The notes under the pieces: generated by a model
The model's database searches: none
What the model saw: only the letters and a program-made list of their open reading frames with translations
What the model was told of the DNA's origin: nothing
Made by a program: the position numbers and the translations under genes
Virus record (IMG/VR): IMGVR_UViG_3300031521_000027
Coordinates: 40,214-104,213 of that record
DNA: 64,000 nt
Direction: 5' to 3' (one strand)
DNA from: a virus
Part shown: positions 1 through 64,000 of the stretch, one piece after another
How the letters are laid out: every line of letters starts with the position of its first letter
How positions within the stretch are numbered: the first letter of the stretch is position 1

Positions 1-885
1 GCATCCGCAGCCGTCACCCAGTGGTTCGCAGGTATCGGGGTGGCATGGACCACCTTCTGGACGGTCACCTTCCCCGCGTGGATCTCCAGCGCGTCGGCTG
101 CCGTCCGCTCGTGGATCTCCAGCATCGGCCCAGCGTGGAACAACTTCTGGGCAGTCACCTTCCCGAAGTGGCTGGCCAACGCCAAGGCGCAGATCCAGAA
201 GTGGGTCTCCGGCATTGGTCCCATGTGGGACAAGTTCTGGAACGTGACGCTCCCCGGCTTCGGCAGGGATCTGGCCAAGATCGCCACCGACTTCGTCGAC
301 AGTGTGAGCACCGCGTGGGGCCGTTGGTGGGACGGCGTCAAGAACACCATTGGCAAGTGGTGGACGGACTTCTGGGGCAACGCCGGAGCAGGGTTCGGTG
401 CAGGGCATGGCGACGGTACCCAGACGCCCCACAACGGCGGAGAGATCCACCGTGCGGGTGGTGGCGGCGTCCCCGGACATGGCAACAGCGACACCGTGGC
501 AGCACGACTCACTCCCGGTGAGTTCGTCGTCCGCAAGGGCATCGTCGACAGGGTCGGGATCGACAACCTCGTCAAGCTCAACTCGGGCGTCATGTCCTAC
601 GCCCAGCTGCTCGCGGCAGCCGCCAGCTCCTCGCGCAAGCCCAAGGACGGTGGCAGCCAGCTGGTCTTCAACGGTGGCGGTCTCGTGCCGACCATGGCAC
701 CCACCAACTCACCCGGTGGCGGCAGGGGCCCGAGTTTCGGGGGCGGTGGCAACACCACGGTCAACAGCGTGACCTTCGGCGACGTCATCATCCAGAACCC
801 GGTGCCTGAGCGTGCGACCAACTCGCTGACGACCAAGACCCAGCAGCTCGCCCATCTCGGACTGAACGCAGGTGACTTCAAGTGA
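1..885 (+). CDS. Tape measure protein, C-terminal part (partial)
   Basis: The frame is open from the first base, so the N-terminus lies upstream and about 294 residues are visible. Residues ~7-85 hold three Trp-rich repeats of the type SSIGPAWNNFWAVTFPKW, each ~37 residues. A Gly-rich linker follows, then LTPGEFVVRKGIVDRVG, a segment I associate with tape measure C-termini, and a Gly/Asn-rich tail. Tape measure proteins fill the tail tube and set tail length. The stop overlaps the GTG start of the next tail gene, which fits the usual order tape measure then distal tail protein. The product call rests on position and composition, since the diagnostic long helical region is outside the window. 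Confidence 0.8.
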   Translation, partial: ASAAVTQWFAGIGVAWTTFWTVTFPAWISSASAAVRSWISSIGPAWNNFWAVTFPKWLANAKAQIQKWVSGIGPMWDKFWNVTLPGFGRDLAKIATDFVDSVSTAWGRWWDGVKNTIGKWWTDFWGNAGAGFGAGHGDGTQTPHNGGEIHRAGGGGVPGHGNSDTVAARLTPGEFVVRKGIVDRVGIDNLVKLNSGVMSYAQLLAAAASSSRKPKDGGSQLVFNGGGLVPTMAPTNSPGGGRGPSFGGGGNTTVNSVTFGDVIIQNPVPERATNSLTTKTQQLAHLGLNAGDFK

Positions 886-1721
886 CCAACACGACCCCGG
901 TCTACTGGGATGTGGACGGCGTCTCGATCCAGAACTTCGCATGGAACATCCGCACCCTCACAGGCCGCAGCGGCGTCGCCAACTTCCGGGGCTCCAACGT
1001 GAACCTCGCCTACTACCCGGGCACCTTCCACAAGGCCAAGACCATCGATTCCAAGGCCTTGTCGCTGTCCATGTGGGTACAGGGCTCCACGGCTGACGGC
1101 GGGGCTCCTACGGCCCGCAGCACCGAGCTGGAGTTCCAGAAGAACTGGAGGGCCCTGCGCCAGCTCTTCTGGAGGGACGACTCGATGCCCTTCACGTTGA
1201 CCAAGCGCTGGATCGATCCGGACACCTTCGAGGTCATGTCCGCCTCCGCACTGGTGGAGAACACCGGGGTCATGGCCCCCACCATGCAGGGCAACGCGCA
1301 CGCCACCTTCTCCGTCGACCTGCTCATGCTGGAGGGCCTGTTCTTCGGTGAGGAGCAGACCACCGTGGTCGAGGCGGGGGAGACGGTCGTGATCGCCAAC
1401 CCCGGGGACGCGCGCACCCACAAGATCACGATGGACTTCGAGGGTCAGCTGACCAACCCGGTCCTCACCAATGCAACATTCGCCCCCCAGAACTGGGTCA
1501 AGTTGGGGTCTTCGGTCGCTATTGCCGATACAGTGACCTTGGACGTGGACAAGATGTCTGCAAGACGCGATTCCGACGGGGCGAACCTGATTGGAGCGGT
1601 CACGCGTTCGGGTATGCGGCAATGGTTCGGACTCGCCTCCGGAAGCAACATTGTGACACTGACCCGGGATGCTGGCTCCGGTCAGGCAATCATCAAGTGG
1701 CGTCCCGCGTACTTCGACTAG
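882..1721 (+). CDS. Distal tail (Dit)-like minor tail protein
   Basis: 279 residues, starting at GTG that overlaps the stop of the tape measure gene (GTGA). The N-terminal part (YWDVDGVSIQNFAWNIRTLTG) and the short Leu-Arg-Gln-Leu-Phe-Trp region resemble phage tail proteins of the Dit/PF05709 kind, which form the hub joining tail tube and baseplate. The second half is beta-rich and could be a galectin-like or carbohydrate-facing domain. Its place directly after the tape measure supports the call. Homology is inferred from pattern and synteny, not from an alignment. Confidence 0.7.
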   Translation: MTNTTPVYWDVDGVSIQNFAWNIRTLTGRSGVANFRGSNVNLAYYPGTFHKAKTIDSKALSLSMWVQGSTADGGAPTARSTELEFQKNWRALRQLFWRDDSMPFTLTKRWIDPDTFEVMSASALVENTGVMAPTMQGNAHATFSVDLLMLEGLFFGEEQTTVVEAGETVVIANPGDARTHKITMDFEGQLTNPVLTNATFAPQNWVKLGSSVAIADTVTLDVDKMSARRDSDGANLIGAVTRSGMRQWFGLASGSNIVTLTRDAGSGQAIIKWRPAYFD

Positions 1722-1731
1722 GAGATCCGAC

Positions 1732-2583
1732 ATGGCAGGCAACTACGCCGACGTGCCCTCGTGGCGCATGGCATACGACCGCGACGGCACGCAGGGCTTC
1801 AAGATGAACTCCGGCGTTCTGACGCAGCTGACCAACGCCAATCTCATCACGATCAACAACGAAGCTGACGACTACATCAACATCGGCATCAGCCAGAATC
1901 AGGCTGGGTACCTGATCCTCCTGTTTCCTGAAAAGAGAGACCTCGACGGATACTGGATCACGGGCAGTGACAGGGACAACTTCAGCGCGCAGGTGCAGAC
2001 CTCGACGAACACCACGAACGGGTCCGATGGCACGTGGACGAACCTCGGCGGCACCTACAGCGTGGTCGAGGCGGTTGTACCGAACTACCGGCTCCACGCT
2101 CAGTCGGCCACAGCCCTCGGGATCCGGGGCGTCCGGATCTCCGCAGGAGCTGGGCTGGGCACTGGGTTCAACCCCGCAGCTGTCCACCTCTACGGTGAGA
2201 TTTCCGCAGGCCAGAGCATCGACCGGCTCGCGCTGTGGCACCCCACCCTTGATGAGCGCATCACCCCGGCGTACTTCGACTGGGGCAACGTCCCCCGTAA
2301 CACCTCTGCCTCCCGCACCTTCCGGGTGAAGAACCTCGCCGCAGCGAAGACGGCGAACACCGTCCGGGTGGCCATGGAGTCCTTGACCGATGGATCCCCC
2401 TCGGTACCGGCACAGCACACCTTGTCCATCGGCGGCGGGTCCTACCTGCCACAGCAGACCATCGCCACGCTGGCCCCCGGAGCCCTCTCCGACGTCCTCA
2501 CCCTCCGCAGGATCACCCCCGCCAACGCACAGCTGAGTCTCAGCGCCTTCCGGGTGTTCGCCGAAGCAGCGACGTGGAGCTGA
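1732..2583 (+). CDS. Minor tail protein, tandem paralogue 1 of 3
   Basis: 283 residues. I start at the ATG preceded by GGAGAT at 1721, giving MAGNYADVPSWRMAYDRDG; an upstream in-frame ATG at 1669 lies inside the previous gene. It shares its whole plan with the next two genes: an N-terminal MAGNY-P-SWRM-DGTQ block, a central LxNxNNE and (L/I)FPEKRDLD block, AxHLYGEI, LxLWHPTxDERxxPxxFDWGNVPR, then FRVKN, VAME, QQTI, LTLRRxTPxNAQL and FRVF-EA-W at the end. The C-terminal half reads as an immunoglobulin-like beta fold, which fits a tail surface protein. Exact function is unknown. Confidence 0.8.
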   Translation: MAGNYADVPSWRMAYDRDGTQGFKMNSGVLTQLTNANLITINNEADDYINIGISQNQAGYLILLFPEKRDLDGYWITGSDRDNFSAQVQTSTNTTNGSDGTWTNLGGTYSVVEAVVPNYRLHAQSATALGIRGVRISAGAGLGTGFNPAAVHLYGEISAGQSIDRLALWHPTLDERITPAYFDWGNVPRNTSASRTFRVKNLAAAKTANTVRVAMESLTDGSPSVPAQHTLSIGGGSYLPQQTIATLAPGALSDVLTLRRITPANAQLSLSAFRVFAEAATWS

Positions 2584-2589
2584 TGAGCC

Positions 2590-3444
2590 ATGGCAGGTAA
2601 CTACCCGAACGCGCCGTCATGGCGCATGGGATACGACACGGACGGCACTCAGGGCTACCGCGTCGTGCGCGGGGTGGTCACACCCCTCAGCGGGACCGAC
2701 TTGGTGAACCTGAACAACGAGGCCACCGGGGATGCCGTCTTGACTGCCTTCGGCATGTTCGATTACGGGGAGGTCGTCCTCATCTTCCCGGAGAAGCGGG
2801 ATCTCGACGCCTTCTTCGGTAAGGGCAGGACGGGAGGTCTCGGAGGAGGCACCGCCACGGTCACAACCTCAGTCGACTCCACCAATGGGGTGGATGGGAC
2901 ATGGACCACCGCAGGCACCTTCGCCATCGGAACGTTCAGCGACGGCAACGCCAAGGTGGCTCCGGACTACCGCGAAGCTGTCAGCACCACCAAGCTGGGC
3001 ATTCAAGCAGTGAAGTTCGCCGGAGCCTCCGCCCTGATGGCCATCCACATCTACGGAGAGATCACCGCAGGTCAGACGCTGGACCGCCTCCTCGTGTGGC
3101 ACCCCACCCTCGACGAGCGGGTCTCTCCCTCGTGGTTCGACTGGGGTGATGTGCCCCGCAACTCTTCGGACACCCGGCAGTTCCGGATCAAGAACATGTC
3201 CCCCACCAAGACGGCGACCAACGTCCGGGTGGCCATGGAGGTGCTGACCAACCAGAGCCCGTCGGTACCGGGCCAGCACGCCCTGTCCCTCAACGGAGGG
3301 TCCTACACGGCGCAGCAGACGATCTCCACGCTGGCCCCCGGCGCAGTCTCTGGCATCCTCACCCTCCGGAGGCTCACCCCCGCCAATGCCCAGCTGGGTG
3401 CCGGATCCTTCCGGGTGTTCTCGGAGGCCCAGTCATGGGCCTGA
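2590..3444 (+). CDS. Minor tail protein, tandem paralogue 2 of 3
   Basis: 284 residues, ATG 6 nt after the previous stop. It repeats the block order of its upstream neighbour (MAGNYPNAPSWRMGYDTDG, FPEKRDLDAFF, HIYGEITAGQTLDRLLVWHP, ERVSPSWFDWGDVPR, LTLRRLTPANAQL). The first half diverges more than the second and carries a Gly-rich insertion near residue 78. Such local triplication suggests related subunits in one structure, or alternative receptor contacts. No enzymatic motif is visible. Confidence 0.8.
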   Translation: MAGNYPNAPSWRMGYDTDGTQGYRVVRGVVTPLSGTDLVNLNNEATGDAVLTAFGMFDYGEVVLIFPEKRDLDAFFGKGRTGGLGGGTATVTTSVDSTNGVDGTWTTAGTFAIGTFSDGNAKVAPDYREAVSTTKLGIQAVKFAGASALMAIHIYGEITAGQTLDRLLVWHPTLDERVSPSWFDWGDVPRNSSDTRQFRIKNMSPTKTATNVRVAMEVLTNQSPSVPGQHALSLNGGSYTAQQTISTLAPGAVSGILTLRRLTPANAQLGAGSFRVFSEAQSWA

Positions 3445-3456
3445 CAGGAGACGGCT

Positions 3457-4260
3457 ATGGCCGGTAACTACCCCGATGCCACCTCGTGGCGGATGGCCAT
3501 CGACAAGGACGGCACACAGGTCTACCGGTTGTCCGGCGACACCCTCTCGCAGCTGTCCGCAGCCGATCTGGTGAACCTGAACAACGAGACCGTGCAGACG
3601 GCTGTGTCCGGAGGCGACGAGCTGATCGTCATCTTCCCGCAGAAGCGTGACCTCGACGGCTACTTCCTGCGGTCCTCAGGAGGCGTGATCGGGGTGAAGA
3701 CCTCGGTCGACTCCACCAATGGGGTGGACGGCACGTGGGTCACTGGAGTGTCCACCGCTGGCGGCGGCTCCACCATCAGCCCGGACTACCGCGCATACTC
3801 CAGCACCACCAAGCTGGGCATCAAGGCTGTGAAGTTCACAGCTCCCGGGAGCCTCACCGCACTTCACCTGTACGGAGAGAACACGGTGGGTCAGAGCCTT
3901 GACCAGTTGATCCTGTGGAGCGCCTTCGGAGACGAGCGGGTCTCCCCCTCCAACTTCGACTGGGGCAACGTCCCGAGGTCCTCGACCGATGACCGCTACT
4001 TCCGGGTGAAGAACACCTCCACCCTGCTGACGGCGCGCAACGTCGTGGTGGCCATGGAGTCCCCGACAGACTCCACTCCGTCGGCCCAGCTGGAGCACAT
4101 CATCGCGAAGGACACCCTGTTCCTTGCCCAGCAGACCATCGGAGCCATCGGACCCGGAGCCATCTCCGGGGTCCTCACCCTCCGGAGGATCACCCCATCC
4201 AACGCACAGCTGGGACTGCACACGTTCCGCCTGTATGCCGAAGCAGAGTCTTGGAGCTGA
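3457..4260 (+). CDS. Minor tail protein, tandem paralogue 3 of 3
   Basis: 267 residues, ATG behind AGGAGACGGCT. The shortest of the three paralogues: it lacks part of the central loop but keeps MAGNYPDATSWRM, FPQKRDLDGYF, TTKLGIKAVKF, LHLYGENTVGQSLDQL and the C-terminal LTLRRITPSNAQLGLHTFRLYAEAESW. It is followed by the next tail gene after only 3 nt, so the set is one transcription unit. The role in the virion is inferred from position. Confidence 0.8.
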   Translation: MAGNYPDATSWRMAIDKDGTQVYRLSGDTLSQLSAADLVNLNNETVQTAVSGGDELIVIFPQKRDLDGYFLRSSGGVIGVKTSVDSTNGVDGTWVTGVSTAGGGSTISPDYRAYSSTTKLGIKAVKFTAPGSLTALHLYGENTVGQSLDQLILWSAFGDERVSPSNFDWGNVPRSSTDDRYFRVKNTSTLLTARNVVVAMESPTDSTPSAQLEHIIAKDTLFLAQQTIGAIGPGAISGVLTLRRITPSNAQLGLHTFRLYAEAESWS

Positions 4261-4263
4261 CCG

Positions 4264-4674
4264 ATGTCCACTGTGAACGCCCGCAACATCTCGCTCCGCT
4301 CCCACTTCGGGGCAGACAAGAGCGCCGTCGCCCTGCCCACCCTGTACTTCGCCCTCTTCAACGGCGACCCCGAAGGAGCCGGTGTCGAGCCGACCTCCAC
4401 AGGTGGGTACGCCCGCAAGGCCGTGACCAACGACATCGCCCTCTGGGGCACCATCGGTGGGTCGGCGGTCTCGGTGACCAACGCCACCGACATCGTCTTC
4501 GCCACGGCCACAGGGGTCTACTCGCAGGCCAGCCTGACCCACTGGGCAGCCTTCGACAACTCAGCAGGAGGAGTCCTGACATATGCAGGACCCCTGACCG
4601 CCACCGTCGCCGTGAGCGGTGCAGGGGATGTCCCCCGCATCGTCGCCGGGGGCCTGACCATCACCCAGCAGTAG
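4264..4674 (+). CDS. Small tail protein
   Basis: 136 residues. It starts MSTVNARNISLRSHFGADK and contains LPTLYFALFNGDPEGAGVE and THWAAFDNSAGGVLTYAGPL. This compact beta protein type is frequent between minor tail genes of actinophages and often carries a phrase like LYFALFNGDP. No signal peptide or transmembrane segment. Likely structural, attached to the distal tail or fibre. The family resemblance is from memory of pattern and is not verified. Confidence 0.7.
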   Translation: MSTVNARNISLRSHFGADKSAVALPTLYFALFNGDPEGAGVEPTSTGGYARKAVTNDIALWGTIGGSAVSVTNATDIVFATATGVYSQASLTHWAAFDNSAGGVLTYAGPLTATVAVSGAGDVPRIVAGGLTITQQ

Positions 4675-4684
4675 GAGTCGGACC

Positions 4685-5599
4685 ATGGCCTTCTTGGACA
4701 CCGGAGGAACCGGAGCGCTACGCAAGCTCACTGGCGTAGCGACTGTTGCCGTGTCCGCGTGGGCCGTCTCCCAGATCGAGCCATCCGATACCACCACCAG
4801 CCCGACCACCACGGTCACCCTGAAGGTGCTGGTCTCCTCCTCCGACGCCAGCAACACCGACGTGCAGATTCAGGTGGCGACAGAGAACACCTTCTCCTCC
4901 CCCGTGGTGGATGTGACCCTCACCAACAAGCCGGACGGCTTCGTGACGGCGCTGGCGTCCGGTCTGGTCAACCTGACCAACTACTACTGGCGAGCCCGAG
5001 CTGCCCAGACCGGCACCACCGCGTGGACTGTGTGGAGCCCGATCTGGTCCTTCGGCATCAACACAGTGGTCGGAGCTGCCTGCTCCTACGTGTACTCCAA
5101 CTTCGGCATCGACCCGGCCATGGTCGGCTCAGACGCTGAGTACGTTTTCCAGAACTTCGGCATCGAGCAGGTCCACGAGGATGTCGCACAGGAGTACGTC
5201 AACTACAACCATGGCGTGGAGGTCACCCGCAGGTCGGTCGCGGTCGAGTACGTCCACGAGGGAGACGTCAACACAGGCACCCCTGACCCCCGGATCTGGT
5301 TCGTCACTCCCGACAACGGCAGGGCGGGGGACGGCATCCGAATCTTCGGCTTCGGCTTTGGCGATCTTCAGAGTCAGTACGCCGGATCGCTGGAGTGGAG
5401 GAATGGTGTGGAGTGGGATCCGCTCAGCGTCACGTCGTGGCAGACCTTCCCCCCGACCGTGAACGCCTACACAGCCGCCCGGCAGATGGACATGCTCTCG
5501 GGTGAGATGGACATGCAGCACACCGTGATCGAAGTCCAGATCCCCGTCGAGGCTGTCCCCCCGGGCGTCTCCTTCCGCTTGGTTACGGACGGCTCCTGA
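4685..5599 (+). CDS. Minor tail protein with FN3-like and IPT/TIG-like parts
   Basis: 304 residues, ATG behind AGGAGTCGGACC. Residues ~30-130 read as a fibronectin III-like module (TTTVTLKVLVSSSD, YYWRARAAQTGTTAWTVWS). The middle has short repeats (YVYSNFGID, YVFQNFGIE, EYVNYNHGVE, EYVHEGD). From residue ~205, PRIWFVTPDNGRAGDGIRIFGFGFG resembles an IPT/TIG start. Its stop overlaps the ATG of the large fibre-like gene. Likely a tail-tip connector; the function is inferred. Confidence 0.7.
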   Translation: MAFLDTGGTGALRKLTGVATVAVSAWAVSQIEPSDTTTSPTTTVTLKVLVSSSDASNTDVQIQVATENTFSSPVVDVTLTNKPDGFVTALASGLVNLTNYYWRARAAQTGTTAWTVWSPIWSFGINTVVGAACSYVYSNFGIDPAMVGSDAEYVFQNFGIEQVHEDVAQEYVNYNHGVEVTRRSVAVEYVHEGDVNTGTPDPRIWFVTPDNGRAGDGIRIFGFGFGDLQSQYAGSLEWRNGVEWDPLSVTSWQTFPPTVNAYTAARQMDMLSGEMDMQHTVIEVQIPVEAVPPGVSFRLVTDGS

Positions 5600-8500
5600 T
5601 GACCATCCGCATCTCGAACACCGTCTGGGTCACGGTCAAGCCCCCGGTCCCGCTGGAGAACACCGGCTGGGAGTTCGTGATCCTGAGCCCGGACGACTGG
5701 GCCACCGTCATCGCGCGGATCAACACCTTCTCGGACATGTCCTACGGCGACTCCTCCGCCGAGCAGGGCTCTGGGTCGATCACCCTTGACGCGGGCGCTC
5801 CCGTCCTGACCGAGCCCCTGCCGTCGGGTATCGCGGGCACGATCCTCGACCGTGAGTACCTGTGGAAGGTCTACGAGAACGGAGCCTTCCGGGGCGAGTG
5901 GCTCGGGCAGGATGTCGAGAAGGACGTCGTCGCAGGTGAGGACGGCGGTGAGCAGGTCACCATCGCTGGGCAGGGCACCCTGTCCGTCCTCCAGTGGGGC
6001 GTCATGGTCCCGATGCTGGCCTTCGATGATGAGGCCCTGACCGATGCCTTCGTGTCCAAGGACTTCCTCGGGGTGCACGCAGCGACTGCTCTGGTGTGGC
6101 TGATCGGCCACATTCAGGGTCGCGGGGGACTCATGTTCCTCGACCTGACATTTGACGAGTACACGGACTCCAAGGGTCAGCCGTGGACCGACCTTCAGGA
6201 CGTCAGCGTTAGCCCCGGAGAGACCCCTCTGGACCTCCTCCAGAGGTTCTCTGACTCCTTCGGGTGGGAGTTCACGATGATGGAGGGCTTCCGGCTCTTC
6301 ATCTCGCAGGATTCCGTCGGCTCCCACCGGGAGTCGGAGATCAAGTTCTTCATCGGCGGAGACCAGAAGAGTCACACCTACAAGTCCTCCACCCGGACGA
6401 TTGCCAACCACATCTACACCCCGGCTGCCGACGGCTCCATGGCCACCGCAGTGGGCACCTCCGACGCCACCCCGCACATCCGTGAGGGCTGGGCTGAGGG
6501 TGGCAGCGAGACCTCCGCAACGGCAGCGGCAGCCGTCGCTGAGTCCAACCTTGAGATGTTCCAGAACAAGCTGGTGGGACGGACCCTCTCCATCGTCGCC
6601 CGCGAGGGTCGGATCCCCTTTGACGACTTCGGGATCAACGACTGGGTCACGGTCGAGAACGGCGACAAGGACCCCGTCACGGGTGAGTACCAGACCGAGG
6701 TCGTGCAGGTCTCCAGCCTCAGCATCGGGATCAACTCCAACACCGAGGTCACCTACGAGCTGACCGTGATGACCAAGTTCGAGACGGTCGCGCTCCGGCT
6801 CACCCGGCTGCTCGACAAGATGGGAGGCTCGGCGCTGGGAGGCACCTCCTCCACCCCGATCTCCTCCGGCAGCGAAGCACAGGCCACCGTCGCCTTCGCC
6901 CTGCTCAAGGACGTGCACCTCGCCTCCGCGCTGGGTGGGGACGTCCTGACCTACTCACAGGCCGGGGGAGTCTTCCCCGTGACACTGGGGCTCGACTACC
7001 TCAAGGACGTCGACACCGCCACGGTCGCTCCCGTCTCCGGGCAGGTCCTGAAGTGGAACGGCATCCAGTGGGTCCCCGGCGTCGGCGCAGCTGGCCCCAC
7101 CACTCTTGCCACCCAGACGGACGTCACTGTCGTCGGGCTGGCCAACGGTCAGGTCTTGGTGTGGAACTCCACCACCGGCAAGTGGACCCCCGCCACGCCA
7201 TCGTCCGGAGTCACCACGCTGGCAGCCCTCACTGACGTGATCACCACCGGGATCGCCTCCGGCAAGGTCCTGACGTGGAACGGCACCAAGTGGGCCCCGG
7301 CAACCCCCGCCACCGTGATCACCGCGCTCGCGGGCTTGACCACTGATGTGGACACCACCGGAGCTGTTTCCGGAAAGGTGCTCGCCTACAACGGCACCAA
7401 GTGGGTGCCCACCACCCCGACAGGTGGAGGCACCACCGCCCTCGCTGGCCTCACCACCGACGTCGACACTTCCGGAGTTGTTTCCGGAAAGGTGCTTGGC
7501 TTCAACGGCACCAAGTGGGTACCTGTCTCCCAGACAGGGGGCGGAGGCGCACTCCCCATAGGCGGCGCTGTCGGAGACGCCCTCCGGAAGAACTCGGTCA
7601 CCGACGGGGACGCCCTGTGGACATCCGGAGGGGTGTTCTACGAGAACGGCTACACCCCCGGCAAGACGTACCTGCCCGGCCAGATCATGCTCCGCAACGG
7701 GATCCTCTGGTTGTGTGTCACCTCGAACATGACCGACCCGTTGAACTCCGGCTCGGCGAGCACCACCACCGGGGTCGACGGCACCGCCTTCACTCGGAAC
7801 AACTGTGCATCGGTGGACACCACCAACCATGTGGTCACCCTGATCAACAACGCGGGCAGTGCTGTCGCCTCGGTGATCAGCAACGAGACCTTCATATTCG
7901 CCACCCCCCTGACCCTGAAGTGGCGAGGCAGCACCACTACTGTGGCGGACGCCCTTGCCATCGGCATCGTCTCCTCCACCCAGTCAGCCACGGTCGCGAC
8001 CACCGTGGAGGCCCTCCCCTCGTTCTACGGGGTGGTGTGGGACGTCTTCAACAACCTCCTGAAGTGCTACGTCGCAGGGGTCGTTCTGGCTGACACCATG
8101 GCGCTGGCGTCCGACACCAACGACGACGTCTGGGAGATCCGGTACGCCGCCACTTCGATCAGCCTCTACTCCTCAGCGGGTCTCCTGATCAAGACGTGGA
8201 CGGTCGGCAACTACGCCGCTATGGGAGCCACCTTCCGACCGGCTGCGGGAGCCCGCACAGGCGGCTCCGCTGGAGTCTTCAAGATCTACGGGTCCCCTGT
8301 CATGCCGGGCACCGCATCCGACTGGGTCTCCGTCGGCAAGGCCGTTGTCGGTGCTCCGGCCACGGTGGTTCAGCCCGTCGCCATTGGCGACCTCGTCACA
8401 GCTAGTGCCACAGGGACGCAGTACACACCGACCGTCGTGGGAGTCACGGCAGCCACAGTCATTGACGCCAACCCAGCCAATCAGGCCAGCAACGCTTTCG

Positions 8501-10311
8501 ACGGCAACTCGGCCACCTACTGGCACAGCACCAACGCGATGCCCCAGTGGATCGCCGCTCAGTTCTCCGCCATCGCCAAGGTGGTGTCCGTCTCGATCCG
8601 CATCTACACCTTCTCGGCCAACCGCAGCCCCCGAGACTTCATGATTCAGGGGTCGAGCGACGGCACCACGTGGGTGGACCTGACGACCTACACCGGCATC
8701 ACGTGGCTCATCGGACAGACCCAGTCCTTCGCGGTCACCACAACGACCGCCTACCTCCACTACCGGATCTACATCAGTGCAAGCAACGGCGACAACTACC
8801 AGACCATCCCGGAGATCGTCTTCACGGCAGCGATGCCGGGGGCCACCACGCTTCCTGTGGCAGCTACGGCGGGCAAGGTCTTGACCTCCGACCCCACCGC
8901 AGCTACGGGGATGAAGTGGGATACCGCCACAGGTGGTGGGGCATCCACCCTTGACTCCCTCACCGACGTCGCCACCGCTGGAGCTGTTTCTGGAAAGGTG
9001 CTGGGATACACCGGCACCCAGTGGGAGCCAGTCACCCCCTCAGGTGGCAGCGGAGGCAGCAGCGATGGGATGAAGGCTGTCTGGACGAAGAGGCTGGACG
9101 CGTCCGGGATGGCCGACCTCACCGGGTGGACATCGCGCTCAGGCACGTGGACCTCCGGTGGTGCGTATGGCGTGAACCAGACCTCAACCTTGCAGGACAG
9201 CTGGCTGGAGTTCAACACCGATCTGGGGGTCAAGGCCCGTGCGGTGCAGTGCACCGTCCGGATCACCGCCGACGGGACCGGGCTCGGCGTCGGGTTCTAC
9301 TCCTCCGGAGCGTGGGCAGCTGGCGGGCTGGGTATCGGTCTCCAGCGGGCAGGCGCAGTGTCCAAGATCTGGTGGGACAGGTACGGGGTCGGGGGCTCGA
9401 CGTTCACGATGGCGACATCACTCGCGCTGGACACCGACTACGTCCTGTCGGTCTACCAGTCCGTTGTGCTCCCCACTCTGTTCGACGTCTACGTCGACCA
9501 CGTCTATCAGGTCACGATCACGGCTGCCGGAGCAGTCAACACGGGGCGGGTCGGTCTCTACTCGCGGACGGAGACCGGATGGATCCGCAACGTCACTGTC
9601 TGGACAGGCGAACTGTCCGGGTCGAATCCCGAGACCCCCGTGGTTGCCCCAGCCGCTGGAATCGGCGACCGCCGCTGGAACGTCCCGGTTGGCTGGACGT
9701 CCTTTGATGAGTTCAACAACGCCTCACTGGACGCCGCGTGGGTGCGAGTCGACAAGTCGGGAGGCACCGCCCGAGCGGTCTGGACTGAGGCTGCTGACGT
9801 CCTGTCTGTGTTCAACAACGGAGAGGACGCAGCCTCCGAACTGCACGCCATGATGCGCCCCCTGTCTGGTGTGGGGGGAAGTCTGATCGCCGGAGACGCG
9901 TTCGTGACCCACCTGAGCCTGAACGGCTCTAACGGCGCTTACGTCATGGGGGGACTCGTCCTCGCCGACGGAGTCACATCGGGGGCTGGAACCCAGCTCA
10001 TCACGCTGTCGTTCACCAACAATGGGGCCCTCAGCGTGGATACCCGAGTGATGACGAACTATCAGGTAGCCGGGGCGCAGTCCACAACGGTTGGGTACCC
10101 CCATGGTCCGCTGTACGAGCGGCTGGTCTTCCTTGGGGGTACTACGTGGCGGACAGACATCTCTCCTGATGGAGTGTCGTGGGTGCCCGGGACCACCGTG
10201 TCGTGCGCGATCACCCCCACCCATGTCGGGGTGCACTGTTCCTCGTGGGGGAGTGGGATCAAGGGAGTCTCGTCGTACGAGTTCATCCGGCGTGTGGCCG
10301 GAGTGACCTGA
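5599..10311 (+). CDS. Large tail-tip/fibre protein: Gp37-like N-terminus, repeats, discoidin-like domain
   Basis: 1570 residues, start overlapping the preceding stop (TGATGA). Residues 1-430 resemble the siphovirus Gp37-like baseplate family (TGWEFVILSPDDWATVIARI, GSGSITLDAG). Residues ~465-640 hold tandem repeats around ALTDV-x-G-xx-SGKVL-xx-NGTKW-P, and one more unit lies near 1120. Residues ~935-1080 look like an F5/8 type C (discoidin) fold (NAFDGNSATYWHST, then FMIQGSSDGTTWVDL), a carbohydrate-binding class. The rest is beta-rich and concanavalin-like. Probably the receptor-binding protein that recognises a cell-wall glycan. The repeats may act as a stalk. Domain edges are approximate. 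Confidence 0.75.
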   Translation: MTIRISNTVWVTVKPPVPLENTGWEFVILSPDDWATVIARINTFSDMSYGDSSAEQGSGSITLDAGAPVLTEPLPSGIAGTILDREYLWKVYENGAFRGEWLGQDVEKDVVAGEDGGEQVTIAGQGTLSVLQWGVMVPMLAFDDEALTDAFVSKDFLGVHAATALVWLIGHIQGRGGLMFLDLTFDEYTDSKGQPWTDLQDVSVSPGETPLDLLQRFSDSFGWEFTMMEGFRLFISQDSVGSHRESEIKFFIGGDQKSHTYKSSTRTIANHIYTPAADGSMATAVGTSDATPHIREGWAEGGSETSATAAAAVAESNLEMFQNKLVGRTLSIVAREGRIPFDDFGINDWVTVENGDKDPVTGEYQTEVVQVSSLSIGINSNTEVTYELTVMTKFETVALRLTRLLDKMGGSALGGTSSTPISSGSEAQATVAFALLKDVHLASALGGDVLTYSQAGGVFPVTLGLDYLKDVDTATVAPVSGQVLKWNGIQWVPGVGAAGPTTLATQTDVTVVGLANGQVLVWNSTTGKWTPATPSSGVTTLAALTDVITTGIASGKVLTWNGTKWAPATPATVITALAGLTTDVDTTGAVSGKVLAYNGTKWVPTTPTGGGTTALAGLTTDVDTSGVVSGKVLGFNGTKWVPVSQTGGGGALPIGGAVGDALRKNSVTDGDALWTSGGVFYENGYTPGKTYLPGQIMLRNGILWLCVTSNMTDPLNSGSASTTTGVDGTAFTRNNCASVDTTNHVVTLINNAGSAVASVISNETFIFATPLTLKWRGSTTTVADALAIGIVSSTQSATVATTVEALPSFYGVVWDVFNNLLKCYVAGVVLADTMALASDTNDDVWEIRYAATSISLYSSAGLLIKTWTVGNYAAMGATFRPAAGARTGGSAGVFKIYGSPVMPGTASDWVSVGKAVVGAPATVVQPVAIGDLVTASATGTQYTPTVVGVTAATVIDANPANQASNAFDGNSATYWHSTNAMPQWIAAQFSAIAKVVSVSIRIYTFSANRSPRDFMIQGSSDGTTWVDLTTYTGITWLIGQTQSFAVTTTTAYLHYRIYISASNGDNYQTIPEIVFTAAMPGATTLPVAATAGKVLTSDPTAATGMKWDTATGGGASTLDSLTDVATAGAVSGKVLGYTGTQWEPVTPSGGSGGSSDGMKAVWTKRLDASGMADLTGWTSRSGTWTSGGAYGVNQTSTLQDSWLEFNTDLGVKARAVQCTVRITADGTGLGVGFYSSGAWAAGGLGIGLQRAGAVSKIWWDRYGVGGSTFTMATSLALDTDYVLSVYQSVVLPTLFDVYVDHVYQVTITAAGAVNTGRVGLYSRTETGWIRNVTVWTGELSGSNPETPVVAPAAGIGDRRWNVPVGWTSFDEFNNASLDAAWVRVDKSGGTARAVWTEAADVLSVFNNGEDAASELHAMMRPLSGVGGSLIAGDAFVTHLSLNGSNGAYVMGGLVLADGVTSGAGTQLITLSFTNNGALSVDTRVMTNYQVAGAQSTTVGYPHGPLYERLVFLGGTTWRTDISPDGVSWVPGTTVSCAITPTHVGVHCSSWGSGIKGVSSYEFIRRVAGVT

Positions 10312-10317
10312 GTTGCG

Positions 10318-10330
10318 ACACGCCGGGCGT
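10318..10330 (+). other. Short hairpin after tail operon
   Basis: CACGC-CGG-GCGTG lies 6 bases after the stop of the fibre gene. It has no T-run, so it is weak as an intrinsic terminator, but it sits at the junction of tail and replication genes. Confidence 0.3.
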
Positions 10331-10361
10331 GACCTACGACACTAGGTAGTAGGTTTCTTGA

Positions 10362-10367
10362 TACGAT
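10362..10367 (+). promoter_or_regulatory. Candidate -10 box before replication genes
   Basis: TACGAT lies 7 nt before the GTG start at 10375. Eighteen bases upstream is CGACAC followed by TAGGTAG, a degenerate version of the TTGACA/TAGGTACAT arrangement of the accessory-arm promoters. If used, transcription would start at or near the GTG, giving a leaderless mRNA. Confidence 0.4.
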
Positions 10368-10374
10368 CTGCTCC

Positions 10375-10533
10375 GTGCCAGAGTCCTTGCTCGAACGCCT
10401 CCGCCCCATGTGGGCTGCTGCTGTATCGGCTTTTCTCTCTGACCCGTCGTATGCCATTGAGATGGCCACCGTCGGGAGCCAGCAGGCAGTAGTTGTCGCC
10501 CGTTCTGAGGACATGGAGTTCAGCGGCGTATAA
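10375..10533 (+). CDS. Small hypothetical protein (52 aa)
   Basis: GTG start giving MPESLLERLRPMWAAAVS and ending in SEDMEFSGV. It was found by reading the gap between the tail and helicase genes. The predicted -10 box is immediately upstream and the stop is adjacent to the next reading frame. It shows a helical N-terminal half and no known motif. A leaderless start is likely. Function unknown. Confidence 0.6.
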   Translation: MPESLLERLRPMWAAAVSAFLSDPSYAIEMATVGSQQAVVVARSEDMEFSGV

Positions 10534-10554
10534 GTGGTCAGGAGGAATAATCCC

Positions 10555-12285
10555 TTGCCACTCAACTTTGACGTCCGGAACTTCACCGAAGCTCGCCGTG
10601 AGCAGCTCGCGTGGAGGATCCACCAGTCCGTGAACTGGAAGCTCCCGCCCCTGAAGGTGTGGAACTACGACCTGTGCCGCATCCATGCGCGCGGGTGGGT
10701 CGAGGAGATCCGTGACACCGACGGTGAGGTCAAGACCCACACCGTCTACGACCGGCCCAAGCCCGGCTGCCGGGACTGTGGGATCCACTTCCGCAGGCAC
10801 CAGCACATCGGGGTGGCGTGGCTCTATTTCAAGAAACACGCCCTGCTGGCTGACACCATGGGATCGGGCAAGACCACCGAGGCTGGCGGGCTGATCGCCA
10901 TGCTGATCGAGACCGGGGAGCTGTCCCTCTTCCGTGACAGATCCAGCGCCCACGGTGGCAAGGGTCGAGTCATCATCGTGCCCCGGTCCCCCGCCCTCCA
11001 CCAGTGGCGCACCGAGCTTCTCCGGATGATGCCCAGCCTGAACATCCTCGTCTCCGAAGGCACCCGCAAGCAGCGCACCCAGTTCTACCTCCAGCCGTGG
11101 CAGGTCCTCCTGATCGGGCCTGAGATGCTGCGCAACGACTACCAGCTGCTGGAGAACTTCGACCTCTCCCTCTTCCTCACCGACGACATCGACGCCCTCC
11201 GCAACCCCACCACCGAGACCTCCTACGTGCTGGACCGGATGGGTGCCCGGGGGGTCGAGGGCCTGCGTCCCGGCACCGACCGCTACGTCATCATGACCGG
11301 CACCCCCCTCCAGAAGCGCCTGCCCGAGCTGCACGCGGTGCTGGACGGCATCGGGGGCACCCTCGCGCTGGGCAGCATGGACTCCTTCGTCCACCGCCAC
11401 GTCCGCAAGGCCACCATCACCGAGTACGACCGGAAGTCAGGCAAGGACATCCGCAAGGAGGTCGTGGTCGGCTACCGGGACCTCGGTACGGTCAAGGCCC
11501 GGATCGCCCCGCTCGTGCTCCGCCGCACCGCCGCCGACCTCGACGACGTCGACCTGCCCACGATCATCCCCAACGACGTCATGCTCGACCTCTACCCCGT
11601 GCAGCGGGCCAAGTACACCGAGCTGCGCAAGGGCGTGCTGAAGATCATCCGCGAGGAGGGCACGCAGGTGAAGCGCCCCAACGCGCTGGCCAAGATCCAC
11701 TACGGTGCGGCCATCTGTGCAGGGCTCGCCGCGCTTGGGGAAGAGGACGGCCCCGGGACCAGCGTCAAGCTCGACTGGGTGGTCAACCAGCTCACCGAGG
11801 GTGGGCTCAGCGAGCGCGGCGAGAAGGTGGTCGTGTTCGCCAACCTGAAGAACACCGTCAGGGCCCTCCAGATCCGGCTCAAGGAGGAGGGTGTGGGCTT
11901 CGTCACGGTGTGGGGGCAGGAGAACGACAAGGTCAAGCGCGCAGCCTCACAGGAGCGGTTCTGGACCGACCCGAAGTGCAAGGTGCTGATCGGCACCAAG
12001 GCCATCGAGCAGTCCCTGAACCTTCAGGTCTCCCGGCACCTCGTCAACATTGACATGATCTTGAACCCAGCGAGAATGGAGCAGTTGGCCGGACGTATTC
12101 GCCGCGACGGCTCGGCCTTCCAGCACGTCTACGTGCACAACCTCCTGACCATCAATACGCAGGAGGAGAAGTACCTCCCCCTGCTGGAGCGTGAAGCAGC
12201 GCTGGCCGCGCACATCTGGGACGAGGATTCCCAGCTGTTCACTGCCCTCTCACCCTTGGCCCTTCTACAGCTCATTTCCGGATGA
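10555..12285 (+). CDS. SNF2-like superfamily 2 helicase/ATPase
   Basis: 576 residues. I choose the TTG start because AGGAGG (10540-10545) sits 9 nt ahead; an in-frame GTG at 10534 lacks a ribosome site. A small CxDC-x2-H-x3-H cluster near residue 70 precedes motif I (ADTMGSGKTTEAG, residue ~100). Motif II reads FLTDDID instead of DEAH/DEXQ. MTGTPLQKRL, VVFANLKNT and IGTKAIEQSLNLQ with QLAGRIRRDGS are motifs III to VI. Such phage proteins are thought to remodel or unwind DNA at replication start. The stop overlaps the sigma gene. Confidence 0.88.
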   Translation: MPLNFDVRNFTEARREQLAWRIHQSVNWKLPPLKVWNYDLCRIHARGWVEEIRDTDGEVKTHTVYDRPKPGCRDCGIHFRRHQHIGVAWLYFKKHALLADTMGSGKTTEAGGLIAMLIETGELSLFRDRSSAHGGKGRVIIVPRSPALHQWRTELLRMMPSLNILVSEGTRKQRTQFYLQPWQVLLIGPEMLRNDYQLLENFDLSLFLTDDIDALRNPTTETSYVLDRMGARGVEGLRPGTDRYVIMTGTPLQKRLPELHAVLDGIGGTLALGSMDSFVHRHVRKATITEYDRKSGKDIRKEVVVGYRDLGTVKARIAPLVLRRTAADLDDVDLPTIIPNDVMLDLYPVQRAKYTELRKGVLKIIREEGTQVKRPNALAKIHYGAAICAGLAALGEEDGPGTSVKLDWVVNQLTEGGLSERGEKVVVFANLKNTVRALQIRLKEEGVGFVTVWGQENDKVKRAASQERFWTDPKCKVLIGTKAIEQSLNLQVSRHLVNIDMILNPARMEQLAGRIRRDGSAFQHVYVHNLLTINTQEEKYLPLLEREAALAAHIWDEDSQLFTALSPLALLQLISG

Positions 12286-13028
12286 AAGCAGTGACAATGA
12301 CCGCCGCCACCCCCGTCCCCCTCTCCGACTACCAGAGCGAGTTGGTCAGGACCCACGTGGGCCTTGCCCAGAGCATTGCAATGTCTTTCTGGAAACGAGC
12401 CGCATCGGAAGTGGACCGCGACGAGATCGTGGCCATCGCCTATCAGGGGCTGATCACCGCCGCCCAGAGGTACGAACCCAACATCGTCCCGGAGAACGAC
12501 CCGGACGTGGCGCTGCCCCCTGTTGCACTGACGTTCGGCCAGTACGCCAAGCGCCGCATCGGGGGAGCCATTCAGGACTGGATGCGCCAGCTGGACCACG
12601 TCCCCCGCAGGCAGCGCACCATCTACAAGGACATGCAGGAGCTGGCCCCCGGCAGGAGCCCTGAGGAGACCGCAGAGATCCTCGGGATCGACGTCAACCG
12701 GGTCCGTGCGATCACCCACGCAGTCGAGTGCCCCCCGGTCTCACTGGACGACATGGCAGGCGACAGCGACCGGGGCAACATGGCTCCCCCAGCTGAGGGA
12801 GGCACCGAGGGATCAGTCGCAGCCCACATGCTTCAGGAGGCCATGGTCGAGGTCATGGAGGGGATGCCGTCGTTCGAGAAGTCGGTCATCGTCCTGCGGT
12901 ACTACATGGGCATGAGCTTCCCCCAGATCGCCGCCGAGCTGGGCTCCAGCGTGTCCACCGTCAAGGTCACCCACCAGCAGCAGATCCTGCTGATCCACGC
13001 CGCCATGGTCCAGACTGCGCGCTCCTGA
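12282..13028 (+). CDS. Sigma-70 family-like factor 1
   Basis: 248 residues, ATG overlapping the helicase stop; an internal ATG at 12297 is the alternative. Residues ~15-110 fit sigma region 2 (HVGLAQSIAMSFWKRAA, DEIVAIAYQGLITAAQRYEP, FGQYAKRRIGGAIQDWMRQ). Region 3-like EETAEILGIDVNRV follows. The C-terminus is a region 4 HTH (FEKSVIVLRYYMGMSFPQIAAELGSSVSTVKV). It should direct RNA polymerase to a phage promoter class. The GGCGTACCAGTAAGT element that I propose as such a promoter occurs right after this gene, at 13053. Confidence 0.85.
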   Translation: MKAVTMTAATPVPLSDYQSELVRTHVGLAQSIAMSFWKRAASEVDRDEIVAIAYQGLITAAQRYEPNIVPENDPDVALPPVALTFGQYAKRRIGGAIQDWMRQLDHVPRRQRTIYKDMQELAPGRSPEETAEILGIDVNRVRAITHAVECPPVSLDDMAGDSDRGNMAPPAEGGTEGSVAAHMLQEAMVEVMEGMPSFEKSVIVLRYYMGMSFPQIAAELGSSVSTVKVTHQQQILLIHAAMVQTARS

Positions 13029-13052
13029 TCACCTGCGTCTGGGACCTCCTCA

Positions 13053-13067
13053 GGCGTACCAGTAAGT
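13053..13067 (+). promoter_or_regulatory. GGCGTACCAGT element, copy 1
   Basis: GGCGTACCAGTAAGT follows the sigma-like gene and precedes the ribosome site (AAGGAG) of the 13086 gene. It is one of eight near-identical copies. No -35 box is conserved among them. Confidence 0.6.
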
Positions 13068-13085
13068 GAAGCCCGAAGGAGCCCC

Positions 13086-13280
13086 ATGACCGATCCGCAG
13101 TACGACCTGTCCCCCGACGATGCCGTCATCCAGATGCACGCCAACCTGACGGCCATGAAGGCGGACCCGAACCGGAAGCAGCTGACCGGCATGACTCCCG
13201 ACGACGCCTTCGACCTCGGGTACGGCGCGTGCCTGCTCGACTACTCCGCCCTCACCGGGCCCAAGCCTGAAGAGAACTGA
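13086..13280 (+). CDS. Hypothetical protein (64 aa)
   Basis: ATG behind GAAGGAGCCCC. Acidic, with two Asp-rich turns (LSPDDAVIQM and MTPDDAFDLGYG). It is the first gene downstream of GGCGTACCAGT copy 1 and ends one base before the next gene. No family recognised. Confidence 0.75.
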   Translation: MTDPQYDLSPDDAVIQMHANLTAMKADPNRKQLTGMTPDDAFDLGYGACLLDYSALTGPKPEEN

Positions 13281-13281
13281 C

Positions 13282-13533
13282 ATGGCTCACATCCCCAAGC
13301 CCTTCTCCCGTCCCAGCATCAGCCTCAACACCTCGGGCAGGCGCTGGGTCCAGACCCGCGCGTGGGACCTCGACACAGGGGACATCGTGCAGGACATGGG
13401 CATGGTCAAGGAGATCGAGAAGCACGTGACCACGACCAAGATCTCCTTCGCCTCCGGGCTGTCGTTCGTTTTCACAAACGACACCGTCATGCGCGCCTTC
13501 ACGCTTGGAGAGTCCGTTGGCATCAGCCTCTGA
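13282..13533 (+). CDS. Hypothetical protein (83 aa)
   Basis: Beta-rich small protein (RWVQTRAWDLDTGDIVQDMG, then TTKISFASGLSFVFTND). It overlaps the start of the DnaB-like gene by about 17 nt, so the two are probably translationally coupled. No known motif. Confidence 0.7.
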   Translation: MAHIPKPFSRPSISLNTSGRRWVQTRAWDLDTGDIVQDMGMVKEIEKHVTTTKISFASGLSFVFTNDTVMRAFTLGESVGISL

Positions 13534-14986
13534 ACACTCCCAGATCGTCCTCTCGGCCATCTTGGCGGGCAGGCGCGATCTGCTGGAGAAGGCTGTCGCC
13601 CACCTGACGCCAGCCCACTTCCCGGAGAAGGTCCACGCCGACCTCTTCACCATGCTCATGCGCTTCTCGGACTACACCGGGGGCGCGGTCATGCCGCTGA
13701 AGTACCTCGACGACAACCTCCGTGGCCGCATGGAGCCGGGCAAGGCTCAGCTGTTCACCGAGACCTACGAGATGCTGTCGGAGACCACGACAGAAGATTC
13801 TGAGTTCGCGTGGTCCCTCCAGCAGCTGCGCGAGCTGGCTGCCGACAAGACCACAGGCGAAGCCCTGACTGAGGCCATGGAGATCCTGCGCCGAGGCAAG
13901 ACCATCGACAACCAGACCTATCAGGGCCACAACGATGCCCGCGCTCGCCTGCTGGAATCGTTTCAGGAAATCGACCGTGAGCTGGTTCGGCAGGACGCGC
14001 CGGAGGGGGACCTCGCAGACGAGGCCACCGAGATGAAGGCCGACTACGCCGAGCGGAAGAACGCGCGCCTCAAGGGTGTGTCCTCCGGCATCCGGTTCGG
14101 CATCGACGAGCTGGACCGCAAGATCGGTGGGCTCCAGCCGGGAGAGCTGGTGCTGCTCGCGGGCTACTCCAGCGACGGCAAGTCCTCCCTGTGCGTCCAG
14201 CTCGCGTGGAGCGCCGCCGTGGAGCAGGGACAGAACGTGGTCTTCCTGACCACCGAGACCCTGCGTCCCCAGATCCGCCGCAAGATCATCGCCCGCCACT
14301 CCAAGCTGCCGATCTTCGAGACACCCGAGGGCCTTAACACCCGGGATCTGAAGGCAGGCACCTTGACGGATGAGCAGGAACTCATCCTCCCCCGGGTGAT
14401 CGACGACCTCGCCAAGAACCCCGCCTACGGCAAGATCTACATCGCGCAGGTCCCTCGGGCGGCAGGCATCGCCAGCATCGAGCAGAGGCTGCTGCGGATC
14501 CAGCGGAAGTTCAACATCAAGCTGGTCATCGCCGACTACCTCGCGCTGCTGATCGCCGAGCGCAGACGCACCACGGCCCGGGAGGAGTACGCCGAGGTGC
14601 TGAAGAACGCCAAGCTCCTGTCGGTCGCCTTCGACAACGGGCGGGGAGTGGCCTTCGTGTCCCCGTGGCAGGTCTCCAGACAGCACAGGGAGGCCGCAGA
14701 GAACCTCGGGCAGTACACGTCCGCCGCGCTCTCCGAGACGGCTGAGGCGACGAACTCCTCCGACGTGATCGTCAGCCTGCTGGCCCCCACCGACAACACC
14801 GACCGGCACGCCGACGTCACCTTCCAGATCCTGAAGAACCGGGACGGCGAGACGGCCAACGGCATGATCGTCGAGGTCGACTACGCCACCTGTCACTTCC
14901 GCAGCAAGCGGATGCTGGGAGCCCTCGGTACGGGTGGTCTCGACTACTCCACCAACGGCACCATGGAAAGCCTGCTGAGCGCCTGA
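13517..14986 (+). CDS. DnaB-like replicative helicase
   Basis: About 489 residues. TTG 13517 follows GGAGAG by 4 nt; TTG 13505 is the alternative. The N-terminal ~170 residues are helical as in DnaB. The RecA-type core begins at SGIRFGIDELDRKIGGLQPGE, with Walker A GYSSDGKSSL near residue 215. LVIADYLALL corresponds to the IDYLQLM (Walker B) region, and FVSPWQVSRQHREA to the LSQLSR arginine region. It should unwind DNA at the fork as a hexamer. A GATTCTGAG copy encodes Asp-Ser-Glu near residue 94. Confidence 0.88.
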   Translation: MASASEHSQIVLSAILAGRRDLLEKAVAHLTPAHFPEKVHADLFTMLMRFSDYTGGAVMPLKYLDDNLRGRMEPGKAQLFTETYEMLSETTTEDSEFAWSLQQLRELAADKTTGEALTEAMEILRRGKTIDNQTYQGHNDARARLLESFQEIDRELVRQDAPEGDLADEATEMKADYAERKNARLKGVSSGIRFGIDELDRKIGGLQPGELVLLAGYSSDGKSSLCVQLAWSAAVEQGQNVVFLTTETLRPQIRRKIIARHSKLPIFETPEGLNTRDLKAGTLTDEQELILPRVIDDLAKNPAYGKIYIAQVPRAAGIASIEQRLLRIQRKFNIKLVIADYLALLIAERRRTTAREEYAEVLKNAKLLSVAFDNGRGVAFVSPWQVSRQHREAAENLGQYTSAALSETAEATNSSDVIVSLLAPTDNTDRHADVTFQILKNRDGETANGMIVEVDYATCHFRSKRMLGALGTGGLDYSTNGTMESLLSA

Positions 14987-14991
14987 GCTGA

Positions 14992-15006
14992 GGCGTATCA
15001 ATAGGT
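14992..15006 (+). promoter_or_regulatory. GGCGTACCAGT element, copy 2
   Basis: GGCGTATCAATAGGT directly abuts the ATG at 15007. It is the most diverged of the eight copies (T and A at positions 7 and 10). Confidence 0.5.
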
Positions 15007-15135
15007 ATGAGCGATTACGACGACGGCGAGGGAGGCCTTGAGGCCATCTTCTCGATTCTCTACGGCATGGTGTACCTCTTCATCGTGCTCCCACTCGCAT
15101 GGCTGGCCAAGAAGATGGGACTACTGGATGACTGA
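15007..15135 (+). CDS. Small single-span membrane protein (42 aa)
   Basis: MSDYDDGEGGLEAIFSILYG, then a hydrophobic span (MVYLFIVLPLAWLA) and a short KKMGLLDD tail. The ATG immediately follows a GGCGTACCAGT-type element, so it is predicted to be leaderless. The end overlaps the next start (ATGACTGA). An acidic N-terminus with a single helix fits a membrane-acting peptide. Function unknown. Confidence 0.7.
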   Translation: MSDYDDGEGGLEAIFSILYGMVYLFIVLPLAWLAKKMGLLDD

Positions 15136-15568
15136 CGTGGAGCGGGTCAACTGGCACGCGGACCTGCTCAACGTGGTCGACGAGCCGATGATCCTCTCCC
15201 TGATCCGCTACGACATGGACGCGGATCGTCAGCCTCACCCAGAGGGGGAGCTGGTCTCCTCCTACCTGCTGGGCACCCGCCAGCACGCGCCGATCATCGA
15301 CCTCGACTTCCCCCACCACTACGTGCCGAGCACCAACGGTGGGCACGGTCACCTCTACATCGACACCCCCATGTCCCAGCCGAAGATGATGCTCCTGCTG
15401 TGGGCCCTGCGGGTGACCGGTGTGATCGAGCAGGGCAACTTCTGGTGGTCACTGCGCCGGGGCGGGACCTTCGTCCGCCGACCCGAGGTGAAGAAGACCG
15501 AGGCTGAGAACACCCACTACACCTTCGGGATGTTCTTCAAGCTGAGGAACCATCGTGGAGAGAGCTGA
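15128..15568 (+). CDS. Hypothetical protein, paralogue of the 30030 gene
   Basis: 146 residues from the ATG that overlaps the previous stop. A longer in-frame reading from 15038 is a shadow of the small membrane gene. The core QHAPIIDLDFPHHYVPSTNG, GHGHLYIDTPM, then a helical stretch and GVIEQGNFWWSLRRG is shared with the protein at 30030-30551 in the same order. Conserved His and Asp residues could make a metal or ligand site. No named family recognised. Confidence 0.78.
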   Translation: MTDVERVNWHADLLNVVDEPMILSLIRYDMDADRQPHPEGELVSSYLLGTRQHAPIIDLDFPHHYVPSTNGGHGHLYIDTPMSQPKMMLLLWALRVTGVIEQGNFWWSLRRGGTFVRRPEVKKTEAENTHYTFGMFFKLRNHRGES

Positions 15569-16118
15569 GCTGCTCCGGATCGCCAACGAGAGAGTCTCGA
15601 TCACCAAGGCCTGCAACATGATCGGGATGAACGTCAGCGACTACGCCGCCGCGTCGATGAAGGTCTACTGCCCCTTCGGCGAGATCTTCCATCAGGACGG
15701 TGGAATGTCGAAATCCATGCGGATCTACGCCGAGTCCAACAGCGCCTTCTGCTTCGCTGGGTGCGGCTACTACGACCCGGTCAAGCTCATCTCCACCAGT
15801 AGGGACATCTCCGAGGAAGATGCAGCGGAGGCCCTGCTGGAGGAGACTGGGTACGTAGCACCCAACTATCAGGATCAGTGGGACGCGCTGATGTCCGAGA
15901 AGCCAGTGGTCGACACGGCAGACTTGGCCGAAGCCCTCAAGGTTGCGTGCGCCAGAATGGTCCCGAACTGGGAGGAACGCCAGTTCGATGAAGCGGTCTC
16001 GCACAAGCTCACCCAATGCCTCGCTCTCCTCCGCAAGGTCCACACCGATGATGACGCCACGAACTGGCTGAGCATCACCAAGAAGGTCATGAAGGCAACG
16101 ATGGAGGCACGGGCATGA
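15555..16118 (+). CDS. Primase-type (CHC2-like) zinc finger protein
   Basis: 187 residues, GTG start within the end of the previous gene. Residues ~38-75 read YCPFGEIFHQDGG, a beta stretch, then FCFAGCGYYDPVKLI, matching the CPFH-x-E...F-x-CFGCG-xxGD pattern of the DnaG/T7 primase zinc domain. No TOPRIM catalytic domain is visible, so this is the template-recognition part alone, or part of a split primase with the DnaB-like helicase nearby. The C-terminal half is helical. Confidence 0.7.
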   Translation: MERAELLRIANERVSITKACNMIGMNVSDYAAASMKVYCPFGEIFHQDGGMSKSMRIYAESNSAFCFAGCGYYDPVKLISTSRDISEEDAAEALLEETGYVAPNYQDQWDALMSEKPVVDTADLAEALKVACARMVPNWEERQFDEAVSHKLTQCLALLRKVHTDDDATNWLSITKKVMKATMEARA

Positions 16119-16357
16119 GCACGGACGAGAAGCTGGGGAACCTCCCCCAGCTGGAGGGCTGGGTCAACCTCACCGAGGCCGCAGAGATCTTGGGCATCTC
16201 CCGACAGCACGCGTACCGACGTGCACGTTTGGCCAATGAGGGCAAAATGGGTGGCTGGAAGACGGTGTGTCGCATTGGCACCAAACCGAGTTATGTGGTA
16301 GCTCTTTCCGAGCTTCAGGAGGAGCTGCTTGTGACACGCCCGGATCGCAGACGTTAG
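16115..16357 (+). CDS. MerR/excise-type HTH DNA-binding protein
   Basis: 80 residues, ATGA overlap with the previous gene. NLTEAAEILGISRQHAYRRARLANEG is a winged HTH_17-type motif, and the wing follows at WKTVCRIGTKPSYVV. Such proteins bind short operators or act in recombination directionality. No integrase is in the window, so a regulatory role is likelier. It lies just before the structured non-coding segment 16358-16560. Confidence 0.75.
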   Translation: MSTDEKLGNLPQLEGWVNLTEAAEILGISRQHAYRRARLANEGKMGGWKTVCRIGTKPSYVVALSELQEELLVTRPDRRR

Positions 16358-16386
16358 TTGCATATGTCACCCCTCAGGGCTATGGT
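16358..16386 (+). promoter_or_regulatory. Candidate promoter
   Basis: TTGCAT, 17 bp, TATGGT directly after the HTH gene. It would drive the non-coding segment and the second sigma-like gene. Confidence 0.4.
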
Positions 16387-16406
16387 CAGACACAGCTTCA
16401 CTCCCG

Positions 16407-16436
16407 TTGCCACTACGCCTCATGGTCGGATATACT
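16407..16436 (+). promoter_or_regulatory. Candidate promoter
   Basis: TTGCCA, 18 bp, TATACT. Predicted start near 16443, about 50 nt before a strong terminator-like hairpin. Confidence 0.45.
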
Positions 16437-16439
16437 TCG

Positions 16440-16560
16440 TCTTGCAGCTGGAGGGTTCACGCCCTTCACCTCCTGCCTAAGTTGACCGCTTAGCGAGTGA
16501 CGGGCTCCCATTAAGGAGTCCGTCACTTGGCGTTTTACGAGAAACAAGCGGTCAACTTAT
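16440..16560 (+). ncRNA. Structured leader or small RNA candidate
   Basis: Downstream of two promoter-like sequences and without a plausible ORF. It has a small GGAGG/CCTCC hairpin (16450-16473), a 13-bp hairpin with a T-run (16496-16533), and an outer perfect 14-bp inverted repeat (16478-16491 with 16546-16559) enclosing the latter. It could be an attenuated leader of the sigma-like gene or an independent short RNA. This is inference only. Confidence 0.4.
16496..16536 (+). terminator. Intrinsic terminator or attenuator before sigma-like gene 2
   Basis: AGTGACGGGCTCC pairs with GGAGTCCGTCACT (one G-U), 6-nt loop, followed by GGCGTTTT. Confidence 0.7.
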
Positions 16561-16583
16561 CGGTCACCCCATGGAGGATTTCT

Positions 16584-17252
16584 GTGCCCAGTCTTACCGT
16601 TTCCCCCCGCACCATCACGCAGGCCGGAAGGCCCTCATCGTCGAGGTATCCGGACTTCGTCCCAGCCAACTACACCGAGCTGTTCGACCACTACTACCCT
16701 TACGTCCGGGGCATCGTCTTCAAGTCCGGCATCGACTCCCAGAGCTGTGCGGACGTGACCATGTCCATCCTTGAGAAGTTCTTCGCCCACGACGTGCTGG
16801 CCGACTTCAACCCCGAGTTCACCTCCACCCATGGTGGGGTCACCCGCAAGGCCATGTTCCGGACCTTCCTGTCCGGCTTCGTCAAGATCTACGTCCGGCA
16901 CCACCGGGACCGCCAGATCATCACCAAGGCTCGCGAGGCCATCTCGCTCGACGCACCAGCCGGTGACGACAACACGTGGATGGACTACTACGGGGAGACC
17001 CACGTCGACACCTACGATCAGCTGATGATCGAGGATGCCGTCCTCACCGTGCAGGACCACCTTGCCACCCTCTCCGACCCCCGGGGCCGCTGCGAGATGC
17101 TGGACCTGTTCAACATGACCTTGGAGCACTCGGTCACCTACGGCAGCCCCAACGTTGAAATCCTGTCCCAGTACTTCGAGGTCTCCGAGACCACGATCCG
17201 GAACCGGCTGAAGGCCCTGCGCGCCGAGATCCATGAGGTCTTCGAGTCATGA
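16584..17252 (+). CDS. Sigma factor-like protein 2
   Basis: 222 residues. I use GTG 16584 because GGAGG lies 6 nt ahead; the in-frame ATG at 16527 lies inside the terminator region. LFDHYYPYVRGIVFKSGID and CADVTMSILEKFFAHD resemble region 2. The C-terminus has a region 4-like HTH (VEILSQYFEVSETTIRNRLKAL). It is more diverged than the factor at 12282. It may recognise one of the two non-canonical elements (GGCGTACCAGT or GTCGATCTTC). The end overlaps the clamp-loader-like gene. Confidence 0.72.
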   Translation: MPSLTVSPRTITQAGRPSSSRYPDFVPANYTELFDHYYPYVRGIVFKSGIDSQSCADVTMSILEKFFAHDVLADFNPEFTSTHGGVTRKAMFRTFLSGFVKIYVRHHRDRQIITKAREAISLDAPAGDDNTWMDYYGETHVDTYDQLMIEDAVLTVQDHLATLSDPRGRCEMLDLFNMTLEHSVTYGSPNVEILSQYFEVSETTIRNRLKALRAEIHEVFES

Positions 17253-18025
17253 TCAAGATGCCCGTCACGGTGCTGGGCATGTTCGATGACCTGCCGCCGA
17301 TCTCGCTCTTCGTCGGGCCTGCGTCGGTCGGCAAGTGGACCATCGCTGAAGCCCTCGGTCGCCACTTCTACAACTCCTTCGGCGTCATCCGGGTCCGGGC
17401 CCTCACCATGGACGCCGCCCGGGACCTCACCGTGCTGTCCAACTTCTCCTCCCCCCGGCTGGTCATCGCCCGGCTCACCCGGTCCACGGAGGCAGCCCAG
17501 AACGTGCTGCTGAAGACGCTGGAGGAGTGCTCGACCACGGCCACCAAGTTCATCCTGATCGACACTGAGCTGCCCCCTGAGACGATCACCTCGCGGTGCA
17601 CCGTCTACCGCTTCCCGCTGCTCACCGACGCGGCTGTGGAGGAGATCCTGCTGAACCGGAACTTCAGCGCGGTCGAGGCCAAGAGGCTGGCACTGGCTGC
17701 CGGGGGGCAGATGCGCAACGCCCTCAATCGAGGCGATACGGTCGACACCAAGCAGGTCGTGCTGTCGGCCCTGCGTGCGATCACCGAGAGGGACCCCGAC
17801 ACTCTGGACGACCTCGCCGTGAAGTGGAGCGACGAGCACTCCGAACTCATGGTGACGCTATGCACCGAGGCCATCTCCGGGCGCTACCGGATCTTCAACT
17901 CTGAGGAGATCGAGGGCATCGGCAGGAAGCTGCCCCTGCGGATCCTGATCGCGCTAGGCCCCGGGATACGTCCGAGGCTGGTCGTACGCTCCAGCTTGAT
18001 GGGCGTGCTGAGGAGCGAGTGGTGA
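17249..18025 (+). CDS. AAA+ clamp loader delta'/gamma-like subunit
   Basis: 258 residues, ATGA overlap with the sigma-like gene. Walker A-like GPASVGKWTIAEA is at residues ~23-35. NVLLKTLEE and the SRC motif (ETITSRCTVYRFP) are hallmarks of bacterial clamp loader subunits, the Arg being the finger that senses ATP. Compared with cellular DnaX/HolB it is short and lacks a clear collar. With the delta-like protein at 18739 it suggests a phage clamp loader. No sliding clamp was recognised in this window. Confidence 0.8.
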   Translation: MIKMPVTVLGMFDDLPPISLFVGPASVGKWTIAEALGRHFYNSFGVIRVRALTMDAARDLTVLSNFSSPRLVIARLTRSTEAAQNVLLKTLEECSTTATKFILIDTELPPETITSRCTVYRFPLLTDAAVEEILLNRNFSAVEAKRLALAAGGQMRNALNRGDTVDTKQVVLSALRAITERDPDTLDDLAVKWSDEHSELMVTLCTEAISGRYRIFNSEEIEGIGRKLPLRILIALGPGIRPRLVVRSSLMGVLRSEW

Positions 18026-18309
18026 GCGAAGAGCTGTGCGAGAAGACCGACATGCCGAAGTATTCGTGCGCCCACTGTCAGGGCATCAAGGAGGAACCCG
18101 TGGCTGTTTTCGGAAACGCTGATGTGCAGGAGTTCGAGCTGATCGGACGCCGCTTTCAGGCTGTCTACGGCGGGGTGTGCACGATCAACTTCGACCACAT
18201 CGTCAAGCGGCAGGACTGGGTCTCCAAGGTCCAGTTCTCCGACAACCCGATGCTGCCGGTGAGCGGTGTGGCCTGCGCCCAGTGCGTCCGGGTCCTGCCG
18301 CACGCCTGA
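18022..18309 (+). CDS. Small zinc-binding hypothetical protein
   Basis: 95 residues from GTG 18022 (GTGA overlap); GTG 18019 is the alternative. YSCAHCQG near the start and VACAQCVRV at the end give four Cys that could form a zinc knuckle. A GTTTTCGGAAAC palindrome lies in the coding sequence at 18106. Function unknown; it sits inside the clamp-loader cluster. Confidence 0.72.
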   Translation: MSEELCEKTDMPKYSCAHCQGIKEEPVAVFGNADVQEFELIGRRFQAVYGGVCTINFDHIVKRQDWVSKVQFSDNPMLPVSGVACAQCVRVLPHA

Positions 18310-18776
18310 TGAGACCTACACAGGAAATCCGGCGCTTCTTCGCCAAGACCCTTGATGAAGACCGGGGGTACATCACTCCCTGCGTGATCTGGACCGGCAG
18401 GAAGGTGAATGGGTACGGGGTGTTCGATCTCCAGCGCGATGACAACTCCGGCCCGCGTGCTGTGAAGGCCCACCGGTACTCCTACGGACTGCTTCACGGA
18501 GAGCAGCACATCCGCAGCGCCGTGGTGGGTCGCGAGGACGAGATTGACCACCTCTGCTTGCAGCGGGACTGCGTCAGGGAAGGTCATCTTGAACTCGTGA
18601 CCCTGAAGGTCAACCGCCAGCGGATGCACGACGTCCACCGGACAGAGATGTGCAAGAGAGGTCTCCACCTTCGCGCTGAGTTCGAGCGGATCAAGTCGAC
18701 CGGCGCTCCGTACTGCTTGGGGTGTCAGAGGATCAACGATGCTAAGCGTCGTCCTCGTAAGAAGAGGGAGGTCTGA
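18309..18776 (+). CDS. HNH homing endonuclease-like protein
   Basis: 155 residues from the ATG overlapping the preceding stop. VKAHRYSYGLLHGE, then EIDHLCLQRDCVREGHLELVTLKVNRQR carries the H, H and N positions of an HNH nuclease, with structural Cys residues including the C-terminal CLGCQ. The basic tail (KRRPRKKREV) fits DNA binding. It separates the delta' and delta clamp-loader-like genes, a typical site for a free-standing homing endonuclease. Confidence 0.85.
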   Translation: MRPTQEIRRFFAKTLDEDRGYITPCVIWTGRKVNGYGVFDLQRDDNSGPRAVKAHRYSYGLLHGEQHIRSAVVGREDEIDHLCLQRDCVREGHLELVTLKVNRQRMHDVHRTEMCKRGLHLRAEFERIKSTGAPYCLGCQRINDAKRRPRKKREV

Positions 18777-19773
18777 CATCGCCACCTTCAGTGGCTGGCT
18801 GACCGGGACCAAGAAGACCCCTGAGCCCCGGCAGATCACGTGGGTGTGCGGGCCGGAGGTCGTGCTTGTGGAGGAGGTCGTCCGGAGCGTCTCGGAGTTC
18901 CTCGCCCCCGAGCCGTGGAACCGGGTCAGCCTCGTGGCCGGAGATGATTCTGAGCGGGACATCTGGGCCGCGCTGGACCAGCACCCGATGGACACCTCAC
19001 CCCGGCTGGTGATCGTCCGGCACGTCGAGAAGATCCATGAGTGGGACCGCTTCGTGCAGTGGGTCAAGGACCGCTCGCGCAACCCCCGGACCTACGTGGT
19101 CATGGTCTCCTCCGAGGCGGCTGTTCCGAAGACCGAGCCCACCCCGGAGGAGCGCAGACACGGTACCCGCCCGGAGCCCCTCCCGCACATAGCCTGTATC
19201 GGATCCAAGGGCCACGTGGTGGAGTGCAAGCCGTTCACCTCGGCCACCGCGCTGCGCTCCGTGGAGTGGGTCCAGTCGAAGGCCCCCATGCGGGACGGCA
19301 TCGCCCGGCACCTGCTCACCCGCTCGAACTGGAACCTGCGGCTGGTCCGCGACATCTGCCTGAAGCTCGCCGTGTTCCCCGGTGAGATCACCATCTCAGT
19401 GGTCAACACCCTGCTGGCCGAGCAGCCCCGGGACAGCTTCACCGACGCCCTGCTGGCGCTGGACCGCAAGACCGCACTGCTCGCCGCCGAGTCGATCCCT
19501 CGCGAGGAGGTCGGGCGCATCATCGGCCTGCTGGACGCGAAGCTCGACAAGGCTGGGATGATCCATGACATGCAGGTGGACCACAAGTCACCCGGCGACA
19601 TGGCCAAGGCTCTGGGTCCGCAGGCGTTCCTGCTCACCGAGCTGATGAACGTCTCCAAGCACTACAACGCCAAGCGCAGGCTCGCGATCCGCAGGACGCT
19701 GGCCGTGGTCGACGAGGCCTACCGCTCCGGGCAGACAACGGGTCTGCTCGAAGTTGTCGTGGCGTTCTGGTGA
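18739..19773 (+). CDS. Clamp loader delta (HolA)-like subunit
   Basis: 344 residues. The ATG at 18739 lies within the HNH gene end. A better ribosome site (GGGAGG) lies just before codon 14 (ATC), so the original start may have been disturbed. ITWVCGPEVVLVEEVVRSV at the N-terminus and the helical C-terminal collar (KTALLAAESIPREEVGRIIGLLDAKLDK, LLTELMNVSKHYNAKRRL) match the HolA plan. There is no Walker A, as expected for delta, which opens the clamp. A GATTCTGAG copy is in frame at 18946. Confidence 0.75.
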   Translation: MLSVVLVRRGRSDIATFSGWLTGTKKTPEPRQITWVCGPEVVLVEEVVRSVSEFLAPEPWNRVSLVAGDDSERDIWAALDQHPMDTSPRLVIVRHVEKIHEWDRFVQWVKDRSRNPRTYVVMVSSEAAVPKTEPTPEERRHGTRPEPLPHIACIGSKGHVVECKPFTSATALRSVEWVQSKAPMRDGIARHLLTRSNWNLRLVRDICLKLAVFPGEITISVVNTLLAEQPRDSFTDALLALDRKTALLAAESIPREEVGRIIGLLDAKLDKAGMIHDMQVDHKSPGDMAKALGPQAFLLTELMNVSKHYNAKRRLAIRRTLAVVDEAYRSGQTTGLLEVVVAFW

Positions 19774-19788
19774 GGCGTACCAGTAAGT
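19774..19788 (+). promoter_or_regulatory. GGCGTACCAGT element, copy 3
   Basis: GGCGTACCAGTAAGT overlaps the stop of the delta-like gene and lies 30 nt before the ATG at 19819. A ribosome site (AAGGAG) stands between. Confidence 0.6.
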
Positions 19789-19818
19789 GGAGCACCCCGC
19801 AGATCAAGGAGAACTGAC

Positions 19819-20010
19819 ATGGACTGGGCAACGTACTGGATCCTGCTGGCGCAGGCAGGCATCGCTCTCGTAGCGCTGGCCGTGCCGCTGTCGTTCGCCA
19901 TCGCGGTGGCAGGAGCAGGTGTCAAGGCAGCCATGAAGAGTGCGGGCTCAGCTGAGGTCCCGCAGGCTCCCCTGACCCAGAACACCTACACCTTCCCGCC
20001 GACCAAGTGA
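19819..20010 (+). CDS. Small membrane protein (63 aa)
   Basis: MDWATYWILLAQAG, then a hydrophobic span of about 25 residues (IALVALAVPLSFAIAVAGAG) and a polar tail ending TYTFPPTK. It lies between GGCGTACCAGT copy 3 and the polymerase, whose start overlaps its stop. Function unknown. Confidence 0.72.
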   Translation: MDWATYWILLAQAGIALVALAVPLSFAIAVAGAGVKAAMKSAGSAEVPQAPLTQNTYTFPPTK

Positions 20011-22616
20011 CCACTCGCAACTACGGAGCCCTCCGGGAGGCCTACGGGTCCAAGGGTGCGGTCTCCTTCATCGACCGGATCACAGCCAGCGGTAAGCCCT
20101 TCGACTTCGACATCGAGGCGGGCTACACCGGGGACGACAAGAAGGGTGTCTCCCTCCAGCAGTACCACCCCGACTACCTCGTGGTCGGCATCTCCTTCAC
20201 GGTCTCCACCGAGTGGGCCCGCTACATCCCCTTCGCCCACGACAGCGGCGGCAACATCGACGACATCGTCCCGGTGGCCCGCGCCTTGTGGCGGCTGCTC
20301 AGCTCCGGGCAGGGGATCGCCCACAACGCAGCCTACGAACTCAAGGGCATGTCCCGGTGGTTTCGTGAAACGTTGTGGAACGACGACGAGCTGGGCGAAG
20401 AGATCCGACGCACCAAGGGCATGTTCCCGATCCTCGCTGACACGATGCTGCTGGTCTGGCTCGCCGCCTGCTACGACCCGCTCCGCGTCGGCAAGGACCT
20501 GAAGTCGGTGGCCAAGGCCGCGTTCGGCATGGAGATGACCCACTTCGACGACCTCTTCCCCACCACTGACACCGACCTCGGCCCGGCCATGAAGCGGGGT
20601 GGCAAGCCGTACATCCGGTTCAACACCCGCAACTCCTACAGCCCCGTGATCGTGGGCTACGCCTGTGAGGACTCCGTCGCCTCCTTCATGGTCTGGGAGA
20701 AGCACTACGAGGCCCTCAAGGACACGTTCATCTTCAAGACCGAGATGGCCCTGCTCCCGGGACTGGTGGAGATGGAGGCCGGGGTCATCGATCCGGAGAC
20801 CGGGGTCGCCTCCGGCAACATGTTCTTCCACTGGCCCAACGTCCGCAAGAAGTCCGAGGAGGCCCTGCGCTTCGCCACCCTCATGGGTGAGGAGATTCAG
20901 GACCAGCTGGGCAAGCGGCTGAACAAGACCATCAACATCAACCTGAACTCGGTCCCGCAGCTGGCCAAGGTCCTGTTCGACGAGAAGCCCGACGGCCTCG
21001 GCCTGCCAGTGAAGGTGCGCTCGGAGAAGACCGGGGCACCCAGCACCAGCGACGACGCCCTGAAGGTGATTGCCAAGTCCGACCCGATCATCAAGATGAT
21101 CCTTGAGTACCGGCAGGTGGTGAAGCTCAACGGGTCCTACCTGACCAAGTTCATCAACGAGCTGGGCTACTCCGGCACCGGCTACGTCTTCCCCAACCAC
21201 AACCAGTTCGGTGCCCTCACCGGGCGGCTCTCGGTGGATCAGGTCAGCTACCAGCAGTGGCCCAAGCCGTACCACTTCCAGCTGCTGTCCGGGCTCACCT
21301 TCGACCTCAACTTCCGGGACCTGTTCATCTCCCCGGACCACTTCCGGATCGTCGGCTTCGACTACGCCAACGTGGAGATGCGGATCGCCGGGGCCCTGTC
21401 CGGTGAGCGCAAGATCATCGACGCCTTCAACAACGGGCTCGACCTCCACAAGTCCACCGCCTCGGCCACCTTCAAGGTCAGCCTCGAAGATGTCACCAAG
21501 AAGCAGCGGCAGTCGGCCAAGACCCTGAACTTCGCCACCCTCTTCGGGTCCGGTGCAGGGAACATCGCCGAGATGCTGACCAGCCCCTCCGACCCGGTGA
21601 CCAAGGAGGACGCCGAGCAGATGCTGGAGGACTACTTCGCTGGGTACCCAGCGCTGGCCGATTGGATCGCCAGCCAGAAGGCGCACGGTCGTGAGTCCAA
21701 GGAGGTCCGCACCCACTTCGGTCGGCTCTACACCATCTGGGAGCACTACCAGCCCAAGGAGTGGATCAAGGCCAAGGGTGACCGGATGTCGGTCAACGCA
21801 CCGATTCAGGGCACCGCCGCCGACATCCTCAAGATCGCCATGGTCCGTGCCAAGAAGGCCATCAAGGAGGCCGGGCTGGAGGACCTCGTCCGGATGACCC
21901 TGACCGTCCACGACGCGCTGGAGTTCCTCGTCCACGAGTCCGTCTCCACCCAGCAGGTCATCGACCTGATCGAGCCCTGCGTCAACTTCCCGGTGCCCGG
22001 CTTCCCGCTGGAGATCCGGGCGGACTGGCACGAGGGCTACCAGTGGGGTGCCCAGACCGAGGTCCGGCTCGACGAGAACAAGCAGATCAAGAGCTTCGAC
22101 ATCGAGGTGGAGCTGCCGTGGCTGAAGGAGTCCCACTACTGGGAGGGCTCCACGCTGCACGAGGTGCTGGACCAGTACTACGCGTGGGAGGCAGGCTTCT
22201 TCGGCTTCTCCGCCCCGTACTACGCCACCCGCAACCCAGACTTCTCCCTGCCCGAACCCGCAGATGCCTCCCAGCAGCCCGACGTTGCCGCTGTGGAGCC
22301 TGAGGAGGAGGACCCGGGGTGGTTCCACAGCGCGGAGCACAACGCCGCACTGCTGCCCCCCAAGACCGCCACGGTGACCATCTCCGAGATGCCCGACGAG
22401 GAGCAGTGGCTGAAGTTCACCACCTACCTCGACTTCCGGCAGGGTGTGGACACGGTCAAGGTCGAGACCCCGGAGGGTGTCGTCACGCTCGACGGCACGT
22501 TCCGGATCTCCCCGGACGATCAGCCAGCCATCAGCCTCATCCTCGGAGGGGCCGGTCTGGTGATCGCTGACGACGTGGCCGACGCCGACGACGTGATGGC
22601 AGGGATGCTGGTATGA
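20007..22616 (+). CDS. polA: Family A DNA polymerase
   Basis: 869 residues, GTG overlapping the previous stop. The 3'-5' exonuclease region has FDFDIEAG (Exo I, ~residue 31), IAHNAAYELKGM (Exo II) and YACEDSVASF (Exo III). Polymerase motif A is GFDYANVEMRIAG (~450), motif B RQSAKTLNFATLFGSG (~501), and motif C LTVHDALEFLV (~632), where the usual VHDE Glu is Ala. A further ~200 residues after the usual end form an acidic extension of unknown role. It should be the main replicative polymerase, acting with the DnaB-like helicase and clamp-loader-like proteins nearby. Confidence 0.93.
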   Translation: MTTRNYGALREAYGSKGAVSFIDRITASGKPFDFDIEAGYTGDDKKGVSLQQYHPDYLVVGISFTVSTEWARYIPFAHDSGGNIDDIVPVARALWRLLSSGQGIAHNAAYELKGMSRWFRETLWNDDELGEEIRRTKGMFPILADTMLLVWLAACYDPLRVGKDLKSVAKAAFGMEMTHFDDLFPTTDTDLGPAMKRGGKPYIRFNTRNSYSPVIVGYACEDSVASFMVWEKHYEALKDTFIFKTEMALLPGLVEMEAGVIDPETGVASGNMFFHWPNVRKKSEEALRFATLMGEEIQDQLGKRLNKTININLNSVPQLAKVLFDEKPDGLGLPVKVRSEKTGAPSTSDDALKVIAKSDPIIKMILEYRQVVKLNGSYLTKFINELGYSGTGYVFPNHNQFGALTGRLSVDQVSYQQWPKPYHFQLLSGLTFDLNFRDLFISPDHFRIVGFDYANVEMRIAGALSGERKIIDAFNNGLDLHKSTASATFKVSLEDVTKKQRQSAKTLNFATLFGSGAGNIAEMLTSPSDPVTKEDAEQMLEDYFAGYPALADWIASQKAHGRESKEVRTHFGRLYTIWEHYQPKEWIKAKGDRMSVNAPIQGTAADILKIAMVRAKKAIKEAGLEDLVRMTLTVHDALEFLVHESVSTQQVIDLIEPCVNFPVPGFPLEIRADWHEGYQWGAQTEVRLDENKQIKSFDIEVELPWLKESHYWEGSTLHEVLDQYYAWEAGFFGFSAPYYATRNPDFSLPEPADASQQPDVAAVEPEEEDPGWFHSAEHNAALLPPKTATVTISEMPDEEQWLKFTTYLDFRQGVDTVKVETPEGVVTLDGTFRISPDDQPAISLILGGAGLVIADDVADADDVMAGMLV

Positions 22617-23119
22617 GCAACGAGTCCGACTTCGAGGCCCAGATCATGGCGTGGGTCACTGAGACGCTGGAGCTTCGCCACGGTGAGGCAGGGGACCCCA
22701 AGGGCAGGCTGCGCGGTGCTGAGCAGGAGAGCATCGCGGAGATGACCGACCTGCTGCTGCGGGTCAGGGCACGCGCCGACCGGGTCGACGAGCTGCTGAG
22801 CAAGGTCACCCTCGCTCGGGGCCGGGCACGTAGGGCCAAGGAGGAGGCAGCCTTCACCGCTGACCGAGCCCTGATGCAGGCCACCCAGATCCGGGGGGCG
22901 AAGAGGACCGAGTTCTCCTCCGCCGCCGAGCGGGCAGCCGACGCCAAGCTGGATTCGTTTGAGGAAAGAAGGGTGGCTTATCTTAGGGACAGATTGGTAT
23001 CGGTTACCAATGATGCCCACGAAGTGATTTCACAGGTTCACTGGCAGCTGGACGCCATCCGCAAGGACCTGCGCGCCTCGCTCCACGCCCTCCAGTTCGA
23101 GTCCTCGCTGGAACGGTGA
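22613..23119 (+). CDS. Coiled-coil hypothetical protein (168 aa)
   Basis: ATGA overlap with the polymerase gene. Highly charged and helical throughout (EMTDLLLRVRARADRVDELL, ARGRARRAKEEAAFTADRAL), consistent with a long coiled coil. No catalytic motif. Its coupling to the polymerase hints at a replication accessory role, which is not demonstrated. Confidence 0.75.
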   Translation: MSNESDFEAQIMAWVTETLELRHGEAGDPKGRLRGAEQESIAEMTDLLLRVRARADRVDELLSKVTLARGRARRAKEEAAFTADRALMQATQIRGAKRTEFSSAAERAADAKLDSFEERRVAYLRDRLVSVTNDAHEVISQVHWQLDAIRKDLRASLHALQFESSLER

Positions 23120-23135
23120 CGTCATTCTGCGGATT

Positions 23136-23164
23136 GTCAGTGCTGATCCGTACCATTAGTTAGA
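23136..23164 (+). promoter_or_regulatory. Candidate promoter before SSB-like gene
   Basis: TTGTCA, about 17 bp, TTAGTTA in the 95-bp gap before 23215, one of the few gaps in the replication cluster. Confidence 0.35.
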
Positions 23165-23214
23165 AGCCAACGAGTCCGGAACTATCCGGCTCCCGGGAAA
23201 CAAGAAAGAGACAG

Positions 23215-24339
23215 ATGCCCAGAGTCACATTCGAGGAAGAGAACAGGGTTGCAGTCACGAACTACGACTACCCGAAGCTCAAGCTCAAGAACGGGGAGCG
23301 CGCCCGCATCCTCGTTGGTCTGGAGAACCCCGTCATGGAGTTCGTCCACACCCTCCGCAAGCCGCAGATCATCAACGGCGTCGTGCAGATGGAGACCAAG
23401 GAGCGCAAGGACAAGTCCACGTTCGAGGACTACAAGACCGACTTCATCACCAAGGCGATCTGCATGGGCGACGCCACCATCCTCGGCGAGAAGGGCAGCG
23501 ACCCCAAGAACTGCCCGATGTGCAAGCTGGCCAAGGACTTCCCCGACTACGCGCAGGAGCCGCAGCGCCGCTACGCCATGCACGTGATCCGCTACCGCAC
23601 CAAGGCCGGGACCACCACGCTCCAGACGCCGTACTCGGTCGAGGTCCTCGTGTGGGGCTTCGCCGACAAGGTGTTCAACAAGCTGATCGACGCCAAGAAG
23701 GAGTGGACCGACCTGCGCAAGCACGACCTGCTCCTCGGCCCGTGCTCCAGCGAGAACTTCCAGCAGTTCGACATCGCCGTCGCGGCGAACGCCGAGTGGC
23801 TGGGCGACAAGGAGCGTCAGACCATGACGGCGCTCTCCTTCCGCGAGAACCAGATCCCCGATCTGACCATCGCCTGCGGTTCGCCGAAGCAGCTCCAGTG
23901 GGTCCAGCAGGACATCGCCGCCGTCATGGAGGCGTGGAATCAGGTCAAGGGTGTGGCTGCTCAGGCTGCATCCACCGAGGGTCTGGAAGACGACCTCAAC
24001 GGCCTGCTGGATGGCATCGGCGGCGTTGGCATCAGCGACGACGAGGTCAACCTCGACACGGGGGAGATGCTCGATGAGCTGCCCGACGTGCTGACCGACG
24101 ACCTGCTCGCAGGCATCGGCGACGACCCGGCTGAGGAGCCGGTCGAAGAGCCCGCTGAGGAGCTGGCTGAGGAAGCCACCGAGGAAACCTCCGACGACCT
24201 CCTTGCGGGGCTGGAGGAGACCAAGGTGGCAGAGCCGGTCAAGAAGGCCCCCGCCAAGGCTGCAACCAAGGCCCCTGCCAAGGCTGCTGCCGAGCCCGCC
24301 GTCGACAACTTCGACGACCTGCTCGCTGGTCTGGTGTGA
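23215..24339 (+). CDS. Single-stranded DNA-binding-like protein with acidic tail
   Basis: 374 residues. The N-terminal ~220 residues form a beta-rich core (PKLKLKNGERARILVG, YAMHVIRYRTKAG) with CPMC near residue 101, recalling the zinc-containing OB proteins of the T4 gp32 type. From residue ~250 the protein is an acidic and Ala/Pro-rich tail with DDLNGLLDGIG, DDLLAGIGDD, DDLLAGLEE and the terminal DDLLAGLV. Repeated acidic-hydrophobic tips are how SSB tails recruit partners. It lies between polymerase and RecA. The SSB call is by architecture, not alignment. Confidence 0.68.
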   Translation: MPRVTFEEENRVAVTNYDYPKLKLKNGERARILVGLENPVMEFVHTLRKPQIINGVVQMETKERKDKSTFEDYKTDFITKAICMGDATILGEKGSDPKNCPMCKLAKDFPDYAQEPQRRYAMHVIRYRTKAGTTTLQTPYSVEVLVWGFADKVFNKLIDAKKEWTDLRKHDLLLGPCSSENFQQFDIAVAANAEWLGDKERQTMTALSFRENQIPDLTIACGSPKQLQWVQQDIAAVMEAWNQVKGVAAQAASTEGLEDDLNGLLDGIGGVGISDDEVNLDTGEMLDELPDVLTDDLLAGIGDDPAEEPVEEPAEELAEEATEETSDDLLAGLEETKVAEPVKKAPAKAATKAPAKAAAEPAVDNFDDLLAGLV

Positions 24340-24935
24340 GCCTGATCCTCTCGGTGGATCTCGCCGCCAAGCTCTCCGCAGTGATCCTGCGGGGGGCTGG
24401 TGGTGGGGTCACCGCCCAGTTCGACTCCCGGGACAAGCCCCCACTGCGCTTCCTCCGGGAGATCGCGTACGCCGCCGACGAAGCTGACATCGTGGTCGTG
24501 GAGGACGTGCCCTACGGCATCTCCAACCAGATGATGATCAAGCCCGTGCTGCGGTTGCAGGGAGCCCTGCTGTCCTACCTGTCGGTCACCCAGAGCGTGA
24601 GCAAGACCCTGTTCATGGGTCCCTCCGTGTGGATGAAGGACTACCCGGGCATTCAGGTAGCGACCACCAAGGGCCTGACGAAATCCGCCTCCGACAAAGA
24701 GCGAATCGAGACGGCAAGAATCCACGCTGAAAGGCTGGGCTACACACCCCCGGATCTTGTTTCCGAATACGTCTCCGGATTGCCGGAAGGCAAGAAGGTC
24801 CTCAAGAAGAACACCAACGTCTTGGAGAAGTCGATGACCGACTACATCTCCGCATTCCTGATGGCTGAGTTCTGTAGCCGGTTCACATTCGAGGAGCTGT
24901 CGGGAATGCCCGGCGTCTCCACCGCCTCACTCTGA
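24336..24935 (+). CDS. RuvC-like Holliday junction resolvase
   Basis: 199 residues, GTG overlapping the previous stop. SLILSVDLAAK supplies the first acidic residue of an RNase H fold. ADIVVVEDVPYG carries the second, and KSMTDYISAFLMAEF the C-terminal Asp, matching the RuvC active-site layout. In phages such enzymes resolve branched DNA before packaging. Adjacent to RecA in what looks like a recombination module. Confidence 0.75.
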   Translation: MSLILSVDLAAKLSAVILRGAGGGVTAQFDSRDKPPLRFLREIAYAADEADIVVVEDVPYGISNQMMIKPVLRLQGALLSYLSVTQSVSKTLFMGPSVWMKDYPGIQVATTKGLTKSASDKERIETARIHAERLGYTPPDLVSEYVSGLPEGKKVLKKNTNVLEKSMTDYISAFLMAEFCSRFTFEELSGMPGVSTASL

Positions 24936-24944
24936 GAAGGATTC

Positions 24945-26210
24945 ATGGCTGTCGCAAAACCGAAGGTCTCCGGCCTCGCCCTCCTGCTGGCCCAGTCCGA
25001 GAAGAAGTACAACCTCGCGGTGGGCACGCTGGACTCCATCGCCACGGACACCGTGTTCATCTCCACCGGGAACATCGCCATCAACCACGCCATCGGTGGC
25101 GGCGTCCCCATGGGGCGCACGGTGGAGTTCTACGGGCCTCCCAGCTCGGGCAAGACAACACTGGGCATCCAGACCGCTGTGGAGATGCAGCGGGTCATCC
25201 TGAGCGGCGGAGACCCCTCCCGTGGGATCGGCCCGGACGACTCGATCATCTACCTCGACTACGAGCAGGCCTTCGACGCCGGGTACGCCCATGCGCTGGG
25301 GCTCGACACCAGCCACAAGTCCTTCCTCTTCGGCCAGCCCGACATGCTGGAGGAGGGCGCGGACTTCCTGATGGAGGCGTTCAAGACCGGTGAGGTCCGG
25401 CTGGCCATCGTCGACTCCGTCGCGGCCATGACCCCCTCCGCGCAGGCTGAGGCCGACTCGGTGGGCAAGTCCCTCCCGGCGGTGCAGGCCAAGCTGATGA
25501 AGGTGTTCGGCACCAACCTGAACGCCGTGCTGAAGAACAACAACGGCACGGTCATCTTCATCAACCACGAGATCGAGACCATGGAGATGGGTGGCAACCG
25601 TCGGCCCGGGATGCCCGCCCCCACCTCCACCCCGGGGGGCAAGGCGCTGAAGTTCTTCGCCAGCGTCCGGCTCCAGTTCCGCCAGATCCGCAACGTCAAG
25701 GGCAAGATGATCGACGCCCTCACCAAGCAGGAGATCGAGATCCCGGTGGCCACCGACGTCAAGGTCAAGGTGGTCAAGAACAAGGTCGCTCCGCCGTTCC
25801 GGGAGTGCATCGTGCGGGTCCGCTTCGGCAGGGGCTTCGACGACTTCTGGACCGCCATGCAGATCCTGCTGGCCAACAAGAAGATCATCTACGCCAACGG
25901 CAGGTACTACTTCCACAACCTGATCGAGGAGATCCCCGCCGAGTGGATGGGCCGGGAGACCACCGGGACCAAGCGCCCCTACCTCCACGGGGAGGCTCGG
26001 GTCTTCTCCAGCGCCGACGCCCACACCGAGTGGAGGACCGCGATGATCGACCTCGCCAAGGTGGTCGCACTGGAGAACGTGGCCTCACTTGCGTCCGTGG
26101 CCAAGTTGGGCGTACCAGAGAGTGAGGACGATGACGAAGATGGCATCGACGGCGCTGAGCTGGACGAGCTGGTCGGGGCCTCAACGGCAGGCAACAGGAT
26201 CGACATCTAG
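24945..26210 (+). CDS. recA: RecA-like recombinase
   Basis: 421 residues, ATG behind AGAAGGATTC. Walker A GPPSSGKTTL is at ~64-73. IIYLDYEQAFDAGYAHALG matches the RecA FIDAEHALD region, LAIVDSVAAMTPSAQAE is Walker B, and FINHEIETMEMGG followed by TPGGKALKFFASVRLQ matches the L2 and C-terminal core. The C-terminus is acidic. It catalyses strand exchange in recombination-dependent replication or repair. Somewhat longer than bacterial RecA (~350). Confidence 0.95.
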   Translation: MAVAKPKVSGLALLLAQSEKKYNLAVGTLDSIATDTVFISTGNIAINHAIGGGVPMGRTVEFYGPPSSGKTTLGIQTAVEMQRVILSGGDPSRGIGPDDSIIYLDYEQAFDAGYAHALGLDTSHKSFLFGQPDMLEEGADFLMEAFKTGEVRLAIVDSVAAMTPSAQAEADSVGKSLPAVQAKLMKVFGTNLNAVLKNNNGTVIFINHEIETMEMGGNRRPGMPAPTSTPGGKALKFFASVRLQFRQIRNVKGKMIDALTKQEIEIPVATDVKVKVVKNKVAPPFRECIVRVRFGRGFDDFWTAMQILLANKKIIYANGRYYFHNLIEEIPAEWMGRETTGTKRPYLHGEARVFSSADAHTEWRTAMIDLAKVVALENVASLASVAKLGVPESEDDDEDGIDGAELDELVGASTAGNRIDI

Positions 26211-26218
26211 GCAGGACT

Positions 26219-26247
26219 TGTTTCTTGAAACAGGTAGTGCTATCGTC
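26219..26247 (+). promoter_or_regulatory. Promoter overlapping a GTTTCnnGAAAC palindrome
   Basis: TTGTTT, 17 bp, TATCGT. The perfect palindrome GTTTCTTGAAAC (26220-26231) covers the -35 and the start of the spacer, and a second half-copy (TTTTTAGAAAC) follows the -10. This arrangement suits repression of the 26304 gene. Confidence 0.5.
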
Positions 26248-26303
26248 CTTTTTAGAAACAGCGGTCACCTAGACAGCTCAAGACAGCACGGAAGGAGCCA
26301 GTA

Positions 26304-27470
26304 ATGGCCACCGTTACCCTCTCGGACATGGCGCACAAGCTGCTGTCCATCGAAGAGATCACCCAGCAGCTCCAGAAGACGGAGCCGCTGACCGACGAGC
26401 GGATCGACAACGAGTCGAAGGTCCGCTTCCGCTTCACCCCGGACTGGGCCCACGGCATCGAGACCGTCGCCGGTACTGCTCCGGTCGACGTCACCATGAC
26501 CATCAACGGCACCGACCGCCAGATGACCAAGGAGGCCGTCCTTCAGGCCGGTGCCAACTTCGGCCTGCCGGGTGCCTACATGCGCAAGATCCCGGCCAAC
26601 TTCGCCGAGGGCCTGCTCAACCACCACTACTCCACCGGCATGGGCTCGGAGGCTTTCAAGGTCCTGTCCGTCGCCGACCGGATCAGTGCGTTCACCCGTC
26701 CGACGCTGGTCCCCTTCTCCAACATCCAGCTGCTCAACAGCGTGGTCGAGGGCATTCAGGAGATCCATGGGGCCAACACCCCGATCTACGCCGACTACAA
26801 GTACGCCAACTCGCTGCTGCGCACTGACATCCGGCTCATCGTCCCCGAGGCCGAGCGCGTCATGGACGACACCAACATGGACGACATCCCCGAGGGCTCG
26901 TGGGATACGTGGCTGGCCGGGATCCACCTGTCCAACTCCCTGATCGGCAAGACGCAGACCTCGGAAGAGGCCTTCATGTTCCGCTGGTGGTGCACCAACG
27001 GCTGCACCACGACGCTCGACTCGCTGGGCAGCTGGAGCCGTCGCCGCGACGGTCAGGAGGAGGACGTCTACGAGTGGGCGCGCACCTCCGTCAACGAGAT
27101 CCTCGGTGGCATGGAGCACATGTTCGATCAGGTGCAGGCGCTGACCCAGCTCAACGTCACCGGCAACACCCCGGACGTCCTCCGCGAGATCTTCGCCCAG
27201 TACGAGGTGCCGGTCAGCCAGCGCGAGTCGATCATGACGCGGCTGGTGGGCATGGGCGAGATCACGATGTACCACATCATGCAGGCCATCACCGAGGTGG
27301 CCAACGAGTCCGACATGGAGGACCGTCGCCGGGACCGCTTGATGCGGATCGGCGGAGCCCTTCCGACCACGACCTTCGACACCCTGAAGGCCCGTGTCTG
27401 GCGCGAGGGTCACGCTGCTGACGCCGAGCAGCTGAACCCGTACGAGCCGCTGGTGATGATCGCCAGCTAG
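26304..27470 (+). CDS. DUF932-like protein
   Basis: 388 residues, ATG after GGAAGGAGCCAGTA. GIHLSNSLIGKTQTSEEA and FRWWCTNGCTTTLDS match the SNS-x-x-G and R-xx-CTNG signature I recall for the DUF932/YubP-like phage and plasmid family, of unknown biochemical role. It is transcribed from its own palindrome-bearing promoter and closed by a strong terminator, so it is a single-gene unit. Confidence 0.65.
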   Translation: MATVTLSDMAHKLLSIEEITQQLQKTEPLTDERIDNESKVRFRFTPDWAHGIETVAGTAPVDVTMTINGTDRQMTKEAVLQAGANFGLPGAYMRKIPANFAEGLLNHHYSTGMGSEAFKVLSVADRISAFTRPTLVPFSNIQLLNSVVEGIQEIHGANTPIYADYKYANSLLRTDIRLIVPEAERVMDDTNMDDIPEGSWDTWLAGIHLSNSLIGKTQTSEEAFMFRWWCTNGCTTTLDSLGSWSRRRDGQEEDVYEWARTSVNEILGGMEHMFDQVQALTQLNVTGNTPDVLREIFAQYEVPVSQRESIMTRLVGMGEITMYHIMQAITEVANESDMEDRRRDRLMRIGGALPTTTFDTLKARVWREGHAADAEQLNPYEPLVMIAS

Positions 27471-27477
27471 TCAAGCC

Positions 27478-27535
27478 CGGTGCTGGGCCCCATCACATCC
27501 ATCTAGGGGTAGGGGGTGGGGGCCCAGCACCGTTT
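27478..27535 (+). terminator. Intrinsic terminator
   Basis: CGGTGCTGGGCCCC pairs perfectly with GGGGCCCAGCACCG, followed by TTT, after the DUF932-like gene. The loop of 27 nt is long. Confidence 0.75.
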
Positions 27536-27555
27536 CATGAATCGAGAGGCACCCG

Positions 27556-28185
27556 ATGTCCAGCAAGTTCCCGACCGCCACCCACTGCTTCTGGCTGGAC
27601 GTCGAGTCCACCACCCTGCCCACCGAGCACGACGAGATCATCGACTTCACCGGGGTGCACATCTTGGAGGTGGGGGTCATCCTCACCGACGTCGGGCTGA
27701 ACATCATGACCGAGTTCGGCGGTGGTGGGTATCAGGCGGTGACCAAGCTCACCATGGCAGCTGCGGACTCCCTGCGTGCCAACGAGATCACCCGGGAGAT
27801 GCACAAGGAGAACGGTCTGATCGTGGACTGCTCGCGCGCCACCCAGACGCTGGCCGACATCGACACCGAGCTGGACGAGTGGCTCACCGAGACGGGCGTG
27901 GCCAAGGGCATGTGGGCCATCGCAGGGTCCGGCGTGGCTGCGTTCGACCACCCACTGGTCAAGGCCAAGATGCCCAAGGTCGCCAGCTGGCTGGCCTACT
28001 ACCCCTACGACTGGGGCATCTTCCGCAGGTGCATCGCGAGTGCCGCAGGCCAGTACGTGGTGAACCCCCAGCTCGCCAGCTACGGGGACGCCAAGGTGCA
28101 CCGCGCCTTCAACGACGTGGAGGCCCACCTCCGTGAGGCCCAGAGCTACCGTGATTGGGTGAGATCGCTACCAGCCCCTGAGTAG
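27556..28185 (+). CDS. DEDDh 3'-5' exonuclease (oligoribonuclease-like)
   Basis: 209 residues. FWLDVEST gives the DxE of motif I, AGSGVAAFDHPLV supplies the motif II Asp, and HRAFNDVEAHLREA the His-x4-Asp of motif III. Length and order match the Orn/epsilon family. It may degrade short RNA or DNA oligonucleotides during host nucleotide recycling, or proofread. It stands between a terminator and the lysis region. Confidence 0.85.
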   Translation: MSSKFPTATHCFWLDVESTTLPTEHDEIIDFTGVHILEVGVILTDVGLNIMTEFGGGGYQAVTKLTMAAADSLRANEITREMHKENGLIVDCSRATQTLADIDTELDEWLTETGVAKGMWAIAGSGVAAFDHPLVKAKMPKVASWLAYYPYDWGIFRRCIASAAGQYVVNPQLASYGDAKVHRAFNDVEAHLREAQSYRDWVRSLPAPE

Positions 28186-28197
28186 AAATCATCACGG

Positions 28198-28207
28198 GCC
28201 GATCTTC
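28198..28207 (+). promoter_or_regulatory. GTCGATCTTC-type element, copy 1
   Basis: GCCGATCTTC followed by TGAG just ahead of the DUF2746-like gene. See the related sites at 28782, 30905 and 32636 (minus). Confidence 0.35.
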
Positions 28208-28241
28208 TGAGGTGGGAAAGCACATTCAGGAGGGGTCCAAC

Positions 28242-28781
28242 TTGTCCAACATCCCGCAGTGGTTGGCGGACATAACTGTCGGTCAGATCTTTGTTGTTCT
28301 GGTCGGGATCGGGGCCATCGTGGCTGCGTGGAGGTTCGTTTCCCCGTTGGCTGTGGGACTCAAGCATTTCTTCGAGGACTGGAACGGAGAGCCTGACCGG
28401 AAGGGTGTCGATGGGCGTCCCGGGGTCATGGCCACCCTCAAGGATCACGGCGACGAGATCATCAAGAACACCGCCAAGCTGGAAGCCATCGAGTCGCAGG
28501 TGACCCCGAACCATGGCTCCGAACTGAAGCTCGCAGAAGAGCTACAGAACCTCCGCAAGGAGGTCGCCACTCTCAATGAAGGAGTGGCCAAAACACAGGT
28601 CGATGTCGCCTCTCTTACTTCCGGGATGAAGGAAACTCAGGGGGCCTTGAACGAGCACTTGGAGAACGTCCCGGTGATCTTGGCCGACCTGCTGGAGAAG
28701 GCCAGCGACAACGCCGCCGAGATGATCGTCACTGCTCGGGCAGGTCACCTCCAGCCCACTCTCTTCGAGGATCACCGCTGA
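28242..28781 (+). CDS. DUF2746-like membrane protein of the lysis region
   Basis: 179 residues from TTG, chosen because AGGAGG lies 8 nt ahead; GTG 28212 would be a leaderless alternative. A transmembrane span (VGQIFVVLVGIGAIVAAW) is near residue 12. VTPNHGSELKLAEELQNLRKEV is very like the TPNGGSSL motif of actinophage DUF2746 proteins, followed by a coiled coil. These proteins usually sit beside holin and lysin genes and are suspected holin partners. Confidence 0.75.
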   Translation: MSNIPQWLADITVGQIFVVLVGIGAIVAAWRFVSPLAVGLKHFFEDWNGEPDRKGVDGRPGVMATLKDHGDEIIKNTAKLEAIESQVTPNHGSELKLAEELQNLRKEVATLNEGVAKTQVDVASLTSGMKETQGALNEHLENVPVILADLLEKASDNAAEMIVTARAGHLQPTLFEDHR

Positions 28782-28791
28782 GTCGATCTTC
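28782..28791 (+). promoter_or_regulatory. GTCGATCTTC element, copy 2
   Basis: GTCGATCTTC overlaps the stop of the DUF2746-like gene and lies 40 nt before the holin candidate. Confidence 0.4.
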
Positions 28792-28831
28792 ATGGGTGTG
28801 AAGGACTGACCACGTACAAGAAGAGGACCCA

Positions 28832-29371
28832 ATGACATCCCTGTCCGTACTGCTCACGCCGGATTTCTGGAAAGGAATCGGCTTCGCACTGTTCCGCACC
28901 TTCGTGGCGGCAGTGTTCCCCTTCCTGCTGGCCTACTCCGCAGGCATCCCCATCCTCCCGCTGGCGGTGGTGTCGCAGGTCGTTCTGGTCCTGATCATCA
29001 CCGTGCTGACCTCCTTCAAGGGGCTCCCTGAACCGGGACCCAATGCGGGCTTCTGGGAGATCCTTGGCAGCAGGTTCATCCGCCAGTTCACCCAGTTCAT
29101 GATCGCTGGCATTGGCACCATCCTGTTGGTTGAGAACGTGCCGTGGACGACCCTCCTGCTGGGCGCTTTCGCCTCCGCAGCAGCCACTGCCATGCAGGCT
29201 TCCCTGATCGTCATCCCCGGTGTGAACGTGGCCTCCTCCCCGGCAGTCGTGGTCGCTCCCGCAGGGACCATCGTCATCACGAACAACAGCATCCCTACGG
29301 TTGAGATTGTTGAGGACTACGCCCCGGAGCGGGCCGCGTCGGTGGACGAAGAGGACCCCCCACTGACCTGA
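28832..29371 (+). CDS. Holin candidate, multi-span membrane protein
   Basis: 179 residues, ATG after AGAGGACCCA. Hydrophobic spans lie at ~10-33, 38-60 (LPLAVVSQVVLVLIITVLTSF), 85-105 (FMIAGIGTILLV) and 108-130. The tail is polar and acidic (EDYAPERAASVDEEDPPL). Several spans, position between DUF2746-like and endolysin genes, and a charged tail all fit a holin. No signature allows a firm class. Confidence 0.65.
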   Translation: MTSLSVLLTPDFWKGIGFALFRTFVAAVFPFLLAYSAGIPILPLAVVSQVVLVLIITVLTSFKGLPEPGPNAGFWEILGSRFIRQFTQFMIAGIGTILLVENVPWTTLLLGAFASAAATAMQASLIVIPGVNVASSPAVVVAPAGTIVITNNSIPTVEIVEDYAPERAASVDEEDPPLT

Positions 29372-29389
29372 GATTCGCTACCTACAGGA

Positions 29390-29433
29390 AGAACCGCCCC
29401 CGCCCTCGTATGAGGCTGTTCGGGGGCGGTTCT
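29390..29433 (+). terminator. Intrinsic terminator
   Basis: AGAACCGCCCCC pairs with GGGGGCGGTTCT across a loop of about 20 nt. It separates the holin candidate from the next GGCGTACCAGT unit. Confidence 0.75.
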
Positions 29434-29451
29434 GCGTAATGCACCAAGAGA

Positions 29452-29466
29452 GGCGTACCAGTGAGT
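29452..29466 (+). promoter_or_regulatory. GGCGTACCAGT element, copy 4
   Basis: GGCGTACCAGTGAGT directly abuts ATG 29467, right after a terminator, which supports promoter activity. Confidence 0.65.
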
Positions 29467-30033
29467 ATGAGCAATGAAGACCACCCGGGGACTGTGACCC
29501 CATCCAAGGCCGTGGAAGCAACCGTGGAGAAGGCCGTGGCGGCGGTGGTGGATGCGTCCGTCACCGAGCAGCACGCGGCTGCTGCTGAGCACGACTCCAT
29601 GGCCGCTGAGCACACGGTCGCCGCCGACCGGAGCAATGCACTGATTCAGGACAGGGCAGACCGCCGCAAGTTCATGCTGAAGATGGTCAACCGGATCGGG
29701 GTGTGGATCGTCCTGCTGTTCGCCGCGTTCGGAGCTGCGGTCTTCATCCAGTCCGTGCTGGCCACCCTCGACGAGAAGGCCACCCACCGCAACGAGTTCG
29801 TCTCGGAGTGCGCCACGGGCGGGAACCGTGTCTTCGTCGGCGACAACAACCAGTGGGTCTGCGTCAAGGGCGACGTGATGTCGGTGACCAACACCAGCGG
29901 CGAACCGGGAACCCCCTCCAAGGCCGACGCACAGGCAGCCTGTGTCACGCTGGGCTTCCTGCCCCTGAGCCCCTTCAACGCCGAGACGTGGGTCTACTGC
30001 GTCAAGGGTGTTGTCGTGGACGTGCTCCAGTGA
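29467..30033 (+). CDS. Single-span membrane protein with extracytoplasmic Cys domain
   Basis: 188 residues; ATG placed by the abutting element rather than GTG 29461. An Ala/Glu-rich helical N-terminus (~60 residues) is followed by a span (VWIVLLFAAFGAAVFIQSVL) and a C-terminal domain with four Cys (SECATGGN, WVCVKGD, AACVTLGF, VYCVKG), likely disulphide-bonded outside the membrane. It may be a spanin-like or exclusion protein. Unknown. Confidence 0.72.
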   Translation: MSNEDHPGTVTPSKAVEATVEKAVAAVVDASVTEQHAAAAEHDSMAAEHTVAADRSNALIQDRADRRKFMLKMVNRIGVWIVLLFAAFGAAVFIQSVLATLDEKATHRNEFVSECATGGNRVFVGDNNQWVCVKGDVMSVTNTSGEPGTPSKADAQAACVTLGFLPLSPFNAETWVYCVKGVVVDVLQ

Positions 30034-30551
30034 TCCGTACCCTCTCCGACGTTCCCGGTGCTGTGCGCCGCGTCCTGCGCAAGGTTGACTTCGTCGCCAA
30101 GAAGAAGCTCTCCGATCAGGGCCACGCCTACAACTGCTACGACGAGCCGGTGGTGGCCGAGGTCGAGGAGGCCAACGTCATCACCTCCGTGATCGAGGCG
30201 AAGCTGCCGGAGTTCCTCTACGACGAGGAGCAGGAGTTCGTGGGAGGGGCCTGCCAGCACGCCCCGGTGCTCGACCTCGACATCCCGTGCATCCTGCTGC
30301 CCTCCACCACCCCGGGGCACCACCACCTGATCATCGATCACCCCATGGACTGGGGCCAGTACCTCAACCTGATGGCTGCCATGGTGCACGCCGGGATCTT
30401 GGAGCAGGGCTACTTCGAGGCCACCAAGGCTCGTGGGTACAGCTCGATCCGGCTGCCGTGGGTGAAGCGGGAGGAGCCCCGCGTCCCCATCCAGCCAGCT
30501 CCGGAACCCGTTTCAGAAAACATCGACTTTGATTGGGAAGGACTGTTCTGA
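30030..30551 (+). CDS. Hypothetical protein, paralogue of the 15128 gene
   Basis: 173 residues from GTG overlapping the previous stop (a longer in-frame reading is a shadow). The core QHAPVLDLDIPCILLPSTTP, GHHHLIIDHPMDW and GILEQGYFEATKARG matches the protein at 15128-15568 in order and spacing. An extra ~60-residue N-terminal part is present here. A GTTTCAGAAAAC palindrome lies in the coding sequence (30510). Function unknown. Confidence 0.75.
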   Translation: MIRTLSDVPGAVRRVLRKVDFVAKKKLSDQGHAYNCYDEPVVAEVEEANVITSVIEAKLPEFLYDEEQEFVGGACQHAPVLDLDIPCILLPSTTPGHHHLIIDHPMDWGQYLNLMAAMVHAGILEQGYFEATKARGYSSIRLPWVKREEPRVPIQPAPEPVSENIDFDWEGLF

Positions 30552-30898
30552 TGAGCAAGAAGCACGCCGAGGAAAACATCCCGCTGGAGCCTGTCGCATG
30601 GCGGGTCCGGGGAGCTGTCTACCCCACCGGCTCGGGCAAGATCGCCAAGACCGACATCACCCTCGGTGACGGCCTGCCTCCCACCATCCTGATGCGCTTC
30701 GGCACGGACCCAGACGGGGCCACAGTGGTCGACGTCACCGCAGGTGGACTGGCGGCAGGGGACACGCTCCCGGAGAGCCTGAGGGGCATTGGAGCCCTCC
30801 TGAGGGAGGTCGCAGCGGTCTTCATGGATCAGGAGCCGGTCAAGGTGGTCGTGGCCGAGAAGCCGCTGCCCAACGGCATGGTCAAGGTGCTGGGCTAG
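30551..30898 (+). CDS. Hypothetical protein (115 aa)
   Basis: ATG overlapping the preceding stop (TGATG). MSKKHAEENIPLEPVAWRVR, then a predicted alpha/beta fold with PPTILMRFGTDPDGATVVDV. Acidic, no Cys, no membrane span. No family recognised. It probably shares a transcript with the gene before it. Confidence 0.72.
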   Translation: MSKKHAEENIPLEPVAWRVRGAVYPTGSGKIAKTDITLGDGLPPTILMRFGTDPDGATVVDVTAGGLAAGDTLPESLRGIGALLREVAAVFMDQEPVKVVVAEKPLPNGMVKVLG

Positions 30899-30904
30899 AG
30901 CTAG

Positions 30905-30914
30905 GTCGATCTTC
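30905..30914 (+). promoter_or_regulatory. GTCGATCTTC element, copy 3
   Basis: GTCGATCTTC lies 6 nt before the ATG at 30921, the same distance as the -10 box to ATG in the leaderless accessory genes. Confidence 0.45.
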
Positions 30915-30920
30915 TATGGC

Positions 30921-31061
30921 ATGTCCATAGACCCTGCACTGAGTCCCGAGCTTGAGCCGGTCGAAGAGATCGAAGACGAAGAGATCTCCGACGAGGAACT
31001 CGAAGCCAACCAGCCGCCTGCCGACCCCTCCATCGAGGGCACCGACGGGATGCCGGAATGA
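30921..31061 (+). CDS. Small highly acidic protein (46 aa)
   Basis: MSIDPALSPELEPVEEIEDE and on to GTDGMPE, with a run of Glu/Asp and no basic residues. It ends by overlapping the endolysin ATG (ATGA), so the two are translationally coupled. It could be a regulator of the lysin or a nucleic-acid mimic; nothing in the sequence decides. Confidence 0.65.
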   Translation: MSIDPALSPELEPVEEIEDEEISDEELEANQPPADPSIEGTDGMPE

Positions 31062-32419
31062 TCCTCCTCGCGGACGCACAGGCCTTCTGCCTGCGGCTCG
31101 ACAAGGTCGCCAACATCGGCTACGACCAAGGCGAACGGTGGGACTTCTACCGCAACGGCAAGCTCGTGCTCGGAGCCACCGAGGGTGACTGCTCGACCGT
31201 GTGTGGAGCCATCGCCAAGGAGGCCGGTATCCCGGTCGTCCTGTCCGGCACGTTCTACACCGGCAACTACGCCATCAAGATGAAGGCCGCTGGCTGCAAG
31301 GTCATCCGGTTCGAGTCGATGTCGCAGGTCAAGGTCGGCGACTTCCTCCTGACCCCGGGCCATCACGTCGAGTTCGTCTACAGCGAGACCAAGATGTTCT
31401 CGGCCCATCAGGACGAGCGTGGCCGCGCATCCGGTGGCAAGGCTGGAGACCAGACGGGCAAGGAGGTCGGCTTCAGGACCTTGGCGAACCGCCCCGGTGG
31501 CTGGACCTACATCATCCGCCCGCAGTACACCACCGTCACCAAGCCGGTGCCTGTCGTGGTCCCCGGCATCGTCATCACCGAGGCCCAGCTGGCTGCCGCA
31601 CTCAAGGCTGCCGGTTCGAGCACCGTCCGCGCGAAGGTCTGCACCGGGTACAACGCCAAGGGTGAGCGGGTCTACACCGCCACCTCGCTGAAGGACCTCG
31701 CGGCCATGGCCACTGTGGCGCTGAAGGGTCAGAAGCTGACCCGTCACGGCGTCGCTGCGTGGGTCGGCACGATGCTTCAGGAGTCTGCATGGCTGGCCAC
31801 GACCGTCGAGTACGGCGCGGACAAGAAGCGCTACGACCCCTACCGGGGCCGGTCGTTCGAGCAGATCACGTGGAAGGACAACTACGCGGCGTTCGGGGTC
31901 TGGGCCAAGAGCCGGGGTCTCATCACCGACGCCAACCTGTTCGTCGACCACCCGGATGAACTCGGCAAGCTCGGGTGGGCGTGGGTCGGAGGCATCTGGT
32001 ACTTCTCAGCGCGCAAGCTGTGGGGCTACGGCAACTCCGGCGACTTCCAGAGGGTCCAGACCGCCGTCAACATGGGCACCGCCTCCGGCGAGAAGTACCC
32101 GGCTGGCTGGGACGCTCGACTGTCGGCCTACCGGGCGTTCCTGTCGGCCTACGGCAAGCCCGCCGCACTCGCGGTGGACGGTGACTTCGGCACCAAGTCG
32201 TGGAAGCGGGTGCAGGAGTTCCTCGGGGTCGAGATCGATGGCCAGACCGGGGGCCAGACCTACCGCGCGCTCCGCAAGTGGCTCGGCTACAGCGACGGTG
32301 ACGTCCTGAACTCCGGTGTCATCGGAGCGTTGCAGTCCAAGATCGGTGTGTCCAAGGACGGCGACTGGGGTCCCAAGACCTCGACTGCTTTCCAGAAGTA
32401 CCTGAACGCTCATCGGTAG
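31058..32419 (+). CDS. Modular endolysin
   Basis: 453 residues. The N-terminal ~150 residues look like an NlpC/P60 or CHAP-type peptidase (EGDCSTVCGAI with the putative catalytic Cys near 50, TPGHHVEFVYS with the His near 105). A Pro/Val linker follows. Residues ~215-375 resemble a glycosidase or transglycosylase-type domain (GVAAWVGTMLQESAWL, YRGRSFEQITWKDNY). The C-terminus has two peptidoglycan-binding repeats (VDGDFGTKSWKRVQEFLG, KDGDWGPKTSTAFQKYL). It degrades the actinobacterial cell wall. No signal peptide, so a holin is needed. Confidence 0.9.
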   Translation: MILLADAQAFCLRLDKVANIGYDQGERWDFYRNGKLVLGATEGDCSTVCGAIAKEAGIPVVLSGTFYTGNYAIKMKAAGCKVIRFESMSQVKVGDFLLTPGHHVEFVYSETKMFSAHQDERGRASGGKAGDQTGKEVGFRTLANRPGGWTYIIRPQYTTVTKPVPVVVPGIVITEAQLAAALKAAGSSTVRAKVCTGYNAKGERVYTATSLKDLAAMATVALKGQKLTRHGVAAWVGTMLQESAWLATTVEYGADKKRYDPYRGRSFEQITWKDNYAAFGVWAKSRGLITDANLFVDHPDELGKLGWAWVGGIWYFSARKLWGYGNSGDFQRVQTAVNMGTASGEKYPAGWDARLSAYRAFLSAYGKPAALAVDGDFGTKSWKRVQEFLGVEIDGQTGGQTYRALRKWLGYSDGDVLNSGVIGALQSKIGVSKDGDWGPKTSTAFQKYLNAHR

Positions 32420-32445
32420 GTAATAGTTGCCGTAGACTAATCGCG

Positions 32446-32487
32446 AGCCCTGACTCCCCTAATCCCCCCCGTAGGGGAGTCAGGGCT
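32446..32487 (+). terminator. Strong intrinsic terminator after the endolysin
   Basis: AGCCCTGACTCCCCT pairs perfectly with AGGGGAGTCAGGGCT. It lies between the endolysin and a convergent small minus-strand gene, whose stop it overlaps, so it can serve both. Confidence 0.85.
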
Positions 32488-32629
32488 TAGCTGCGCCTAC
32501 GAGGAGCGGGGCTGTGTCCCATTCCCACAGTCGGTCGGACCAGTAGGCCTGATGGGAGCCGGGGTGGCCTGCCTTCTGGTGGCAGACGAGCGTCCATCCA
32601 CAGGCGGGGGTTCCTTCGTGGTTGCACAT
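32480..32629 (-). CDS. Small Cys/His zinc-type protein (49 aa), minus strand
   Basis: MCNHEGTPACGWTLVCHQKA, then GHPGSHQAYWSDRLWEWD. The C-xx-H...C...C-x4-GH-xx-SH...W layout matches small proteins at 61175, 61564, 46570 and 60248, which is my reason to accept a minus-strand gene here. Its ATG lies 6 nt after a minus-strand GTCGATCTTC. A longer in-frame start at 32695 would overlap the next gene. Confidence 0.6.
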   Translation of the reverse strand: MCNHEGTPACGWTLVCHQKAGHPGSHQAYWSDRLWEWDTAPLLVGAAKP

Positions 32630-32635
32630 GTCTCT

Positions 32636-32645
32636 GAAGATCGAC
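32636..32645 (-). promoter_or_regulatory. GTCGATCTTC element, copy 4 (minus)
   Basis: GTCGATCTTC on the minus strand, then AGAGAC and ATG 32629. Spacing equals that of copy 3. Confidence 0.45.
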
Positions 32646-32664
32646 TGCGGATCCCCGGTTCTGC

Positions 32665-32679
32665 GGCGTACCAGTAGGT
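32665..32679 (+). promoter_or_regulatory. GGCGTACCAGT element, copy 5
   Basis: GGCGTACCAGTAGGT directly abuts ATG 32680 of the MazG-like gene. Divergent from the minus-strand element at 32636. Confidence 0.65.
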
Positions 32680-33144
32680 ATGGCACATCCTGCAACCCTC
32701 AACATCGTCATGACCGTCGAGAACCCTCCGCTCTTTGCCGCTGAGATCGCCGACGCCGTCGCCGCCAAGCTCTCCCGCGCCGCCATCTGGGACGAGGTCC
32801 AGAAGACACTGGTGGAGTGGGTCGCGCTCTACGCCACGCACACCACCGCCCAGCCCGAGCTGAAGCTGCCCGAGGAGGTCACCGAGTTCCTTGAGGCCGA
32901 GCACGACACCGACGAGAAGCTGAAGGAAGCCGCCGACGTGCTCATCGTGCTGGCGTCCCAGCTGACCTTCGAGGGCTACACCATCGAGGACCTCGCCAAC
33001 GCCGTGCAGGAGAAGCTGCTGGTCAACCTCGCCCGGACGTGGCAGCTCAACGACACCGGCACCATCTCCCACGTCAAGGACGTTTCCGAAAACGATGAGT
33101 CCGGCGTGGTCAGCGACATCGACATCCTGCTGGACGAACTCTGA
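32680..33144 (+). CDS. MazG-like nucleotide pyrophosphohydrolase
   Basis: 154 residues. KLPEEVTEFLEAEHDTDEKL followed by KEAADVLIVLASQL supplies the EE-xx-E...E-xx-D metal site of the all-alpha NTP-PPase fold. It probably hydrolyses (d)NTPs or alarmone-type nucleotides. The tail is acidic and carries a GTTTCCGAAAAC palindrome in codons for Val-Ser-Glu-Asn. First gene of an operon whose second member is a NADAR protein, under GGCGTACCAGT copy 5. Confidence 0.8.
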   Translation: MAHPATLNIVMTVENPPLFAAEIADAVAAKLSRAAIWDEVQKTLVEWVALYATHTTAQPELKLPEEVTEFLEAEHDTDEKLKEAADVLIVLASQLTFEGYTIEDLANAVQEKLLVNLARTWQLNDTGTISHVKDVSENDESGVVSDIDILLDEL

Positions 33145-33632
33145 TGGCTAGCTTCACCGAGTCTGGGTTCCGGGGTGACTACTTCTTCCTGTCGAACTTC
33201 TACGAGCAGCCCCTGTGGATAGGCAGGCTGGGCATGATGGCTCCCACAGGGGAGCACGCCTACAACGCCCTGAAGACGGTCGATACGGCCACCCGTGAGG
33301 CCATCCTGAAGGCAACGACCCCGGGGCAGGCCAAGGGGCTGGGCCGGAAGGCACCCCTGCGGGAGGGCTGGGAAGCAGGTGGCCGTGTGGCAGCCATGTC
33401 CATGGTCATCTCGGCCAAGTTCAGCCTCCCCTTCCGCCCCATCCTGCCCAACCTCGCGGCCATGCTCATCGACACGGACAGCACCATGCTGATCGAGATC
33501 AACGACTGGCACGACAACTTCTGGGGGAGCTGCCTGTGCACCCGGCGCACCTGTGGCGGCAAGGGCATCAACATGCTGGGCGAGCTGCTCATGGCCCGGC
33601 GCACCATCCTCCAGCACCCGAAGGACTTCTGA
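33144..33632 (+). CDS. NADAR (YbiA/DUF1768) family protein
   Basis: 162 residues, ATG overlapping the MazG-like stop. YFFLSNFYEQPLWIG, APTGEHAYNALKTVD, KGLGRKAPLREGWE, then WHDNFWGSCLC and GKGINMLGELLMARR are the ordered NADAR motifs. Characterised NADARs cleave ADP-ribose linkages, including ADP-ribosylated guanine made by DarT-type toxins; others act in riboflavin metabolism. In a phage this could undo host ADP-ribosylation defences (inference). Transcribed with MazG and a chain of small genes to 34589. Confidence 0.88.
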   Translation: MASFTESGFRGDYFFLSNFYEQPLWIGRLGMMAPTGEHAYNALKTVDTATREAILKATTPGQAKGLGRKAPLREGWEAGGRVAAMSMVISAKFSLPFRPILPNLAAMLIDTDSTMLIEINDWHDNFWGSCLCTRRTCGGKGINMLGELLMARRTILQHPKDF

Positions 33633-33943
33633 TGGCCGAGGGATTCGAGGCAGCTCAGCTGCACCACAGGGACACCCACTTGCCTCAGGGCTTCGTCTCG
33701 GCACAGCCCCCGATCAGGGGCCTGAGCCTGACCATGGAGATCCTCTTGGAAGACGGCAAGGTGGCCCTCCTCGCCGCTCCGAACGCCACCATGGTGTACC
33801 GGGACGCCCAGCTGTCGGACCTCGACCTGCGCCGGGACACGATCTGCGCCGCCCCCGTGTTCGGCTCCGGCGAGCAGTGGATCCGGCTCGATGGCCAGTA
33901 CACGATCACCGTCAACACCGAAGATGATTCTGAGGAGGCCTGA
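33632..33943 (+). CDS. Hypothetical protein (103 aa)
   Basis: ATG overlapping the NADAR stop. MAEGFEAAQLHHRDTHLPQG, then a beta-rich part with MEILLEDGKVALLAAPNAT. A GATTCTGAG copy sits at its C-terminus in frame as Asp-Ser-Glu (33926). No recognised family. It belongs to the MazG-NADAR operon. Confidence 0.75.
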   Translation: MAEGFEAAQLHHRDTHLPQGFVSAQPPIRGLSLTMEILLEDGKVALLAAPNATMVYRDAQLSDLDLRRDTICAAPVFGSGEQWIRLDGQYTITVNTEDDSEEA

Positions 33944-34164
33944 TGGCCAACTACTCCGAGCGCATCGAGCGCTCCACCCAGAAGGTCTTCTTCCTGCCGA
34001 CACCCAGCAACTGGGCTGAGGTGTCCAAGATGCTCGCTGGGGTCCAGCAGTACCTGATTGCTGCGAGCATCCCGAACCGCACGTTCGACGACGTGGTCAC
34101 GGTCGAGTCTGACGGTGAGGAGATCCGCTTCATCGTGGATCTCGGAACTGAGGTGGTCGTATGA
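33943..34164 (+). CDS. Hypothetical protein (73 aa)
   Basis: Coupled to its neighbours at both ends (TGATGG, ATGA). YSERIERSTQKVFFLPTPSN, then WAEVSKMLAGVQQYLIAA, a possible small alpha/beta protein, ends with VDLGTEVVV. No motif known to me. Confidence 0.75.
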   Translation: MANYSERIERSTQKVFFLPTPSNWAEVSKMLAGVQQYLIAASIPNRTFDDVVTVESDGEEIRFIVDLGTEVVV

Positions 34165-34589
34165 TCCGGGTCGTGGTCAGGGGCCGCGCCGGAGGCAAGA
34201 CCTCCGAGATGATCAAGCTGACCGCAGCCGATCCCGATGCCATCATGATCGTCGCCAACTCACCGCAGGCCGGGTGGGTCAAGAGGCAGGCCACCCTGAT
34301 GGGGGTTCGCCTCAGGCCTGAGCAGATCATCACCTTGGGGCAGTTGCAGAATGGGGAGCTTCAGGGGCATGGGCGGCACCCACGCTACGGGGTGGTGGAC
34401 AACGCCGACATCGTGCTGGAGATGCTGCTGGGGATCCCCGTCGGAGCCATCTCCCTCAACGGTGCAGAGCTGGACGTCAAGCCGATCTCCGATGAGGAGG
34501 CGTGCCAGCCGAGGCCCGACATCCGCGCCGCCGCACAGGACATGCCCAAGCGCGAGCCGAACCTGCTCGCCGACACCGACTGCGTCTGA
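34161..34589 (+). CDS. Small P-loop-like protein (142 aa)
   Basis: MIRVVVRGRAGGKTSEMIKL carries a degenerate Walker A (RxxxxGKT instead of GxxxxGKT) at the N-terminus, and YGVVDNADIVLEMLLG could be the Walker B strand. Too short for a helicase or terminase, so a mini-NTPase. Last gene of the MazG-NADAR operon before a 128-bp gap. Function unknown. Confidence 0.65.
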   Translation: MIRVVVRGRAGGKTSEMIKLTAADPDAIMIVANSPQAGWVKRQATLMGVRLRPEQIITLGQLQNGELQGHGRHPRYGVVDNADIVLEMLLGIPVGAISLNGAELDVKPISDEEACQPRPDIRAAAQDMPKREPNLLADTDCV

Positions 34590-34717
34590 TGCTGAGATCA
34601 GCATGGTCAGAGTCCCATGCTGGTACCCTTGGCTTCGGTCGGGTGACCCCAGAGGGGGTGCTCGCAGCCGCTGTCCACACCGGACGCGACTGCGTCCCCA
34701 CACAGAGAGAAGACACC
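34589..34717 (+). promoter_or_regulatory. Gap with hairpins before the 34718 gene
   Basis: Contains ATGCTGA-GA-TCAGCAT (34589-34604) and GGACGC-GACT-GCGTCC (34682-34697), the latter ~20 nt before the start codon. No T-run and no clear TTGACA promoter. Likely a structured leader. Confidence 0.35.
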
Positions 34718-34966
34718 ATGGCCATCACCGCGAGGTTCTACGTTTCCGAGGTCACCAAGTACGCCGGACGCGACGATCAGGGCACCGTCAGGCTGCGCCC
34801 GTCCTACGCCAACGGCGCGAACAAGGAGTGGGCGTCGGCGACACCGACTGGCGAGATCACGATGGGAGTCAACAACCCGGAGGCGTTCGCCGAGTTCGAC
34901 GCAGCCCGGCTGGCCAGCGATGACATCCACATCACCTTCGAGCGTCACCCGAGGGCTACTGTCTGA
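34718..34966 (+). CDS. Hypothetical beta-rich protein (82 aa)
   Basis: ATG behind AGAGAGAAGACACC. MAITARFYVSEVTKYAGRDD, GTVRLRPSYANGANKEW, GEITMGVNNPEAFAEFD: an OB-like or immunoglobulin-like small beta protein pattern I have seen in phage genomes but cannot name. Single gene between two structured gaps. Confidence 0.7.
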   Translation: MAITARFYVSEVTKYAGRDDQGTVRLRPSYANGANKEWASATPTGEITMGVNNPEAFAEFDAARLASDDIHITFERHPRATV

Positions 34967-34979
34967 GGCACGAGTGGGC

Positions 34980-35066
34980 CGGGCACCGTCACGTACCTGA
35001 CGGTGGGAAGGTGGAGACGTCCACCGAGTTGGTTGATCCCCGGGAGCGAGAGGTGGTACCTCGCAC
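34980..35066 (+). ncRNA. Three-hairpin structured segment (candidate RNA)
   Basis: Three hairpins follow each other: CACCGTCA/TGACGGTG (34984-35005), GGTGGA/TCCACC (35010-35025) and GCGAG/CTCGC (35046-35063). They lie between the 34718 gene and a sigma-A-like promoter. No ORF, no tRNA cloverleaf, no T-run. It could be a 3' UTR structure or a small RNA. Confidence 0.35.
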
Positions 35067-35071
35067 TTAGC

Positions 35072-35101
35072 TTGACTTGGGACATCTCCATGGCCTAAGC
35101 T
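35072..35101 (+). promoter_or_regulatory. Sigma-A-like promoter
   Basis: TTGACT, 18 bp, TAAGCT, then AGAGACATCAAGCGGTCAGC leader and AGGAGG before ATG 35141. No palindrome upstream. Confidence 0.75.
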
Positions 35102-35140
35102 AGAGACATCAAGCGGTCAGCTTGCACAACAGGAGGAACC

Positions 35141-35446
35141 ATGGCCAGCATCCAGATCACCGAGCCCGCAGCCTCATCCGAGCAGGCCCGGCACGAGATC
35201 CTCGCCGTCGCCCTCGGCACCATCCCCACGGAGAACGGTGAGCTGTCCGACGCGGCAGCCAAGACCATCGCGTCGTGGTGGCAGTCCTCCGGCACTGTCG
35301 GCAGCGCCCTCGCCTCACTGGCCTCCGGCGCAGCGGTGGATCGCGACTACCTCTACGAGGACATCGGCGCGACCGGGCGCACGGCCATGCCTATGTGGCC
35401 CCGCGAGCTGGAGATGATGGCGACGTGGTGCCTGAACCATGCCTGA
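35141..35446 (+). CDS. Hypothetical helical protein (101 aa)
   Basis: ATG behind ACAGGAGGAACC. MASIQITEPAASSEQARHEI, then helices with SWWQSSGTVGSALASLASG and WPRELEMMATWCLNHA. It overlaps the next start by 8 nt. Resembles small accessory phage proteins; no known function. Confidence 0.75.
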   Translation: MASIQITEPAASSEQARHEILAVALGTIPTENGELSDAAAKTIASWWQSSGTVGSALASLASGAAVDRDYLYEDIGATGRTAMPMWPRELEMMATWCLNHA

Positions 35447-35687
35447 GCTTCCCCCGGTCACCGAGGACGAGTGGTGGCCGCTGGTGGGGGAGCTGGTAGA
35501 GACCACGGTCTACGGACACAAGCGCCTCCTGCCGGTGGTCCAGCCCTTCACTGTGAACGAGCGCCCCATCCGCCTGTACGGGCGGGTCTTCAACATCGGA
35601 GACTTGGTCATCGAGCTGTCAGCGGGTGGGCCCAAGAGGCTCCGGTTCATCTACCGCCTGCCAAGGGAGCTGAGGCTCGTTTCCTGA
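35439..35687 (+). CDS. Hypothetical protein (82 aa)
   Basis: ATG within the end of the preceding gene. PVTEDEWWPLVGELVETTVY, then basic beta segments to RELRLVS. The stop codon (TGA) is part of the GTTTCCTGAAAC palindrome of the next promoter, so coding and operator overlap. Confidence 0.72.
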   Translation: MPELPPVTEDEWWPLVGELVETTVYGHKRLLPVVQPFTVNERPIRLYGRVFNIGDLVIELSAGGPKRLRFIYRLPRELRLVS

Positions 35688-35722
35688 AACGTGTTGACAT
35701 CTGCCCAACCTAGTCCTAAGAT
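35679..35722 (+). promoter_or_regulatory. Palindrome plus sigma-A-like promoter (leaderless)
   Basis: GTTTCCTGAAAC (35679-35690), TTGACA (35694-35699), 17 bp, TAAGAT (35717-35722), AGAGAC, ATG 35729. Confidence 0.8.
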
Positions 35723-35728
35723 AGAGAC

Positions 35729-36130
35729 ATGAACCGCACCGACACCGTCGCCGCCCACGAGGTGGCAGCCGAGATCAGCCGCCTGATCCAGACCGGCGTG
35801 AAGATGAGCCTCGGCTTCCACTCCGCTGCCGTCTCGTCCAACGAGCCCGGCACTGGGCTCTTCCTCCCCGGCTACACCTTCCTCGCCAAGATCATCGCCT
35901 TCCGCAAGGACGGCACTCGGGGCTCCTCCGCCCGGATCATGCGGGTCACGGTCACCCTGAACTCCAACGACCTCTACAACATCGACGTGCGCTACGCCGC
36001 CCGCCGCTCCGTGGTCGGCGACACCGTCCACTTCCAGCTGGACGACATCTACGCCTCCATGCTGAACAAGTTCCTGCTGGCCCTCGACTACGACGGCGAC
36101 GCCGTCCTCAACCCCCGGATTGTGGGCTAA
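35729..36130 (+). CDS. Hypothetical protein (133 aa), predicted leaderless
   Basis: MNRTDTVAAHEVAAEISRLI, a central YTFLAKIIAFRKDGTRG and a beta stretch MRVTVTLNSNDLYNIDVRY. The start codon lies 6 nt after the -10 box and no ribosome site precedes it. First gene of a group that runs to 37269. No named family. Confidence 0.78.
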   Translation: MNRTDTVAAHEVAAEISRLIQTGVKMSLGFHSAAVSSNEPGTGLFLPGYTFLAKIIAFRKDGTRGSSARIMRVTVTLNSNDLYNIDVRYAARRSVVGDTVHFQLDDIYASMLNKFLLALDYDGDAVLNPRIVG

Positions 36131-36132
36131 CC

Positions 36133-36414
36133 ATGGACCTCAACGAAGCACAGACCATCCTCGCCGAGCGCGAGATCCGCGCCCTCGCCTCCACCATGCT
36201 CAGCCGGGTCAGCAACCGCAGGGACCACCCCAGCTACGGGGTGTCCAAGGCGGCGATCCGTGAGGCCTACAGCATGATGACCGGAGCCATCGCCCTCTAC
36301 GGGATGCTCACCAGCCAGATCGGGAGCCCCCTCGTGTGGCACATGGTGACCTTCAAGCTGCCCGGTACGGCCACCCGTGTCGACGCCGCCACCACAGCCT
36401 TCAAGGCGCTCTGA
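36133..36414 (+). CDS. Hypothetical helical protein (93 aa)
   Basis: ATG 2 nt after the previous stop. MDLNEAQTILAEREIRALAS, then SKAAIREAYSMMTGAIALYG. Helical and soluble. No motif. Part of the 35729-37269 transcript. Confidence 0.74.
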   Translation: MDLNEAQTILAEREIRALASTMLSRVSNRRDHPSYGVSKAAIREAYSMMTGAIALYGMLTSQIGSPLVWHMVTFKLPGTATRVDAATTAFKAL

Positions 36415-36415
36415 C

Positions 36416-36793
36416 ATGATCGACGGACCCAAGATGCACGTCGAGGTCGGGCAGGTCATCTACGCCTACGACGACATGGGGCGCAAGATGAATGCCGAGA
36501 GGCTGATCGTCAGCAGGGTCTCCCGGGTGTACTTCTACGCCAGCTCCACCGGCAAGGCAGACAAGTGGAGTGAGCACGCCTTCACCATCGCTGGTGGTGA
36601 CGAGCGGGTCAAGTTCGGCTCCTCCCGCACGGCCTACACCGAGCAGGGGTGGGCCGAGTACGCCGCCTCACAGGAGGTTCGCGACGAGCTTCGCACGTTG
36701 GGGGTCGAGCACAACTACGGGCTCAAGGCCTACGCTCGTGCGTCCCTCAGCCAGCTCACCCGCATCCGCGACATCCTCAAGGAGGGGTTGTGA
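36416..36793 (+). CDS. Hypothetical protein (125 aa)
   Basis: ATG placed after the previous stop (an in-frame ATG at 36377 lies inside it). Beta-rich N-terminal half (VEVGQVIYAYDDMGRKM, VSRVYFYASSTG), then helices ending LSQLTRIRDILKEGL. No known family. Confidence 0.74.
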   Translation: MIDGPKMHVEVGQVIYAYDDMGRKMNAERLIVSRVSRVYFYASSTGKADKWSEHAFTIAGGDERVKFGSSRTAYTEQGWAEYAASQEVRDELRTLGVEHNYGLKAYARASLSQLTRIRDILKEGL

Positions 36794-37269
36794 GCATCTT
36801 CGACAGCCCGCACTGGTCCAACGTCTGGGGACTCATCCTCTGGACCGGGACTGCTGAGGAGGCCGAGCAGCTGCTCGCTGAGACCCCAGCCGGGATCGAG
36901 CGGCGCTTCCTCAAGGAGGCCACCTTCGCCCTGCGCTGGGCTACGAGCAGGGACCGGACTCCACCCCACGAGTGGGATGAGGCTGACGAGGTTTGGCTGC
37001 ACGACCTGCTGGAGACCATCCAGAGGTCCAAGCGCAGGTACGTCCCCCCGACCCCTGAGCAGGCTCGCGAGGCTCTCCGGCAGTGGGAGCTGGTCAAGGC
37101 CAAGTGGCTGGAAGAGCACTCCGCCCTGACTGCACAGTGGGGAGCATCCCCCAAGAAGGGGCAGCCGGGACGCTACGACTACACCACGGGTCGGGACGAG
37201 GATCGCTGCAAGGTCTGCGGGAAGCTCCAGTGCCGCAACGACGATCACCTCTTTCCCGAAACTACTTGA
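36790..37269 (+). CDS. Hypothetical protein with C-terminal zinc-like cluster (159 aa)
   Basis: GTGA overlap with the preceding stop. Helical body (TAEEAEQLLAETPAGIERRF, PTPEQAREALRQWELVKAKW) and a C-terminal DRCKVCGKLQCRNDDHLF with three Cys and a His, a likely zinc knuckle. The gene end overlaps the palindrome of the next promoter (37251). Confidence 0.75.
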   Translation: MSIFDSPHWSNVWGLILWTGTAEEAEQLLAETPAGIERRFLKEATFALRWATSRDRTPPHEWDEADEVWLHDLLETIQRSKRRYVPPTPEQAREALRQWELVKAKWLEEHSALTAQWGASPKKGQPGRYDYTTGRDEDRCKVCGKLQCRNDDHLFPETT

Positions 37270-37295
37270 CATAAGGTAGAGACAGGTCCTAAGAT
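37251..37295 (+). promoter_or_regulatory. Palindrome plus sigma-A-like promoter (leaderless)
   Basis: CTTTCCCGAAAC (37251-37262), TTGACA (37266-37271), 18 bp, TAAGAT (37290-37295), AGAGAC, ATG 37302. The spacer contains a second TAGAGACA in direct repeat with the start region. Confidence 0.8.
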
Positions 37296-37301
37296 AGAGA
37301 C

Positions 37302-37550
37302 ATGACGAACCACGTGTACCAGACGCTTGTGACCACCCCCGCCTTCCTCGCGGGCAGGTCCGCTGCCATCACCGACATGCTGCGTGTGCAGGGCTCGGTC
37401 ACCCCCTACGGTCCCCTGCTGGACACGCAGGGCTCCGAGTTCAAGTCCGGCTACCTCATGGAGGTCGACGAGTTCGACGCCCTCCCCGAAGACATCCAGA
37501 AGACCCAGCTCACCAGCTGGGAAGCCCAGCGCAGCTCCAAGGGGAACTGA
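37302..37550 (+). CDS. Hypothetical protein (82 aa), predicted leaderless
   Basis: MTNHVYQTLVTTPAFLAGRS, then GSEFKSGYLMEVDEFDALPE. The start lies 6 nt after the -10 box without a ribosome site. Soluble and acidic. Followed after 2 nt by a tiny gene. Confidence 0.75.
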   Translation: MTNHVYQTLVTTPAFLAGRSAAITDMLRVQGSVTPYGPLLDTQGSEFKSGYLMEVDEFDALPEDIQKTQLTSWEAQRSSKGN

Positions 37551-37552
37551 CC

Positions 37553-37681
37553 ATGAACGAGCCGATCACCGAGTACCTCGACGAGGGCCGGGACTACGCC
37601 AAGGACATGGCTGCCGAGGCGCGCGAGCGCCGTACCGAGGACGCCCGCCGCTCCAAGTGGTCCAAGAAGAAGGTGCGTTGA
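37553..37681 (+). CDS. Tiny charged helical protein (42 aa)
   Basis: MNEPITEYLDEGRDYAKDMA, then AEARERRTEDARR and a basic end SKWSKKKVR. Acidic first half, basic second half, one long helix predicted. Its stop shares the A of the next ATG. Possibly nucleic-acid binding; not recognised. Confidence 0.65.
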   Translation: MNEPITEYLDEGRDYAKDMAAEARERRTEDARRSKWSKKKVR

Positions 37682-37947
37682 TGTTCATCCGGATCACTGC
37701 CACCCACATCCACGGCCAGCAGACCACCCGGGAGCTGACCTTCCGGAGCAAGGACGTCGTGGACAAGATGGTCCTCGACGCCTTCGCCGATCCCAACATC
37801 GCGAGCTTCGACCTGAAGGTCTGGAACACTCGCAAGGGTGCTGGGCTGGTCAAGGTCGATGGCCAGCTGGTCCCCACCGAAGGACCGGACTACCACGCCG
37901 CCAAGCACTCCGACGGAACCTTCACCAGCTTCACCAAGATCGGCTGA
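37681..37947 (+). CDS. Hypothetical protein (88 aa)
   Basis: ATG at the preceding stop (TGATG). MFIRITATHIHGQQTTRELT, a beta strand-helix-strand pattern with FRSKDVVDKMVLDAFAD and FDLKVWNTRKG. Small alpha/beta protein of unknown role. Confidence 0.74.
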   Translation: MFIRITATHIHGQQTTRELTFRSKDVVDKMVLDAFADPNIASFDLKVWNTRKGAGLVKVDGQLVPTEGPDYHAAKHSDGTFTSFTKIG

Positions 37948-37950
37948 GAG

Positions 37951-38259
37951 ATGATTCTGAGCATCCCGCCCGAGCAGTGCACCCACCACCCGGTCGACCG
38001 CGCCTTCGTGGCTCACGCCGGGGAGCACCCTCCGTTCGCGTGGTGCGTCGAGTGCCGGGAGTACGTGGAGATCGACGTCGACTACGCCCTGAAGTTCCAC
38101 CACGACCACGCATTGGAGGAGGTCTTCCGCCACAAGGTGGTCAGCAAGGCCGGAGCAGGGGCATGGGAGGCATGGCAGGCCGAGAACTGGGCCACCGTGC
38201 TCCAGCGCCTCGCCGACCGCCCACGGGGCAAGGCACCCAAGCTGTTGACACCGCACTGA
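37951..38259 (+). CDS. Hypothetical Cys/His protein (102 aa)
   Basis: The start codon is embedded in a regulatory motif: ATGATTCTGAGC (GATTCTGAG at 37953). IPPEQCTHHPVDRAFVAHAG with FAWCVECREYVEIDVDY gives a CTHH...CVEC zinc-type layout. The -35 box of the next promoter lies in its last codons. Confidence 0.74.
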   Translation: MILSIPPEQCTHHPVDRAFVAHAGEHPPFAWCVECREYVEIDVDYALKFHHDHALEEVFRHKVVSKAGAGAWEAWQAENWATVLQRLADRPRGKAPKLLTPH

Positions 38260-38274
38260 TTCGTGTCCTAAGAT
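38245..38274 (+). promoter_or_regulatory. Sigma-A-like promoter of the TOPRIM gene
   Basis: TTGACA, 18 bp, TAAGAT, inside the end of the preceding gene. It gives an mRNA with a ~85-nt structured leader. Confidence 0.75.
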
Positions 38275-38283
38275 AAGGACACA

Positions 38284-38335
38284 CCCCGAGCCGAGATTCA
38301 TTCACGCAGCCGAGCAGCCCGTGCTCGGCTCGGGG
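38284..38335 (+). promoter_or_regulatory. Leader with two competing hairpins
   Basis: CCCCGAGCCGAG (38284-38295) can pair with CTCGGCTCGGGG (38324-38335). AGCCGAGCA (38308-38316) can instead pair with TGCTCGGCT (38322-38330), which overlaps the same right arm. The two structures exclude each other, as in attenuators and riboswitches. No T-run follows. Confidence 0.5.
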
Positions 38336-38366
38336 ACCACCATCGTTTCGACAAAGAGAGCCAACC

Positions 38367-39278
38367 ATGGCCAAGATCAAGTACGAGAACTGGAACCCCA
38401 CCGGCACCTCTCTCGCCCTCATCCAGACCGCCAACCAGATCTGCGCCGACTACCGCGCGCAGGGCTACGACCTGACGCTCCGGCAGCTCTACTACCAGTT
38501 CGTCTCCCGGGGCGAGATCCCGAACAACCAGCGCCAGTACAAGATGCTGGGCACGGTCATCGACAAGGCCCGTCGCGCCGGTCTGCTGGACTGGAACTAC
38601 ATCGTGGACCGCACCCGGTACCTCGCAGGCAACCAGACCTACGACGACCCGGCAGCCATCATCGAGTCCGTCGTGGACAAGTTCTACATCGACCTGTGGG
38701 AGACGCAGGACACCCGCGTCGAGGTGTGGGTGGAGAAGGAAGCCCTCGCTGGAGTCATCGAGCGCGCCGCCAAGGCCCGGGGCTGCAACTACTTCTCCTG
38801 CCGTGGCTACGTCTCCCAGTCGGAGATGCACGCCGCCGCCATGCGCCACCGGTACTGGGAGAACGAGGGGCAGGACATGGTTGTCGTCCACCTCGGTGAC
38901 CACGACCCCAGCGGCATCGACATGACCCGGGACATCCGGGACCGCCTTCGGCTCTTCGGGGCCAGCACCACGGTCAAGCGGATCGCGCTCAACTATGACC
39001 AGATCGAGCAGTACAGCCCGCCGCCGAACCCGGCCAAGCTCACCGACTCCCGCGCCGAGGGCTACATCGAGCGCTTCGGGGACGAGAGCTGGGAGCTGGA
39101 CGCTCTTGATCCGGCCACGCTGAACGCCCTGATCACCGAGGAGATCGACACCTACATCCACCGGCCCACCTTCCAGCTCCGGCAGGACGAGCAGTCCGAG
39201 GGCCGCGACAAGCTCCGGATGGTCTCCAGCCTGTGGGATGAGGTCTCCGACTTCGTCGAGGAACGCTCCGCCGAGTAG
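38367..39278 (+). CDS. Top6A/Spo11-like TOPRIM protein
   Basis: 303 residues, ATG behind AGAGAGCCAACC. LTLRQLYYQFVSRGEIPNN resembles the winged-helix segment of Top6A/Spo11 that carries the catalytic Tyr in a YY pair. VEVWVEKEALAGVIERAAKA supplies the TOPRIM Glu, and VVVHLGDHDPSGIDMTRDI the DxD. This domain order matches type IIB topoisomerase A subunits and their virus-borne relatives (Topo mini-A). No GHKL ATPase B subunit was recognised in this window, so it may cut DNA alone. Its role could be host chromosome breakage, recombination start or topology. Confidence 0.75.
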   Translation: MAKIKYENWNPTGTSLALIQTANQICADYRAQGYDLTLRQLYYQFVSRGEIPNNQRQYKMLGTVIDKARRAGLLDWNYIVDRTRYLAGNQTYDDPAAIIESVVDKFYIDLWETQDTRVEVWVEKEALAGVIERAAKARGCNYFSCRGYVSQSEMHAAAMRHRYWENEGQDMVVVHLGDHDPSGIDMTRDIRDRLRLFGASTTVKRIALNYDQIEQYSPPPNPAKLTDSRAEGYIERFGDESWELDALDPATLNALITEEIDTYIHRPTFQLRQDEQSEGRDKLRMVSSLWDEVSDFVEERSAE

Positions 39279-39288
39279 TACCCAGTAC

Positions 39289-39300
39289 GTTTTAGAAAAC
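39289..39300 (+). repeat. Palindrome GTTTTAGAAAAC
   Basis: Palindrome between the TOPRIM gene and the 39325 gene, with AAGGTCAACGCAACAGGAGG following. No clear -35/-10 pair, so it may act on transcription passing through. Confidence 0.5.
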
Positions 39301-39324
39301 AAGGTCAACGCAACAGGAGGCACC

Positions 39325-39810
39325 ATGTCCAATCCCTACTACACCCTGCCCGAACCAGCTCCCAAGAAGCCGATGAGTGGCGGTGTCAAGCTCGCCCTCG
39401 GGGTGGTGCTCGCTGCCCTGCTCATGGGAGCAGGCTCCCTCATGGGCAGGCCCACCACGGCCCCTGTCACCGCTGCGGTGACAGCCCCCGCAGTGCCTGC
39501 CACCACGGCTGCGGCAGCTCCTGTCGAGGACGCCACCGTCGAGTCTGAGAGCCCCGACGACAGGTTCGATGCACTGATCCCGATCCTGTCCAAGGAGACG
39601 CCGACGGCAGCCGAGATGGCCTCCCTGCGCACACTGGGCCACACCACGTGCAGCTCCATCGACAAGGGCGTGACCAAGGACAACATGATCGCCGTCATGC
39701 TCGGGCAGGACATCAGCCCGACCTCCCGTACCGGGATGCTCGTGATGGCTGCCATGGTTGCGGCCACGGGAACGTACTGCTCCGAGCACGAGGGATTCTT
39801 CTCCGCCTGA
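39325..39810 (+). CDS. Secreted or membrane-anchored DUF732-like protein
   Basis: 161 residues, ATG behind AGGAGGCACC. A short cytoplasmic head, then a hydrophobic span (GVKLALGVVLAALLMGAGSL), an Ala/Thr/Pro linker and a domain with two Cys (LGHTTCSSIDKG, ATGTYCSEHEG) and DDRFDALIPIL. This layout recalls actinobacterial DUF732 exported proteins. A phage copy could be acquired from a host and act at the envelope, for example in exclusion. The assignment is tentative. Confidence 0.65.
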   Translation: MSNPYYTLPEPAPKKPMSGGVKLALGVVLAALLMGAGSLMGRPTTAPVTAAVTAPAVPATTAAAAPVEDATVESESPDDRFDALIPILSKETPTAAEMASLRTLGHTTCSSIDKGVTKDNMIAVMLGQDISPTSRTGMLVMAAMVAATGTYCSEHEGFFSA

Positions 39811-39815
39811 GGCGG

Positions 39816-39877
39816 GTTTCCGGAAACAGTTGACACGCCCGCCTTGATGGTCCTAAGATAGAGACATCAAGGCGGGC
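39816..39877 (+). promoter_or_regulatory. Palindrome plus promoter inside a 13-bp inverted repeat
   Basis: GTTTCCGGAAAC (39816-39827), TTGACA (39830-39835), 18 bp, TAAGAT (39854-39859). GCCCGCCTTGATG (39837-39849) and CATCAAGGCGGGC (39865-39877) are perfect complements flanking the -10 box. Confidence 0.8.
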
Positions 39878-39910
39878 ACCCCCCGCCTACCAGACGAGAG
39901 AGAGCCAGTC

Positions 39911-40693
39911 ATGGCCAGAATCACCCGGGTCGCCAAGGCCCAGCCCCGCTTCAAGATGGTCCCCGTCATCGACGAGGCGACCGGCGAGCAGAAGGTCACG
40001 CCCGTCATGGTCAAGGGCCGCGACGGTGAGCTGCGCCAGAAGACCACGAAGACCGGCAAGCCGGTGGTCATGAAGGTCACCGTCACCGACAAGACCCAGC
40101 CGCTGCCCGCCCGGAAGTGCGGGAAGTGCGGCAAGGACATCGAGATCGGCCAGCCCTACAAGCACGTGACTCCGAAGTCCGGCCCCTACGGTGGCACCAC
40201 CCGGTACCGCTGCGCCACCTGCCCCGACTGGCAGGTCTGGGAGCTGTCCAACAGCCTCTCCGCCCGCTGCGCCCAGATCGTCTACGACGCCGAGGAGCAG
40301 GAGATCACCTCCGAGTCCGAGGTGGACGACGTGCAGGAGATCCTGAACGACGCCGCCGCCTCGTTCCGCGAGTTGGCCGAGGAGAAGCGGGAGTCCGCCC
40401 AGAACATCGAGGACGGCTTCCAGCACGCCACCTCCGCCAGCGACGAGCTGAACGAGCAGGCCGACGAGCTGGAGAGCTTCGCCGATGAGCTGGAGAGCAC
40501 TGACATCACCGACAAGCCCGACGAGCCCTCCGAGGGTGAGCCCGGTGACGAGCCGGACGATCAGGACTCCGACGACTGGCGCGACTGGGAGCAGACCCGC
40601 GACGAGTGGGACACCTACCAGACCGAGCTGGAGGAGTGGGTCGACACCGTGAAGAGCGAGGTCAGTGAGGCTCTGGGAGGGAGCCCGTTCTGA
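39911..40693 (+). CDS. Zinc-ribbon and acidic coiled-coil protein (260 aa)
   Basis: ATG behind AGAGAGAGCCAGTC. Residues ~60-105 carry CGKCGKDIEIGQPYKHVTP and YRCATCPDW, a four-Cys zinc ribbon. Residues ~110-200 are a helical, Glu-rich segment (SASDELNEQADELESFADEL). The C-terminus is very acidic with Trp (DDWRDWEQTRDEWD). It could bind nucleic acid through the ribbon and a partner through the acidic part. Unknown family. Closed by a terminator at 40743. Confidence 0.75.
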   Translation: MARITRVAKAQPRFKMVPVIDEATGEQKVTPVMVKGRDGELRQKTTKTGKPVVMKVTVTDKTQPLPARKCGKCGKDIEIGQPYKHVTPKSGPYGGTTRYRCATCPDWQVWELSNSLSARCAQIVYDAEEQEITSESEVDDVQEILNDAAASFRELAEEKRESAQNIEDGFQHATSASDELNEQADELESFADELESTDITDKPDEPSEGEPGDEPDDQDSDDWRDWEQTRDEWDTYQTELEEWVDTVKSEVSEALGGSPF

Positions 40694-40742
40694 CCTGAGA
40701 CAGCTGGGGACATCATGGGGGTGGAGCCTCCAGCCAGTACCG

Positions 40743-40783
40743 AGAGCACCGGCCACCTACCTGACCGGTGCTCTTGTTGTTTT
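40743..40783 (+). terminator. Intrinsic terminator
   Basis: AGAGCACCGG pairs with CCGGTGCTCT, followed by TGTTGTTTT. The T-run merges into the palindrome of the next promoter. Confidence 0.8.
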
Positions 40784-40823
40784 CGGAAACGAGTTGACAC
40801 CGAGCAGCCCATGGTCCTATACT
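40779..40823 (+). promoter_or_regulatory. Palindrome plus sigma-A-like promoter
   Basis: GTTTTCGGAAAC (40779-40790), TTGACA (40794-40799), 18 bp, TATACT (40818-40823), then AGAGACATCAAGCGGTCAAC and AGGAGAA before ATG 40863. Confidence 0.8.
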
Positions 40824-40862
40824 AGAGACATCAAGCGGTCAACGCCCAAGCAGGAGAACACC

Positions 40863-41396
40863 ATGAGCACCACCACCCGGACCCTCGCCCCGATCACCCC
40901 CCGCCAGCTGAGCTGGCTCCAGACGCTGGTCGTCGAGCGCGACACCACCGGGCTCGTGACCGAGGCCCTCGACCGGTTCACCGCCCGTCAGGCCCACACC
41001 CTGATCGACACCCTGCTGGCCCGCCCCCGCGTCGCCGTCCTCGCCCCCACCACGGGAGCCCTGTTCGACGTCGCGCCCGACGCCGACATCCCCGCTGGCT
41101 ACTACGCCGTCTCCGTCCCCGGGGACACGCAGGCCGTCGCGTTCTTCCAGCTGGACCGCCCCACCGAGGGCCGCTGGGCAGGCCGCACGTTCCTCTCCCA
41201 GCTCGCCAGCGACGAGCGGTACTCCGTCCGTGGCGCACGCCGCGACGTGGTCATGGCCCTGATCGCCGAGGACATCCACGAGGCGGGCTTCCGCTTCGGT
41301 CGCGAGATCGGTCGCTGCTGCCGCTGCCACCGCACGCTCACCGACGAGTCCAGCCGCGCCGCTGGCATCGGCCCGGACTGCGCAGGGCGGTTCTGA
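40863..41396 (+). CDS. DUF6011-like zinc protein (177 aa)
   Basis: ATG behind AGCAGGAGAACACC. The C-terminal CCRCHRTLTDESSRAAGIGP followed by DCAGRF matches the DUF6011 signature (CxxCGRxLT...GIGP-x-C) that ends many actinophage and plasmid proteins. The N-terminal part is helical (ITPRQLSWLQTLVVERDTTG) with a beta middle. Biochemical role unknown. Confidence 0.78.
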   Translation: MSTTTRTLAPITPRQLSWLQTLVVERDTTGLVTEALDRFTARQAHTLIDTLLARPRVAVLAPTTGALFDVAPDADIPAGYYAVSVPGDTQAVAFFQLDRPTEGRWAGRTFLSQLASDERYSVRGARRDVVMALIAEDIHEAGFRFGREIGRCCRCHRTLTDESSRAAGIGPDCAGRF

Positions 41397-41397
41397 G

Positions 41398-41505
41398 ATG
41401 CCCCGCCCGTCCAAGCTCCGTCTCGCCGTCGAGTGCCTGATCCTCTTCGGCGGGACCACCGCCTTCACCGTCATCACCGCCGCCGTCTCCAACGCCCTCC
41501 ACTGA
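41398..41505 (+). CDS. Tiny membrane protein (35 aa)
   Basis: MPRPSKLRLAVECLILFGGT, then TAFTVITAAVSNALH: a basic head and one span. The ATG is 1 nt after the previous stop. Its stop abuts a GTTTCAAGAAAG palindrome (41506-41517). Small phage membrane peptides of this kind are uncharacterised. Confidence 0.6.
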   Translation: MPRPSKLRLAVECLILFGGTTAFTVITAAVSNALH

Positions 41506-41525
41506 GTTTCAAGAAAGAGCACACC

Positions 41526-41870
41526 ATGACCGCACCCGCATCCCACTTCGAGATCACCGACCTCCTGCACGGCTCCTGTGGCGACTGCCGCAAGTGCGCC
41601 GAGGACGCCGCCGTCAACGCCTCCGTCTCCGGCTCCGTCGGGGCCACCTCCTCCGTAGAGCGCAGGGACCCCAGCACTGACCGCCTCGTGGTCGAGCACA
41701 GGGCCACCGTCCGCCGCGTCCCTGAGGCTCGTGTGATCGTCCTGCACGACCCGCAGACCCTCGCCCTCGACGACATCCGGGAGCTGCTCAGCCACGTCGG
41801 GCGCACCTACGTGTTCAACTCCGAGCTGGTCGACATCCTTCGCCGCTTCGACCTCATCAAGGAGTCCTGA
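41526..41870 (+). CDS. Hypothetical protein (114 aa)
   Basis: ATG behind AAGAAAGAGCACACC. An N-terminal LLHGSCGDCRKCAEDAA gives three Cys. The second half is alpha/beta (ARVIVLHDPQTLALDDIREL, SELVDILRRFDLIKE). No family recognised. Coupled closely with the next two genes. Confidence 0.74.
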   Translation: MTAPASHFEITDLLHGSCGDCRKCAEDAAVNASVSGSVGATSSVERRDPSTDRLVVEHRATVRRVPEARVIVLHDPQTLALDDIRELLSHVGRTYVFNSELVDILRRFDLIKES

Positions 41871-41873
41871 CCC

Positions 41874-42044
41874 ATGGCAGACAAGCCCCTCGCCCACGTC
41901 GAGCCCAACCAGCGGGGTCTGCTCGCAGCCCGCGCCGCCTCCCGCTGGTACCTCGGTGACTCCAGCTGGGCCGAGATCCTGATCAACGCCTACCTCAACC
42001 CCGACGCGGCACTCGCCGCCGTCCGCAACGAGAAGGAGTCCTGA
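41874..42044 (+). CDS. Small hypothetical protein (56 aa)
   Basis: MADKPLAHVEPNQRGLLAAR, then AASRWYLGDSSWAEILINAY. A helical pair, no Cys. The start is 3 nt after one stop and the end 2 nt before the next ATG, so it clearly belongs to the operon. Confidence 0.68.
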   Translation: MADKPLAHVEPNQRGLLAARAASRWYLGDSSWAEILINAYLNPDAALAAVRNEKES

Positions 42045-42046
42045 CC

Positions 42047-42451
42047 ATGGACATCACGACCACCGACACGGACATCACCACGACCTCCCCCGAGTCCAGC
42101 TACCGCGTCGTCTTCATCTTCGTGGACCGCTTCGGCTTCAACCAGCGCGTCACCTCCGAGACCATCCCCACTGTCGGGGAGGCCCGCGACTTCGCCACCG
42201 AGAAGTTCGCCGAGCAGAAGCCCGACGCGTGGTGGATCACCGAGGAGCGTGTGGTCGAGTACCACGACTGCACCCCGGTCCCGCCCAAGCCCCTGTACGG
42301 GATGCGCCGGATGAACAACGAGGTCCGGGTCTTCACGTCCAAGACCGCCGCCGTCAAGTACAACCGCGAGCTGCCACCGCTGGCCCTCCAGTACCGCAAG
42401 GGCGTCCTCGTGAGCCACGACGAGGGTAAGACGTGGGAGTGGTTCTCGTGA
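42047..42451 (+). CDS. Hypothetical protein (134 aa)
   Basis: Thr-rich N-terminus (MDITTTDTDITTTSPESSYR), then YRVVFIFVDRFGFNQRVTSE and a beta-rich body ending VSHDEGKTWEWFS. No signal or span. Function unknown; overlaps the next gene by GTGA. Confidence 0.74.
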   Translation: MDITTTDTDITTTSPESSYRVVFIFVDRFGFNQRVTSETIPTVGEARDFATEKFAEQKPDAWWITEERVVEYHDCTPVPPKPLYGMRRMNNEVRVFTSKTAAVKYNRELPPLALQYRKGVLVSHDEGKTWEWFS

Positions 42452-42681
42452 CCGCCCCACGGAAGCTCCGCGCCCGCTTCGGCATGGACCGCCTCCCCGA
42501 GCCCCGCACCCCACAGGGCAAGAGCAGGTTCGTCGCCTACTGCCGCCAGCTCGGGGTCAACCTCCAGCCGTACCAGCAGCGCTGGCTGGAGGCCTACGAC
42601 AAGGACTACCCACCCACCACCCGGATCGTCTTCAACACCCGCGCGCACACCGCCGAGATCAGCCGCCTCAACCGGACATGA
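42448..42681 (+). CDS. Small basic hypothetical protein (77 aa)
   Basis: GTG start overlapping the preceding stop. MTAPRKLRARFGMDRLPEPR, FVAYCRQLGVNLQPYQQRWL, ending NTRAHTAEISRLNRT. Basic and helical, could bind nucleic acid. Its stop codon is inside ATGATTCTGAGG (GATTCTGAG at 42680). Confidence 0.72.
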   Translation: MTAPRKLRARFGMDRLPEPRTPQGKSRFVAYCRQLGVNLQPYQQRWLEAYDKDYPPTTRIVFNTRAHTAEISRLNRT

Positions 42682-42686
42682 TTCTG

Positions 42687-42728
42687 AGGGGCCCCATCGT
42701 GTTTCTCGAAAATGCGATTCGGCCCCTC
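42687..42728 (+). terminator. Terminator-like hairpin enclosing a palindrome
   Basis: GAGGGGCC pairs with GGCCCCTC across a 26-nt loop that contains GTTTCTCGAAAA (42701-42712). No T-run. Confidence 0.5.
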
Positions 42729-42733
42729 ACTCA

Positions 42734-42781
42734 GATTCCGAAAATAGCTGTGCACTCACCCCGGCAAACGTGTGTGTAGAC
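42734..42781 (+). promoter_or_regulatory. Regulatory region of the small HTH gene
   Basis: GATTCCGAAAAT (42734-42745) and CTTTCTCAAAAC (42794-42805, in the first codons) flank a -10-like TAGACT (42776-42781) 8 nt before ATG 42790. With the copy at 42701, three palindrome variants surround this gene. Confidence 0.5.
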
Positions 42782-42789
42782 TCCCCCAC

Positions 42790-43080
42790 ATGTCTTTCTC
42801 AAAACAACCGCAGCGCGTCTCCATCGCCATGGTCATGCAATCCCTCCGCGAGCAGGCAGAGACCGTCACCGACGCCCGTAACGCCCTCACTGACGCCATT
42901 GCGGACCGGGACGCCATGATGGTCGAGCTGAAGGCCGCAGGGGTCCCTGAACGCAACATCATGAAACTCACCGGACTCAGCAGGGACTCCGTCGCCCGGA
43001 TCACACAGGGAGCCCGTACCGCCGCCGCACTGGACGCAGAGGCACTCCTCGCCATCCCTGCACCCGGCAAGCTGCGCTAG
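42790..43080 (+). CDS. Small HTH protein, candidate regulator (96 aa)
   Basis: MSFSKQPQRVSIAMVMQSLR, a coiled segment, then a resolvase-like HTH (GVPERNIMKLTGLSRDSVAR). The start is close to a -10-like box, so it is probably leaderless. Three degenerate copies of the GTTTCnnGAAAC palindrome lie at or beside the gene, which makes it a candidate for the protein that binds this repeat family. That link is inference. Confidence 0.7.
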   Translation: MSFSKQPQRVSIAMVMQSLREQAETVTDARNALTDAIADRDAMMVELKAAGVPERNIMKLTGLSRDSVARITQGARTAAALDAEALLAIPAPGKLR

Positions 43081-43091
43081 AGCCTCCCAGC

Positions 43092-43106
43092 GGCGTACCA
43101 GTAGCT
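43092..43106 (+). promoter_or_regulatory. GGCGTACCAGT element, copy 6
   Basis: GGCGTACCAGTAGCT directly abuts ATG 43107 of the SbcC-like gene. Confidence 0.65.
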
Positions 43107-44192
43107 ATGGCAGCAACCATCCACCGCCTCCGGGTCCGCAACTTCCAGAGCCTGCACGACATCGAGCTGGAGCTTCTCCCGTTCACCGTGATCGTCGGGC
43201 CCTCCTCCTCGGGCAAGTCGGCACTCACCCGGGCCCTGCGCACCCTCGTGTCCAACAGGCGGGGTACCGAGTGGATCACCCACGGGGAGCGGACGGCATC
43301 CATCACCGCAGAGACCGACGCAGGCACGGTCACACTCACCCGCAGCCGCTCCTCCGCATCGTCGGACAACGCGTACACCCTGACGCCCGCAGACAACCCG
43401 GAAGCCCAGCGGACCTACGCCAAGCTCGGTGGCGACACCCCGGAGGACGTTTCGAGATTCCTCGGCATCAACTCCGGCACCACGGCCACCCCGCCGATCA
43501 ACTTCGCAGGCCAGTTCGACAAGCCGTTCCTCCTCGCCGACTCCACCGCCGACGTCGCCCGCACACTGGGGGCCCTCACGAACGTCAACATCATCTTCGA
43601 GGGAGCCCGGGAGTCCAACAGGCAGAAGCTGGCCAACGCGGTCACCCTGCGCACCAGAGCAGCAGACCTTGAAGCGGTCAAGGCACGGGTCCCCGAGTTC
43701 CGAGCCCTGAAGGCACAGGACGTGGCCCTCACCGCAGCCGAGCAGATCATCGAGCACGCCCGCCAGCTGGAGCGCCAGATCGCCCGGCTCTCACAGGCAC
43801 TGGACATCGTCACCGTGATCGAGCCGTCCCTGCCACGCCTCCAGCGCCTCGCAGACATCGTGGTCCCTGACGAAACATCGATCCTCCGGGCCCAGAGCGC
43901 CCTCTCCAGCTTCCAGCAGGCTCTCACCCGGATACCGACCCTCGCCCGAGCCCAGCAGGCCGCACAGCAGGCGTACGACGTCATCGACACACAGGAGGCC
44001 AAGCTCCTCGCCGACTATGCCGAGTTCACCGGGGAGATCACCGACTCCCTGCACGGGTGGATCGGGGGCATGACCCTGAGGGGGGACACCCGGATCGAGT
44101 TCTCCGAGACCGGCATCGAGGTCGAGTGGATTCAGACCGACGTGGCCGTGAGTCTCTTCCTGAAGTATCTCGAAACGAAGGCCAGTTCGTGA
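43107..44192 (+). CDS. SbcC/RecF-like half ATPase
   Basis: 361 residues. IHRLRVRNFQSLHDIELELL and GPSSSGKSALTRALRTLVSN are the N-terminal strands and Walker A of SMC-type repair ATPases. FAGQFDKPFLLADS resembles the Q-loop region. A helical coiled-coil part follows. No LSGG signature or Walker B is visible, so the C-terminal ATPase lobe is missing or very diverged. An SbcD/Mre11-like nuclease at 57485 shares the same GGCGTACCAGT element, suggesting a functional pair. Confidence 0.75.
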   Translation: MAATIHRLRVRNFQSLHDIELELLPFTVIVGPSSSGKSALTRALRTLVSNRRGTEWITHGERTASITAETDAGTVTLTRSRSSASSDNAYTLTPADNPEAQRTYAKLGGDTPEDVSRFLGINSGTTATPPINFAGQFDKPFLLADSTADVARTLGALTNVNIIFEGARESNRQKLANAVTLRTRAADLEAVKARVPEFRALKAQDVALTAAEQIIEHARQLERQIARLSQALDIVTVIEPSLPRLQRLADIVVPDETSILRAQSALSSFQQALTRIPTLARAQQAAQQAYDVIDTQEAKLLADYAEFTGEITDSLHGWIGGMTLRGDTRIEFSETGIEVEWIQTDVAVSLFLKYLETKASS

Positions 44193-44470
44193 CCGGCTTC
44201 TCCCTCCCCGCGTGGACCGGTCGCTCCGCGCCCCCACCGGGAGAAGATTCTGAGCGGGCCCTCTCCCTCACCGACGCGTGGGCTGCACTGGTCCGCATCC
44301 GCAACAGGTCCATGACCCAGACGGAGCTGGCCGAACGTGCGGGGCTGCACCGCTCAGCCGTATCAAAGATGGAGGCCGTCGGTTATCTTCCGACCCTGCG
44401 CACCATGGCCACCTATGCCGACGCCCTCGACATCGAGCTGAACCTCACTTTACGAAAGAAGGCTTCATGA
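44189..44470 (+). CDS. XRE-family HTH protein (93 aa)
   Basis: GTGA overlap with the SbcC-like gene. MTQTELAERAGLHRSAVSKM followed by EAVGYLPTLRTMATYADALD is a clear Cro/C1-type HTH. The N-terminal ~30 residues are a linker with an in-frame GATTCTGAG (44246). It may be a transcriptional repressor or an antitoxin-like protein. Candidate reader of one of the dispersed motifs. Confidence 0.85.
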   Translation: MTGFSLPAWTGRSAPPPGEDSERALSLTDAWAALVRIRNRSMTQTELAERAGLHRSAVSKMEAVGYLPTLRTMATYADALDIELNLTLRKKAS

Positions 44471-45288
44471 TCACGCCCCGCAGGTTCCTCATCCGCTCCC
44501 GGGACAACCTCGCCCAGATCCTCGCCGAGGGAGTCGTGTGGTCCAACGGCGGGGTCAGCACCGTCCGCCACCCGTGCCGCTGGTTCAAGGACTCCCGTGG
44601 GCTCGCCCTCGCGCTGCCCGAGGAGCTGGGACTCCCGACCCCACAGAACCTCGCCCAGCTGGAGAACCTCGCCGCAGCCGTGTGGGGAGAGCTGGACTGG
44701 CTCGACAAGTCCGAGGAGGAGATCGCCGCAGCAGCTGCACAGGCGCAGGCCAAGATCGACGAGGCATGGCGGGATGCGCAGGTGGACATGCACAAGATCC
44801 TCTTCGCCGCCCGGAAGCTCGACTGGCGGGACCCGGTCGCCGTCGCACAGGAGCAGCGCACTTCCCGTGGCCTCGACGAGGTTTCAGGAAACGAGCCCGC
44901 CCCCGAGGAAGATTCTGAGCTGCCCTTCGTCGGCTACCGGGTGGCACAGGCCGCTCCCGGTGACTTCCTCATCTCCGGTGACTTCTCCGCGCAGCAGGCA
45001 GCGCAGGACGAGGAGGACATCGACACCCTCAAGAGCTGGTGGCCCCACCGGACCTTGACCGTCCACATCCCTGAGCCCAGCAGGCTTCTCTCGACGCTGC
45101 TGCTGGGCCATGACCCGTGGGCCGAGGTCATCGTCGGCAAGGACACCACCATCAACGGGATGCTCGGCGACCTCGTATTTCGTCCGTACGGGCCCAGCAG
45201 CTCCGAACCCGTACCAGTACCCGCAGAAGGTGCTGCTGAGCCCGTGGACCCCCCACAGGGCCCCGCTGAGCAGCCGATCCAGTCGTGA
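44467..45288 (+). CDS. Hypothetical protein (273 aa)
   Basis: ATG overlapping the previous stop. RRFLIRSRDNLAQILAEGVV, a helical Ala-rich stretch (EEEIAAAAAQAQAKIDEAWR), then a C-terminal beta part and a Pro-rich tail. GTTTCAGGAAAC (44881) and GATTCTGAG (44911) lie 30 bp apart inside the gene, in Val-Ser-Gly-Asn and Asp-Ser-Glu codons. No family recognised. Confidence 0.76.
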   Translation: MITPRRFLIRSRDNLAQILAEGVVWSNGGVSTVRHPCRWFKDSRGLALALPEELGLPTPQNLAQLENLAAAVWGELDWLDKSEEEIAAAAAQAQAKIDEAWRDAQVDMHKILFAARKLDWRDPVAVAQEQRTSRGLDEVSGNEPAPEEDSELPFVGYRVAQAAPGDFLISGDFSAQQAAQDEEDIDTLKSWWPHRTLTVHIPEPSRLLSTLLLGHDPWAEVIVGKDTTINGMLGDLVFRPYGPSSSEPVPVPAEGAAEPVDPPQGPAEQPIQS

Positions 45289-45638
45289 GGGTCGCGATCA
45301 CCGAGGCAGATCTTGTCTCCCTCGCTCCCGACAGCGTCATCCTGCTCACCTCGTGGGGTAGTTACTCGAAACGAACCGACGGCTTCTGGCAGCGCGCGGG
45401 TGGACTCCCGCTGAGTTCCCGGCACATGGCCTCGGGCAAGCCCCTGCTGGTCATCTTCGACGCGGGCCGGATGGAACAGACCATTCGGGTACTGGAGGCC
45501 GACGCCCTGTGCACCCTCCAGCTCTCGGGTGGGGAAGCCCTGCACGCACTGGCCGAGATCGACTTCGTGAACTGCTGGCGCAAGCATCATCCGAGGGTGG
45601 AAGATTCTGAGCGCCCCCCTGCGCAGCCGACCGGCTGA
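45285..45638 (+). CDS. Hypothetical protein (117 aa)
   Basis: GTG overlapping the preceding stop. RVAITEADLVSLAPDSVILL, GSYSKRTDGFWQRAGGLPLS, then ALAEIDFVNCWRKHHPRVED. Looks like a compact alpha/beta domain. GATTCTGAG in frame near the end (45603). Unknown. Confidence 0.74.
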   Translation: MRVAITEADLVSLAPDSVILLTSWGSYSKRTDGFWQRAGGLPLSSRHMASGKPLLVIFDAGRMEQTIRVLEADALCTLQLSGGEALHALAEIDFVNCWRKHHPRVEDSERPPAQPTG

Positions 45639-45653
45639 GGCGTACCAGTGAGT
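45639..45653 (+). promoter_or_regulatory. GGCGTACCAGT element, copy 7
   Basis: GGCGTACCAGTGAGT overlaps the stop of the preceding gene, 10 nt before ATG 45664. Confidence 0.6.
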
Positions 45654-45663
45654 GGGGGAGATC

Positions 45664-45771
45664 ATGGCCGAGTTGTTCCTGACTGGTGCAGCTTCTGTGG
45701 CTCTCTTCTGCTTGACCATCACCGGCATCCGCTACGCAGTGAGGAAGATCCGTGTCCGACGTTTCCAATAA
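45664..45771 (+). CDS. Tiny membrane protein (35 aa)
   Basis: MAELFLTGAASVALFCLTIT, then GIRYAVRKIRVRRFQ: one span and a strongly basic tail. Preceded by GGGGGAGATC and a GGCGTACCAGT element, like the small membrane genes at 15007 and 19819. It overlaps the next gene by 20 nt. Confidence 0.68.
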   Translation: MAELFLTGAASVALFCLTITGIRYAVRKIRVRRFQ

Positions 45772-46072
45772 CGAGCCCGACGAACTCCGTGGCAGCAGGC
45801 GTCTCTCGCCGCACGGCACCATCGCCGCAGTCCGCAGGCATCACCGTCACCACGAGCAGCTCTGTGAGCCCTGTGCGGTCGTCTCCAAGGCTGACCGGGC
45901 CAAGCGGTACCGGGAGGACCACGAGAAGTCCAAGAGCGCCATCGAGACCGCGCGCCGCACCGCCAAGGCCCGTGCCTACCGCATCCTCGCCGAACGGCAC
46001 TACGTCGAGTGGATCGACTTGCTCGACGACACCACCGCCGAGGAGCTGGAGTCCAAGGGACTGACCGGGTGA
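45752..46072 (+). CDS. Hypothetical protein (106 aa)
   Basis: GTG behind GAGGAAGATCC. MSDVSNNEPDELRGSRRLSP, a His/Cys segment (VRRHHRHHEQLCEPCAVV), then basic helices. The CEPC pair with flanking His could bind zinc. Overlaps the next gene by GTGA. Confidence 0.73.
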   Translation: MSDVSNNEPDELRGSRRLSPHGTIAAVRRHHRHHEQLCEPCAVVSKADRAKRYREDHEKSKSAIETARRTAKARAYRILAERHYVEWIDLLDDTTAEELESKGLTG

Positions 46073-46395
46073 GCGACTTCGAGCAGCCCGTCTTCGGGGA
46101 CTACGACCAGTTCGTCACCTTCGCTGACGACCGGGTGATCGCCACCTACCAGCTGCCTGTTGAGCCCGATCCTGAGCTTCCCGTGGCCAAGCCCAAGAGC
46201 CCGTACCAGCAGGCCCTGTCACTGGCCAACAGCGTGCTCCCACACCCCCTCGACGACGATCAGGCGACTGCTCTCGCAGCGGTGTACGCACAGCTGGCAA
46301 TAGCCGACAGGCTCGAACGGGTGGAGACTGGAATCCTGAAGTCTCTCGCAAGTCCCCTTCCGGGTGACACGGGAGACGTGGAGGGCGGGCCTTGA
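46069..46395 (+). CDS. Hypothetical protein (108 aa)
   Basis: GTG overlapping the preceding stop. SDFEQPVFGDYDQFVTFADD, a Pro-rich middle, then a helix pair (ALSLANSVLPHPLDDDQATA, LAIADRLERVETGILKSLA). The stop shares the A of the next ATG. Unknown. Confidence 0.73.
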   Translation: MSDFEQPVFGDYDQFVTFADDRVIATYQLPVEPDPELPVAKPKSPYQQALSLANSVLPHPLDDDQATALAAVYAQLAIADRLERVETGILKSLASPLPGDTGDVEGGP

Positions 46396-46565
46396 TGGGC
46401 ACAGACGAGCTTTCGACGTACATGACGCGCCTGCGGATCAGGCTCAACCGGGCGAACATCCCCGAGCGGTACTTCATGGAGCGGGGTCACCCGTGGATCA
46501 ACACCCCGAAGGGCAGAATCCTGCGCCCTTCGCTCGGCCACGCCTTCCATGGCACCGGGGTCTGA
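46395..46565 (+). CDS. Small basic protein (56 aa)
   Basis: MGTDELSTYMTRLRIRLNRA, then NIPERYFMERGHPWINTPKG. Arg-rich. ATG at the preceding stop (TGATG). No recognised motif; part of the 45664-46743 operon. Confidence 0.65.
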   Translation: MGTDELSTYMTRLRIRLNRANIPERYFMERGHPWINTPKGRILRPSLGHAFHGTGV

Positions 46566-46569
46566 CCCT

Positions 46570-46743
46570 GTGACGTCCGCCCTTGTCCCCGAGCCCACTG
46601 AACGCTGCGCAGTCCCCCGCAGTGCAGGCAGCGTCGTGGTGTGTGAGCTGGCCCACGGACACGGGCCTGACATCCCCGGTGAAGCCCGGGTGCACCGAGG
46701 CCGGGACAAGGGTGGGCACTGGCACGACTGGCCGTCGCAGTGA
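46570..46743 (+). CDS. Small Cys/His protein (57 aa)
   Basis: GTG 4 nt after the previous stop; ATG 46549 would overlap. TERCAVPRSAG, VVVCELAHGHGPDIPG and GGHWHDWPSQ follow the C...C...H...H...W layout seen in several mini-proteins of this genome. Possibly a one-zinc fold. Function unknown. Confidence 0.65.
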   Translation: MTSALVPEPTERCAVPRSAGSVVVCELAHGHGPDIPGEARVHRGRDKGGHWHDWPSQ

Positions 46744-46831
46744 GTGAAGGAAGATTCTGAGCCTGCTGGCGCATCGAGGCGAAGACTGATAGCGTGAACG
46801 CTGTCAGTACGGCAACTGGACACAAAGCAAA

Positions 46832-46864
46832 GGAACCCGAGGACGAGATCCTCGGGTCCTTCTG
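46832..46864 (+). terminator. Bidirectional terminator between convergent genes
   Basis: GGAACCCGAGGA pairs with TCCTCGGGTCC (one bulge), followed on plus by TTCTGTGTTGTT. A minus-strand gene ends at 46875. Confidence 0.75.
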
Positions 46865-46874
46865 TGTTGTTGGG

Positions 46875-47240
46875 TCAGTAGCGCTTGACTGTCTCCCCCC
46901 TCTTCAGGCGGTTCAGCTCGAACGGGCGGAGCTTGCGGCAGTACTTCCAGCTCCGACGGGACAGGCCGTGGTCGGTGCAGTAGATGAAGCCGGACTCATC
47001 GATCATCGTGATCGGCTTCACGCAGTCGGTCTTCATGTCGCAGTGCAGCTCCACGACCACCGGGGCCGGGGGAGTGCCCCAGCCGCAGTGGGAGCAGACC
47101 CCGTTGTGGATCGTGCCCTTCCGACGCCTGCCGGTGCACTGGGCCATGGTGAGGCACGGGTCCACGCTGGCGTGCACTGGGCAGATGAAGGTGGTGACCG
47201 AGCCGTCGAGGTGACGAGCGCACACGCAGGTCATGATCAC
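46875..47240 (-). CDS. Cys-rich multi-zinc-type protein (121 aa), minus strand
   Basis: GTG start overlapping the preceding minus-strand gene. CVCARHLDGSVTTFICPVHA, CLTMAQCTG, GVCSHCGWG, LHCDMKTDC and YCTDHGL give about ten Cys plus several His, enough for two or three zinc sites. Minus-strand operon with the 47237 gene. Unknown family. Confidence 0.72.
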   Translation of the reverse strand: MIMTCVCARHLDGSVTTFICPVHASVDPCLTMAQCTGRRRKGTIHNGVCSHCGWGTPPAPVVVELHCDMKTDCVKPITMIDESGFIYCTDHGLSRRSWKYCRKLRPFELNRLKRGETVKRY

Positions 47241-47533
47241 AGCGCCTTCGCGGAGTAGGTGATCGACTGCATGACCCCGGTGCCCCAGCTGCGCGTGCTG
47301 TGCACGACGAGGGAGAAGGACAGGCCGGGGTACTGCTTGAGGATCACCCGGCGCACGCGGGCCTTGATCGCGTCAACGTGGCGGTCGAAGTTGCGGACGC
47401 CTGCGTTGCCCCAGCCTGCCTCACTGGACACGGTCACGAGGAGCCGGGTGGTGGAGGGATCGATGCTGGTGGTCACGGTCCAGTCCTTGCGGGTGGCGCG
47501 GAGTTCGGAGAGTTCGCGGGGAGATTCGTACAT
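47237..47533 (-). CDS. Hypothetical protein (98 aa), minus strand
   Basis: MYESPRELSELRATRKDWTV, TTRLLVTVSSEAGWGNAGVR, RVRRVILKQYPGLSFSLVVH. Alternating strands and one helix, small alpha/beta fold. Its leader carries the conserved GAAGGGCACCAGCC block before ATG. Confidence 0.74.
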   Translation of the reverse strand: MYESPRELSELRATRKDWTVTTSIDPSTTRLLVTVSSEAGWGNAGVRNFDRHVDAIKARVRRVILKQYPGLSFSLVVHSTRSWGTGVMQSITYSAKAL

Positions 47534-47575
47534 GGCTGGTGCCCTTCGGTGTGGTTGTTCCGGCTTGATGTCTCA

Positions 47576-47619
47576 AGTTTACCCCACCCCTGTCCCTACG
47601 TCAAGTCATTTCCAGAAAC
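47576..47619 (-). promoter_or_regulatory. Minus-strand sigma-A-like promoter with palindrome
   Basis: On minus: GTTTCTGGAAAT (47608-47619), TTGACG (47599-47604), 17 bp, TAAACT (47576-47581), then TTGAGACATCAAGCCGGAAC. Confidence 0.75.
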
Positions 47620-47656
47620 AATCGAGATCACTCCCGGGCTCAGAATCTTGATACGC

Positions 47657-47688
47657 CAAAGAGCCCCTCCCCCCGAAGGGGGAGGGGA
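47657..47688 (-). terminator. Minus-strand intrinsic terminator
   Basis: CCCCTCCCCC-TTCG-GGGGGAGGGG, followed on minus by CTCTTTGG, after the 47707-48153 gene. Confidence 0.8.
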
Positions 47689-47706
47689 CATCCTCCGGTG
47701 TGAAGA

Positions 47707-48153
47707 TCAGTCGGTCACCACCACCTTCGCGTGGCGAGCAGCCTCGGTGTCCATCTCCGCGCCACAGCTGCACTCGAAGTGGTAGGGGTAGACGAAGTCC
47801 CAGCGGTGGCGGCGGTGGGTCTCCGGGCCCGTGAGGGTGTCGAAGCGGCCACACGTGGCTTCCTTGAAGGCTGCGTAGGTCTTGTAGACCCCGATGATGG
47901 CCTCCGGGTCGAGGGTGAACAGGGTGTCGATGAAGATGCCCCACTCGTCCCACTGGGCGGCGTGCTCGTCGCCGTTGCCTGCACCGAAGTTCGGACGGCT
48001 CGCGCTGTTGCCGGTCAGGCGGATGTCAAAGGAACGCTTCCGGGAGCGGGAGCCCTTCGTCTCGCAGTCGGCCAGCTTGACGCCGACCATGCCCCTCGCG
48101 TGGACCGCCTGCACGAGGTCGGAGTACTTGATGACGTCGGAGTGGATCTTCAT
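47707..48153 (-). CDS. Hypothetical protein (148 aa), minus strand
   Basis: MKIHSDVIKYSDLVQAVHAR, KLADCETKGSRSRKRSFDIR, NGDEHAAQWDEWGIFIDTLF, then YPYHFECSCGAEMD. Recognisable as a small phage protein with SF-x-IRLTG and AATWDEWG-like phrases, but of unknown role. The C-terminal CSC may bind metal. Own promoter and terminator, so a single-gene unit. Confidence 0.78.
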   Translation of the reverse strand: MKIHSDVIKYSDLVQAVHARGMVGVKLADCETKGSRSRKRSFDIRLTGNSASRPNFGAGNGDEHAAQWDEWGIFIDTLFTLDPEAIIGVYKTYAAFKEATCGRFDTLTGPETHRRHRWDFVYPYHFECSCGAEMDTEAARHAKVVVTD

Positions 48154-48203
48154 GGCTGTTGCCCTTCCTTACGGGTACCGGGTTGTTCCGGCTTGATGTC
48201 TCA

Positions 48204-48233
48204 AGTTTAGGACACACTGCCACTCGATGTCAA
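48204..48233 (-). promoter_or_regulatory. Minus-strand sigma-A-like promoter
   Basis: On minus: TTGACA (48228-48233), 18 bp, TAAACT (48204-48209), TTGAGACATCAAGCCGGAAC, then a GGAAGGGCAACAGCC block before ATG 48153. Confidence 0.78.
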
Positions 48234-48251
48234 GCGAAACTGGCAGGAGTT

Positions 48252-48296
48252 ATTTTCGGAAACGAGTTGACACACGTCCCAAGGTAGGTACATAAT
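48252..48296 (+). promoter_or_regulatory. Palindrome plus sigma-A-like promoter, divergent
   Basis: ATTTTCGGAAAC (48252-48263), TTGACA (48267-48272), 18 bp containing AAGGTAGGTA, CATAAT (48291-48296). Back-to-back with the minus promoter at 48204-48233. The leader has an AGCCGG/CCGGCT hairpin. Confidence 0.75.
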
Positions 48297-48345
48297 AGAG
48301 ACATAGCCGGACGCACCGGCTCCTCGAAAGAGAAGGGCATAAGCC

Positions 48346-48654
48346 ATGAGCATCCAACTCACCCACGAGTTCATCGTCTGCAACTGCTGCAACGCGATGA
48401 TCGCCAACAACGAGAGCTGCGACTGCACCCCCGATCAGCACCCCGACGGCCTCGCCGCCTTCACCGGGCTCGCTCCCAACGTCAACGTCGTCCCCGGCGA
48501 CGAGGACTACGGCTTCTGCGACTGGAACCGCTGCGCCGGGTGCGGCTCCACCCTCGCGGGTGACCGTGTCGGGGCCTACGGGCTCACCGACACCGGCTGG
48601 GCTCCCGAGTCCACCTTCGATGACCCGGACGTGGACTGGAGTGAGGGCCTGTGA
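48346..48654 (+). CDS. Cys-rich hypothetical protein (102 aa)
   Basis: ATG behind GAAGGGCATAAGCC. FIVCNCCNAMIANNESCDCT and FCDWNRCAGCGSTLAGDRVG give eight Cys, likely two zinc sites. The acidic C-terminus ends DPDVDWSEGL. Coupled to the HicA-like gene by GTGA overlap. Confidence 0.74.
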   Translation: MSIQLTHEFIVCNCCNAMIANNESCDCTPDQHPDGLAAFTGLAPNVNVVPGDEDYGFCDWNRCAGCGSTLAGDRVGAYGLTDTGWAPESTFDDPDVDWSEGL

Positions 48655-48845
48655 GGCGCTACGCGGCCCTTGCAGCCTCGCTGGAGGCGCAAGGGTGCCG
48701 GATGAAGCGGAAGCGCTCCGGCTGGTGGGTGGGCTTCCCCAACGGGGCCACAACCGCCTTCCACCTCACCCCCAGTGACCACCGGGCAGACCTCAACCTC
48801 CGCGCCACCATCCGGCGCAACGGGCTGGTGTGGCCCTTCGACTGA
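48651..48845 (+). CDS. HicA-like small protein (64 aa)
   Basis: GTG overlapping the preceding stop. LEAQGCRMKRKRSGWWVGFP, NGATTAFHLTPSDHRADLNL, RATIRRNGLVWPFD follow the helix-strand-strand-strand-helix pattern of HicA mRNA interferases, including the final helix with L-x-ILR-x-x-GL. The catalytic His of the GSHH turn is absent (RSGWW), so it may be a dsRNA-binding relative or an inactive form. No HicB partner beside it. Confidence 0.6.
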   Translation: MRRYAALAASLEAQGCRMKRKRSGWWVGFPNGATTAFHLTPSDHRADLNLRATIRRNGLVWPFD

Positions 48846-48861
48846 AGCTAGGCTGGTCGAG

Positions 48862-48896
48862 CCCCTCGTTCCCCTTCGACCGGGAGCGGGGGGTTT
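48862..48896 (+). terminator. TTCG-family terminator
   Basis: CCCCTCGTTCCC pairs with GGGAGCGGGGGG (with G-U pairs), then TTT. One of four related hairpins. Confidence 0.75.
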
Positions 48897-49047
48897 CCTC
48901 ATGCCCGGACTTGGAGCGTCGAGCCGAACATCCAAGTCGAGGTGGGGTCGAGTGGGACCGTGGGAAGATTCTGAGCGTCCGAGCGCAGCGACACCACCGC
49001 TGACTACGCCTTCGACAACAGCTGGTCGGGGCACTCAGAACAAGCAA
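48897..49047. other. Spacer between convergent genes
   Basis: No ORF with coding character. It holds a plus-orientation GATTCTGAG (48967-48975) and lies between two facing terminators. Confidence 0.5.
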
Positions 49048-49078
49048 GAGCCCCCCGCTCCCGAAGGAACGAGGGGCT
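49048..49078 (-). terminator. TTCG-family terminator, minus strand
   Basis: On minus: AGCCCCTCGTTCC-TTCG-GGAGCGGGGGGCT, then CTTG. It closes the 49090 gene. Confidence 0.75.
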
Positions 49079-49089
49079 GAGCTGGTCGA

Positions 49090-49341
49090 TCAGACTGCGG
49101 GCGTTCCCCACAGCGTGCCGTTCGCGCCAGCGCGGATCATGTACCGCGCCCACTTCCGGGCCTCGGCCTTCAGGCCGCACTTGCCGCCGTCCATCCCGTT
49201 GGCGGGGCCACTGGTCACGACCCAGATCCAGACCCGGCGAATGCCGCCCTTGGCACACGGGCTCCAGATGTCCCTGCGGATCAGGCGGTAGGTCTCGCCC
49301 TTGTAGGTCTCTGTCCCTGCAACGTCTGTGTATCCGGTCAT
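49090..49341 (-). CDS. Hypothetical protein (83 aa), minus strand
   Basis: ATG at 49341 behind the GAAGGGCAGCAGCC block (an upstream in-frame start lies in the promoter). MTGYTDVAGTETYKGETYRL, VWIWVVTSGPANGMDGGKCG, KAEARKWARYMIRAGANGTL. Small alpha/beta protein, one-gene unit. Unknown. Confidence 0.74.
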   Translation of the reverse strand: MTGYTDVAGTETYKGETYRLIRRDIWSPCAKGGIRRVWIWVVTSGPANGMDGGKCGLKAEARKWARYMIRAGANGTLWGTPAV

Positions 49342-49381
49342 GGCTGCTGCCCTTCGGTTGTTGTTCCGGCTTGATGTCTCA

Positions 49382-49425
49382 AGTATAGTACACGTGCGCG
49401 CGTATAGCAACTCGTTTCCAGAAAA
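49382..49425 (-). promoter_or_regulatory. Minus-strand promoter with palindrome
   Basis: On minus: TTTTCTGGAAAC (49414-49425), TTGCTA (49405-49410), 17 bp, TATACT (49382-49387), TTGAGACATCAAGCCGGAAC leader. Confidence 0.75.
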
Positions 49426-49444
49426 AGATTGATCGAGTATTCGC

Positions 49445-49474
49445 TTGACACTAGCTAGGTACATGCCTTAAACT
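49445..49474 (+). promoter_or_regulatory. Sigma-A-like promoter, divergent
   Basis: TTGACA, 18 bp containing TAGGTACAT, TAAACT, then TTGAGACATCAAGCCGGATC and GAAGGGCACCAGCC before ATG 49512. Confidence 0.78.
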
Positions 49475-49511
49475 TGAGACATCAAGCCGGATCAACCGAA
49501 GGGCACCAGCC

Positions 49512-49802
49512 ATGGCTCAGTTCTCACTCACCATCAACCTCGACGGTGAGGCGTTCTCCGAGGAGACCGAAGACCGTATGGACACCCAGCTCGCTCCCGA
49601 GTACGAGCTGCACCGCCTTCTGACCGACATCGCCGTGACCGTGAAGTACGGGACCTTCGAGGGCTCCATCATCGACATCAACGGTCACAAGGTCGGGCAG
49701 TTCGCGATCAACACCGAGGACCCCCAGACCTTCTCCCTCGCACAGGTGCAGGACCGCAACGAGCACTTCGCCAAGGACGCACGCTTCGTGCAGGTGAACT
49801 GA
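49512..49802 (+). CDS. Hypothetical protein (96 aa)
   Basis: MAQFSLTINLDGEAFSEETE, LHRLLTDIAVTVKYGTFEGS, IIDINGHKVGQFAINTED. Beta-rich with one helix. ATG behind the conserved GAAGGGCACCAGCC leader block. No family known to me. Confidence 0.76.
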   Translation: MAQFSLTINLDGEAFSEETEDRMDTQLAPEYELHRLLTDIAVTVKYGTFEGSIIDINGHKVGQFAINTEDPQTFSLAQVQDRNEHFAKDARFVQVN

Positions 49803-49803
49803 C

Positions 49804-50196
49804 ATGACCCGCTTCTACGGTGGCCTGATCAACAGGCTTCAGGAGGGCGCTACGGTGCGCGAGGTCCCCAAGGTGGGGGACGGGGCCACCATGTACCTCT
49901 ACAGCGACAGGCACGCCTACACGGTGCGCGAGGTGAAGGTCAGCCCCAGTGGGAAGACCATCACGATCAAGGCCACCCGGGACCACGCAGTGCGTACCGA
50001 CGGCGGGGGCTTCAGTGAGTCCCAGACCTACGACTTCACCACGGTGGGGGAGCCCGAGGACGGGCAGACCTTCAAGAGCGTTTCAGGAAAGCCGTTCCGC
50101 TCCGTCTACTGGGACCACGAGGCCAACGGCTACCGGATGTCCGAGACCATCCTGCGGGTCGGTCACCGCGACGAGTACTACGACTTCACCAAGTAG
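49804..50196 (+). CDS. Hypothetical beta-rich protein (130 aa)
   Basis: ATG one nt after the previous stop. MTRFYGGLINRLQEGATVRE, GDGATMYLYSDRHAYTVREV, SPSGKTITIKATRDHAVRTD, VYWDHEANGYRMSET. GTTTCAGGAAAG palindrome inside the gene (50080). Followed by a hairpin. Unknown. Confidence 0.75.
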   Translation: MTRFYGGLINRLQEGATVREVPKVGDGATMYLYSDRHAYTVREVKVSPSGKTITIKATRDHAVRTDGGGFSESQTYDFTTVGEPEDGQTFKSVSGKPFRSVYWDHEANGYRMSETILRVGHRDEYYDFTK

Positions 50197-50201
50197 CCAG
50201 C

Positions 50202-50232
50202 TGGGCTCCCGGTCCTCGTGATCGGGAGCCCA
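50202..50232 (+). terminator. Hairpin after the 49804 gene
   Basis: TGGGCTCCCG pairs perfectly with CGGGAGCCCA. No T-run, so partial termination or leader structure for 50254. Confidence 0.6.
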
Positions 50233-50253
50233 CACGCACGAGAGGAACAACTA

Positions 50254-50898
50254 ATGGACACCTTCATCCGCGTCGCCGTCCCCGAGGCTGTCACGCTCCG
50301 CACCAAGGAGCTGCTCAGTGGACTGGGCATCGAGGCCAAGTTCGTGGACGACCTTGCCGAGGTCACCGCCCGCGACATCCTCGCCACCTACGCCGGGTGT
50401 GCGGGGGTAGATGATTCTGAGCGGTTCGCTCCCGGCGACCGCTTCATCACCATCGGCACCGACCCGGGACGCAAGGGCATCGTCGTCAGGCTCGAACGCA
50501 ACCTCCGGGTCAATACCACGGTGTGTGTCGTGCTCGACGGTGAGGACAAGGTGATGAGCTTCGGAGCCAGCGTGATGCAGCTCATCGAAGACGCCCTGCC
50601 CGAGGACGAGGAGATCCTCGACGACATCCCCCCGCTCCGGCAGGAGAACGAGGAGCTGAACGAGGACATGGTCTACCGGGCCCTGCGCGCTACACCCAGC
50701 ACTGCCACAGCACAGTCCCAGCACGCAGCTGCGGGAGCCTTGTTCGCCATGCTGCGCTCCCGGCCCTACTCGGCACCACGGCTGAACGAGCGTCAGGTCT
50801 GCAACTTCGTGGAGGTCATGGTCGGCCTCCCCTGCATCACCGGGGCACAGGCAGCCGCCGTGCTCGCACTCGTTTACGGAAAGGAAGTCCAGTCATGA
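50254..50898 (+). CDS. Hypothetical protein (214 aa)
   Basis: ATG behind GAGAGGAACAACTA. MDTFIRVAVPEAVTLRTKEL, FAPGDRFITIGTDPGRKGIV, an acidic middle (EDALPEDEEILDDIPPLRQE), then a helical end. GATTCTGAG in frame at 50413 as Asp-Ser-Glu and GTTTACGGAAAG at 50872. Not recognised. Confidence 0.76.
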   Translation: MDTFIRVAVPEAVTLRTKELLSGLGIEAKFVDDLAEVTARDILATYAGCAGVDDSERFAPGDRFITIGTDPGRKGIVVRLERNLRVNTTVCVVLDGEDKVMSFGASVMQLIEDALPEDEEILDDIPPLRQENEELNEDMVYRALRATPSTATAQSQHAAAGALFAMLRSRPYSAPRLNERQVCNFVEVMVGLPCITGAQAAAVLALVYGKEVQS

Positions 50899-51032
50899 CC
50901 GCACTCGACCGCATCGTTCGTTTCTACGGGATCGGTGAGACCATCATCCTCGCCGAGTTCAAGGCAGCCGAGAAGCTGATCAAGGAGTACGTGGACGACA
51001 CCATCGCAGGCATCCGGGCACGTATTTCCTGA
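50895..51032 (+). CDS. Small helical protein (45 aa)
   Basis: ATGA overlap with the previous gene. MTALDRIVRFYGIGETIILA, EFKAAEKLIKEYVDDTIAGI. Amphipathic helices. Its TGA stop lies in the ATTTCCTGAAAC palindrome of the next promoter. Confidence 0.66.
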   Translation: MTALDRIVRFYGIGETIILAEFKAAEKLIKEYVDDTIAGIRARIS

Positions 51033-51087
51033 AACAGTTGACAGGAGAGCTGCTGTGTCCTAAGCTAGAGACATGAACACAGCAGCT
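51024..51087 (+). promoter_or_regulatory. Palindrome plus leaderless promoter inside an 11-bp inverted repeat
   Basis: ATTTCCTGAAAC (51024-51035), TTGACA (51038-51043), 17 bp, TAAGCT (51061-51066), AGAGAC, ATG 51073. AGCTGCTGTGT (51048-51058) is the exact complement of ACACAGCAGCT (51077-51087), so the arms enclose the -10 box and start codon. Confidence 0.8.
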
Positions 51088-51285
51088 TCCCTGAACTACA
51101 CACTCAACCCCGAGTGCATCAAGGTCGACCGCTTCATGGGCCTGAACATCGTGTTCGTACCCGCAGGCATGGTCTACCGGGTCACCGACGTCAACGGGAT
51201 CAGTTACTTCGAGTCCACCCCTGACCGGCTCATCGCCTTGATGAAGCAGCACGGGCGCAAGCACCTCAAGAGGAAGGCACGTTAG
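51073..51285 (+). CDS. Hypothetical protein (70 aa), predicted leaderless
   Basis: MNTAASLNYTLNPECIKVDR, FMGLNIVFVPAGMVYRVTDV, ending in a basic KQHGRKHLKRKAR. The first codons form the right arm of the promoter inverted repeat. The basic tail suggests nucleic acid or membrane contact. Unknown. Confidence 0.74.
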   Translation: MNTAASLNYTLNPECIKVDRFMGLNIVFVPAGMVYRVTDVNGISYFESTPDRLIALMKQHGRKHLKRKAR

Positions 51286-51450
51286 ATGGGCAAGTGGGAG
51301 ATCGCCAACAACGGCAGCGGGAAGCGTATCTACTTCCTCTTCAAGGACACCCCCACGGGCACGGAGTACCACTGGAGTGCAGGAGGTAACCTCGTCCGCT
51401 ACGCATCACACATCACTGCACAGAAGGCGGCAGACAAGCTCAACGCCTGA
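51286..51450 (+). CDS. Small hypothetical protein (54 aa)
   Basis: ATG immediately after the previous stop. MGKWEIANNGSGKRIYFLFK, DTPTGTEYHWSAGGNLVRYA, SHITAQKAADKLNA. Looks like a DUF1508-type strand-strand-helix module. Followed by a terminator. Confidence 0.66.
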   Translation: MGKWEIANNGSGKRIYFLFKDTPTGTEYHWSAGGNLVRYASHITAQKAADKLNA

Positions 51451-51462
51451 CCCCAAGCCACT

Positions 51463-51499
51463 GTGGCCTCGTTCCTCCGGGAGCGGGGCCACTTGACTT
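51463..51499 (+). terminator. TTCG-family terminator
   Basis: GTGGCCTCGTTCC pairs with GGGAGCGGGGCCAC, loop TCC, followed by TTGACTTTG. The T-run doubles as a possible -35 (TTGACT) for the next gene, with a weak -10 near 51516. Confidence 0.7.
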
Positions 51500-51562
51500 T
51501 GTGTCCCTAACATGAGACAATAGACGTATGAGCTACCCAGACCCTCGGAAGGAGGCCACCTC

Positions 51563-51751
51563 ATGGAATACCGGATCTACCGCAGCACCATCGCTCCCGA
51601 GAACGTCATGCCTGAGCGGGCTGACTCCCAGCTGGAGGCCAGCTTGCTGGCACAGAAGCTCTCCTACCTCGAACCCAGCATCCGCTTCATCGTGAGTGAC
51701 CGGGACATGAACTACCTGTCCAGCTACCTCGACGGCACCTACATCCAGTGA
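51563..51751 (+). CDS. Small hypothetical protein (62 aa)
   Basis: ATG behind GGAAGGAGGCCACCTC, one of the best ribosome sites here. MEYRIYRSTIAPENVMPERA, SQLEASLLAQKLSYLEPSIR, FIVSDRDMNYLSSYLDGTYI. Alpha/beta. Single-gene unit between two TTCG-family terminators. Confidence 0.72.
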   Translation: MEYRIYRSTIAPENVMPERADSQLEASLLAQKLSYLEPSIRFIVSDRDMNYLSSYLDGTYIQ

Positions 51752-51752
51752 T

Positions 51753-51790
51753 CACGAGCCCTCGTTCCTTCGGGAGCGGGGGCACTCGTG
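51753..51790 (+). terminator. TTCG-family terminator
   Basis: CACGAGCCCTCGTTCC-TTCG-GGAGCGGGGGCACTCGTG (a few mispairs). Confidence 0.7.
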
Positions 51791-51831
51791 TGTGGGTGGG
51801 ATGAAGATTCTGAGCGGGCTCGCGCAGCGCC

Positions 51832-51879
51832 AACGAACGCTTGCCTTAACCGCTCTAGTGCAAACGAACGCTTGCCTTA
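51832..51879 (+). repeat. Direct repeat upstream of the deacetylase-like gene
   Basis: AACGAACGCTTGCCTTA at 51832-51848 and again at 51863-51879, exact, 31 bp apart (about three helical turns). It lies ~25 bp upstream of the promoter of the 51972 gene and was not seen elsewhere. Probably an activator or repressor site. Confidence 0.65.
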
Positions 51880-51895
51880 TTCACCTGTCCTCAAC

Positions 51896-51924
51896 TTGTG
51901 TCAGTGTCCCAAGTCTGGTACAGT
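51896..51924 (+). promoter_or_regulatory. Promoter of the deacetylase-like gene
   Basis: TTGTGT, 17 bp, TACAGT, then a GAGGTC/GACCTC hairpin leader and TAGGAAG before ATG 51972. It lacks the AGAGACAT and palindrome features of neighbouring promoters. Confidence 0.6.
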
Positions 51925-51971
51925 AGAGCTATCGAGGTCGCAAGGACCTCTTCGCAGTAGGAAGTACCCGC

Positions 51972-53201
51972 ATGACCTCAATCATCATTGGCTACACCCC
52001 CAGCTACCTCGGCTGGAAGGGCAGCTACGCCTCCCCCCGCCGTGCCCACCTCGCCGTCGAGCACATCATCGCTCGCGCCGAAGAGGAGGGCGTGGACATC
52101 GAGATCATCGAGCCCACGTTCAACCGGATGCAGGTGGCCAAGGAGCTGTCCCGCGTGCACTCCAAGTCCTACGTGGCCAACGTGCTGCGCGGAGCCCATA
52201 AGGAGCACCCCGGCCAGCAGGGACAGATCGCAGCGCTCATGTTCGAGGGCACCCGCGTGCTCGTGGACAAGATCATCGCCGACGGCTTCATCCCGCAGGT
52301 GTACTTCAACCCGCAGGGTGCCAAGCACCACGCCGGGTACGACGACAGCTCGGGCTTCTGCGTGTTCAACGACATGGCCTACGCCGCCACGGTCTTCACT
52401 GACCGTGGCCTGAAGGTGGCCTACCTCGACTGGGACGTGCACCACGGCGACGGGGTGGAAGCGCTCACCCGCAACAACCCCAACGTGCTCACCGCGTCGA
52501 TCCACCAGTTCGGCATCTTCCCGGGCACTGGGCTGAAGAGCCAGTGGAAGAACAGCGTGTTCAACTTCCCCATGGCAGCTGGAGACGGTGACGAGGAGTT
52601 TCTCGAAACTGTGGCCATCGCCCTTGAGGCCATCAAGGACTTCGAGCCGGACGTGTTCCTGCTCGCAGCAGGGGCTGACGGCCTCAACGAGGACCCGCTG
52701 GGCAGCCTGCGCTACACCCTCGACGGCATCGAGACCGCAGCCACCATGGTGGGCAAGCTCGCCAAGGAGCTGAACATCCCCGTGCTGATCGGCGGGGCGG
52801 GCGGCTACACCCCGTTCACGTTCACCCCGCTGGCATGGCACACCACTGTGTGGGCCATCCACGACGAGCTGAAGAAGGCTGTCAAGAGCATCGACGAGGA
52901 GGCGTTCGACTGGTCGGGCTCCCGCTACGACTGGGACCGCACGGATGGCCACAGCGAGGGCGAGAAGCCCGCTCTGGACGAGGCAATCGAGGAGGGCTAC
53001 AGCAACGACCGTGCAGCTCACATCGACGCCATCATGGACGGACTGGAGGGCATCCCCAGTGACTGCTGGGAGGACGTCCTCACCCGCGAGGAGTACGACC
53101 TCGTGGCATCCAAGATCGAGCCGATCATCCTCGCCGACGCACAGCGTGCAGCAGCCGAGGTCTCCAAGCCCCGGCGCAAGGGCAAGCGGGGTCGCCGCTG
53201 A
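51972..53201 (+). CDS. Histone deacetylase superfamily amidohydrolase
   Basis: 409 residues. The HDAC/AcuC/acetylpolyamine amidohydrolase core is complete: GAKHHAGYDDSSGFCVFNDM with the catalytic His pair (~118), VAYLDWDVHHGDGVEAL with Asp and His zinc ligands, IHQFGIFPGTG, LLAAGADGLNEDPLGSLRYT with the third ligand Asp, and IGGAGGYTPF with the transition-state Tyr. These enzymes remove acetyl from lysine, polyamines or small amides. A C-terminal ~90-residue extension ends in a basic KPRRKGKRGRR. The gene has its own promoter and flanking terminators. Substrate in a phage is unknown. Confidence 0.92.
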   Translation: MTSIIIGYTPSYLGWKGSYASPRRAHLAVEHIIARAEEEGVDIEIIEPTFNRMQVAKELSRVHSKSYVANVLRGAHKEHPGQQGQIAALMFEGTRVLVDKIIADGFIPQVYFNPQGAKHHAGYDDSSGFCVFNDMAYAATVFTDRGLKVAYLDWDVHHGDGVEALTRNNPNVLTASIHQFGIFPGTGLKSQWKNSVFNFPMAAGDGDEEFLETVAIALEAIKDFEPDVFLLAAGADGLNEDPLGSLRYTLDGIETAATMVGKLAKELNIPVLIGGAGGYTPFTFTPLAWHTTVWAIHDELKKAVKSIDEEAFDWSGSRYDWDRTDGHSEGEKPALDEAIEEGYSNDRAAHIDAIMDGLEGIPSDCWEDVLTREEYDLVASKIEPIILADAQRAAAEVSKPRRKGKRGRR

Positions 53202-53214
53202 TCAAGATTCTGAG

Positions 53215-53247
53215 GAGGACCGGGGGCAACCTCGGTCCTCTTTAGTT
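53215..53247 (+). terminator. Intrinsic terminator after the deacetylase-like gene
   Basis: GAGGACCG pairs with CGGTCCTC, then TTTAGTTTT. GATTCTGAG (53206-53214) lies between the stop codon and the stem. Confidence 0.75.
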
Positions 53248-53288
53248 TTCGGAAACAGTTGACACAAGGTAGGTACATGCCCTAAACT
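53245..53288 (+). promoter_or_regulatory. Palindrome plus sigma-A-like promoter
   Basis: GTTTTCGGAAAC (53245-53256), TTGACA (53259-53264), 18 bp with TAGGTACAT, TAAACT (53283-53288), then ACATCAAGCCGGAACAAACC and GAAGGGCACCAGCC before ATG 53332. Confidence 0.8.
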
Positions 53289-53331
53289 TGAGACATCAAG
53301 CCGGAACAAACCACACCGAAGGGCACCAGCC

Positions 53332-53727
53332 ATGGACATCACCACTCCCGAGAACATCACCGTCGAGAGCTTCACCTCCCCCGTCCTCACCGGCAGGGAC
53401 CAGCGCAGCCTCAAGGCGTTCGTGCTCGCAGGCATCCTCCCCAACGGTGACCAGCACCGGGTCAGCCTCACGGTCAGCCACGACGCCGACCGCAAGTCCT
53501 TCCGTGTCAGCGTCAGCCGCTACACCCGGGAAGCCAGCACGGACCACGGGTTCGTCGTCGAGCACTACGCCCTCATGGAGGACATCGCATCGCTGGGCGG
53601 GATCAAGGTCGCCCGGTACAGCTTCAAGGCCCTGAACGCCACCTTCCTCGACGCTCTCCCGGTCGCGGTCGCAGCCCTCAAGGATCAGCTGGCTGACTTC
53701 CTGCTCACCCCGACCACGGCCCGCTGA
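53332..53727 (+). CDS. Hypothetical protein (131 aa)
   Basis: MDITTPENITVESFTSPVLT, RVSLTVSHDADRKSFRVSVS, GGIKVARYSFKALNATFLDA. Beta-sandwich-like body with a helical end. ATG behind the conserved leader block. Unknown. Confidence 0.75.
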   Translation: MDITTPENITVESFTSPVLTGRDQRSLKAFVLAGILPNGDQHRVSLTVSHDADRKSFRVSVSRYTREASTDHGFVVEHYALMEDIASLGGIKVARYSFKALNATFLDALPVAVAALKDQLADFLLTPTTAR

Positions 53728-53729
53728 TC

Positions 53730-54044
53730 ATGAAGAGCGGCATCGCACTGATCGTGCTGGGCGTTCTCCTGCTCGCCACTGGAGTCATCACTCCCGGCCT
53801 GCTCGGGATCTCCATGGGCCTCCTGATCGCCATCAAGTCCAAGGCCACCCACCGGGTGCCCGTGGTCCCCCATGCTCCGCAGCGGATGATCCAGCCGCAG
53901 GAGCAGGCACCCATGGACTGGAGGGTGGCCCTGTCTGACGTACGCACCCACGTGAAGGACACCGGGTGCCTCGTGCGCAGGAGCGACTTCGAGAGCAAGA
54001 ACGGGTTCTGCCCGAACGGGGGGAGCTACTGGGAGCACGACTGA
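53730..54044 (+). CDS. Membrane protein (104 aa)
   Basis: MKSGIALIVLGVLLLATGVI and TPGLLGISMGLLIAIKS form one long or two short spans. A soluble tail with WRVALSDVRTHVKDTGCLVR, GFCPNGGSYWEHD follows. ATG 2 nt after the previous stop. Possibly envelope-located. Confidence 0.72.
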   Translation: MKSGIALIVLGVLLLATGVITPGLLGISMGLLIAIKSKATHRVPVVPHAPQRMIQPQEQAPMDWRVALSDVRTHVKDTGCLVRRSDFESKNGFCPNGGSYWEHD

Positions 54045-54054
54045 TCCAGACCCA

Positions 54055-54111
54055 AGAGCACTCGGCTTGTTTCTCGAAAGAGTTGACAGGTCGAGTGCTC
54101 TGTCCTATACT
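54055..54111 (+). promoter_or_regulatory. Palindrome plus leaderless promoter, arms around -35
   Basis: GTTTCTCGAAAG (54069-54080), TTGACA (54083-54088), 17 bp, TATACT (54106-54111), TGAGAC, ATG 54118. AGAGCACTCG (54055-54064) is the exact complement of CGAGTGCTCT (54092-54101). Confidence 0.8.
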
Positions 54112-54117
54112 TGAGAC

Positions 54118-54285
54118 ATGAGCAACGGTATCAGCGGTCAACCAGCCACCCCCTACAAGCACACCTTCGCCACCGGCACCGAGTGCTACAGGGCCCGTGC
54201 AGCAGCCATCCGCAGGGGTGAGTCCGTGAGTGGGGCCCACCGCACGAAGGAGACCTTCTGGTTCAAGAGCAACGTCAAGGACTGA
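54118..54285 (+). CDS. Small hypothetical protein (55 aa), predicted leaderless
   Basis: MSNGISGQPATPYKHTFATG, TECYRARAAAIRRGESVSGA, HRTKETFWFKSNVKD. Basic. The sequence resembles small proteins that end in a TFWFK-like phrase. Terminated by the hairpin at 54293. Confidence 0.68.
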   Translation: MSNGISGQPATPYKHTFATGTECYRARAAAIRRGESVSGAHRTKETFWFKSNVKD

Positions 54286-54292
54286 ACAGCAA

Positions 54293-54327
54293 GAAGCCCC
54301 CGACTCCACAGTGAGTCGGGGGCTCTG
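54293..54327 (+). terminator. Intrinsic terminator
   Basis: AGCCCCCGACTC pairs perfectly with GAGTCGGGGGCT, 6-nt loop, then CTGCT. Confidence 0.8.
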
Positions 54328-54374
54328 CTATGCCCGGGAGGGAGGGGGGAAGATTCTGAGCCTCCCCAGCGGGA

Positions 54375-54668
54375 TCACACCGTGGGTTCGACGGGCGGCT
54401 CCTGCGGATCGGCGGCGTTGGCGGCGGTGTCCAGTGCATCTGCCGACCCGGTCAGCGTTGCGGTGATCGCGTCGATGTCAGCCTGCTGGAGAGTGCCAGC
54501 GTCGAGCTTGGCCTTGAGGTCTTCGAGTGCGGCGATGGCTTCCTGTACCTCCGAGGAGACACGGGTAGCTGCGGCTTGCAGGGCTTCGAGAGCGGCCATG
54601 ATGAGATCCAGCTTTCTGTCGATGGAGTGTGGGTAGTCGTGATGGACGTGGACGTGGATTGTCGCCAC
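54375..54668 (-). CDS. Helical protein with His-rich N-terminus (97 aa), minus strand
   Basis: MATIHVHVHHDYPHSIDRKL, then a long helix (IMAALEALQAAATRVSSEVQ, EAIAALEDLKAKLDAGTLQQ) and a Pro-rich tail. Resembles a trimeric coiled coil with a His-rich tip, a plan found in phage surface decorations. No sigma-A-like promoter of the usual kind was found upstream on minus. Confidence 0.72.
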   Translation of the reverse strand: MATIHVHVHHDYPHSIDRKLDLIMAALEALQAAATRVSSEVQEAIAALEDLKAKLDAGTLQQADIDAITATLTGSADALDTAANAADPQEPPVEPTV

Positions 54669-54776
54669 TTGTGCGCCCCTCTGGGTTGAAGTGCAGGGAG
54701 TCCCGCAGGCATCACGCTACAAGCACTCACAGTGCGGCTGGCAAGGAGCAAACTTGCCCCAAAGTCGTTTCGACTT

Positions 54777-54856
54777 GTTTCTCAAAACAGTTGACAACCA
54801 GTGCCCAATGACCTAAGCTAGGTACATAAGCAAGAGAGAGCCCCGAAGGGCACTGG
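54777..54856 (+). promoter_or_regulatory. Palindrome plus promoter with inverted-repeat arms
   Basis: GTTTCTCAAAAC (54777-54788), TTGACA (54791-54796), 17 bp, TAAGCT (54814-54819), AGGTACAT. CCAGTGCCC (54798-54806) is the exact complement of GGGCACTGG (54848-54856). Confidence 0.78.
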
Positions 54857-54932
54857 CAGCAAGGCACGGATGCTGAGCTGGAACCCTGAGACTGATCAAC
54901 AGCGCAGGGTGCAGAGCGAAGGGGCTCTCTCA
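54833..54932 (+). promoter_or_regulatory. Leader with long-range 11-bp stem
   Basis: GAGAGAGCCCC pairs exactly with GGGGCTCTCTC about 80 nt downstream, in the ~130-nt leader before ATG 54955. No U-run. It may shield or expose the ribosome site. Confidence 0.45.
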
Positions 54933-54954
54933 ATATCGAGGAAGGCTCCTCCCC

Positions 54955-55080
54955 ATGAACATCCAGTTCACCTGCCCCCAATGCGGGCGGATCGAGAACA
55001 TCGCCACCGCAGTCCACACGTTCCCCTCCTACTCCAAGGCCGTCACGGTCATCTGCTCCACCTGCACGGAAGGCAAGTAG
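54955..55080 (+). CDS. Mini zinc-ribbon protein (41 aa)
   Basis: MNIQFTCPQCGRIENIATAV, HTFPSYSKAVTVICSTCTEG. Two CxxC pairs 28 residues apart form a classical zinc ribbon. ATG behind GAGGAAGGCTCCTCCCC. A long overlapping frame starting at 54870 is a shadow upstream of 55083. Confidence 0.7.
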   Translation: MNIQFTCPQCGRIENIATAVHTFPSYSKAVTVICSTCTEGK

Positions 55081-55082
55081 TC

Positions 55083-55373
55083 ATGAGCAACACCCTCCCC
55101 CCGGCCCTGATCAAGGCCATCGACGCCAAGTTCGTCACACTGGGCACCCAGCTGGACGAGGCACGCGCCATGCTGAAGGAGGGCAGGTACGCCAACACCA
55201 AGAACTCCCGCCGCCAGCTCATGCAGAGCATCCAGTACCTCGAAGCCCGGTTGGCTGGCCAGCTGGACATCATGCAGCTCACCCACAACTTCACTGCACA
55301 GGCCCTCACACGCGAGGAGCTGTACCACGGCACCGGCTTCGCTCCCGGCGCGCTCTTCATCCAGATCAACTGA
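55083..55373 (+). CDS. Helical hypothetical protein (96 aa)
   Basis: ATG after the previous TAG. MSNTLPPALIKAIDAKFVTL, DEARAMLKEGRYANTKNSRR, YLEARLAGQLDIMQLTHNFT. Mostly helical. No motif recognised. Confidence 0.74.
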   Translation: MSNTLPPALIKAIDAKFVTLGTQLDEARAMLKEGRYANTKNSRRQLMQSIQYLEARLAGQLDIMQLTHNFTAQALTREELYHGTGFAPGALFIQIN

Positions 55374-55385
55374 TCCAACACTCAC

Positions 55386-55435
55386 GGCCCGTGTTTCTCG
55401 AAAGAGTTGACACGGGCCTCTGTGTGTCCTAAGAT
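55386..55435 (+). promoter_or_regulatory. Palindrome plus leaderless promoter, arms around the palindrome
   Basis: GTTTCTCGAAAG (55393-55404), TTGACA (55407-55412), 17 bp, TAAGAT (55430-55435), AGAGAC, ATG 55442. GGCCCGTGT (55386-55394) complements ACACGGGCC (55410-55418). Confidence 0.8.
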
Positions 55436-55441
55436 AGAGAC

Positions 55442-55570
55442 ATGAAGTTCATTGCTGGCGGAATCGCCCTGTACGCGCTGGGCCTGTACCTCGCATCCAC
55501 CCACTTCGGCGGATGGGCGTTCCTCTGCCTGATCGTCGGCACCATCCTGATCCTGAACGCACACGAGTGA
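55442..55570 (+). CDS. Tiny two-span membrane protein (42 aa), leaderless
   Basis: MKFIAGGIALYALGLYLAST, then HFGGWAFLCLIVGTILILNA. Two hydrophobic helices with a short turn, ending HE. Start codon 6 nt after the -10 box. Confidence 0.7.
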   Translation: MKFIAGGIALYALGLYLASTHFGGWAFLCLIVGTILILNAHE

Positions 55571-55683
55571 TCGAGGCACTGGTCGTCGCCCCCACCGTCT
55601 CCCTGATCGGGATGATCGTGTGGGGCATCGTGTACGCCGTGCTCGACGCCATCGCCCCCCACCTACCCACAACAAGATTCTGA
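55567..55683 (+). CDS. Tiny membrane protein (38 aa)
   Basis: GTGA overlap. MIEALVVAPTVSLIGMIVWG, IVYAVLDAIAPHLPTTRF. One span. The stop codon lies in GATTCTGAA, a one-mismatch copy of the dispersed 9-mer (55676). Confidence 0.62.
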   Translation: MIEALVVAPTVSLIGMIVWGIVYAVLDAIAPHLPTTRF

Positions 55684-55697
55684 AAAGGAGCATCACC

Positions 55698-56021
55698 ATG
55701 GTCTTCGGTATCCCCGCCGCTGTGCGCCTCACCATCGTCGAGGCCATTGGCCCCTTCGTGATCATCGAGGTGGGCAAGAGCGACATCGCACCCGTGCGCT
55801 TCTACGCAGAGAACCGGGACGTCACCCCTGCCGTCCGGCTGAACAACGGCCTGCTCACCTTCGAGGACGCACGCCTCGCCGTGTGCGATGCACTGGAGAC
55901 CTACGCACGCGCCCTGAAGGCTGAGCGCAGCTGCACGTGTGGGGCGCACGAGTACCGGGGCTGCTTCTGCAACCTCACCGTCGCCGAGTTCATGAAGAGC
56001 CCGCACGCAAAGAGCATCTAG
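55698..56021 (+). CDS. Hypothetical protein with Cys cluster (107 aa)
   Basis: ATG behind AAAAGGAGCATCACC. An alpha/beta N-terminal part (VEAIGPFVIIEVGKSDIAPV), a helix (FEDARLAVCDALETYARAL), then CTCGAHEYRGCFCNLT with four Cys near the end. Unknown. Confidence 0.74.
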   Translation: MVFGIPAAVRLTIVEAIGPFVIIEVGKSDIAPVRFYAENRDVTPAVRLNNGLLTFEDARLAVCDALETYARALKAERSCTCGAHEYRGCFCNLTVAEFMKSPHAKSI

Positions 56022-56024
56022 GGC

Positions 56025-56053
56025 TTGACTCTAGCTAGGTACAGTCCTATACT
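56025..56053 (+). promoter_or_regulatory. Sigma-A-like promoter (leaderless)
   Basis: TTGACT, 17 bp with TAGGTACAG, TATACT, AGAGAC, ATG 56060. No palindrome. Confidence 0.78.
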
Positions 56054-56059
56054 AGAGAC

Positions 56060-56203
56060 ATGAGCACAGCAGTCCTCACCCGTGAAGCACCCCGCATGAC
56101 CCGCACCCAGCACGACGCGACGTGTGAGCTGATCGAGGCAGGGGACTGCGAGTGCGAACGACTCGGACTCATCGTCATCGTCATCATCAAGGAAGGCAAG
56201 TAG
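56060..56203 (+). CDS. Small hypothetical protein (47 aa), leaderless
   Basis: MSTAVLTREAPRMTRTQHDA, TCELIEAGDCECERLGLIVI, ending VIIKEGK. Three Cys in CELIEAGDCEC. Start codon 6 nt after the -10 box. Confidence 0.68.
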   Translation: MSTAVLTREAPRMTRTQHDATCELIEAGDCECERLGLIVIVIIKEGK

Positions 56204-56205
56204 CC

Positions 56206-56589
56206 ATGACCACCATCACTCCCCTCACGGACGCCAAAGACCTCATCACCTACTCCAAGATCCGCTGCTACGGCGTGCTGGGCGGCACCTACGTCGCCCT
56301 CGTGAACAACATCAGCGTCGAGCGCGACAAGGTGACCATCTGGGTGCAGCTGGACGACGACAAGGGCACTTCGATGCCCACCATCGTGTGCGCTCCCGAC
56401 ACGGGCATCGAGGTTGTCGAGGCTCCCGATCTCACGCCCTACGGGATCGTGCAGGAGTTCATCCGCCTCGCCCGCATCCAGTGGAGTGACGACGTCGAAG
56501 GTGCAGCTGCTGAGGCTGTGCTGGACGGTCTGGAAGCCCGGCTCCCCCAGATCCTCCAGCGCCAGAACGAGCTGAAGGCGAACTCATGA
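56206..56589 (+). CDS. Hypothetical protein (127 aa), related to the 57082 gene
   Basis: MTTITPLTDAKDLITYSKIR, a beta body (VTIWVQLDDDKGTSMPTIVC), EVVEAPDLTPYGIVQEFIRL and a helical end. Block order matches the 57082 protein (IR-x-Y, TIW, EVIEKAP, LVREF), so they are probably paralogues. Confidence 0.75.
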   Translation: MTTITPLTDAKDLITYSKIRCYGVLGGTYVALVNNISVERDKVTIWVQLDDDKGTSMPTIVCAPDTGIEVVEAPDLTPYGIVQEFIRLARIQWSDDVEGAAAEAVLDGLEARLPQILQRQNELKANS

Positions 56590-56810
56590 GCCGCCTGTCG
56601 GGGGAGTGCATCGACTCCCCCAAGGACCCCTGCGAGGGCTCGGTGGAGTACCGCACTGCACTGAGCCCCTCGGGCAAGATGTTCCCCCGGTGTGACAAGC
56701 ACTGGGCAGCGCGCCTGAAGGTGCAGGAGGGCATCAACGCCCGCTACCCCGAGCGCCAGCCTGCTGACTTCGATCCGCTGTACGCAGGCGAGCAGTGGGA
56801 TGAGGACTGA
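56586..56810 (+). CDS. Small Cys/His protein (74 aa)
   Basis: ATGA overlap. SGECIDSPKDPCEGSVEYR, SPSGKMFPRCDKHWAARLKV. The C...C...C-x-x-H layout resembles a phrase (MFPRCDKHW) common in small actinophage proteins. Possibly zinc-binding. Unknown. Confidence 0.74.
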   Translation: MSRLSGECIDSPKDPCEGSVEYRTALSPSGKMFPRCDKHWAARLKVQEGINARYPERQPADFDPLYAGEQWDED

Positions 56811-56835
56811 ACATGATTCTGAGGGAGGCAACGCC

Positions 56836-57015
56836 GTGATCTACCTGTACTGCCCTGAGTGCGGCAAGAAGGGCGTGACGCTGCACATCCGCGCCGTCGA
56901 TGACTACTACGGCTGCCGCTACTGCAACTTCGAGTTCTACACCCATGGCACGGACAGGTTCGACCGGCAGGCAAGGGCAGCACTGGCTGTGCGCAACCCG
57001 GGCTTCAAGGTCTAG
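56836..57015 (+). CDS. Mini zinc-ribbon protein (59 aa)
   Basis: GTG behind GAGGGAGG; a longer frame starts inside the preceding gene. IYLYCPECGKKGVTLHIRAV, DDYYGCRYCNFEFYTHGTDR: two CxxC pairs form a zinc ribbon. GATTCTGAG (56815) precedes it, forming ATGATTCTGAGG just after the previous stop. Confidence 0.72.
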   Translation: MIYLYCPECGKKGVTLHIRAVDDYYGCRYCNFEFYTHGTDRFDRQARAALAVRNPGFKV

Positions 57016-57019
57016 GGTC

Positions 57020-57049
57020 TTGACACAAGGTAGGTACATGGCCTAAGCT
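57020..57049 (+). promoter_or_regulatory. Sigma-A-like promoter
   Basis: TTGACA, 18 bp, TAAGCT. TAGGTACAT occurs both in the spacer and at the start region, 20 bp apart. Confidence 0.78.
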
Positions 57050-57081
57050 AGGTACATACCCACCAAGGAAGGGCAATAGCC

Positions 57082-57426
57082 ATGAGCACCATCACCGCAG
57101 AGCTGGTCGAGAAGAACGCCAAGATCCGCATCTACCCCTTCAACGACAGGGGCAGCTCTGAAGGCGTCGTCTTCAGCAAGGACGACCTCTGCGAGACCAT
57201 CGTCATCTGGTGCACCACCCTCGGCAACCCGGACGGCGTCCGCATCGAGTGCGACCCGTCCACCACGTTCGAGGTCATCGAGAAGGCACCCACGCAGATG
57301 ACCATGCCCGAGCTGGTGCGCGAGTTCGCATCCATCCGGGTCCAGATCGCCCTTGATCAGCCCCACTCCCTGCGCCGCCTGTGGCTCATCGTTGCTGAGC
57401 TGAAGAGCCGGGGTGCCCTTGACTGA
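57082..57426 (+). CDS. Hypothetical protein (114 aa), related to the 56206 gene
   Basis: ATG behind GGAAGGGCAATAGCC. MSTITAELVEKNAKIRIYPF, CETIVIWCTTLGNPDGVRIE, FEVIEKAPTQMTMPELVREF, then a helix pair. Similar to the 56206 protein in block order. Unknown role. Confidence 0.75.
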   Translation: MSTITAELVEKNAKIRIYPFNDRGSSEGVVFSKDDLCETIVIWCTTLGNPDGVRIECDPSTTFEVIEKAPTQMTMPELVREFASIRVQIALDQPHSLRRLWLIVAELKSRGALD

Positions 57427-57439
57427 GAGCCCAACAAAG

Positions 57440-57469
57440 AGCGCCCCTCGTGCGTACGGGGGGCGCTTC
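57440..57469 (+). terminator. Intrinsic terminator before the SbcD-like gene
   Basis: AGCGCCCC pairs with GGGGCGCT, then TCGG. GGCGTACCAGT copy 8 begins right behind it. Confidence 0.65.
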
Positions 57470-57484
57470 GGCGTACCAGTAGGT
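57470..57484 (+). promoter_or_regulatory. GGCGTACCAGT element, copy 8
   Basis: GGCGTACCAGTAGGT directly abuts ATG 57485 of the SbcD-like gene. Identical to copy 5 (MazG-like), one base from copy 6 (SbcC-like). Confidence 0.7.
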
Positions 57485-58480
57485 ATGACCATGACCGAGC
57501 CCAAGATCATCTGTGTGGGCGACCTGCACGTGTCCGACAAGGCACCTGTGAGCGCCACCGAGTCCTACACCGACGACATCCTCGTGATGCTGCGTTGGAT
57601 CGCCGACTATGCCGCCGCTGAGAAGGCGGATGCGGTCGTGCTGGCAGGGGACGTGTTCCATCACAAGGCCCCAAGCCGCAACAGCCACGAGCTGGTGCTG
57701 AAGATGATCGCTGTCGTGAAGTACTTCGAGGACAAGCAGGTGCGCCTGCTGTGCGTGACCGGCAACCATGACGTGATGAACGGCGTGATGGACAGCGTGC
57801 ATGAGCGCCAGCCACTGGGCGTGCTGTACGAGGCGGGCCTTGAAGAGCTGGTCGGCTGGGATGAAGGGGGCCTGCCCTTGTTCGGTGTCCCATGGCGCGA
57901 GTCGTGGACCGAGCCCGGCGACCCCGCCCTCGCACTGAAGGGGCTGGAAGATTCTGAGGGCCTGCCCCTGAGCAACGGCGTTCTGGTCGTGACGCACGCC
58001 CCGATCTACCCACCCTACGAAGCGCAGAAGCAGATGTTCGAGCTGGTGCAGCTGGAGGGCGAGGACGGGTTGAGTGCAGCCATGGGCAATCAGGGCCACC
58101 TGTACTACGGGCACATCCATGAGGACCACGGCGTCTTCGAGGTCGAGGGCGTGCAGTACGCCAACATGGGTGCCCTGAGCAGGGGGAGCCTGCACGAGTA
58201 CAACCTGAACCGCCAGATCAAGGTCGCTGTGTGGACCATCGAGGGCGGGTTCACTGAGGTGGTCGTGCCCCACAAGCCTGCCTCTGAGGCGTTCCGTCTT
58301 GCCGAGGTCATGGAGGAACGGGGCGAGCGGCTCTCTCTGGAGAGCTTCCTTGCAGCAGTGGGCAATCAGACCTTGGATGTCAGCAGTACGGGCAGCGTGA
58401 TTGACCACATCCGGGGGCGCGCAGACGTGAGCCCGGCAGTCAAGAAGCGCGCCATCACGATTCTGGAGGACGTGTCATGA
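57485..58480 (+). CDS. SbcD/Mre11-like metallophosphoesterase
   Basis: 331 residues; ATG 57491 is the alternative start. IICVGDLHVSD, VVLAGDVFHHK, LLCVTGNHDV, VVTHAPIYPP and LYYGHIHEDHG are the five phosphoesterase motifs in order. Mre11/SbcD nucleases open DNA ends and hairpins together with an SbcC/Rad50 ATPase; the SbcC-like half protein at 43107 is the candidate partner. It might process replication intermediates or concatemers. GATTCTGAG is in frame at 57950. Confidence 0.9.
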   Translation: MTMTEPKIICVGDLHVSDKAPVSATESYTDDILVMLRWIADYAAAEKADAVVLAGDVFHHKAPSRNSHELVLKMIAVVKYFEDKQVRLLCVTGNHDVMNGVMDSVHERQPLGVLYEAGLEELVGWDEGGLPLFGVPWRESWTEPGDPALALKGLEDSEGLPLSNGVLVVTHAPIYPPYEAQKQMFELVQLEGEDGLSAAMGNQGHLYYGHIHEDHGVFEVEGVQYANMGALSRGSLHEYNLNRQIKVAVWTIEGGFTEVVVPHKPASEAFRLAEVMEERGERLSLESFLAAVGNQTLDVSSTGSVIDHIRGRADVSPAVKKRAITILEDVS

Positions 58481-58644
58481 AGGACCACATGAAGAAGGCT
58501 GAGGACGCGCTGGAGGCTGCTGCTGAGCCCGGGACGTACCGATCCGACGTGCTGGTTCTCCAGTACGCCTTGGCACAGGCAGAGGGCACCCTTGCCGTCG
58601 CGCACGAGCTGCGCCTGCTCAGGGAATCCATGGAGGGGCGCTGA
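58477..58644 (+). CDS. Small helical protein (55 aa)
   Basis: ATGA overlap with the SbcD-like gene. MKDHMKKAEDALEAAAEPGT, YRSDVLVLQYALAQAEGTLA, VAHELRLLRESMEGR. Two helices. Probably co-translated with its neighbour. Confidence 0.7.
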   Translation: MKDHMKKAEDALEAAAEPGTYRSDVLVLQYALAQAEGTLAVAHELRLLRESMEGR

Positions 58645-58871
58645 TGGGCAAGCACGACATGAGCCAGCTGCGCACTGAGACGGGATGCACCGCCTCTGTG
58701 TGGTACCAGCACCCCGAGATCGGGGAGCGTCCTGTGGGCGTCTACCTGCGCCTTGCCATGGACGAGAACCTGCCCAATGGGGTGCGCTCTGCTGAGCTGC
58801 GCCTGACCGAGATCGAGGCCATGGAGTTGGCCAAGAACCTGCTGGAAGCAACGAAGGGAAGCATGGAATGA
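58644..58871 (+). CDS. Hypothetical protein (75 aa)
   Basis: ATG at the previous stop. MGKHDMSQLRTETGCTASVW, VGVYLRLAMDENLPNGVRSA, ELRLTEIEAMELAKNLLEAT. Alpha/beta; the C-terminal helix resembles small phage regulatory proteins. Unknown. Confidence 0.73.
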   Translation: MGKHDMSQLRTETGCTASVWYQHPEIGERPVGVYLRLAMDENLPNGVRSAELRLTEIEAMELAKNLLEATKGSME

Positions 58872-59098
58872 GCAAGCTCTACAAGGTAGGCATCACCATC
58901 ACGGAGGTCGAGACCGAAGAGGTCAACAGGGACCGCTACGACAAGGTCACCACGTCGGGCAGGAACGCCACCACGGTGCTGCTGGAGGGCACCTATGCAC
59001 TGGACACCATCCAGAAGATGGCAGCCCCTCAGATCGTCACGAACTTCCTGCTGGCGCTCGCGGGCGATGGCACGGGCGACCTGCTGAGGGGGCTGTGA
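58868..59098 (+). CDS. Hypothetical protein (76 aa)
   Basis: ATGA overlap. MSKLYKVGITITEVETEEVN, NATTVLLEGTYALDTIQKMA, then LLALAGDGTGDLLRGL. No motif recognised. In the gene chain 57485-59977. Confidence 0.73.
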   Translation: MSKLYKVGITITEVETEEVNRDRYDKVTTSGRNATTVLLEGTYALDTIQKMAAPQIVTNFLLALAGDGTGDLLRGL

Positions 59099-59286
59099 TG
59101 GCACATCCCGGGATCAAGGTCTTGACCGACGAGATCGCTAAGACGACCAAGCTGCGCGACGATGCCACCACGCACGCCGAGCACGCAAGGGCCAGCGCAC
59201 GGGCATGGGAAGAGGCTGTCCCGCGCCACCAGAAGCACATCGACGAGCTGGCTGAGGCACTGATCGTGCTGAAGAAGGCGCTCTGA
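59098..59286 (+). CDS. Coiled-coil small protein (62 aa)
   Basis: ATG at the previous stop; GTG 59095 is in frame. MAHPGIKVLTDEIAKTTKLR, EHARASARAWEEAVPRHQKH, IDELAEALIVLKKAL. A single long helix is predicted. Confidence 0.71.
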   Translation: MAHPGIKVLTDEIAKTTKLRDDATTHAEHARASARAWEEAVPRHQKHIDELAEALIVLKKAL

Positions 59287-59609
59287 TGGGTGCCATGGGA
59301 GTCATGTACTACGAGGTCCAGTGCGACCACGTCAACCCTGAGGGGGTGCGCTGCGCGACCAAGACGTCCGATCTGGGCCATGACTTCAGCGCGTGGGCCG
59401 ACCATGGGCAGGCACTGGACGACTGGCTGAGCCACGATGGCAGCTACGACGAGAAGACGGGCGAGACGTTCTGCTACGACCACATCCCGAAGTGCGCTGG
59501 CTGCGGCATCCTGTTGGTCGACGAGGAGCATGAGGACGACTGCCCCACGTGGGTGAAGGACCCGTACAACGCGAAGGCGCTGCTGGACGGCAAGCCGGTG
59601 GACTCATGA
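59286..59609 (+). CDS. Hypothetical Cys/His protein (107 aa)
   Basis: ATG at the previous stop. VQCDHVNPEGVRCATKT, WLSHDGSYDEKTGETFCYDH, PKCAGCGILLVDEEHEDDCP. Two potential zinc sites. Such EVQCD...CATKT proteins are frequent in actinophages but uncharacterised. Confidence 0.75.
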   Translation: MGAMGVMYYEVQCDHVNPEGVRCATKTSDLGHDFSAWADHGQALDDWLSHDGSYDEKTGETFCYDHIPKCAGCGILLVDEEHEDDCPTWVKDPYNAKALLDGKPVDS

Positions 59610-59977
59610 GCGACGAGCTGCTGGGCTACACCGAGATGGACGGCGACATCGTCACCCATCTCGCGCCTGTGCGGGACGTGGATGGGCCGAAGAACCTGAG
59701 GGTCGTGGCGCTGTGCCACAACATCCTGCCGAGGAGCCGCTACCAGCTGGGTCGACTTGAGGTCGACTGGAAGCAGGCTGAGGCCACCTACAAGAGCGCC
59801 ATCGAGGCGCGCACCCACTGGCTGCACCAGAAGGGGCTGTGCCGGAAGTGCTGGGTACGGATCGACGCCTTGGCACGCCGGGAGCAGAAGGACGCAGGGC
59901 CGAAGCATGACCTGTCCGTGGTCGAGCTGTTCGGGGAGCCGCACCGCAAGGTGACCTTCGAGGTGAAGGACGCTTGA
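59606..59977 (+). CDS. Hypothetical protein (123 aa)
   Basis: ATGA overlap. LRVVALCHNILPRSRYQLGR, ATYKSAIEARTHWLHQKGLC, RKCWVRIDALARREQ. CRKCW with a basic helix suggests nucleic-acid contact. Its end overlaps the -35 of the next promoter. Confidence 0.74.
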   Translation: MSDELLGYTEMDGDIVTHLAPVRDVDGPKNLRVVALCHNILPRSRYQLGRLEVDWKQAEATYKSAIEARTHWLHQKGLCRKCWVRIDALARREQKDAGPKHDLSVVELFGEPHRKVTFEVKDA

Positions 59978-60003
59978 CGCTAGGTAGGTACATGGCCTAT
60001 CCT
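59974..60003 (+). promoter_or_regulatory. Sigma-A-like promoter (leaderless mini-ORF)
   Basis: TTGACG, 18 bp with TAGGTACAT, TATCCT, AGAGAC, then ATGATTCTGAGGAGCAACTGA at 60010, a 6-codon ORF whose GAGGAG is also the ribosome site for ATG 60030. Confidence 0.72.
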
Positions 60004-60029
60004 AGAGACATGATTCTGAGGAGCAACTG

Positions 60030-60248
60030 ATGGGCAAGGCCGACGGCTACACCGGCACCTTCAAGAGGGCCACGGCGAGTACCTCCGACCTGACCCTGTG
60101 CTTGGGCGACCTGCGCGAGCTGGTGGTGCACACCGAGGGCATGGGGGATGCGGCCATGGTGACCGTGTCGGCGCTGTCCCAGTCGCACACCACCGTGGGC
60201 GAGTGCTACCTGAAGCGCCTGTGGGTGCGGGAAGAGCAGGTGGACTGA
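60030..60248 (+). CDS. Hypothetical protein (72 aa)
   Basis: ATG behind TGAGGAGCAACTG, reached after the 6-codon leader ORF. MGKADGYTGTFKRATASTSD, LTLCLGDLRELVVHTEGMGD, SQSHTTVGECYLKRLWVREE. Small beta-rich protein. It opens the operon that runs to the window end. Confidence 0.73.
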   Translation: MGKADGYTGTFKRATASTSDLTLCLGDLRELVVHTEGMGDAAMVTVSALSQSHTTVGECYLKRLWVREEQVD

Positions 60249-60859
60249 TGGGCGCGATCTTCCCGGGCATCGAAGCCAAGTACCGGAACCTGTGTCAGGA
60301 GTTCGACCCCGAGAGCGGCTTCGCCTGCGACTACCCGCGTGGGCACGTCCCGCTCAGGGTGTCCAAGGCGAGTGGGGTGCTGGAGTACGCCCATGGCAGC
60401 CAGCGTGGTCAGGTGTGGTGGGGCCCTGTTCCTGCCGTGCCGCTGTACCCGGAGCCGCCTGTGGAGAAGACCCACCGTGAGAAGGCGCAGGCGGCACTGA
60501 GGGTCGCCCTGACCCCTCGTGCTGCCACGTCCACGGAAGCGCCGGGCACCCAGATCATGATGCTGATGGGCATCGGTGAGGCCTTGCTGGCGCTCGAAGA
60601 GACCATCCGTACCCGGTCAGAGCCCGACCTCTCCGACGAGCACGTTGCTACGACGCTGAACTCCATGCTGACAAGGGACGATGAGCCGGGCCCTGTGGTG
60701 GGCTGCAAGAGCGTGCGTGACGGCAAGCTGCCCTGCCCGGAGCGGTTCAACAGGGGTGAGCGCGCAGAGGACCGGGCCCGGTGGTGCCGGTTCTGCAAGG
60801 CGACTGTCCCGGACTACGACCCGAAGCCCCGGAACTACGAGCAGGAGAGGGGCTTCTGA
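60248..60859 (+). CDS. Hypothetical protein with N- and C-terminal Cys clusters (203 aa)
   Basis: ATG at the previous stop. LCQEFDPESGFACDYPRGHV with a later H and WW matches the mini-protein C...C...H...W pattern at the N-terminus. A helical middle (IMMLMGIGEALLALEETIRT) follows, and the end has CKSVRDGKLPCPE and CRFCK. Possibly two zinc modules joined by a helix. Unknown. Confidence 0.74.
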   Translation: MGAIFPGIEAKYRNLCQEFDPESGFACDYPRGHVPLRVSKASGVLEYAHGSQRGQVWWGPVPAVPLYPEPPVEKTHREKAQAALRVALTPRAATSTEAPGTQIMMLMGIGEALLALEETIRTRSEPDLSDEHVATTLNSMLTRDDEPGPVVGCKSVRDGKLPCPERFNRGERAEDRARWCRFCKATVPDYDPKPRNYEQERGF

Positions 60860-61008
60860 TGGGTACCCCGAGCACGGGCGTCTGCAAGCACTGCGGAGGC
60901 CAGATCTACTACGACCTGAAGGCCACCTACATCGGTGGGCCGAAGCTGCTGCGCCCAGAGATGGCCGGGATGGACGCGTCCTCCAAGCACCTCGGGCCTG
61001 CGGAATGA
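60859..61008 (+). CDS. Small zinc-type protein (49 aa)
   Basis: MGTPSTGVCKHCGGQIYYDL, KATYIGGPKLLRPEMAGMDA. One CxxC pair; a His near the end could complete a site. Overlaps the next start (ATGA). Confidence 0.66.
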   Translation: MGTPSTGVCKHCGGQIYYDLKATYIGGPKLLRPEMAGMDASSKHLGPAE

Positions 61009-61178
61009 GGGCTGCCCACCTGCGGCTGGTGGAGGAGAACCAGATCCCAGCCTCCATCGCCGATCTGGCCGAGGTCGTGCAGCGCGCCGTGGAGGTACGC
61101 ACCGACTGGGAGGGCCTCCAGCTGACCGTGATGCGGGACGGCTCCATCACCTACGACATTCAGGAGAAGAAGGAATGA
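61005..61178 (+). CDS. Small hypothetical protein (57 aa)
   Basis: MRAAHLRLVEENQIPASIAD, LAEVVQRAVEVRTDWEGLQL, TVMRDGSITYDIQEKKE. Helix-helix-strand layout. ATGA overlaps at both ends. Confidence 0.66.
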   Translation: MRAAHLRLVEENQIPASIADLAEVVQRAVEVRTDWEGLQLTVMRDGSITYDIQEKKE

Positions 61179-61564
61179 ACGACGAGGAGTACGCCGAGCT
61201 GGCCGATGAGGTGGGCCGCGAGATCGTGGCCGCACTGGAAGCCGCAGGCGAGTACCGGATGCTGTCCTTGCTGGGCACTGCGCCGGGCACGTTCCGCACG
61301 GTGGCCGACGCTGCGATCCGGACCACGCTGGCATGGCGGGACGCTCAGGAGCCGGGCATCTGGGACACGATTGGGCCCAACCTTGCCCGCATCGCCGACG
61401 CACTGGAGAGCCCGATTGCACCCGTTCAGTCAGGTCGGTGTGGCGCGTCGATGGACGAGGCCATCGGCTTCCGGACGGGTCCGCACAGGGAGAACCTCTG
61501 CTGCGTCCTGCGGGCAGGCCACCGTGGCTGGCACCTTGAGGGCGAAACCGAGTGGAGCAACTGA
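61175..61564 (+). CDS. Hypothetical protein with Cys/His C-terminus (129 aa)
   Basis: A helical N-terminal ~85 residues (VGREIVAALEAAGEYRMLSL, GIWDTIGPNLARIADALES) is followed by RCGASMDEAIGF, CCVLRAGHRGWHLEGETEW, the same C...C-x4-GH-x-G-x-H...W module as the 49-aa protein at 32480. This suggests a reusable zinc module. Function unknown. Confidence 0.74.
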   Translation: MNDEEYAELADEVGREIVAALEAAGEYRMLSLLGTAPGTFRTVADAAIRTTLAWRDAQEPGIWDTIGPNLARIADALESPIAPVQSGRCGASMDEAIGFRTGPHRENLCCVLRAGHRGWHLEGETEWSN

Positions 61565-61854
61565 TGGCTGTGGAGAAGCACGAGTACGTCCCGAAGCCGC
61601 GCTGGACCGCAAGCCCCTGCCAGTACAGGCTGCCCCACGGATACGCCTGCATGATGCCCAGCGAGCACGCGATCCACCAGACCTTCGAGCAGATGGTGGC
61701 CGAGTTCGAGGCGGAGTTGGCCAAGCGGGACCGGCTGCTCATGCACGCGGCGTGGGATCTGGGCTGCGACTTCGCGGTGCGTCACCCGGACATGAACGCC
61801 GAGTACTTCCGGTCGGCCAACCCCTACAACGATGTTTCTGAGGAGACCCCGTGA
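61564..61854 (+). CDS. Hypothetical protein (96 aa)
   Basis: ATG at the previous stop. SPCQYRLPHGYACMMPSEHA, FEQMVAEFEAELAKRDRLLM, ending NDVSEETP. Partial C...C...H...H module at the N-terminus, then a helix. A variant motif GTTTCTGAG lies at 61834. Confidence 0.72.
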   Translation: MAVEKHEYVPKPRWTASPCQYRLPHGYACMMPSEHAIHQTFEQMVAEFEAELAKRDRLLMHAAWDLGCDFAVRHPDMNAEYFRSANPYNDVSEETP

Positions 61855-62153
61855 CTGCCCCCTACCTGAAGCTGGCCGAAGCTCCGACGCTGACGATCCG
61901 CAGCCCTGACTGCAACGAGTGCGCCGTGGAGGTCACCTCCGACGGTGACGGCTGGATGTGCCTTGTCTGTGGCACCCAGTGGGACTACGACGACGGGGAG
62001 GACACCCCGGGCACCTTGTACGAGGAGTGGTCCGGCGAGTCGCTGGAGGGCGTTCCTCTGCCTCCTGACGTGGCATGGCGCGTGGCCCTCATGCCGAACG
62101 CGTCCGAGCGTCAGGCCAAGGCCGAAGAACTGGTGAAGAAGGAGCTGTCATGA
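61851..62153 (+). CDS. Zinc-ribbon-like protein (100 aa)
   Basis: GTGA overlap. IRSPDCNECAVEVTSDGDGW, MCLVCGTQWDYDDGEDTPGT: CxxC...CxxC ribbon. The later half has a helical end (NASERQAKAEELVKKEL). Resembles small zinc proteins in other phages. Confidence 0.74.
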   Translation: MTAPYLKLAEAPTLTIRSPDCNECAVEVTSDGDGWMCLVCGTQWDYDDGEDTPGTLYEEWSGESLEGVPLPPDVAWRVALMPNASERQAKAEELVKKELS

Positions 62154-62896
62154 GCGAGCCGATCCTGACCACGCTGGCGGGCTCGCACGCCCACGGCATC
62201 AACACCGAGGCCTCCGACTTCGACTACGTGTCGGTGACCATGGCCCCGCTGGAGAGCACCCTCGGGATCGCCCCTGAGGTGAAGACCAAGATCGAGCGGG
62301 ACGCCCCTGACGGGACGCGCGCCGCTGCCGGGGACGTCGAGCACACCACCTACGAGCTGCGCCACTTCCTGAAGCTGGCCACGCAGGGCAACCCGAACAT
62401 CCTCGTGCCACTGTTCTGCGCGCCGGAGCACATCACCCACATCACCAGCGCCGGGATGGGTCTGCGGATGCTGGCCCCTGCGGTCGTGTCGATGCAGGCC
62501 GTCCACCGCCACCTTGGCTATCTGGACGCCCAGTACGGGCGGATGCGGGGGATAGGTCCCCATCAGTCGCGCAAGCCCAGCAGGCCCGAGCTGGTGGAGG
62601 CCCACGGGTACGACACCAAGTACGCCGCGCACGCCCTGAGGCTCGCGTGGCAGGGCATCGATCTGGCCTGTTTCGGGAAGATCGTGCTGCCGATGCGCCT
62701 GACCGAGCAGAAGACCCTGCTGGCGATCCGTGCAGGTCACTGGGAAGAGGCCAAGGTCTGTGAGGTCATTGAGCACAACCGGGACATCCTGCGCGACCAC
62801 GTCAACGGGGTCCTCACCTCCAAGCTGCCCGAGCACCCCGACTACGACGAGATCAACCGCTGGCTGATCCACATCCAGAGGGGACCGCTGAAGTGA
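62150..62896 (+). CDS. RlaP/YcgL-like nucleotidyltransferase (248 aa)
   Basis: ATGA overlap. TTLAGSHAHGINTEASDFDY followed by VSVTMAP carries the GS...SD-x-D core of the polymerase-beta nucleotidyltransferase fold. TYELRHFLKLATQGNPNILV and the helical C-terminal domain with GYDTKYAAHALRLA match the RlaP-type family (PF10127). These proteins occur in phages and in RNA-repair loci; the substrate is unknown, possibly RNA or nucleotide ligation intermediates. Confidence 0.82.
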   Translation: MSEPILTTLAGSHAHGINTEASDFDYVSVTMAPLESTLGIAPEVKTKIERDAPDGTRAAAGDVEHTTYELRHFLKLATQGNPNILVPLFCAPEHITHITSAGMGLRMLAPAVVSMQAVHRHLGYLDAQYGRMRGIGPHQSRKPSRPELVEAHGYDTKYAAHALRLAWQGIDLACFGKIVLPMRLTEQKTLLAIRAGHWEEAKVCEVIEHNRDILRDHVNGVLTSKLPEHPDYDEINRWLIHIQRGPLK

Positions 62897-63048
62897 AGAC
62901 GCACTACGCCCGGCAGGGGAGTGCCTCCGTTACGGCGTGCGGTGTGTACCGCGACGCCCCGAAGACGCACCACAAAAGGTCGGTGTCCTGCCTGCGCTGC
63001 CGAGGAACCCATGTCTGGAAGTCGGACGCGTACAAGGAGATGAAGTGA
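62893..63048 (+). CDS. Small Cys/His protein (51 aa)
   Basis: GTGA overlap. MKTHYARQGSASVTACGVYR, THHKRSVSCLRCRGTHVWKS. C...C-xx-C with His residues, a probable zinc knuckle. Basic. Confidence 0.68.
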   Translation: MKTHYARQGSASVTACGVYRDAPKTHHKRSVSCLRCRGTHVWKSDAYKEMK

Positions 63049-63230
63049 GCGACGAGGAACGCACCTACCTGCCGATCAGCGGGTTGACTGGGGAGAAGAT
63101 GGAGACCCCGCTGGACGAGGATCTCGCCGACGTGCTGATCCGGATGGTCGTGATGACCCCGCTGGAGCACCACCCCGACGTGCAGCGCGTGCTGGCCCGC
63201 TACCGGGTCTCGAAGGGACGGAAGGCATGA
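63045..63230 (+). CDS. Small hypothetical protein (61 aa)
   Basis: GTGA overlap. MSDEERTYLPISGLTGEKME, TPLDEDLADVLIRMVVMTPL, HHPDVQRVLARYRVSKGRKA. Acidic start, basic end. Unknown. Confidence 0.7.
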   Translation: MSDEERTYLPISGLTGEKMETPLDEDLADVLIRMVVMTPLEHHPDVQRVLARYRVSKGRKA

Positions 63231-63460
63231 CCACCCGGTTCCGTCGTGGGAGCAAGGCTCCCGGCCAGCAGGTGAACTGGCACATCGCCGTGCAGGACTA
63301 CAAGAAGGGCGAGATCTACCGGCGCTACCTCGCTCTGTGCGGCTACGAGATCAAGATGCCGTGGGCGACCCGCGCCGAGACCCAGCTCAGCCGCGCCAAG
63401 CGGGTGGACGGGCCGAAGTGCCAGAAGTGCATCAAGAAGCTGGCCGAGGAGACATCGTGA
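63227..63460 (+). CDS. Small basic protein (77 aa)
   Basis: ATGA overlap. MTTRFRRGSKAPGQQVNWHI, YLALCGYEIKMPWATRAETQ, AKRVDGPKCQKCIKKLAEET. C...CxxC, basic; likely nucleic-acid binding. Unknown. Confidence 0.72.
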   Translation: MTTRFRRGSKAPGQQVNWHIAVQDYKKGEIYRRYLALCGYEIKMPWATRAETQLSRAKRVDGPKCQKCIKKLAEETS

Positions 63461-63624
63461 CCGATGAGGTCCAGCGCTGCCAGATCGAGGCTCACCCCAA
63501 GACCGAGCACTACCACATCGTCGCCAGCGACGGCTGGGTCATGCCTGCCGGTCAGCACTCCACCCTCCCTTTGGACCGAGGCAAGATCTTCGGCCCTGTT
63601 TTCACGAAAGGACGTATTCGATGA
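63457..63624 (+). CDS. Small hypothetical protein (55 aa)
   Basis: GTGA overlap. MTDEVQRCQIEAHPKTEHYH, IVASDGWVMPAGQHSTLPLD. Beta-rich. A TTTTCACGAAAG palindrome variant lies near its end. Unknown. Confidence 0.68.
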   Translation: MTDEVQRCQIEAHPKTEHYHIVASDGWVMPAGQHSTLPLDRGKIFGPVFTKGRIR

Positions 63625-63878
63625 CCCTGTTGAGCAAGCCGGAGGGCCTCACCTGCGAGGCTCCCAGCCACAGGTTCCCTGAGCACGGAGACCGCCCTGC
63701 TGCGTTCATCTACGGGCCCGAGTGCGAGCTGGAGACGGGCAAGCTGATGTACCTGTGCAAGTGGCACGCCAAGGCCATCGCTGACTGGATCGCCTCCAAC
63801 CCGAACCGCCCCGTGGAGTGCCCGACCCACGGCATCATCGGCACGGTCAAGTCCGTCGTCGTCCTGAAGGAGATCTGA
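63621..63878 (+). CDS. Hypothetical Cys/His protein (85 aa)
   Basis: ATGA overlap. GLTCEAPSHRFPEHGDRPAA, ECELETGKLMYLCKWHAKAI, VECPTHGIIGTVKSVVVLKE. CEAP..H, C, C-x2-H and C-x2-H residues suggest a zinc fold. No family known. Confidence 0.73.
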   Translation: MTLLSKPEGLTCEAPSHRFPEHGDRPAAFIYGPECELETGKLMYLCKWHAKAIADWIASNPNRPVECPTHGIIGTVKSVVVLKEI

Positions 63879-64000
63879 TGGCCGAGCCTCTGACCTTCGC
63901 TGCCATCGAGACCATCTTCGGGGTGCCGTTCACCACGGGCCTGCGTGACGTGCTGTACGAGCGCGCCCACCATGCCCGCAAGGGCTACGACGCCGCCCAC
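63878..64000 (+). CDS. Hypothetical protein (partial, runs off the window)
   Basis: ATG at the previous stop. MAEPLTFAAIETIFGVPFTT, GLRDVLYERAHHARKGYDAA are visible. Continuation lies outside, so no call is possible. Confidence 0.6.
   Translation, partial: MAEPLTFAAIETIFGVPFTTGLRDVLYERAHHARKGYDAAH

Follow-up and report, generated by a model that had tools for sequence, protein, structure and literature searches.

An oriented, evenly spaced repeat of about 11 bases in a phage genome: a possible stoperator-like site

The 9-mer GATTCTGAG recurs in both the genes and the intergenic DNA of this phage, which raises the question of what kind of signal is kept in one orientation and at regular distances in coding and non-coding sequence alike. 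In the window (the whole 64-kb stretch of DNA that was analysed), 18 exact copies were counted, 17 on the plus strand and one on the minus strand (47639), against 0.54 expected from dinucleotide shuffles, none of the 100 shuffles reaching 18. This recount agrees with the initial annotation, which had given 18 copies and an expectation well below one, and the shuffles rule out a chance origin. The whole record (104,213 b) holds 20 exact copies, 19 plus and one minus; the reversed pattern, used as a control, has 0 matches there, and by our own score no other 9-mer of the record is as over-represented as GATTCTGAG (20 versus 0.34).

The word is asymmetric and non-palindromic, with a strand ratio of 19:1. 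Its flanks are constrained as well, with A at position -2 in 19 of the 20 copies and A or T at position -1 also in 19, and the extended form A[A/T]GATTCTGAG occurs 18 times on the plus strand and once on the minus strand. The true unit is thus about 11 bases, longer than the 9-mer proposed at first. Nor does the set reach 61842, as had been stated: because 55676..55684 (plus, covering a stop codon) reads GATTCTGAA, a near-match left out of the exact count, and 61834 reads GTTTCTGAG, exact copies end at 60012. Start and stop codons had also been described as covered, which holds for the start codon at 37951, overlapped by the site 37953..37961 (plus; preceding stop 6 b before), and for the stop codon of 42433-42681, overlapped by 42680..42688 (plus; upstream of the HTH gene 42790 and at the base of a hairpin, GGGGCC/GGCCCC), and for 55676 only as a near-match.

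Selection on nucleotides inside genes

Genes were called in all records but that of Magritte with our own codon-score caller. Nine of the 20 copies are wholly non-coding in a record that is 92.5% coding and 7.5% non-coding (p about 6e-6), and the remainder comprises nine inside called genes, one over a start codon and one over a stop codon. All nine copies fully inside genes lie in frame 0 and read Asp-Ser-Glu. Frame-0 copies in the window, all on the plus strand, are 13796..13804 in a DnaB-like helicase gene (13517-14986), where the site reads E-D-S-E; 18946..18954 in an ATPase-like gene (18739-19773); 33926..33934 at the 3' end of the gene 33632-33943, with the next start 17 b on; 44246..44254, 54 b past an exonuclease/SMC-like gene (43107-44192) and also within the 5' portion of the HTH_3 gene called at 44189-44470, whose true start it may precede, as called starts may be wrong; 44911..44919 in the gene 44467-45288; 45603..45611 at the 3' end of 45285-45638; 50413..50421 in 50254-50898; and 57950..57958 in a variable stretch of an Mre11/SbcD-like gene (57485-58480).

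The in-gene copies, all encoding Asp-Ser-Glu in frame, might be a coding artefact in which this peptide is favoured, an explanation to which we give next to no credence considering that (i) as many copies are non-coding, (ii) DSE tripeptides are hardly above expectation (10 versus 7.6), and (iii) nine of these ten are coded GAT TCT GAG, a codon choice predicted at 0.6%. Selection therefore acts on nucleotides. GAT makes up 14% of the Asp codons and TCT 4.7% of the Ser codons of the phage, as expected from the earlier remark that both are otherwise avoided. Genome-wide synonymous shuffles (300) gave a mean of 0.12 sense copies in called genes and a maximum of 2, against the 10 observed, so that the codon-shuffle check put forward by the initial annotation does not refute the enrichment. 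Together with the non-coding copies these shuffles rule out codon usage as the cause, and with the DSE codon counts they also refute a peptide signal.

In 14 other genomes, codings of a single GAT TCN GAG kind account for at most 3 of 8 DSE tripeptides, the highest being Magritte (GAT TCG GAG, 3 of 8, its genes re-called with the codon-score caller) and G23 (GAT TCT GAG, 3 of 8). At the site itself, D-S-E is found in 0 of 13 DnaB, 0 of 11 glycosyltransferase and 0 of 14 Mre11-like sequences of other aligned genomes, the helicase-gene site being kept in the contigs of the sister phage (84.9% identity), which were aligned apart. The in-frame copies represent a clean case of overlapping selection, with proteins altered to hold a nucleotide signal.

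Orientation, spacing and rival signals

All 20 copies agree with the direction of the local genes, which is in keeping with the claim that orientation follows transcription; the only copy that tests it against a fixed genome polarity is the sole minus one, 47639..47647, which is non-coding and lies in a minus-strand block, between a GC-rich hairpin (by fold) and the promoter-like 47604(-). An estimated 1.8 of the 17.3 kb of the early region is minus-transcribed according to gene calls and, a single copy being found in such a unit, the set hardly tells transcription apart from a fixed genome polarity. The set is clustered, 14 of the 20 copies lying within 17.35 kb of small early genes. Gaps among these 14 exact copies (42680-60012) measure 665-1566 b, in line with the steps of mostly 0.7-1.6 kb described before, apart from two larger ones of 2463 and 2062 b. 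The coefficient of variation of these gaps is 0.36, a value that random placements reach in 0.02% of cases and gene ends chosen at random in 0.03%, which demonstrates even spacing. Among 13 promoter-bounded units delimited by hand at 47.6-61 kb, 8 hold an exact sense copy and 5 are without one.

Besides 47639, non-coding copies in the window, all plus, are found at 46753..46761, beyond the gene that closes a plus-strand unit; 48967..48975; 51806..51814, 55 b past a stop codon; 53206..53214, 5 b past the stop of 51972-53201, with a terminator-like hairpin and the promoter-like 53259 directly downstream; 54352..54360; and 56815..56823, 5 b past a stop codon and 21 b ahead of the next start. The site 60012..60020 (plus) lies in a 5' leader, just past the promoter-like TTGACG..TATCCT at 59974. 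Many copies of the non-coding excess lie near stop codons. A called start follows 33926, 56815 and 60012 at a distance of 17-21 b and another is overlapped by 37953; neither applies to the other 16 of the 20.

The word could in principle be read in early mRNAs by a phage or host endoribonuclease or RNA-binding protein controlling their decay or processing, T4 RegB being the model for such an endoribonuclease. Every copy is sense to the local genes, most would fall inside transcripts, and many come shortly past stop codons. We nevertheless consider an RNA-level signal rather unlikely, since several copies sit past a terminator-like hairpin (by eye or fold) and short of the following promoter, in stretches that should yield little transcript (47639 in the phage, 40014 and 42280 in the metagenomic relative G8, and 91405, 96206 and 97238 in Magritte), and no common structure or accessibility is seen at the sites. 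Mean pairing is 0.59 at the motif and 0.61 at random places, which discards an RNA hairpin element.

The presence of 19 of the 20 copies on one strand, some of them outside the early region, and the UvsX-like, SbcD-like and exonuclease/SbcC-like proteins that the phage encodes would suit a polar DNA-processing site, such as a Chi-like recombination stop or a mark of replication-fork or packaging polarity, whose orientation follows genome polarity. We judge it improbable in view of the clustering in early genes, the non-coding excess and the position of the sole minus copy in a minus-transcribed block. Moreover, among 60 genomes of the Aurantimicrobium family, which we take to be Microbacteriaceae and which may or may not include the host of the phage, none has more than 6 copies of AWGATTCKGAG; the same count rules out a family-wide bacterial motif.

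A one-letter variant in related phages

By sequence the phage is distantly related to Microbacterium phage Magritte, with which its capsid and polymerase group. Magritte and G8 carry GATTCGGAG, with one letter changed, oriented and clustered; the word was not found in twelve other relatives (15 genomes with the phage itself (G000), Magritte and G005 included), 12 of the 16 large relatives counted having been fetched (G020, G021, G027 and G028 left out) and G018 and G026 read to base 140,000 only. In Magritte, A[A/T]GATTCGGAG occurs 9 times on the plus and 0 times on the minus strand, all within 84.5-98.9 kb; 8 of the 9 begin 5-79 b past an annotated stop according to a hand-typed stop list, and in the deposited annotation 84547 and 86806 fall within genes (131 and 139, respectively). 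This set is evenly spaced (p 0.001), as is that of G000 (p 0.0002). G8 has 5 plus and 0 minus copies in 9.4 kb, and some of its minus gene calls look spurious.

Copies in Magritte and G8 are mostly at places non-homologous to those of the phage, and the check in related phages, proposed as another possible refutation, does not refute the initial claim either. With one letter changed throughout, the copies drift together, which is what would be expected for the site of a trans-acting factor. The site in the ATPase gene is an exception in that it follows a conserved protein; its three codons are identical in relatives G5 and G14, and it is apparently the oldest of the set.

In the phage, Magritte and G8 a site lies 38-54 b past the exonuclease-like gene, and the next genes differ. 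In the phage and in Magritte the HTH-exonuclease pair has a direct copy on either side amid differing neighbours, and Cluster O phages, in the passages available, lose genes between 17-bp repeats; hence a boundary motif of exchangeable gene cassettes might be envisaged, in which short direct repeats aid recombination between early modules. We regard this as very improbable: nine in-frame copies lie inside genes, the helicase and ATPase genes with two of them being conserved ones, so short a word offers little for homologous exchange, and its spacing is evener than that of random gene ends.

Other words containing AGAAGATT were counted in G17 (AGAAGATTC, 15 plus and 25 minus) and G5 (AGAAGATTC, 12 plus and 8 minus; AGAAGATTT, 10 plus and 2 minus, 3 non-coding), and all exceed synonymous shuffles. 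They are treated as a separate motif because the 3' half is missing; the shared core GAAGATTC may nevertheless reflect a link, and that of G5 might represent a third form of the word. A 14-mer scan of viral contigs returned at least 119 stretches, with one match each among those listed, as chance would give; a scan with the Mre11-like protein alone found no relatives, and the right arm of the sister phage was not found among 23 relatives (best 58% identity).

A stoperator-like reading and its candidate factors

We favour, with a probability of about 0.4, the reading of A[A/T]GATTCTGAG as an orientation-dependent stoperator-like site that would limit or insulate early transcription via a trans-acting factor. 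Such a factor, most likely a phage DNA-binding protein, would recognise the 11-base unit and meet the elongating RNA polymerase there as a roadblock or terminator, with a negative effect on transcription. Placed about once in each early transcription unit, the sites would then cap or insulate early transcription, keeping polymerase that leaves one unit from running into the next promoter and allowing early genes to be turned down. Counted against this stoperator-like reading are the half of the copies outside intergenic space and the five units devoid of an exact copy.

Stoperators are described, in the passages cited here, from Cluster A mycobacteriophages (L5, Bxb1), Gordonia A15, Rhodococcus CA and the Streptomyces R4 group, those of established function belonging to temperate-phage immunity; in Clusters A and CA they are some 20-30 asymmetric short sites per genome, transcription-oriented and at gene ends, and their consensus drifts between relatives in step with the repressor (PMC6550527, PMC9283540, PMC5559632, PMC13313380, PMC10276819). 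Stoperators of the Cluster A type are bound by the immunity repressor of the phage and block elongation in a single orientation. The likeness noticed by the initial annotation holds for asymmetry, about 20 copies per genome, sense orientation and one-letter drift between relatives, less clearly for the coding and non-coding positions with a start and a stop codon covered, and is weak regarding the putative readers 42790 and 44189. Unlike stoperators, whose quoted consensuses all end in TGTCAAG, the word does not resemble that sequence, belongs to an unrelated lineage, lies about half inside genes and is evenly spaced in a phage with no integrase found.

Oriented intergenic repeats in lytic phages are already known from T1-like phages, and the present set is not the first of its kind. 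Those of T1, Stevie and TLS are transcription-oriented, asymmetric in Stevie and with 20 occurrences in T1, and their role is given as unknown in the cited passages, whose authors compare them with stoperators (PMC4319613, PMC11447400). As described there, they are longer, predominantly intergenic and from enterobacterial phages, whereas only 9 of 20 copies of the word are wholly non-coding, half are inside genes whose codons and residues have been altered, and the set has one letter changed from relative to relative. The 17-bp repeats of Cluster O (Corndog) number more than 30, are denser at the right end, with about a third in genes, in phages from which stable lysogens were not recovered (PMC4351075, in part); they are palindromic and without meaningful orientation, in contrast to the asymmetric, oriented word. 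Start-associated sequences (SAS) in Cluster K and Microbacterium Cluster EF and repeated motifs in Microbacterium EC, EG and EI, that of EC being asymmetric and in a single orientation, are also on record in the cited parts (PMC3203893, PMC7302621); SAS, EC and EG motifs precede start codons, whereas the word is mostly at gene ends or in genes. No published account of either word form as a phage repeat was recognised by title among the literature matches listed.

To the stoperator-bearing and T1-like phages, the phage and its relatives add a third lineage, unrelated to either, whose set is oriented, evenly spaced, under strong nucleotide selection and present in two letter forms. The word suggests a control signal acting on transcription, about every kilobase in early genes and written even into proteins. 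Tentatively, and on the doubtful side, it may represent a lysogeny-independent stoperator system in a probably virulent phage family, an 11-base oriented elongation-control site about once per early unit, even in conserved replication proteins, with factor specificity shifted by one base between relatives and the whole site set changing along. Two letter forms in related phages and the growth of Magritte on a laboratory host make the role of oriented repeats testable.

Two weak candidates might read the word. The small protein encoded at 42790..43080 (plus), with a long helix and an HTH-like part, is flanked by sites 42680 and 44246; homologues are found in Magritte (also site-flanked), G8, G5, G14 and G17, yet the latter three are without the word. 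Its model, built on 4 sequences with a pLDDT of 78.9, has its best PDB match at Z 5.8 over 58 residues, a score shared by many unrelated HTH proteins, and only says HTH-like, and nothing more specific. The second, at 44189..44470 (plus), is a 93-aa Cro/CI-type protein, identified as HTH_3 when 79 early proteins were scanned against Pfam and PHROGs (among 25 families listed of 36 and 39) and with 'transcriptional repressor' families among its matches listed; no homologue was found in Magritte or G8 with phmmer. The search for a gene private to the three carriers returned only a histone-deacetylase-like enzyme, even so with a partial match in G5. Neither integrase nor prophage was found for the phage, and the Magritte paper reports neither immunity repressor nor integrase. 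The gene 39911-40693, considered as an integrase on a family match (E 3e-4), was rejected for having no Pfam match; by eye, its product is an acidic protein with paired cysteines.

Enrichment of the word and selection on its nucleotides

The 9-mer GATTCTGAG is present in 18 copies in the window, against 0.54 expected, and in 20 (19 plus, 1 minus) in the whole record of 104,213 bases, where it is the top over-represented 9-mer (20 vs 0.34). The strong enrichment claimed in the initial annotation is thereby confirmed; two of the positions it had listed, 55676 (over a stop codon) and 61834 (the end of its range), turned out to hold near-matches. Flanking bases prolong the word, with A at -2 and A or T at -1 (19/20 each), G or C at -3 (20/20) and C or G at +9 (19/20).

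Coding sequence makes up 92.5% of the record as we called its genes; nine of the 20 copies are wholly non-coding, ten fall in called genes and the last shares two bases with a stop codon. Upon 300 synonymous shuffles of all 166 called genes, sense copies in genes averaged 0.12 (maximum 2), against the 10 observed, so the enrichment survives the codon-shuffle check proposed initially. Of these ten, nine read as Asp-Ser-Glu (DSE) in frame 0; the tenth, at 37953, overlaps a start codon, as had been noted. The called proteome contains 10 DSE tripeptides (7.6 expected), nine of them encoded by GAT TCT GAG, a choice predicted at 0.6%, in agreement with the earlier remark that the word forces these codons. 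No comparable excess appears in 14 other genomes, the nearest being Magritte, a cultured Microbacterium phage (GAT TCG GAG, 3/8), and the low-GC relative G23 (GAT TCT GAG, 3/8). The copies are under selection at the nucleotide level.

DSE occurs in 0/13, 0/11 and 0/14 other aligned genomes at the positions of the copies in the DnaB, glycosyltransferase and Mre11-like genes, respectively, indicating that this lineage altered its proteins there. Relatives G5 and G14, at 62% and 47% amino-acid identity, share GAT TCT GAG at the ATPase position, embedded in GGAGAAGATTCTGAGCG as against GGAGATGATTCTGAGCG here; it is missing from the 11 other aligned genomes.

The word among relatives

The phage groups with Magritte (DNA polymerase 48%, major capsid protein 76% identity), a 133-kb singleton whose paper describes circular permutation and turbid plaques and reports neither repressor nor integrase. 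Considering also that no relative was confirmed among 198 bacterial-genome matches (pattern-based scan, three-capsid alignment), a virulent life style is likely; among viral contigs, the same capsid alignment brought up 141 relatives, 80 of them listed.

ATTCTGAG is absent from Magritte, which carries the one-letter variant GATTCGGAG (14 plus, 3 minus). Its strong form, A[A/T]GATTCGGAG, occurs nine times on plus and never on minus, all within 84.5-98.9 kb and evenly spaced (p 0.001), with an annotated stop codon 5-79 b upstream of the start of eight copies; the remaining copy begins 20 b short of the end of such a codon. The metagenomic relative G8 (G008, 135 kb) has five plus and one minus copies of GATTCGGAG, with the strong form five times on plus and never on minus inside 9.4 kb, three of them non-coding by our calls. 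Most early genes of this phage are unmatched in Magritte or G8, which have more in common with each other; thus the word is shared and its neighbours mostly are not, bearing out conservation beyond homologous positions. One shared neighbour is an exonuclease/SMC-like gene, followed by a copy 54, 38 and 45 b 3' of it in this phage, Magritte and G8, respectively. Twelve further relatives contain A[A/T]GATTCNGAG 0-3 times each.

A sister phage (contigs G002, G004 and G006; 84.9% identity over 43.8 kb) retains the 9-mer at all three cleanly aligned exact sites, and shows GATTCTGAA, poorly aligned, at the place of 37953. Since 38% (coding) or 34% (non-coding) of 9-mers are conserved by default, giving a joint chance of about 0.02-0.05 by our arithmetic, this retention is only suggestive of conservation. 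AGAAGATT-type words in G5 and relative G17 may or may not represent a related system. GAAnnTTC-type words lie far above synonymous shuffles in G5, G17, G14 and G23, with 40 copies of AGAAGATTC in G17 (15 plus, 25 minus) and 41 of AAATTTCT in G23 (vs 6.9).

Placement and possible action on transcription

The small early genes (17.35 kb) hold 14/20 copies, whose gaps are more even than if copies were placed at random (p 0.0002) or at randomly chosen gene ends (p 0.0003), supporting the regular spacing originally described. This region is rich in promoter-like TTGAC-N17/18-TAAGAT-type sequences followed by AGAGACAT; of 13 promoter-bounded units counted by hand at 47.6-61 kb, eight have at least one exact sense copy (seven one, one two) and five none. 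The copies at 42680 and 53206, and one that precedes the capsid gene by 174 b (25900 of the record), lie between stop codon and hairpin, that at 47639 between hairpin and promoter, and that at 60012 in a leader.

Joint one-letter shifts of the site set among phages, with sense, spacing and clustering kept, are what a trans-acting, sequence-specific factor reading the sites would predict. Sense orientation, a frequency of roughly one per early unit and positions following stops speak for an action on transcription, and these features, together with stoperator and T1-like precedents, lead us to prefer an elongation block or insulator (probability about 0.4). Against this reading stand the five units devoid of exact copies, the half of the copies that are not intergenic, and the single minus copy: this copy and the 19 on plus fit the initial proposal that orientation follows transcription, yet one minus copy hardly separates transcription from genome polarity. 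Recognition at the RNA level ranks second, with a lower probability; no RNA structure common to the copies was seen.

Stoperators, to which the word had been likened, are its nearest functional precedent by analogy: in the portions of the sources consulted, they are sites of 13-14 bp without symmetry, number 20-30 in a genome (here 20), are oriented with transcription (here all copies are sense to their local genes), and are inactive when reversed (PMC6550527, PMC9283540, PMC5559632, PMC13313380, PMC10276819). Lytic T1-like phages carry similarly oriented repeats of unknown role, likened to stoperators but, as far as the source excerpts go, mainly intergenic (PMC4319613, PMC11447400). Among the papers listed by literature searches, no description of the word itself was found; Microbacterium phage motifs in the passages of PMC7302621 are start-associated, palindromic or few.

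Candidate factors and other early features

There are two weak candidates for the factor. The first, a small protein encoded at 42790-43080, combines a long helix with an HTH-like portion, and copies stand on both sides of it in this phage as well as in Magritte; homologues also occur in relatives lacking the word. The second is a Cro/CI-type HTH protein (44189-44470), with a copy in the 5' portion of its gene and no homologue in Magritte or G8. Just one gene was seen to be confined to the three word carriers, a histone-deacetylase-family gene (51972-53201), and it has a partial match in G5.

The early region also encodes proteins with a ProQ-C-like (36416-36793) and a NADAR domain (33144-33632), and an RlaP-type RNA-repair nucleotidyltransferase (62150-62896). 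Promoter-like places concentrate in 35072-59974 (17/19 of the record's total), the palindrome TTTCNNGAAAC often standing immediately 5' of TTGACA, followed by a 17-18 b spacer, a TAAGAT-like -10, AGAGACATG and at times a leaderless ATG; its parts TCTGGAAA/TTTCCAGA are over-represented in genes too (10 vs 0.42). Further oriented motifs, frequently located close to gene starts and differing among relatives, may be middle or late promoters: GGCGTACCAGT here (13053-57470), GGCGTATCAC and CGATATCCCTG in Magritte, and CGATATCACA and GTTAGCGCG in G5.

Follow-up and report, generated by a model that had tools for sequence, protein, structure and literature searches.

A predicted zinc deacylase of the histone deacetylase superfamily in tailed phages of actinobacteria and its putative association with ADP-ribose-processing genes

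The window analyzed here, a stretch of 64,000 nucleotides (bases 40214-104213 of a 104,213-base virus record that may be incomplete), encodes an apparently intact and apparently active zinc-dependent deacylase of the histone deacetylase (HDAC) superfamily. The enzyme falls in a distinct clade known to date from tailed phages and actinobacterial chromosomes alone, and its gene neighborhoods lead us to propose, with confidence slightly short of even, that it works with ADP-ribose/phosphate processing in phage-host conflict. The family, the intact catalytic residues, the fold, the clade, and the gene linkage were computed, while we infer the activity, a substrate common to this enzyme, a phosphatase, and ADP-ribose hydrolases, and the role in conflict.

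RESULTS

The phage and the region of the HDAC gene

In its terminase, portal, capsid, and tail genes, the record shares 61-77% identity with Microbacterium phage Magritte. This points to a tailed phage of an actinobacterium, whose host is probably a member of the Microbacteriaceae, and agrees with the preliminary description of the enzyme as phage-borne. The features discussed below are collected in Table 1.

Table 1. Positions in the window of the HDAC gene, its putative control elements, and the distant NADAR gene
Feature	Positions	Strand	Remarks
17-bp direct repeat, copy 1	51832..51848	+	Exact; extends to 23 bp at 91%
17-bp direct repeat, copy 2	51863..51879	+	Exact
Probable promoter	51896..51924	+	Weak -35 TTGTGT (51896-51901); extended -10 TGGTACAGT (51916-51924)
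Leader hairpin GAGGTC-GCAAG-GACCTC	51934..51950	+	Perfect 6-bp stem; between the -10 and the Shine-Dalgarno AGGAAG (51959-51964)
HDAC-superfamily zinc deacylase gene (predicted)	51972..53201	+	PF00850, AlphaFold2 core pLDDT, Foldseek; catalytic core, residues 1-302
Lineage-specific C-terminal extension, residues 303-409	52878..53198	+	Relatives shorter; GC coding pattern runs on
Terminator-like hairpin with T-rich tail	53222..53247	+	3' of the HDAC gene
NADAR-domain protein gene (ADP-ribose processing)	33144..33632	+	PF08719, 59 bits; 18 kb from the HDAC gene, not adjacent

The HDAC region is flanked by the genes of an SbcC-like ATPase (43107-44192) and an SbcD/MRE11-like nuclease (57413-58480), 14 kb apart and both with homologues in Magritte. 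Farther along, the window holds an RlaP-family RNA-repair nucleotidyltransferase (62075-62896, +; PF10127, 77.7 bits), a possible conflict or RNA-repair gene. The 11-mer AAGATTCTGAG occurs 11 times in the window (44244, 44909, 45601, 46751, 48965, 51804, 53204, 54350, 57948 (+), 13794 (+), and 47649 (-)), mostly clustered within 44-58 kb on one strand, both between and inside coding regions. Furthermore, a perfect 11-bp inverted repeat (AGCTGCTGTGT/ACACAGCAGCT, 51048-51058 and 51077-51087), a likely operator, lies around the -10 of the ORF at 51073-51285.

Intact catalytic site and deacetylase fold

The 409-aa product of the HDAC gene matched the Pfam profile PF00850 (Hist_deacetyl) with 174.6 bits (E 3.8e-51), against a curated cut-off of 27.9. 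Consistent with the preliminary description, the catalytic landmarks are complete: the His dyad H119/H120 (motif FNPQGAKHHA), D153, the zinc ligands D155 and H157, and D160 (LDWDVHHGDG), the third zinc ligand D236 (GADGLNEDPLG), and the catalytic Tyr Y279 (GGAGGY). These residues are invariant in the alignment of 20 phage relatives, down to 40% identity. The third-position GC content is 0.78-0.96 across all the 50-codon blocks of the ORF, including the C-terminal extension.

The AlphaFold2 model, built on a 26-sequence alignment, had a mean pLDDT of 85.5, with the core mostly above 90. The model has the arginase/deacetylase fold, and the PDB matches retrieved by Foldseek were the bacterial lysine deacylase 5zmp, Vibrio HdaH, HDAC8, and Leptospira HDAC11, with TM (target) values of 0.82-0.85 against bacterial lysine deacylase/HDAC11-type enzymes. 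No match to the protein was found in PHROG, no near DNA relative of the gene was present among phage records, and PADLOC had no model for the window HDAC, for the dual-specificity phosphatase (DSP) described below, or for the tested fusion of ADP-ribosylglycohydrolase (ARG) and DSP.

These results bear on the main rival explanation, a plain lysine deacylase: an AcuC-type enzyme of general protein-lysine specificity would reset host or phage protein acetylation, for example by re-activating acetyl-CoA synthetase or a host enzyme. AcuC and the bacterial classical lysine deacylases (PF00850) have in common with the window protein the fold, the zinc ligands, the His-His dyad, and the catalytic Tyr. 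The resemblance extends to the Leu gatekeeper (P242-L243-G244, PLG) and to the AcuC-like G-x-x-HHA motif with DPL, and the best fold match is itself a lysine deacylase. The phylogeny and the gene neighborhoods, presented below, argue the other way.

A second alternative is that the protein is an acetylpolyamine amidohydrolase (APAH) that, like those of giant viruses, would release polyamines for DNA condensation. Indeed, the only strong matches among predicted viral structures were giant-virus HDAC/APAH-type proteins, and the virus-borne relatives of Klosneuvirus, Tupanvirus, and Hyperionvirus, which belong to the same superfamily, have acetylpolyamine amidohydrolase activity (PMC9992855). This option, raised in the preliminary description, is disfavored because the gatekeeper is PLG, neither the PEG of HDAC10 nor the PIS of the bacterial acetylpolyamine deacetylases (cluster 4) (PMC11532494). 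The catalytic core of about 300 aa may also speak against it. So does a giant-virus survey that found APAH homologues only in Imitervirales and none in phages (PMC9992855), whereas the carriers considered here are tailed actinobacterial phages. We thus regard a polyamine substrate as improbable.

C-terminal extension

The 107-residue C-terminal extension was found only in the window protein, while 19 representative relatives stop at 305-348 aa. In the AlphaFold2 model, residues 316-345 have the lowest confidence, helices reach to about residue 398, and a basic tip covers residues 393-409. A basic tail had been reported for this protein: this is true of the tip only (net +7 in the last 17 residues), because the ~90 residues before it are acidic (net -17). 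Residues 303-409 had no match in Pfam or in phage records. The sole match retrieved, of 36% over ~59 residues inside a B-family DNA polymerase (L256), was judged a local resemblance.

A distinct clade shared by phages and actinobacteria

The nearest homologue among phage records is Magritte gp204 (OR553905; 54% identity over 324 aa), a 321-aa protein annotated as "hypothetical protein". It resembles the window HDAC in its solo context and leader hairpin, and differs from it in having neither the C-terminal extension nor the 17-bp repeat. The scan of viral contigs retrieved 94 relatives, and when bacterial and archaeal genomes were scanned, the FNPQGAKHHA signature also turned up in actinobacterial chromosomes, including those of the isolates Nocardioides sp. 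Root682 and Aurantimicrobium minutum. Its occurrence in chromosomes is sporadic (5/400 Microbacteriaceae genomes).

In an 80-sequence tree (a quick tree with SH-aLRT support only and midpoint root), 20 phage and 17 actinobacterial sequences came together as one clade of 37 members (support 100), which a long branch separates from the other HDACs sampled. The HDACs of the window, Magritte, and L002 grouped together with support 96. The clade excludes the Tsukamurella AcuC (one AcuC reference, itself on a long branch), and it further departs from AcuC in its FNPQGAKHHA and GGAGGY signatures and in being phage- or island-borne; this placement argues against a plain lysine deacylase.

The phage label on the tree needs at least three changes, so that repeated transfer between phages and chromosomes is probable. 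Near the active site, the chromosomal copies and that of phage L018 have HAGDG and mostly no DPL, unlike most phage copies; phage and host enzymes may therefore differ in substrate, and a substrate should not be carried over from one to the other. L098 carries two tandem, diverged HDAC copies (2771-3772 and 3776-4750), the second without FNPQGAKHHA and GGAGGY.

Gene neighborhoods

A DSP gene adjoins the HDAC gene in 76/78 freshwater phage loci, corresponding to all of the 16 evaluable sequence groups; in the remaining two, the contig begins within the HDAC gene itself. Where the junction was inspected, the DSP gene overlaps the HDAC start. An HslV/proteasome-like peptidase gene (PF00227, phrog_1040) closely precedes the DSP-HDAC pair in the 16 groups of freshwater phages (e.g., L044 8850-9416 and L034 8827-9408); it was kept out of the module because it was not seen in the chromosomal loci examined.

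Of the 14 chromosomal loci, 9 have a DSP homologue (40-52% identity with those of the phages) close to the HDAC gene, several times directly after it and thus in swapped order; some of the five loci without it are at contig ends. The other recurrent genes are vWA (7 loci), NrtR (6), ARPP (5), ARG (4, often fused to a phosphatase), HD (3), NT5C (2), and Macro (1), and TY-Chap3 is also present. The Aurantimicrobium gene has GmrSD/type IIG restriction genes on one side and a NERD helicase on the other. Other copies are near purine-synthesis housekeeping genes, which suggests that these are chromosomal islands and not prophages.

The composition of these islands matches the ARG-centric systems for which Iyer and colleagues, in section 3.8 of PMC9503650, predict a role in countering phage ADP-ribosylation: ARG, R-P/DSP, NrtR-Nudix, vWA, ARPP, TY-Chap3, Macro, HD, and NT5C are listed there. 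Unlike the chromosomal islands, the list in that section includes no HDAC. The phages do not carry the whole system and have the HDAC only, with or without DSP or a distant NADAR. The coupled R-P/DSP phosphatase was found in the 16 freshwater phage groups and in neither the window record nor Magritte. Indeed, DSP, Macro, ARG, and NUDIX families had no match in these two, of which Magritte is a complete genome and the window record perhaps not, and ARG was also absent from seven other HDAC phage records. Since neither phage has a DSP, the HDAC can dispense with this partner.

The window phage itself encodes a NADAR protein, coherently with an ADP-ribose theme; NADAR enzymes are described as reversing guanine ADP-ribosylation (PMC11125620, PMC11543638). 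NADAR was not found in Magritte or in six other HDAC phage records. The gene adjoins one similar to dATP/dGTP pyrophosphohydrolases (32680-33144).

The neighborhoods also weigh on the lysine deacylase alternative. No acetyltransferase and no AMP-forming/acyl-CoA synthetase gene was found in the chromosomal and phage neighborhoods examined, which hold DSP and ADP-ribose genes, in contrast to the acetyltransferase/AMP-forming synthetase context of the AcuC on a Tsukamurella plasmid. No positive evidence emerged for the reset of the host acetylome suggested in the preliminary description. Taking the motifs, the fold, the tree, and the context together, we consider general protein-lysine deacylation a serious possibility, to which we give about a third of our belief.

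Transcription signals of the window gene

The HDAC gene is probably a stand-alone transcription unit with its own probable promoter, and the separate control proposed for it earlier is consistent with the signals found. The 16 promoters of the form TTGAC-(16-20)-TANNNT-GAGAC(AT) elsewhere in the 104-kb record (35072 to 59974 of the window, plus G000:C1:1609) have no counterpart at the HDAC gene, whose promoter does differ from those of its neighbors, as had been noted. At several of these 16 sites the ATG is only a few bases past the -10, suggesting leaderless messages. A simple consensus promoter scan made no call at the probable HDAC promoter, and relatives have a -10 TATACT at the place matching the extended -10 of the window.

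The exact 17-bp direct repeat was found as first described, with copies 31 bp apart from start to start, about three helical turns. No other 17-mer of the window recurs exactly within 60 bp, 0.01 matches are expected by chance, and the window holds no third copy, even with up to three mismatches allowed. Among viral contigs, one single-copy match was retrieved (L255, upstream of an unrelated gene), which is at chance level for the size of the collection. The label of operator given to the repeat is unproven: no direct repeat of at least 10 bp is present in the 300 bases upstream of the HDAC genes of Magritte and L002, and what the three have in common is the leader hairpin. The position upstream of the probable promoter would suit an activator site more than a repressor operator, and the 31-bp spacing would suit an activator binding one helix face.

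The leader hairpin is better conserved than the repeat. The genes of Magritte and L002 have a hairpin at the matching place with different stem letters, a covariation that is only suggestive because three sequences exist. No other gene in the window record has a hairpin between the -10 and the Shine-Dalgarno, and the reverse-strand control gave none.

These signals are relevant to the possibility that the gene is a neutral passenger, or a catalytically dead homologue, without a role. Only three members are known in this phage lineage, and the gene sits, in both the window phage and Magritte, among mostly unshared small genes, as a passenger might. Against this, the catalytic residues are invariant in the diverse phages aligned, the codon bias is strong, and the gene has a predicted dedicated promoter and a conserved leader hairpin. 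A gene without function therefore seems to us very improbable.

DISCUSSION

The explanation that we tentatively prefer, the association with ADP-ribose/phosphate processing, would be as follows. A zinc deacylase of a distinct HDAC clade would be exchanged between actinobacteria and their tailed phages, with DSP as its usual partner and, in host chromosomes, with both genes in islands with ADP-ribose-processing genes. The enzyme would take an acyl (or acyl-like amide/ester) group off a substrate also acted on by the phosphatase and by ADP-ribose hydrolases, possibly a protein carrying a modification or an ADP-ribose-derived small molecule. During infection, a phage might thereby reverse a host conflict response or forestall it; the window phage would express the gene as a stand-alone unit, from a dedicated promoter preceded by a direct repeat, a possible activator site, and followed by a leader hairpin. 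Since the closest bacterial relatives and the phosphatase are in predicted anti-ADP-ribosylation islands, the role may be there and not in general protein acetylation. An acetylation-based defense had been suggested as the target: the area of conflict appears right, while the genomic context points to ADP-ribose/phosphate processing instead.

Some points weigh against the preferred explanation. The window phage and Magritte have no DSP, nor do five of the 14 chromosomal loci show one, the NADAR gene is far from the HDAC gene, gene linkage gives no chemistry, so that a plain lysine deacylase could occupy such islands, and the ADP-ribose role of the host island systems is itself a prediction.

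In a more specific form, which we consider rather unlikely, the HDAC-DSP pair or the HDAC alone would be a phage eraser, trimming or degrading an ADP-ribose-derived signal or modification of actinobacterial ARG/NrtR islands. If so, an HDAC fold acting on an ADP-ribose-linked substrate would be new chemistry for the fold and a new class of counter-defense.

The enzyme family is known; the clade, its pairing with DSP, and the ADP-ribose context appear undescribed in the main texts of the openly licensed papers searched. Among these, the search for phage-encoded HDACs or lysine deacetylases returned a polysaccharide deacetylase paper only, and the freshwater actinophage papers had no mention of a phage HDAC. 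In the papers found, HDAC-fold enzymes are characterized in giant viruses and not in tailed phages. The clade is nonetheless recurrent in freshwater actinophage contigs, and its isolated member, Magritte gp204, is labeled hypothetical. The strict pairing with a phosphatase in phages and the chromosomal home in predicted anti-ADP-ribosylation islands would offer a testable link between two unconnected enzyme worlds.
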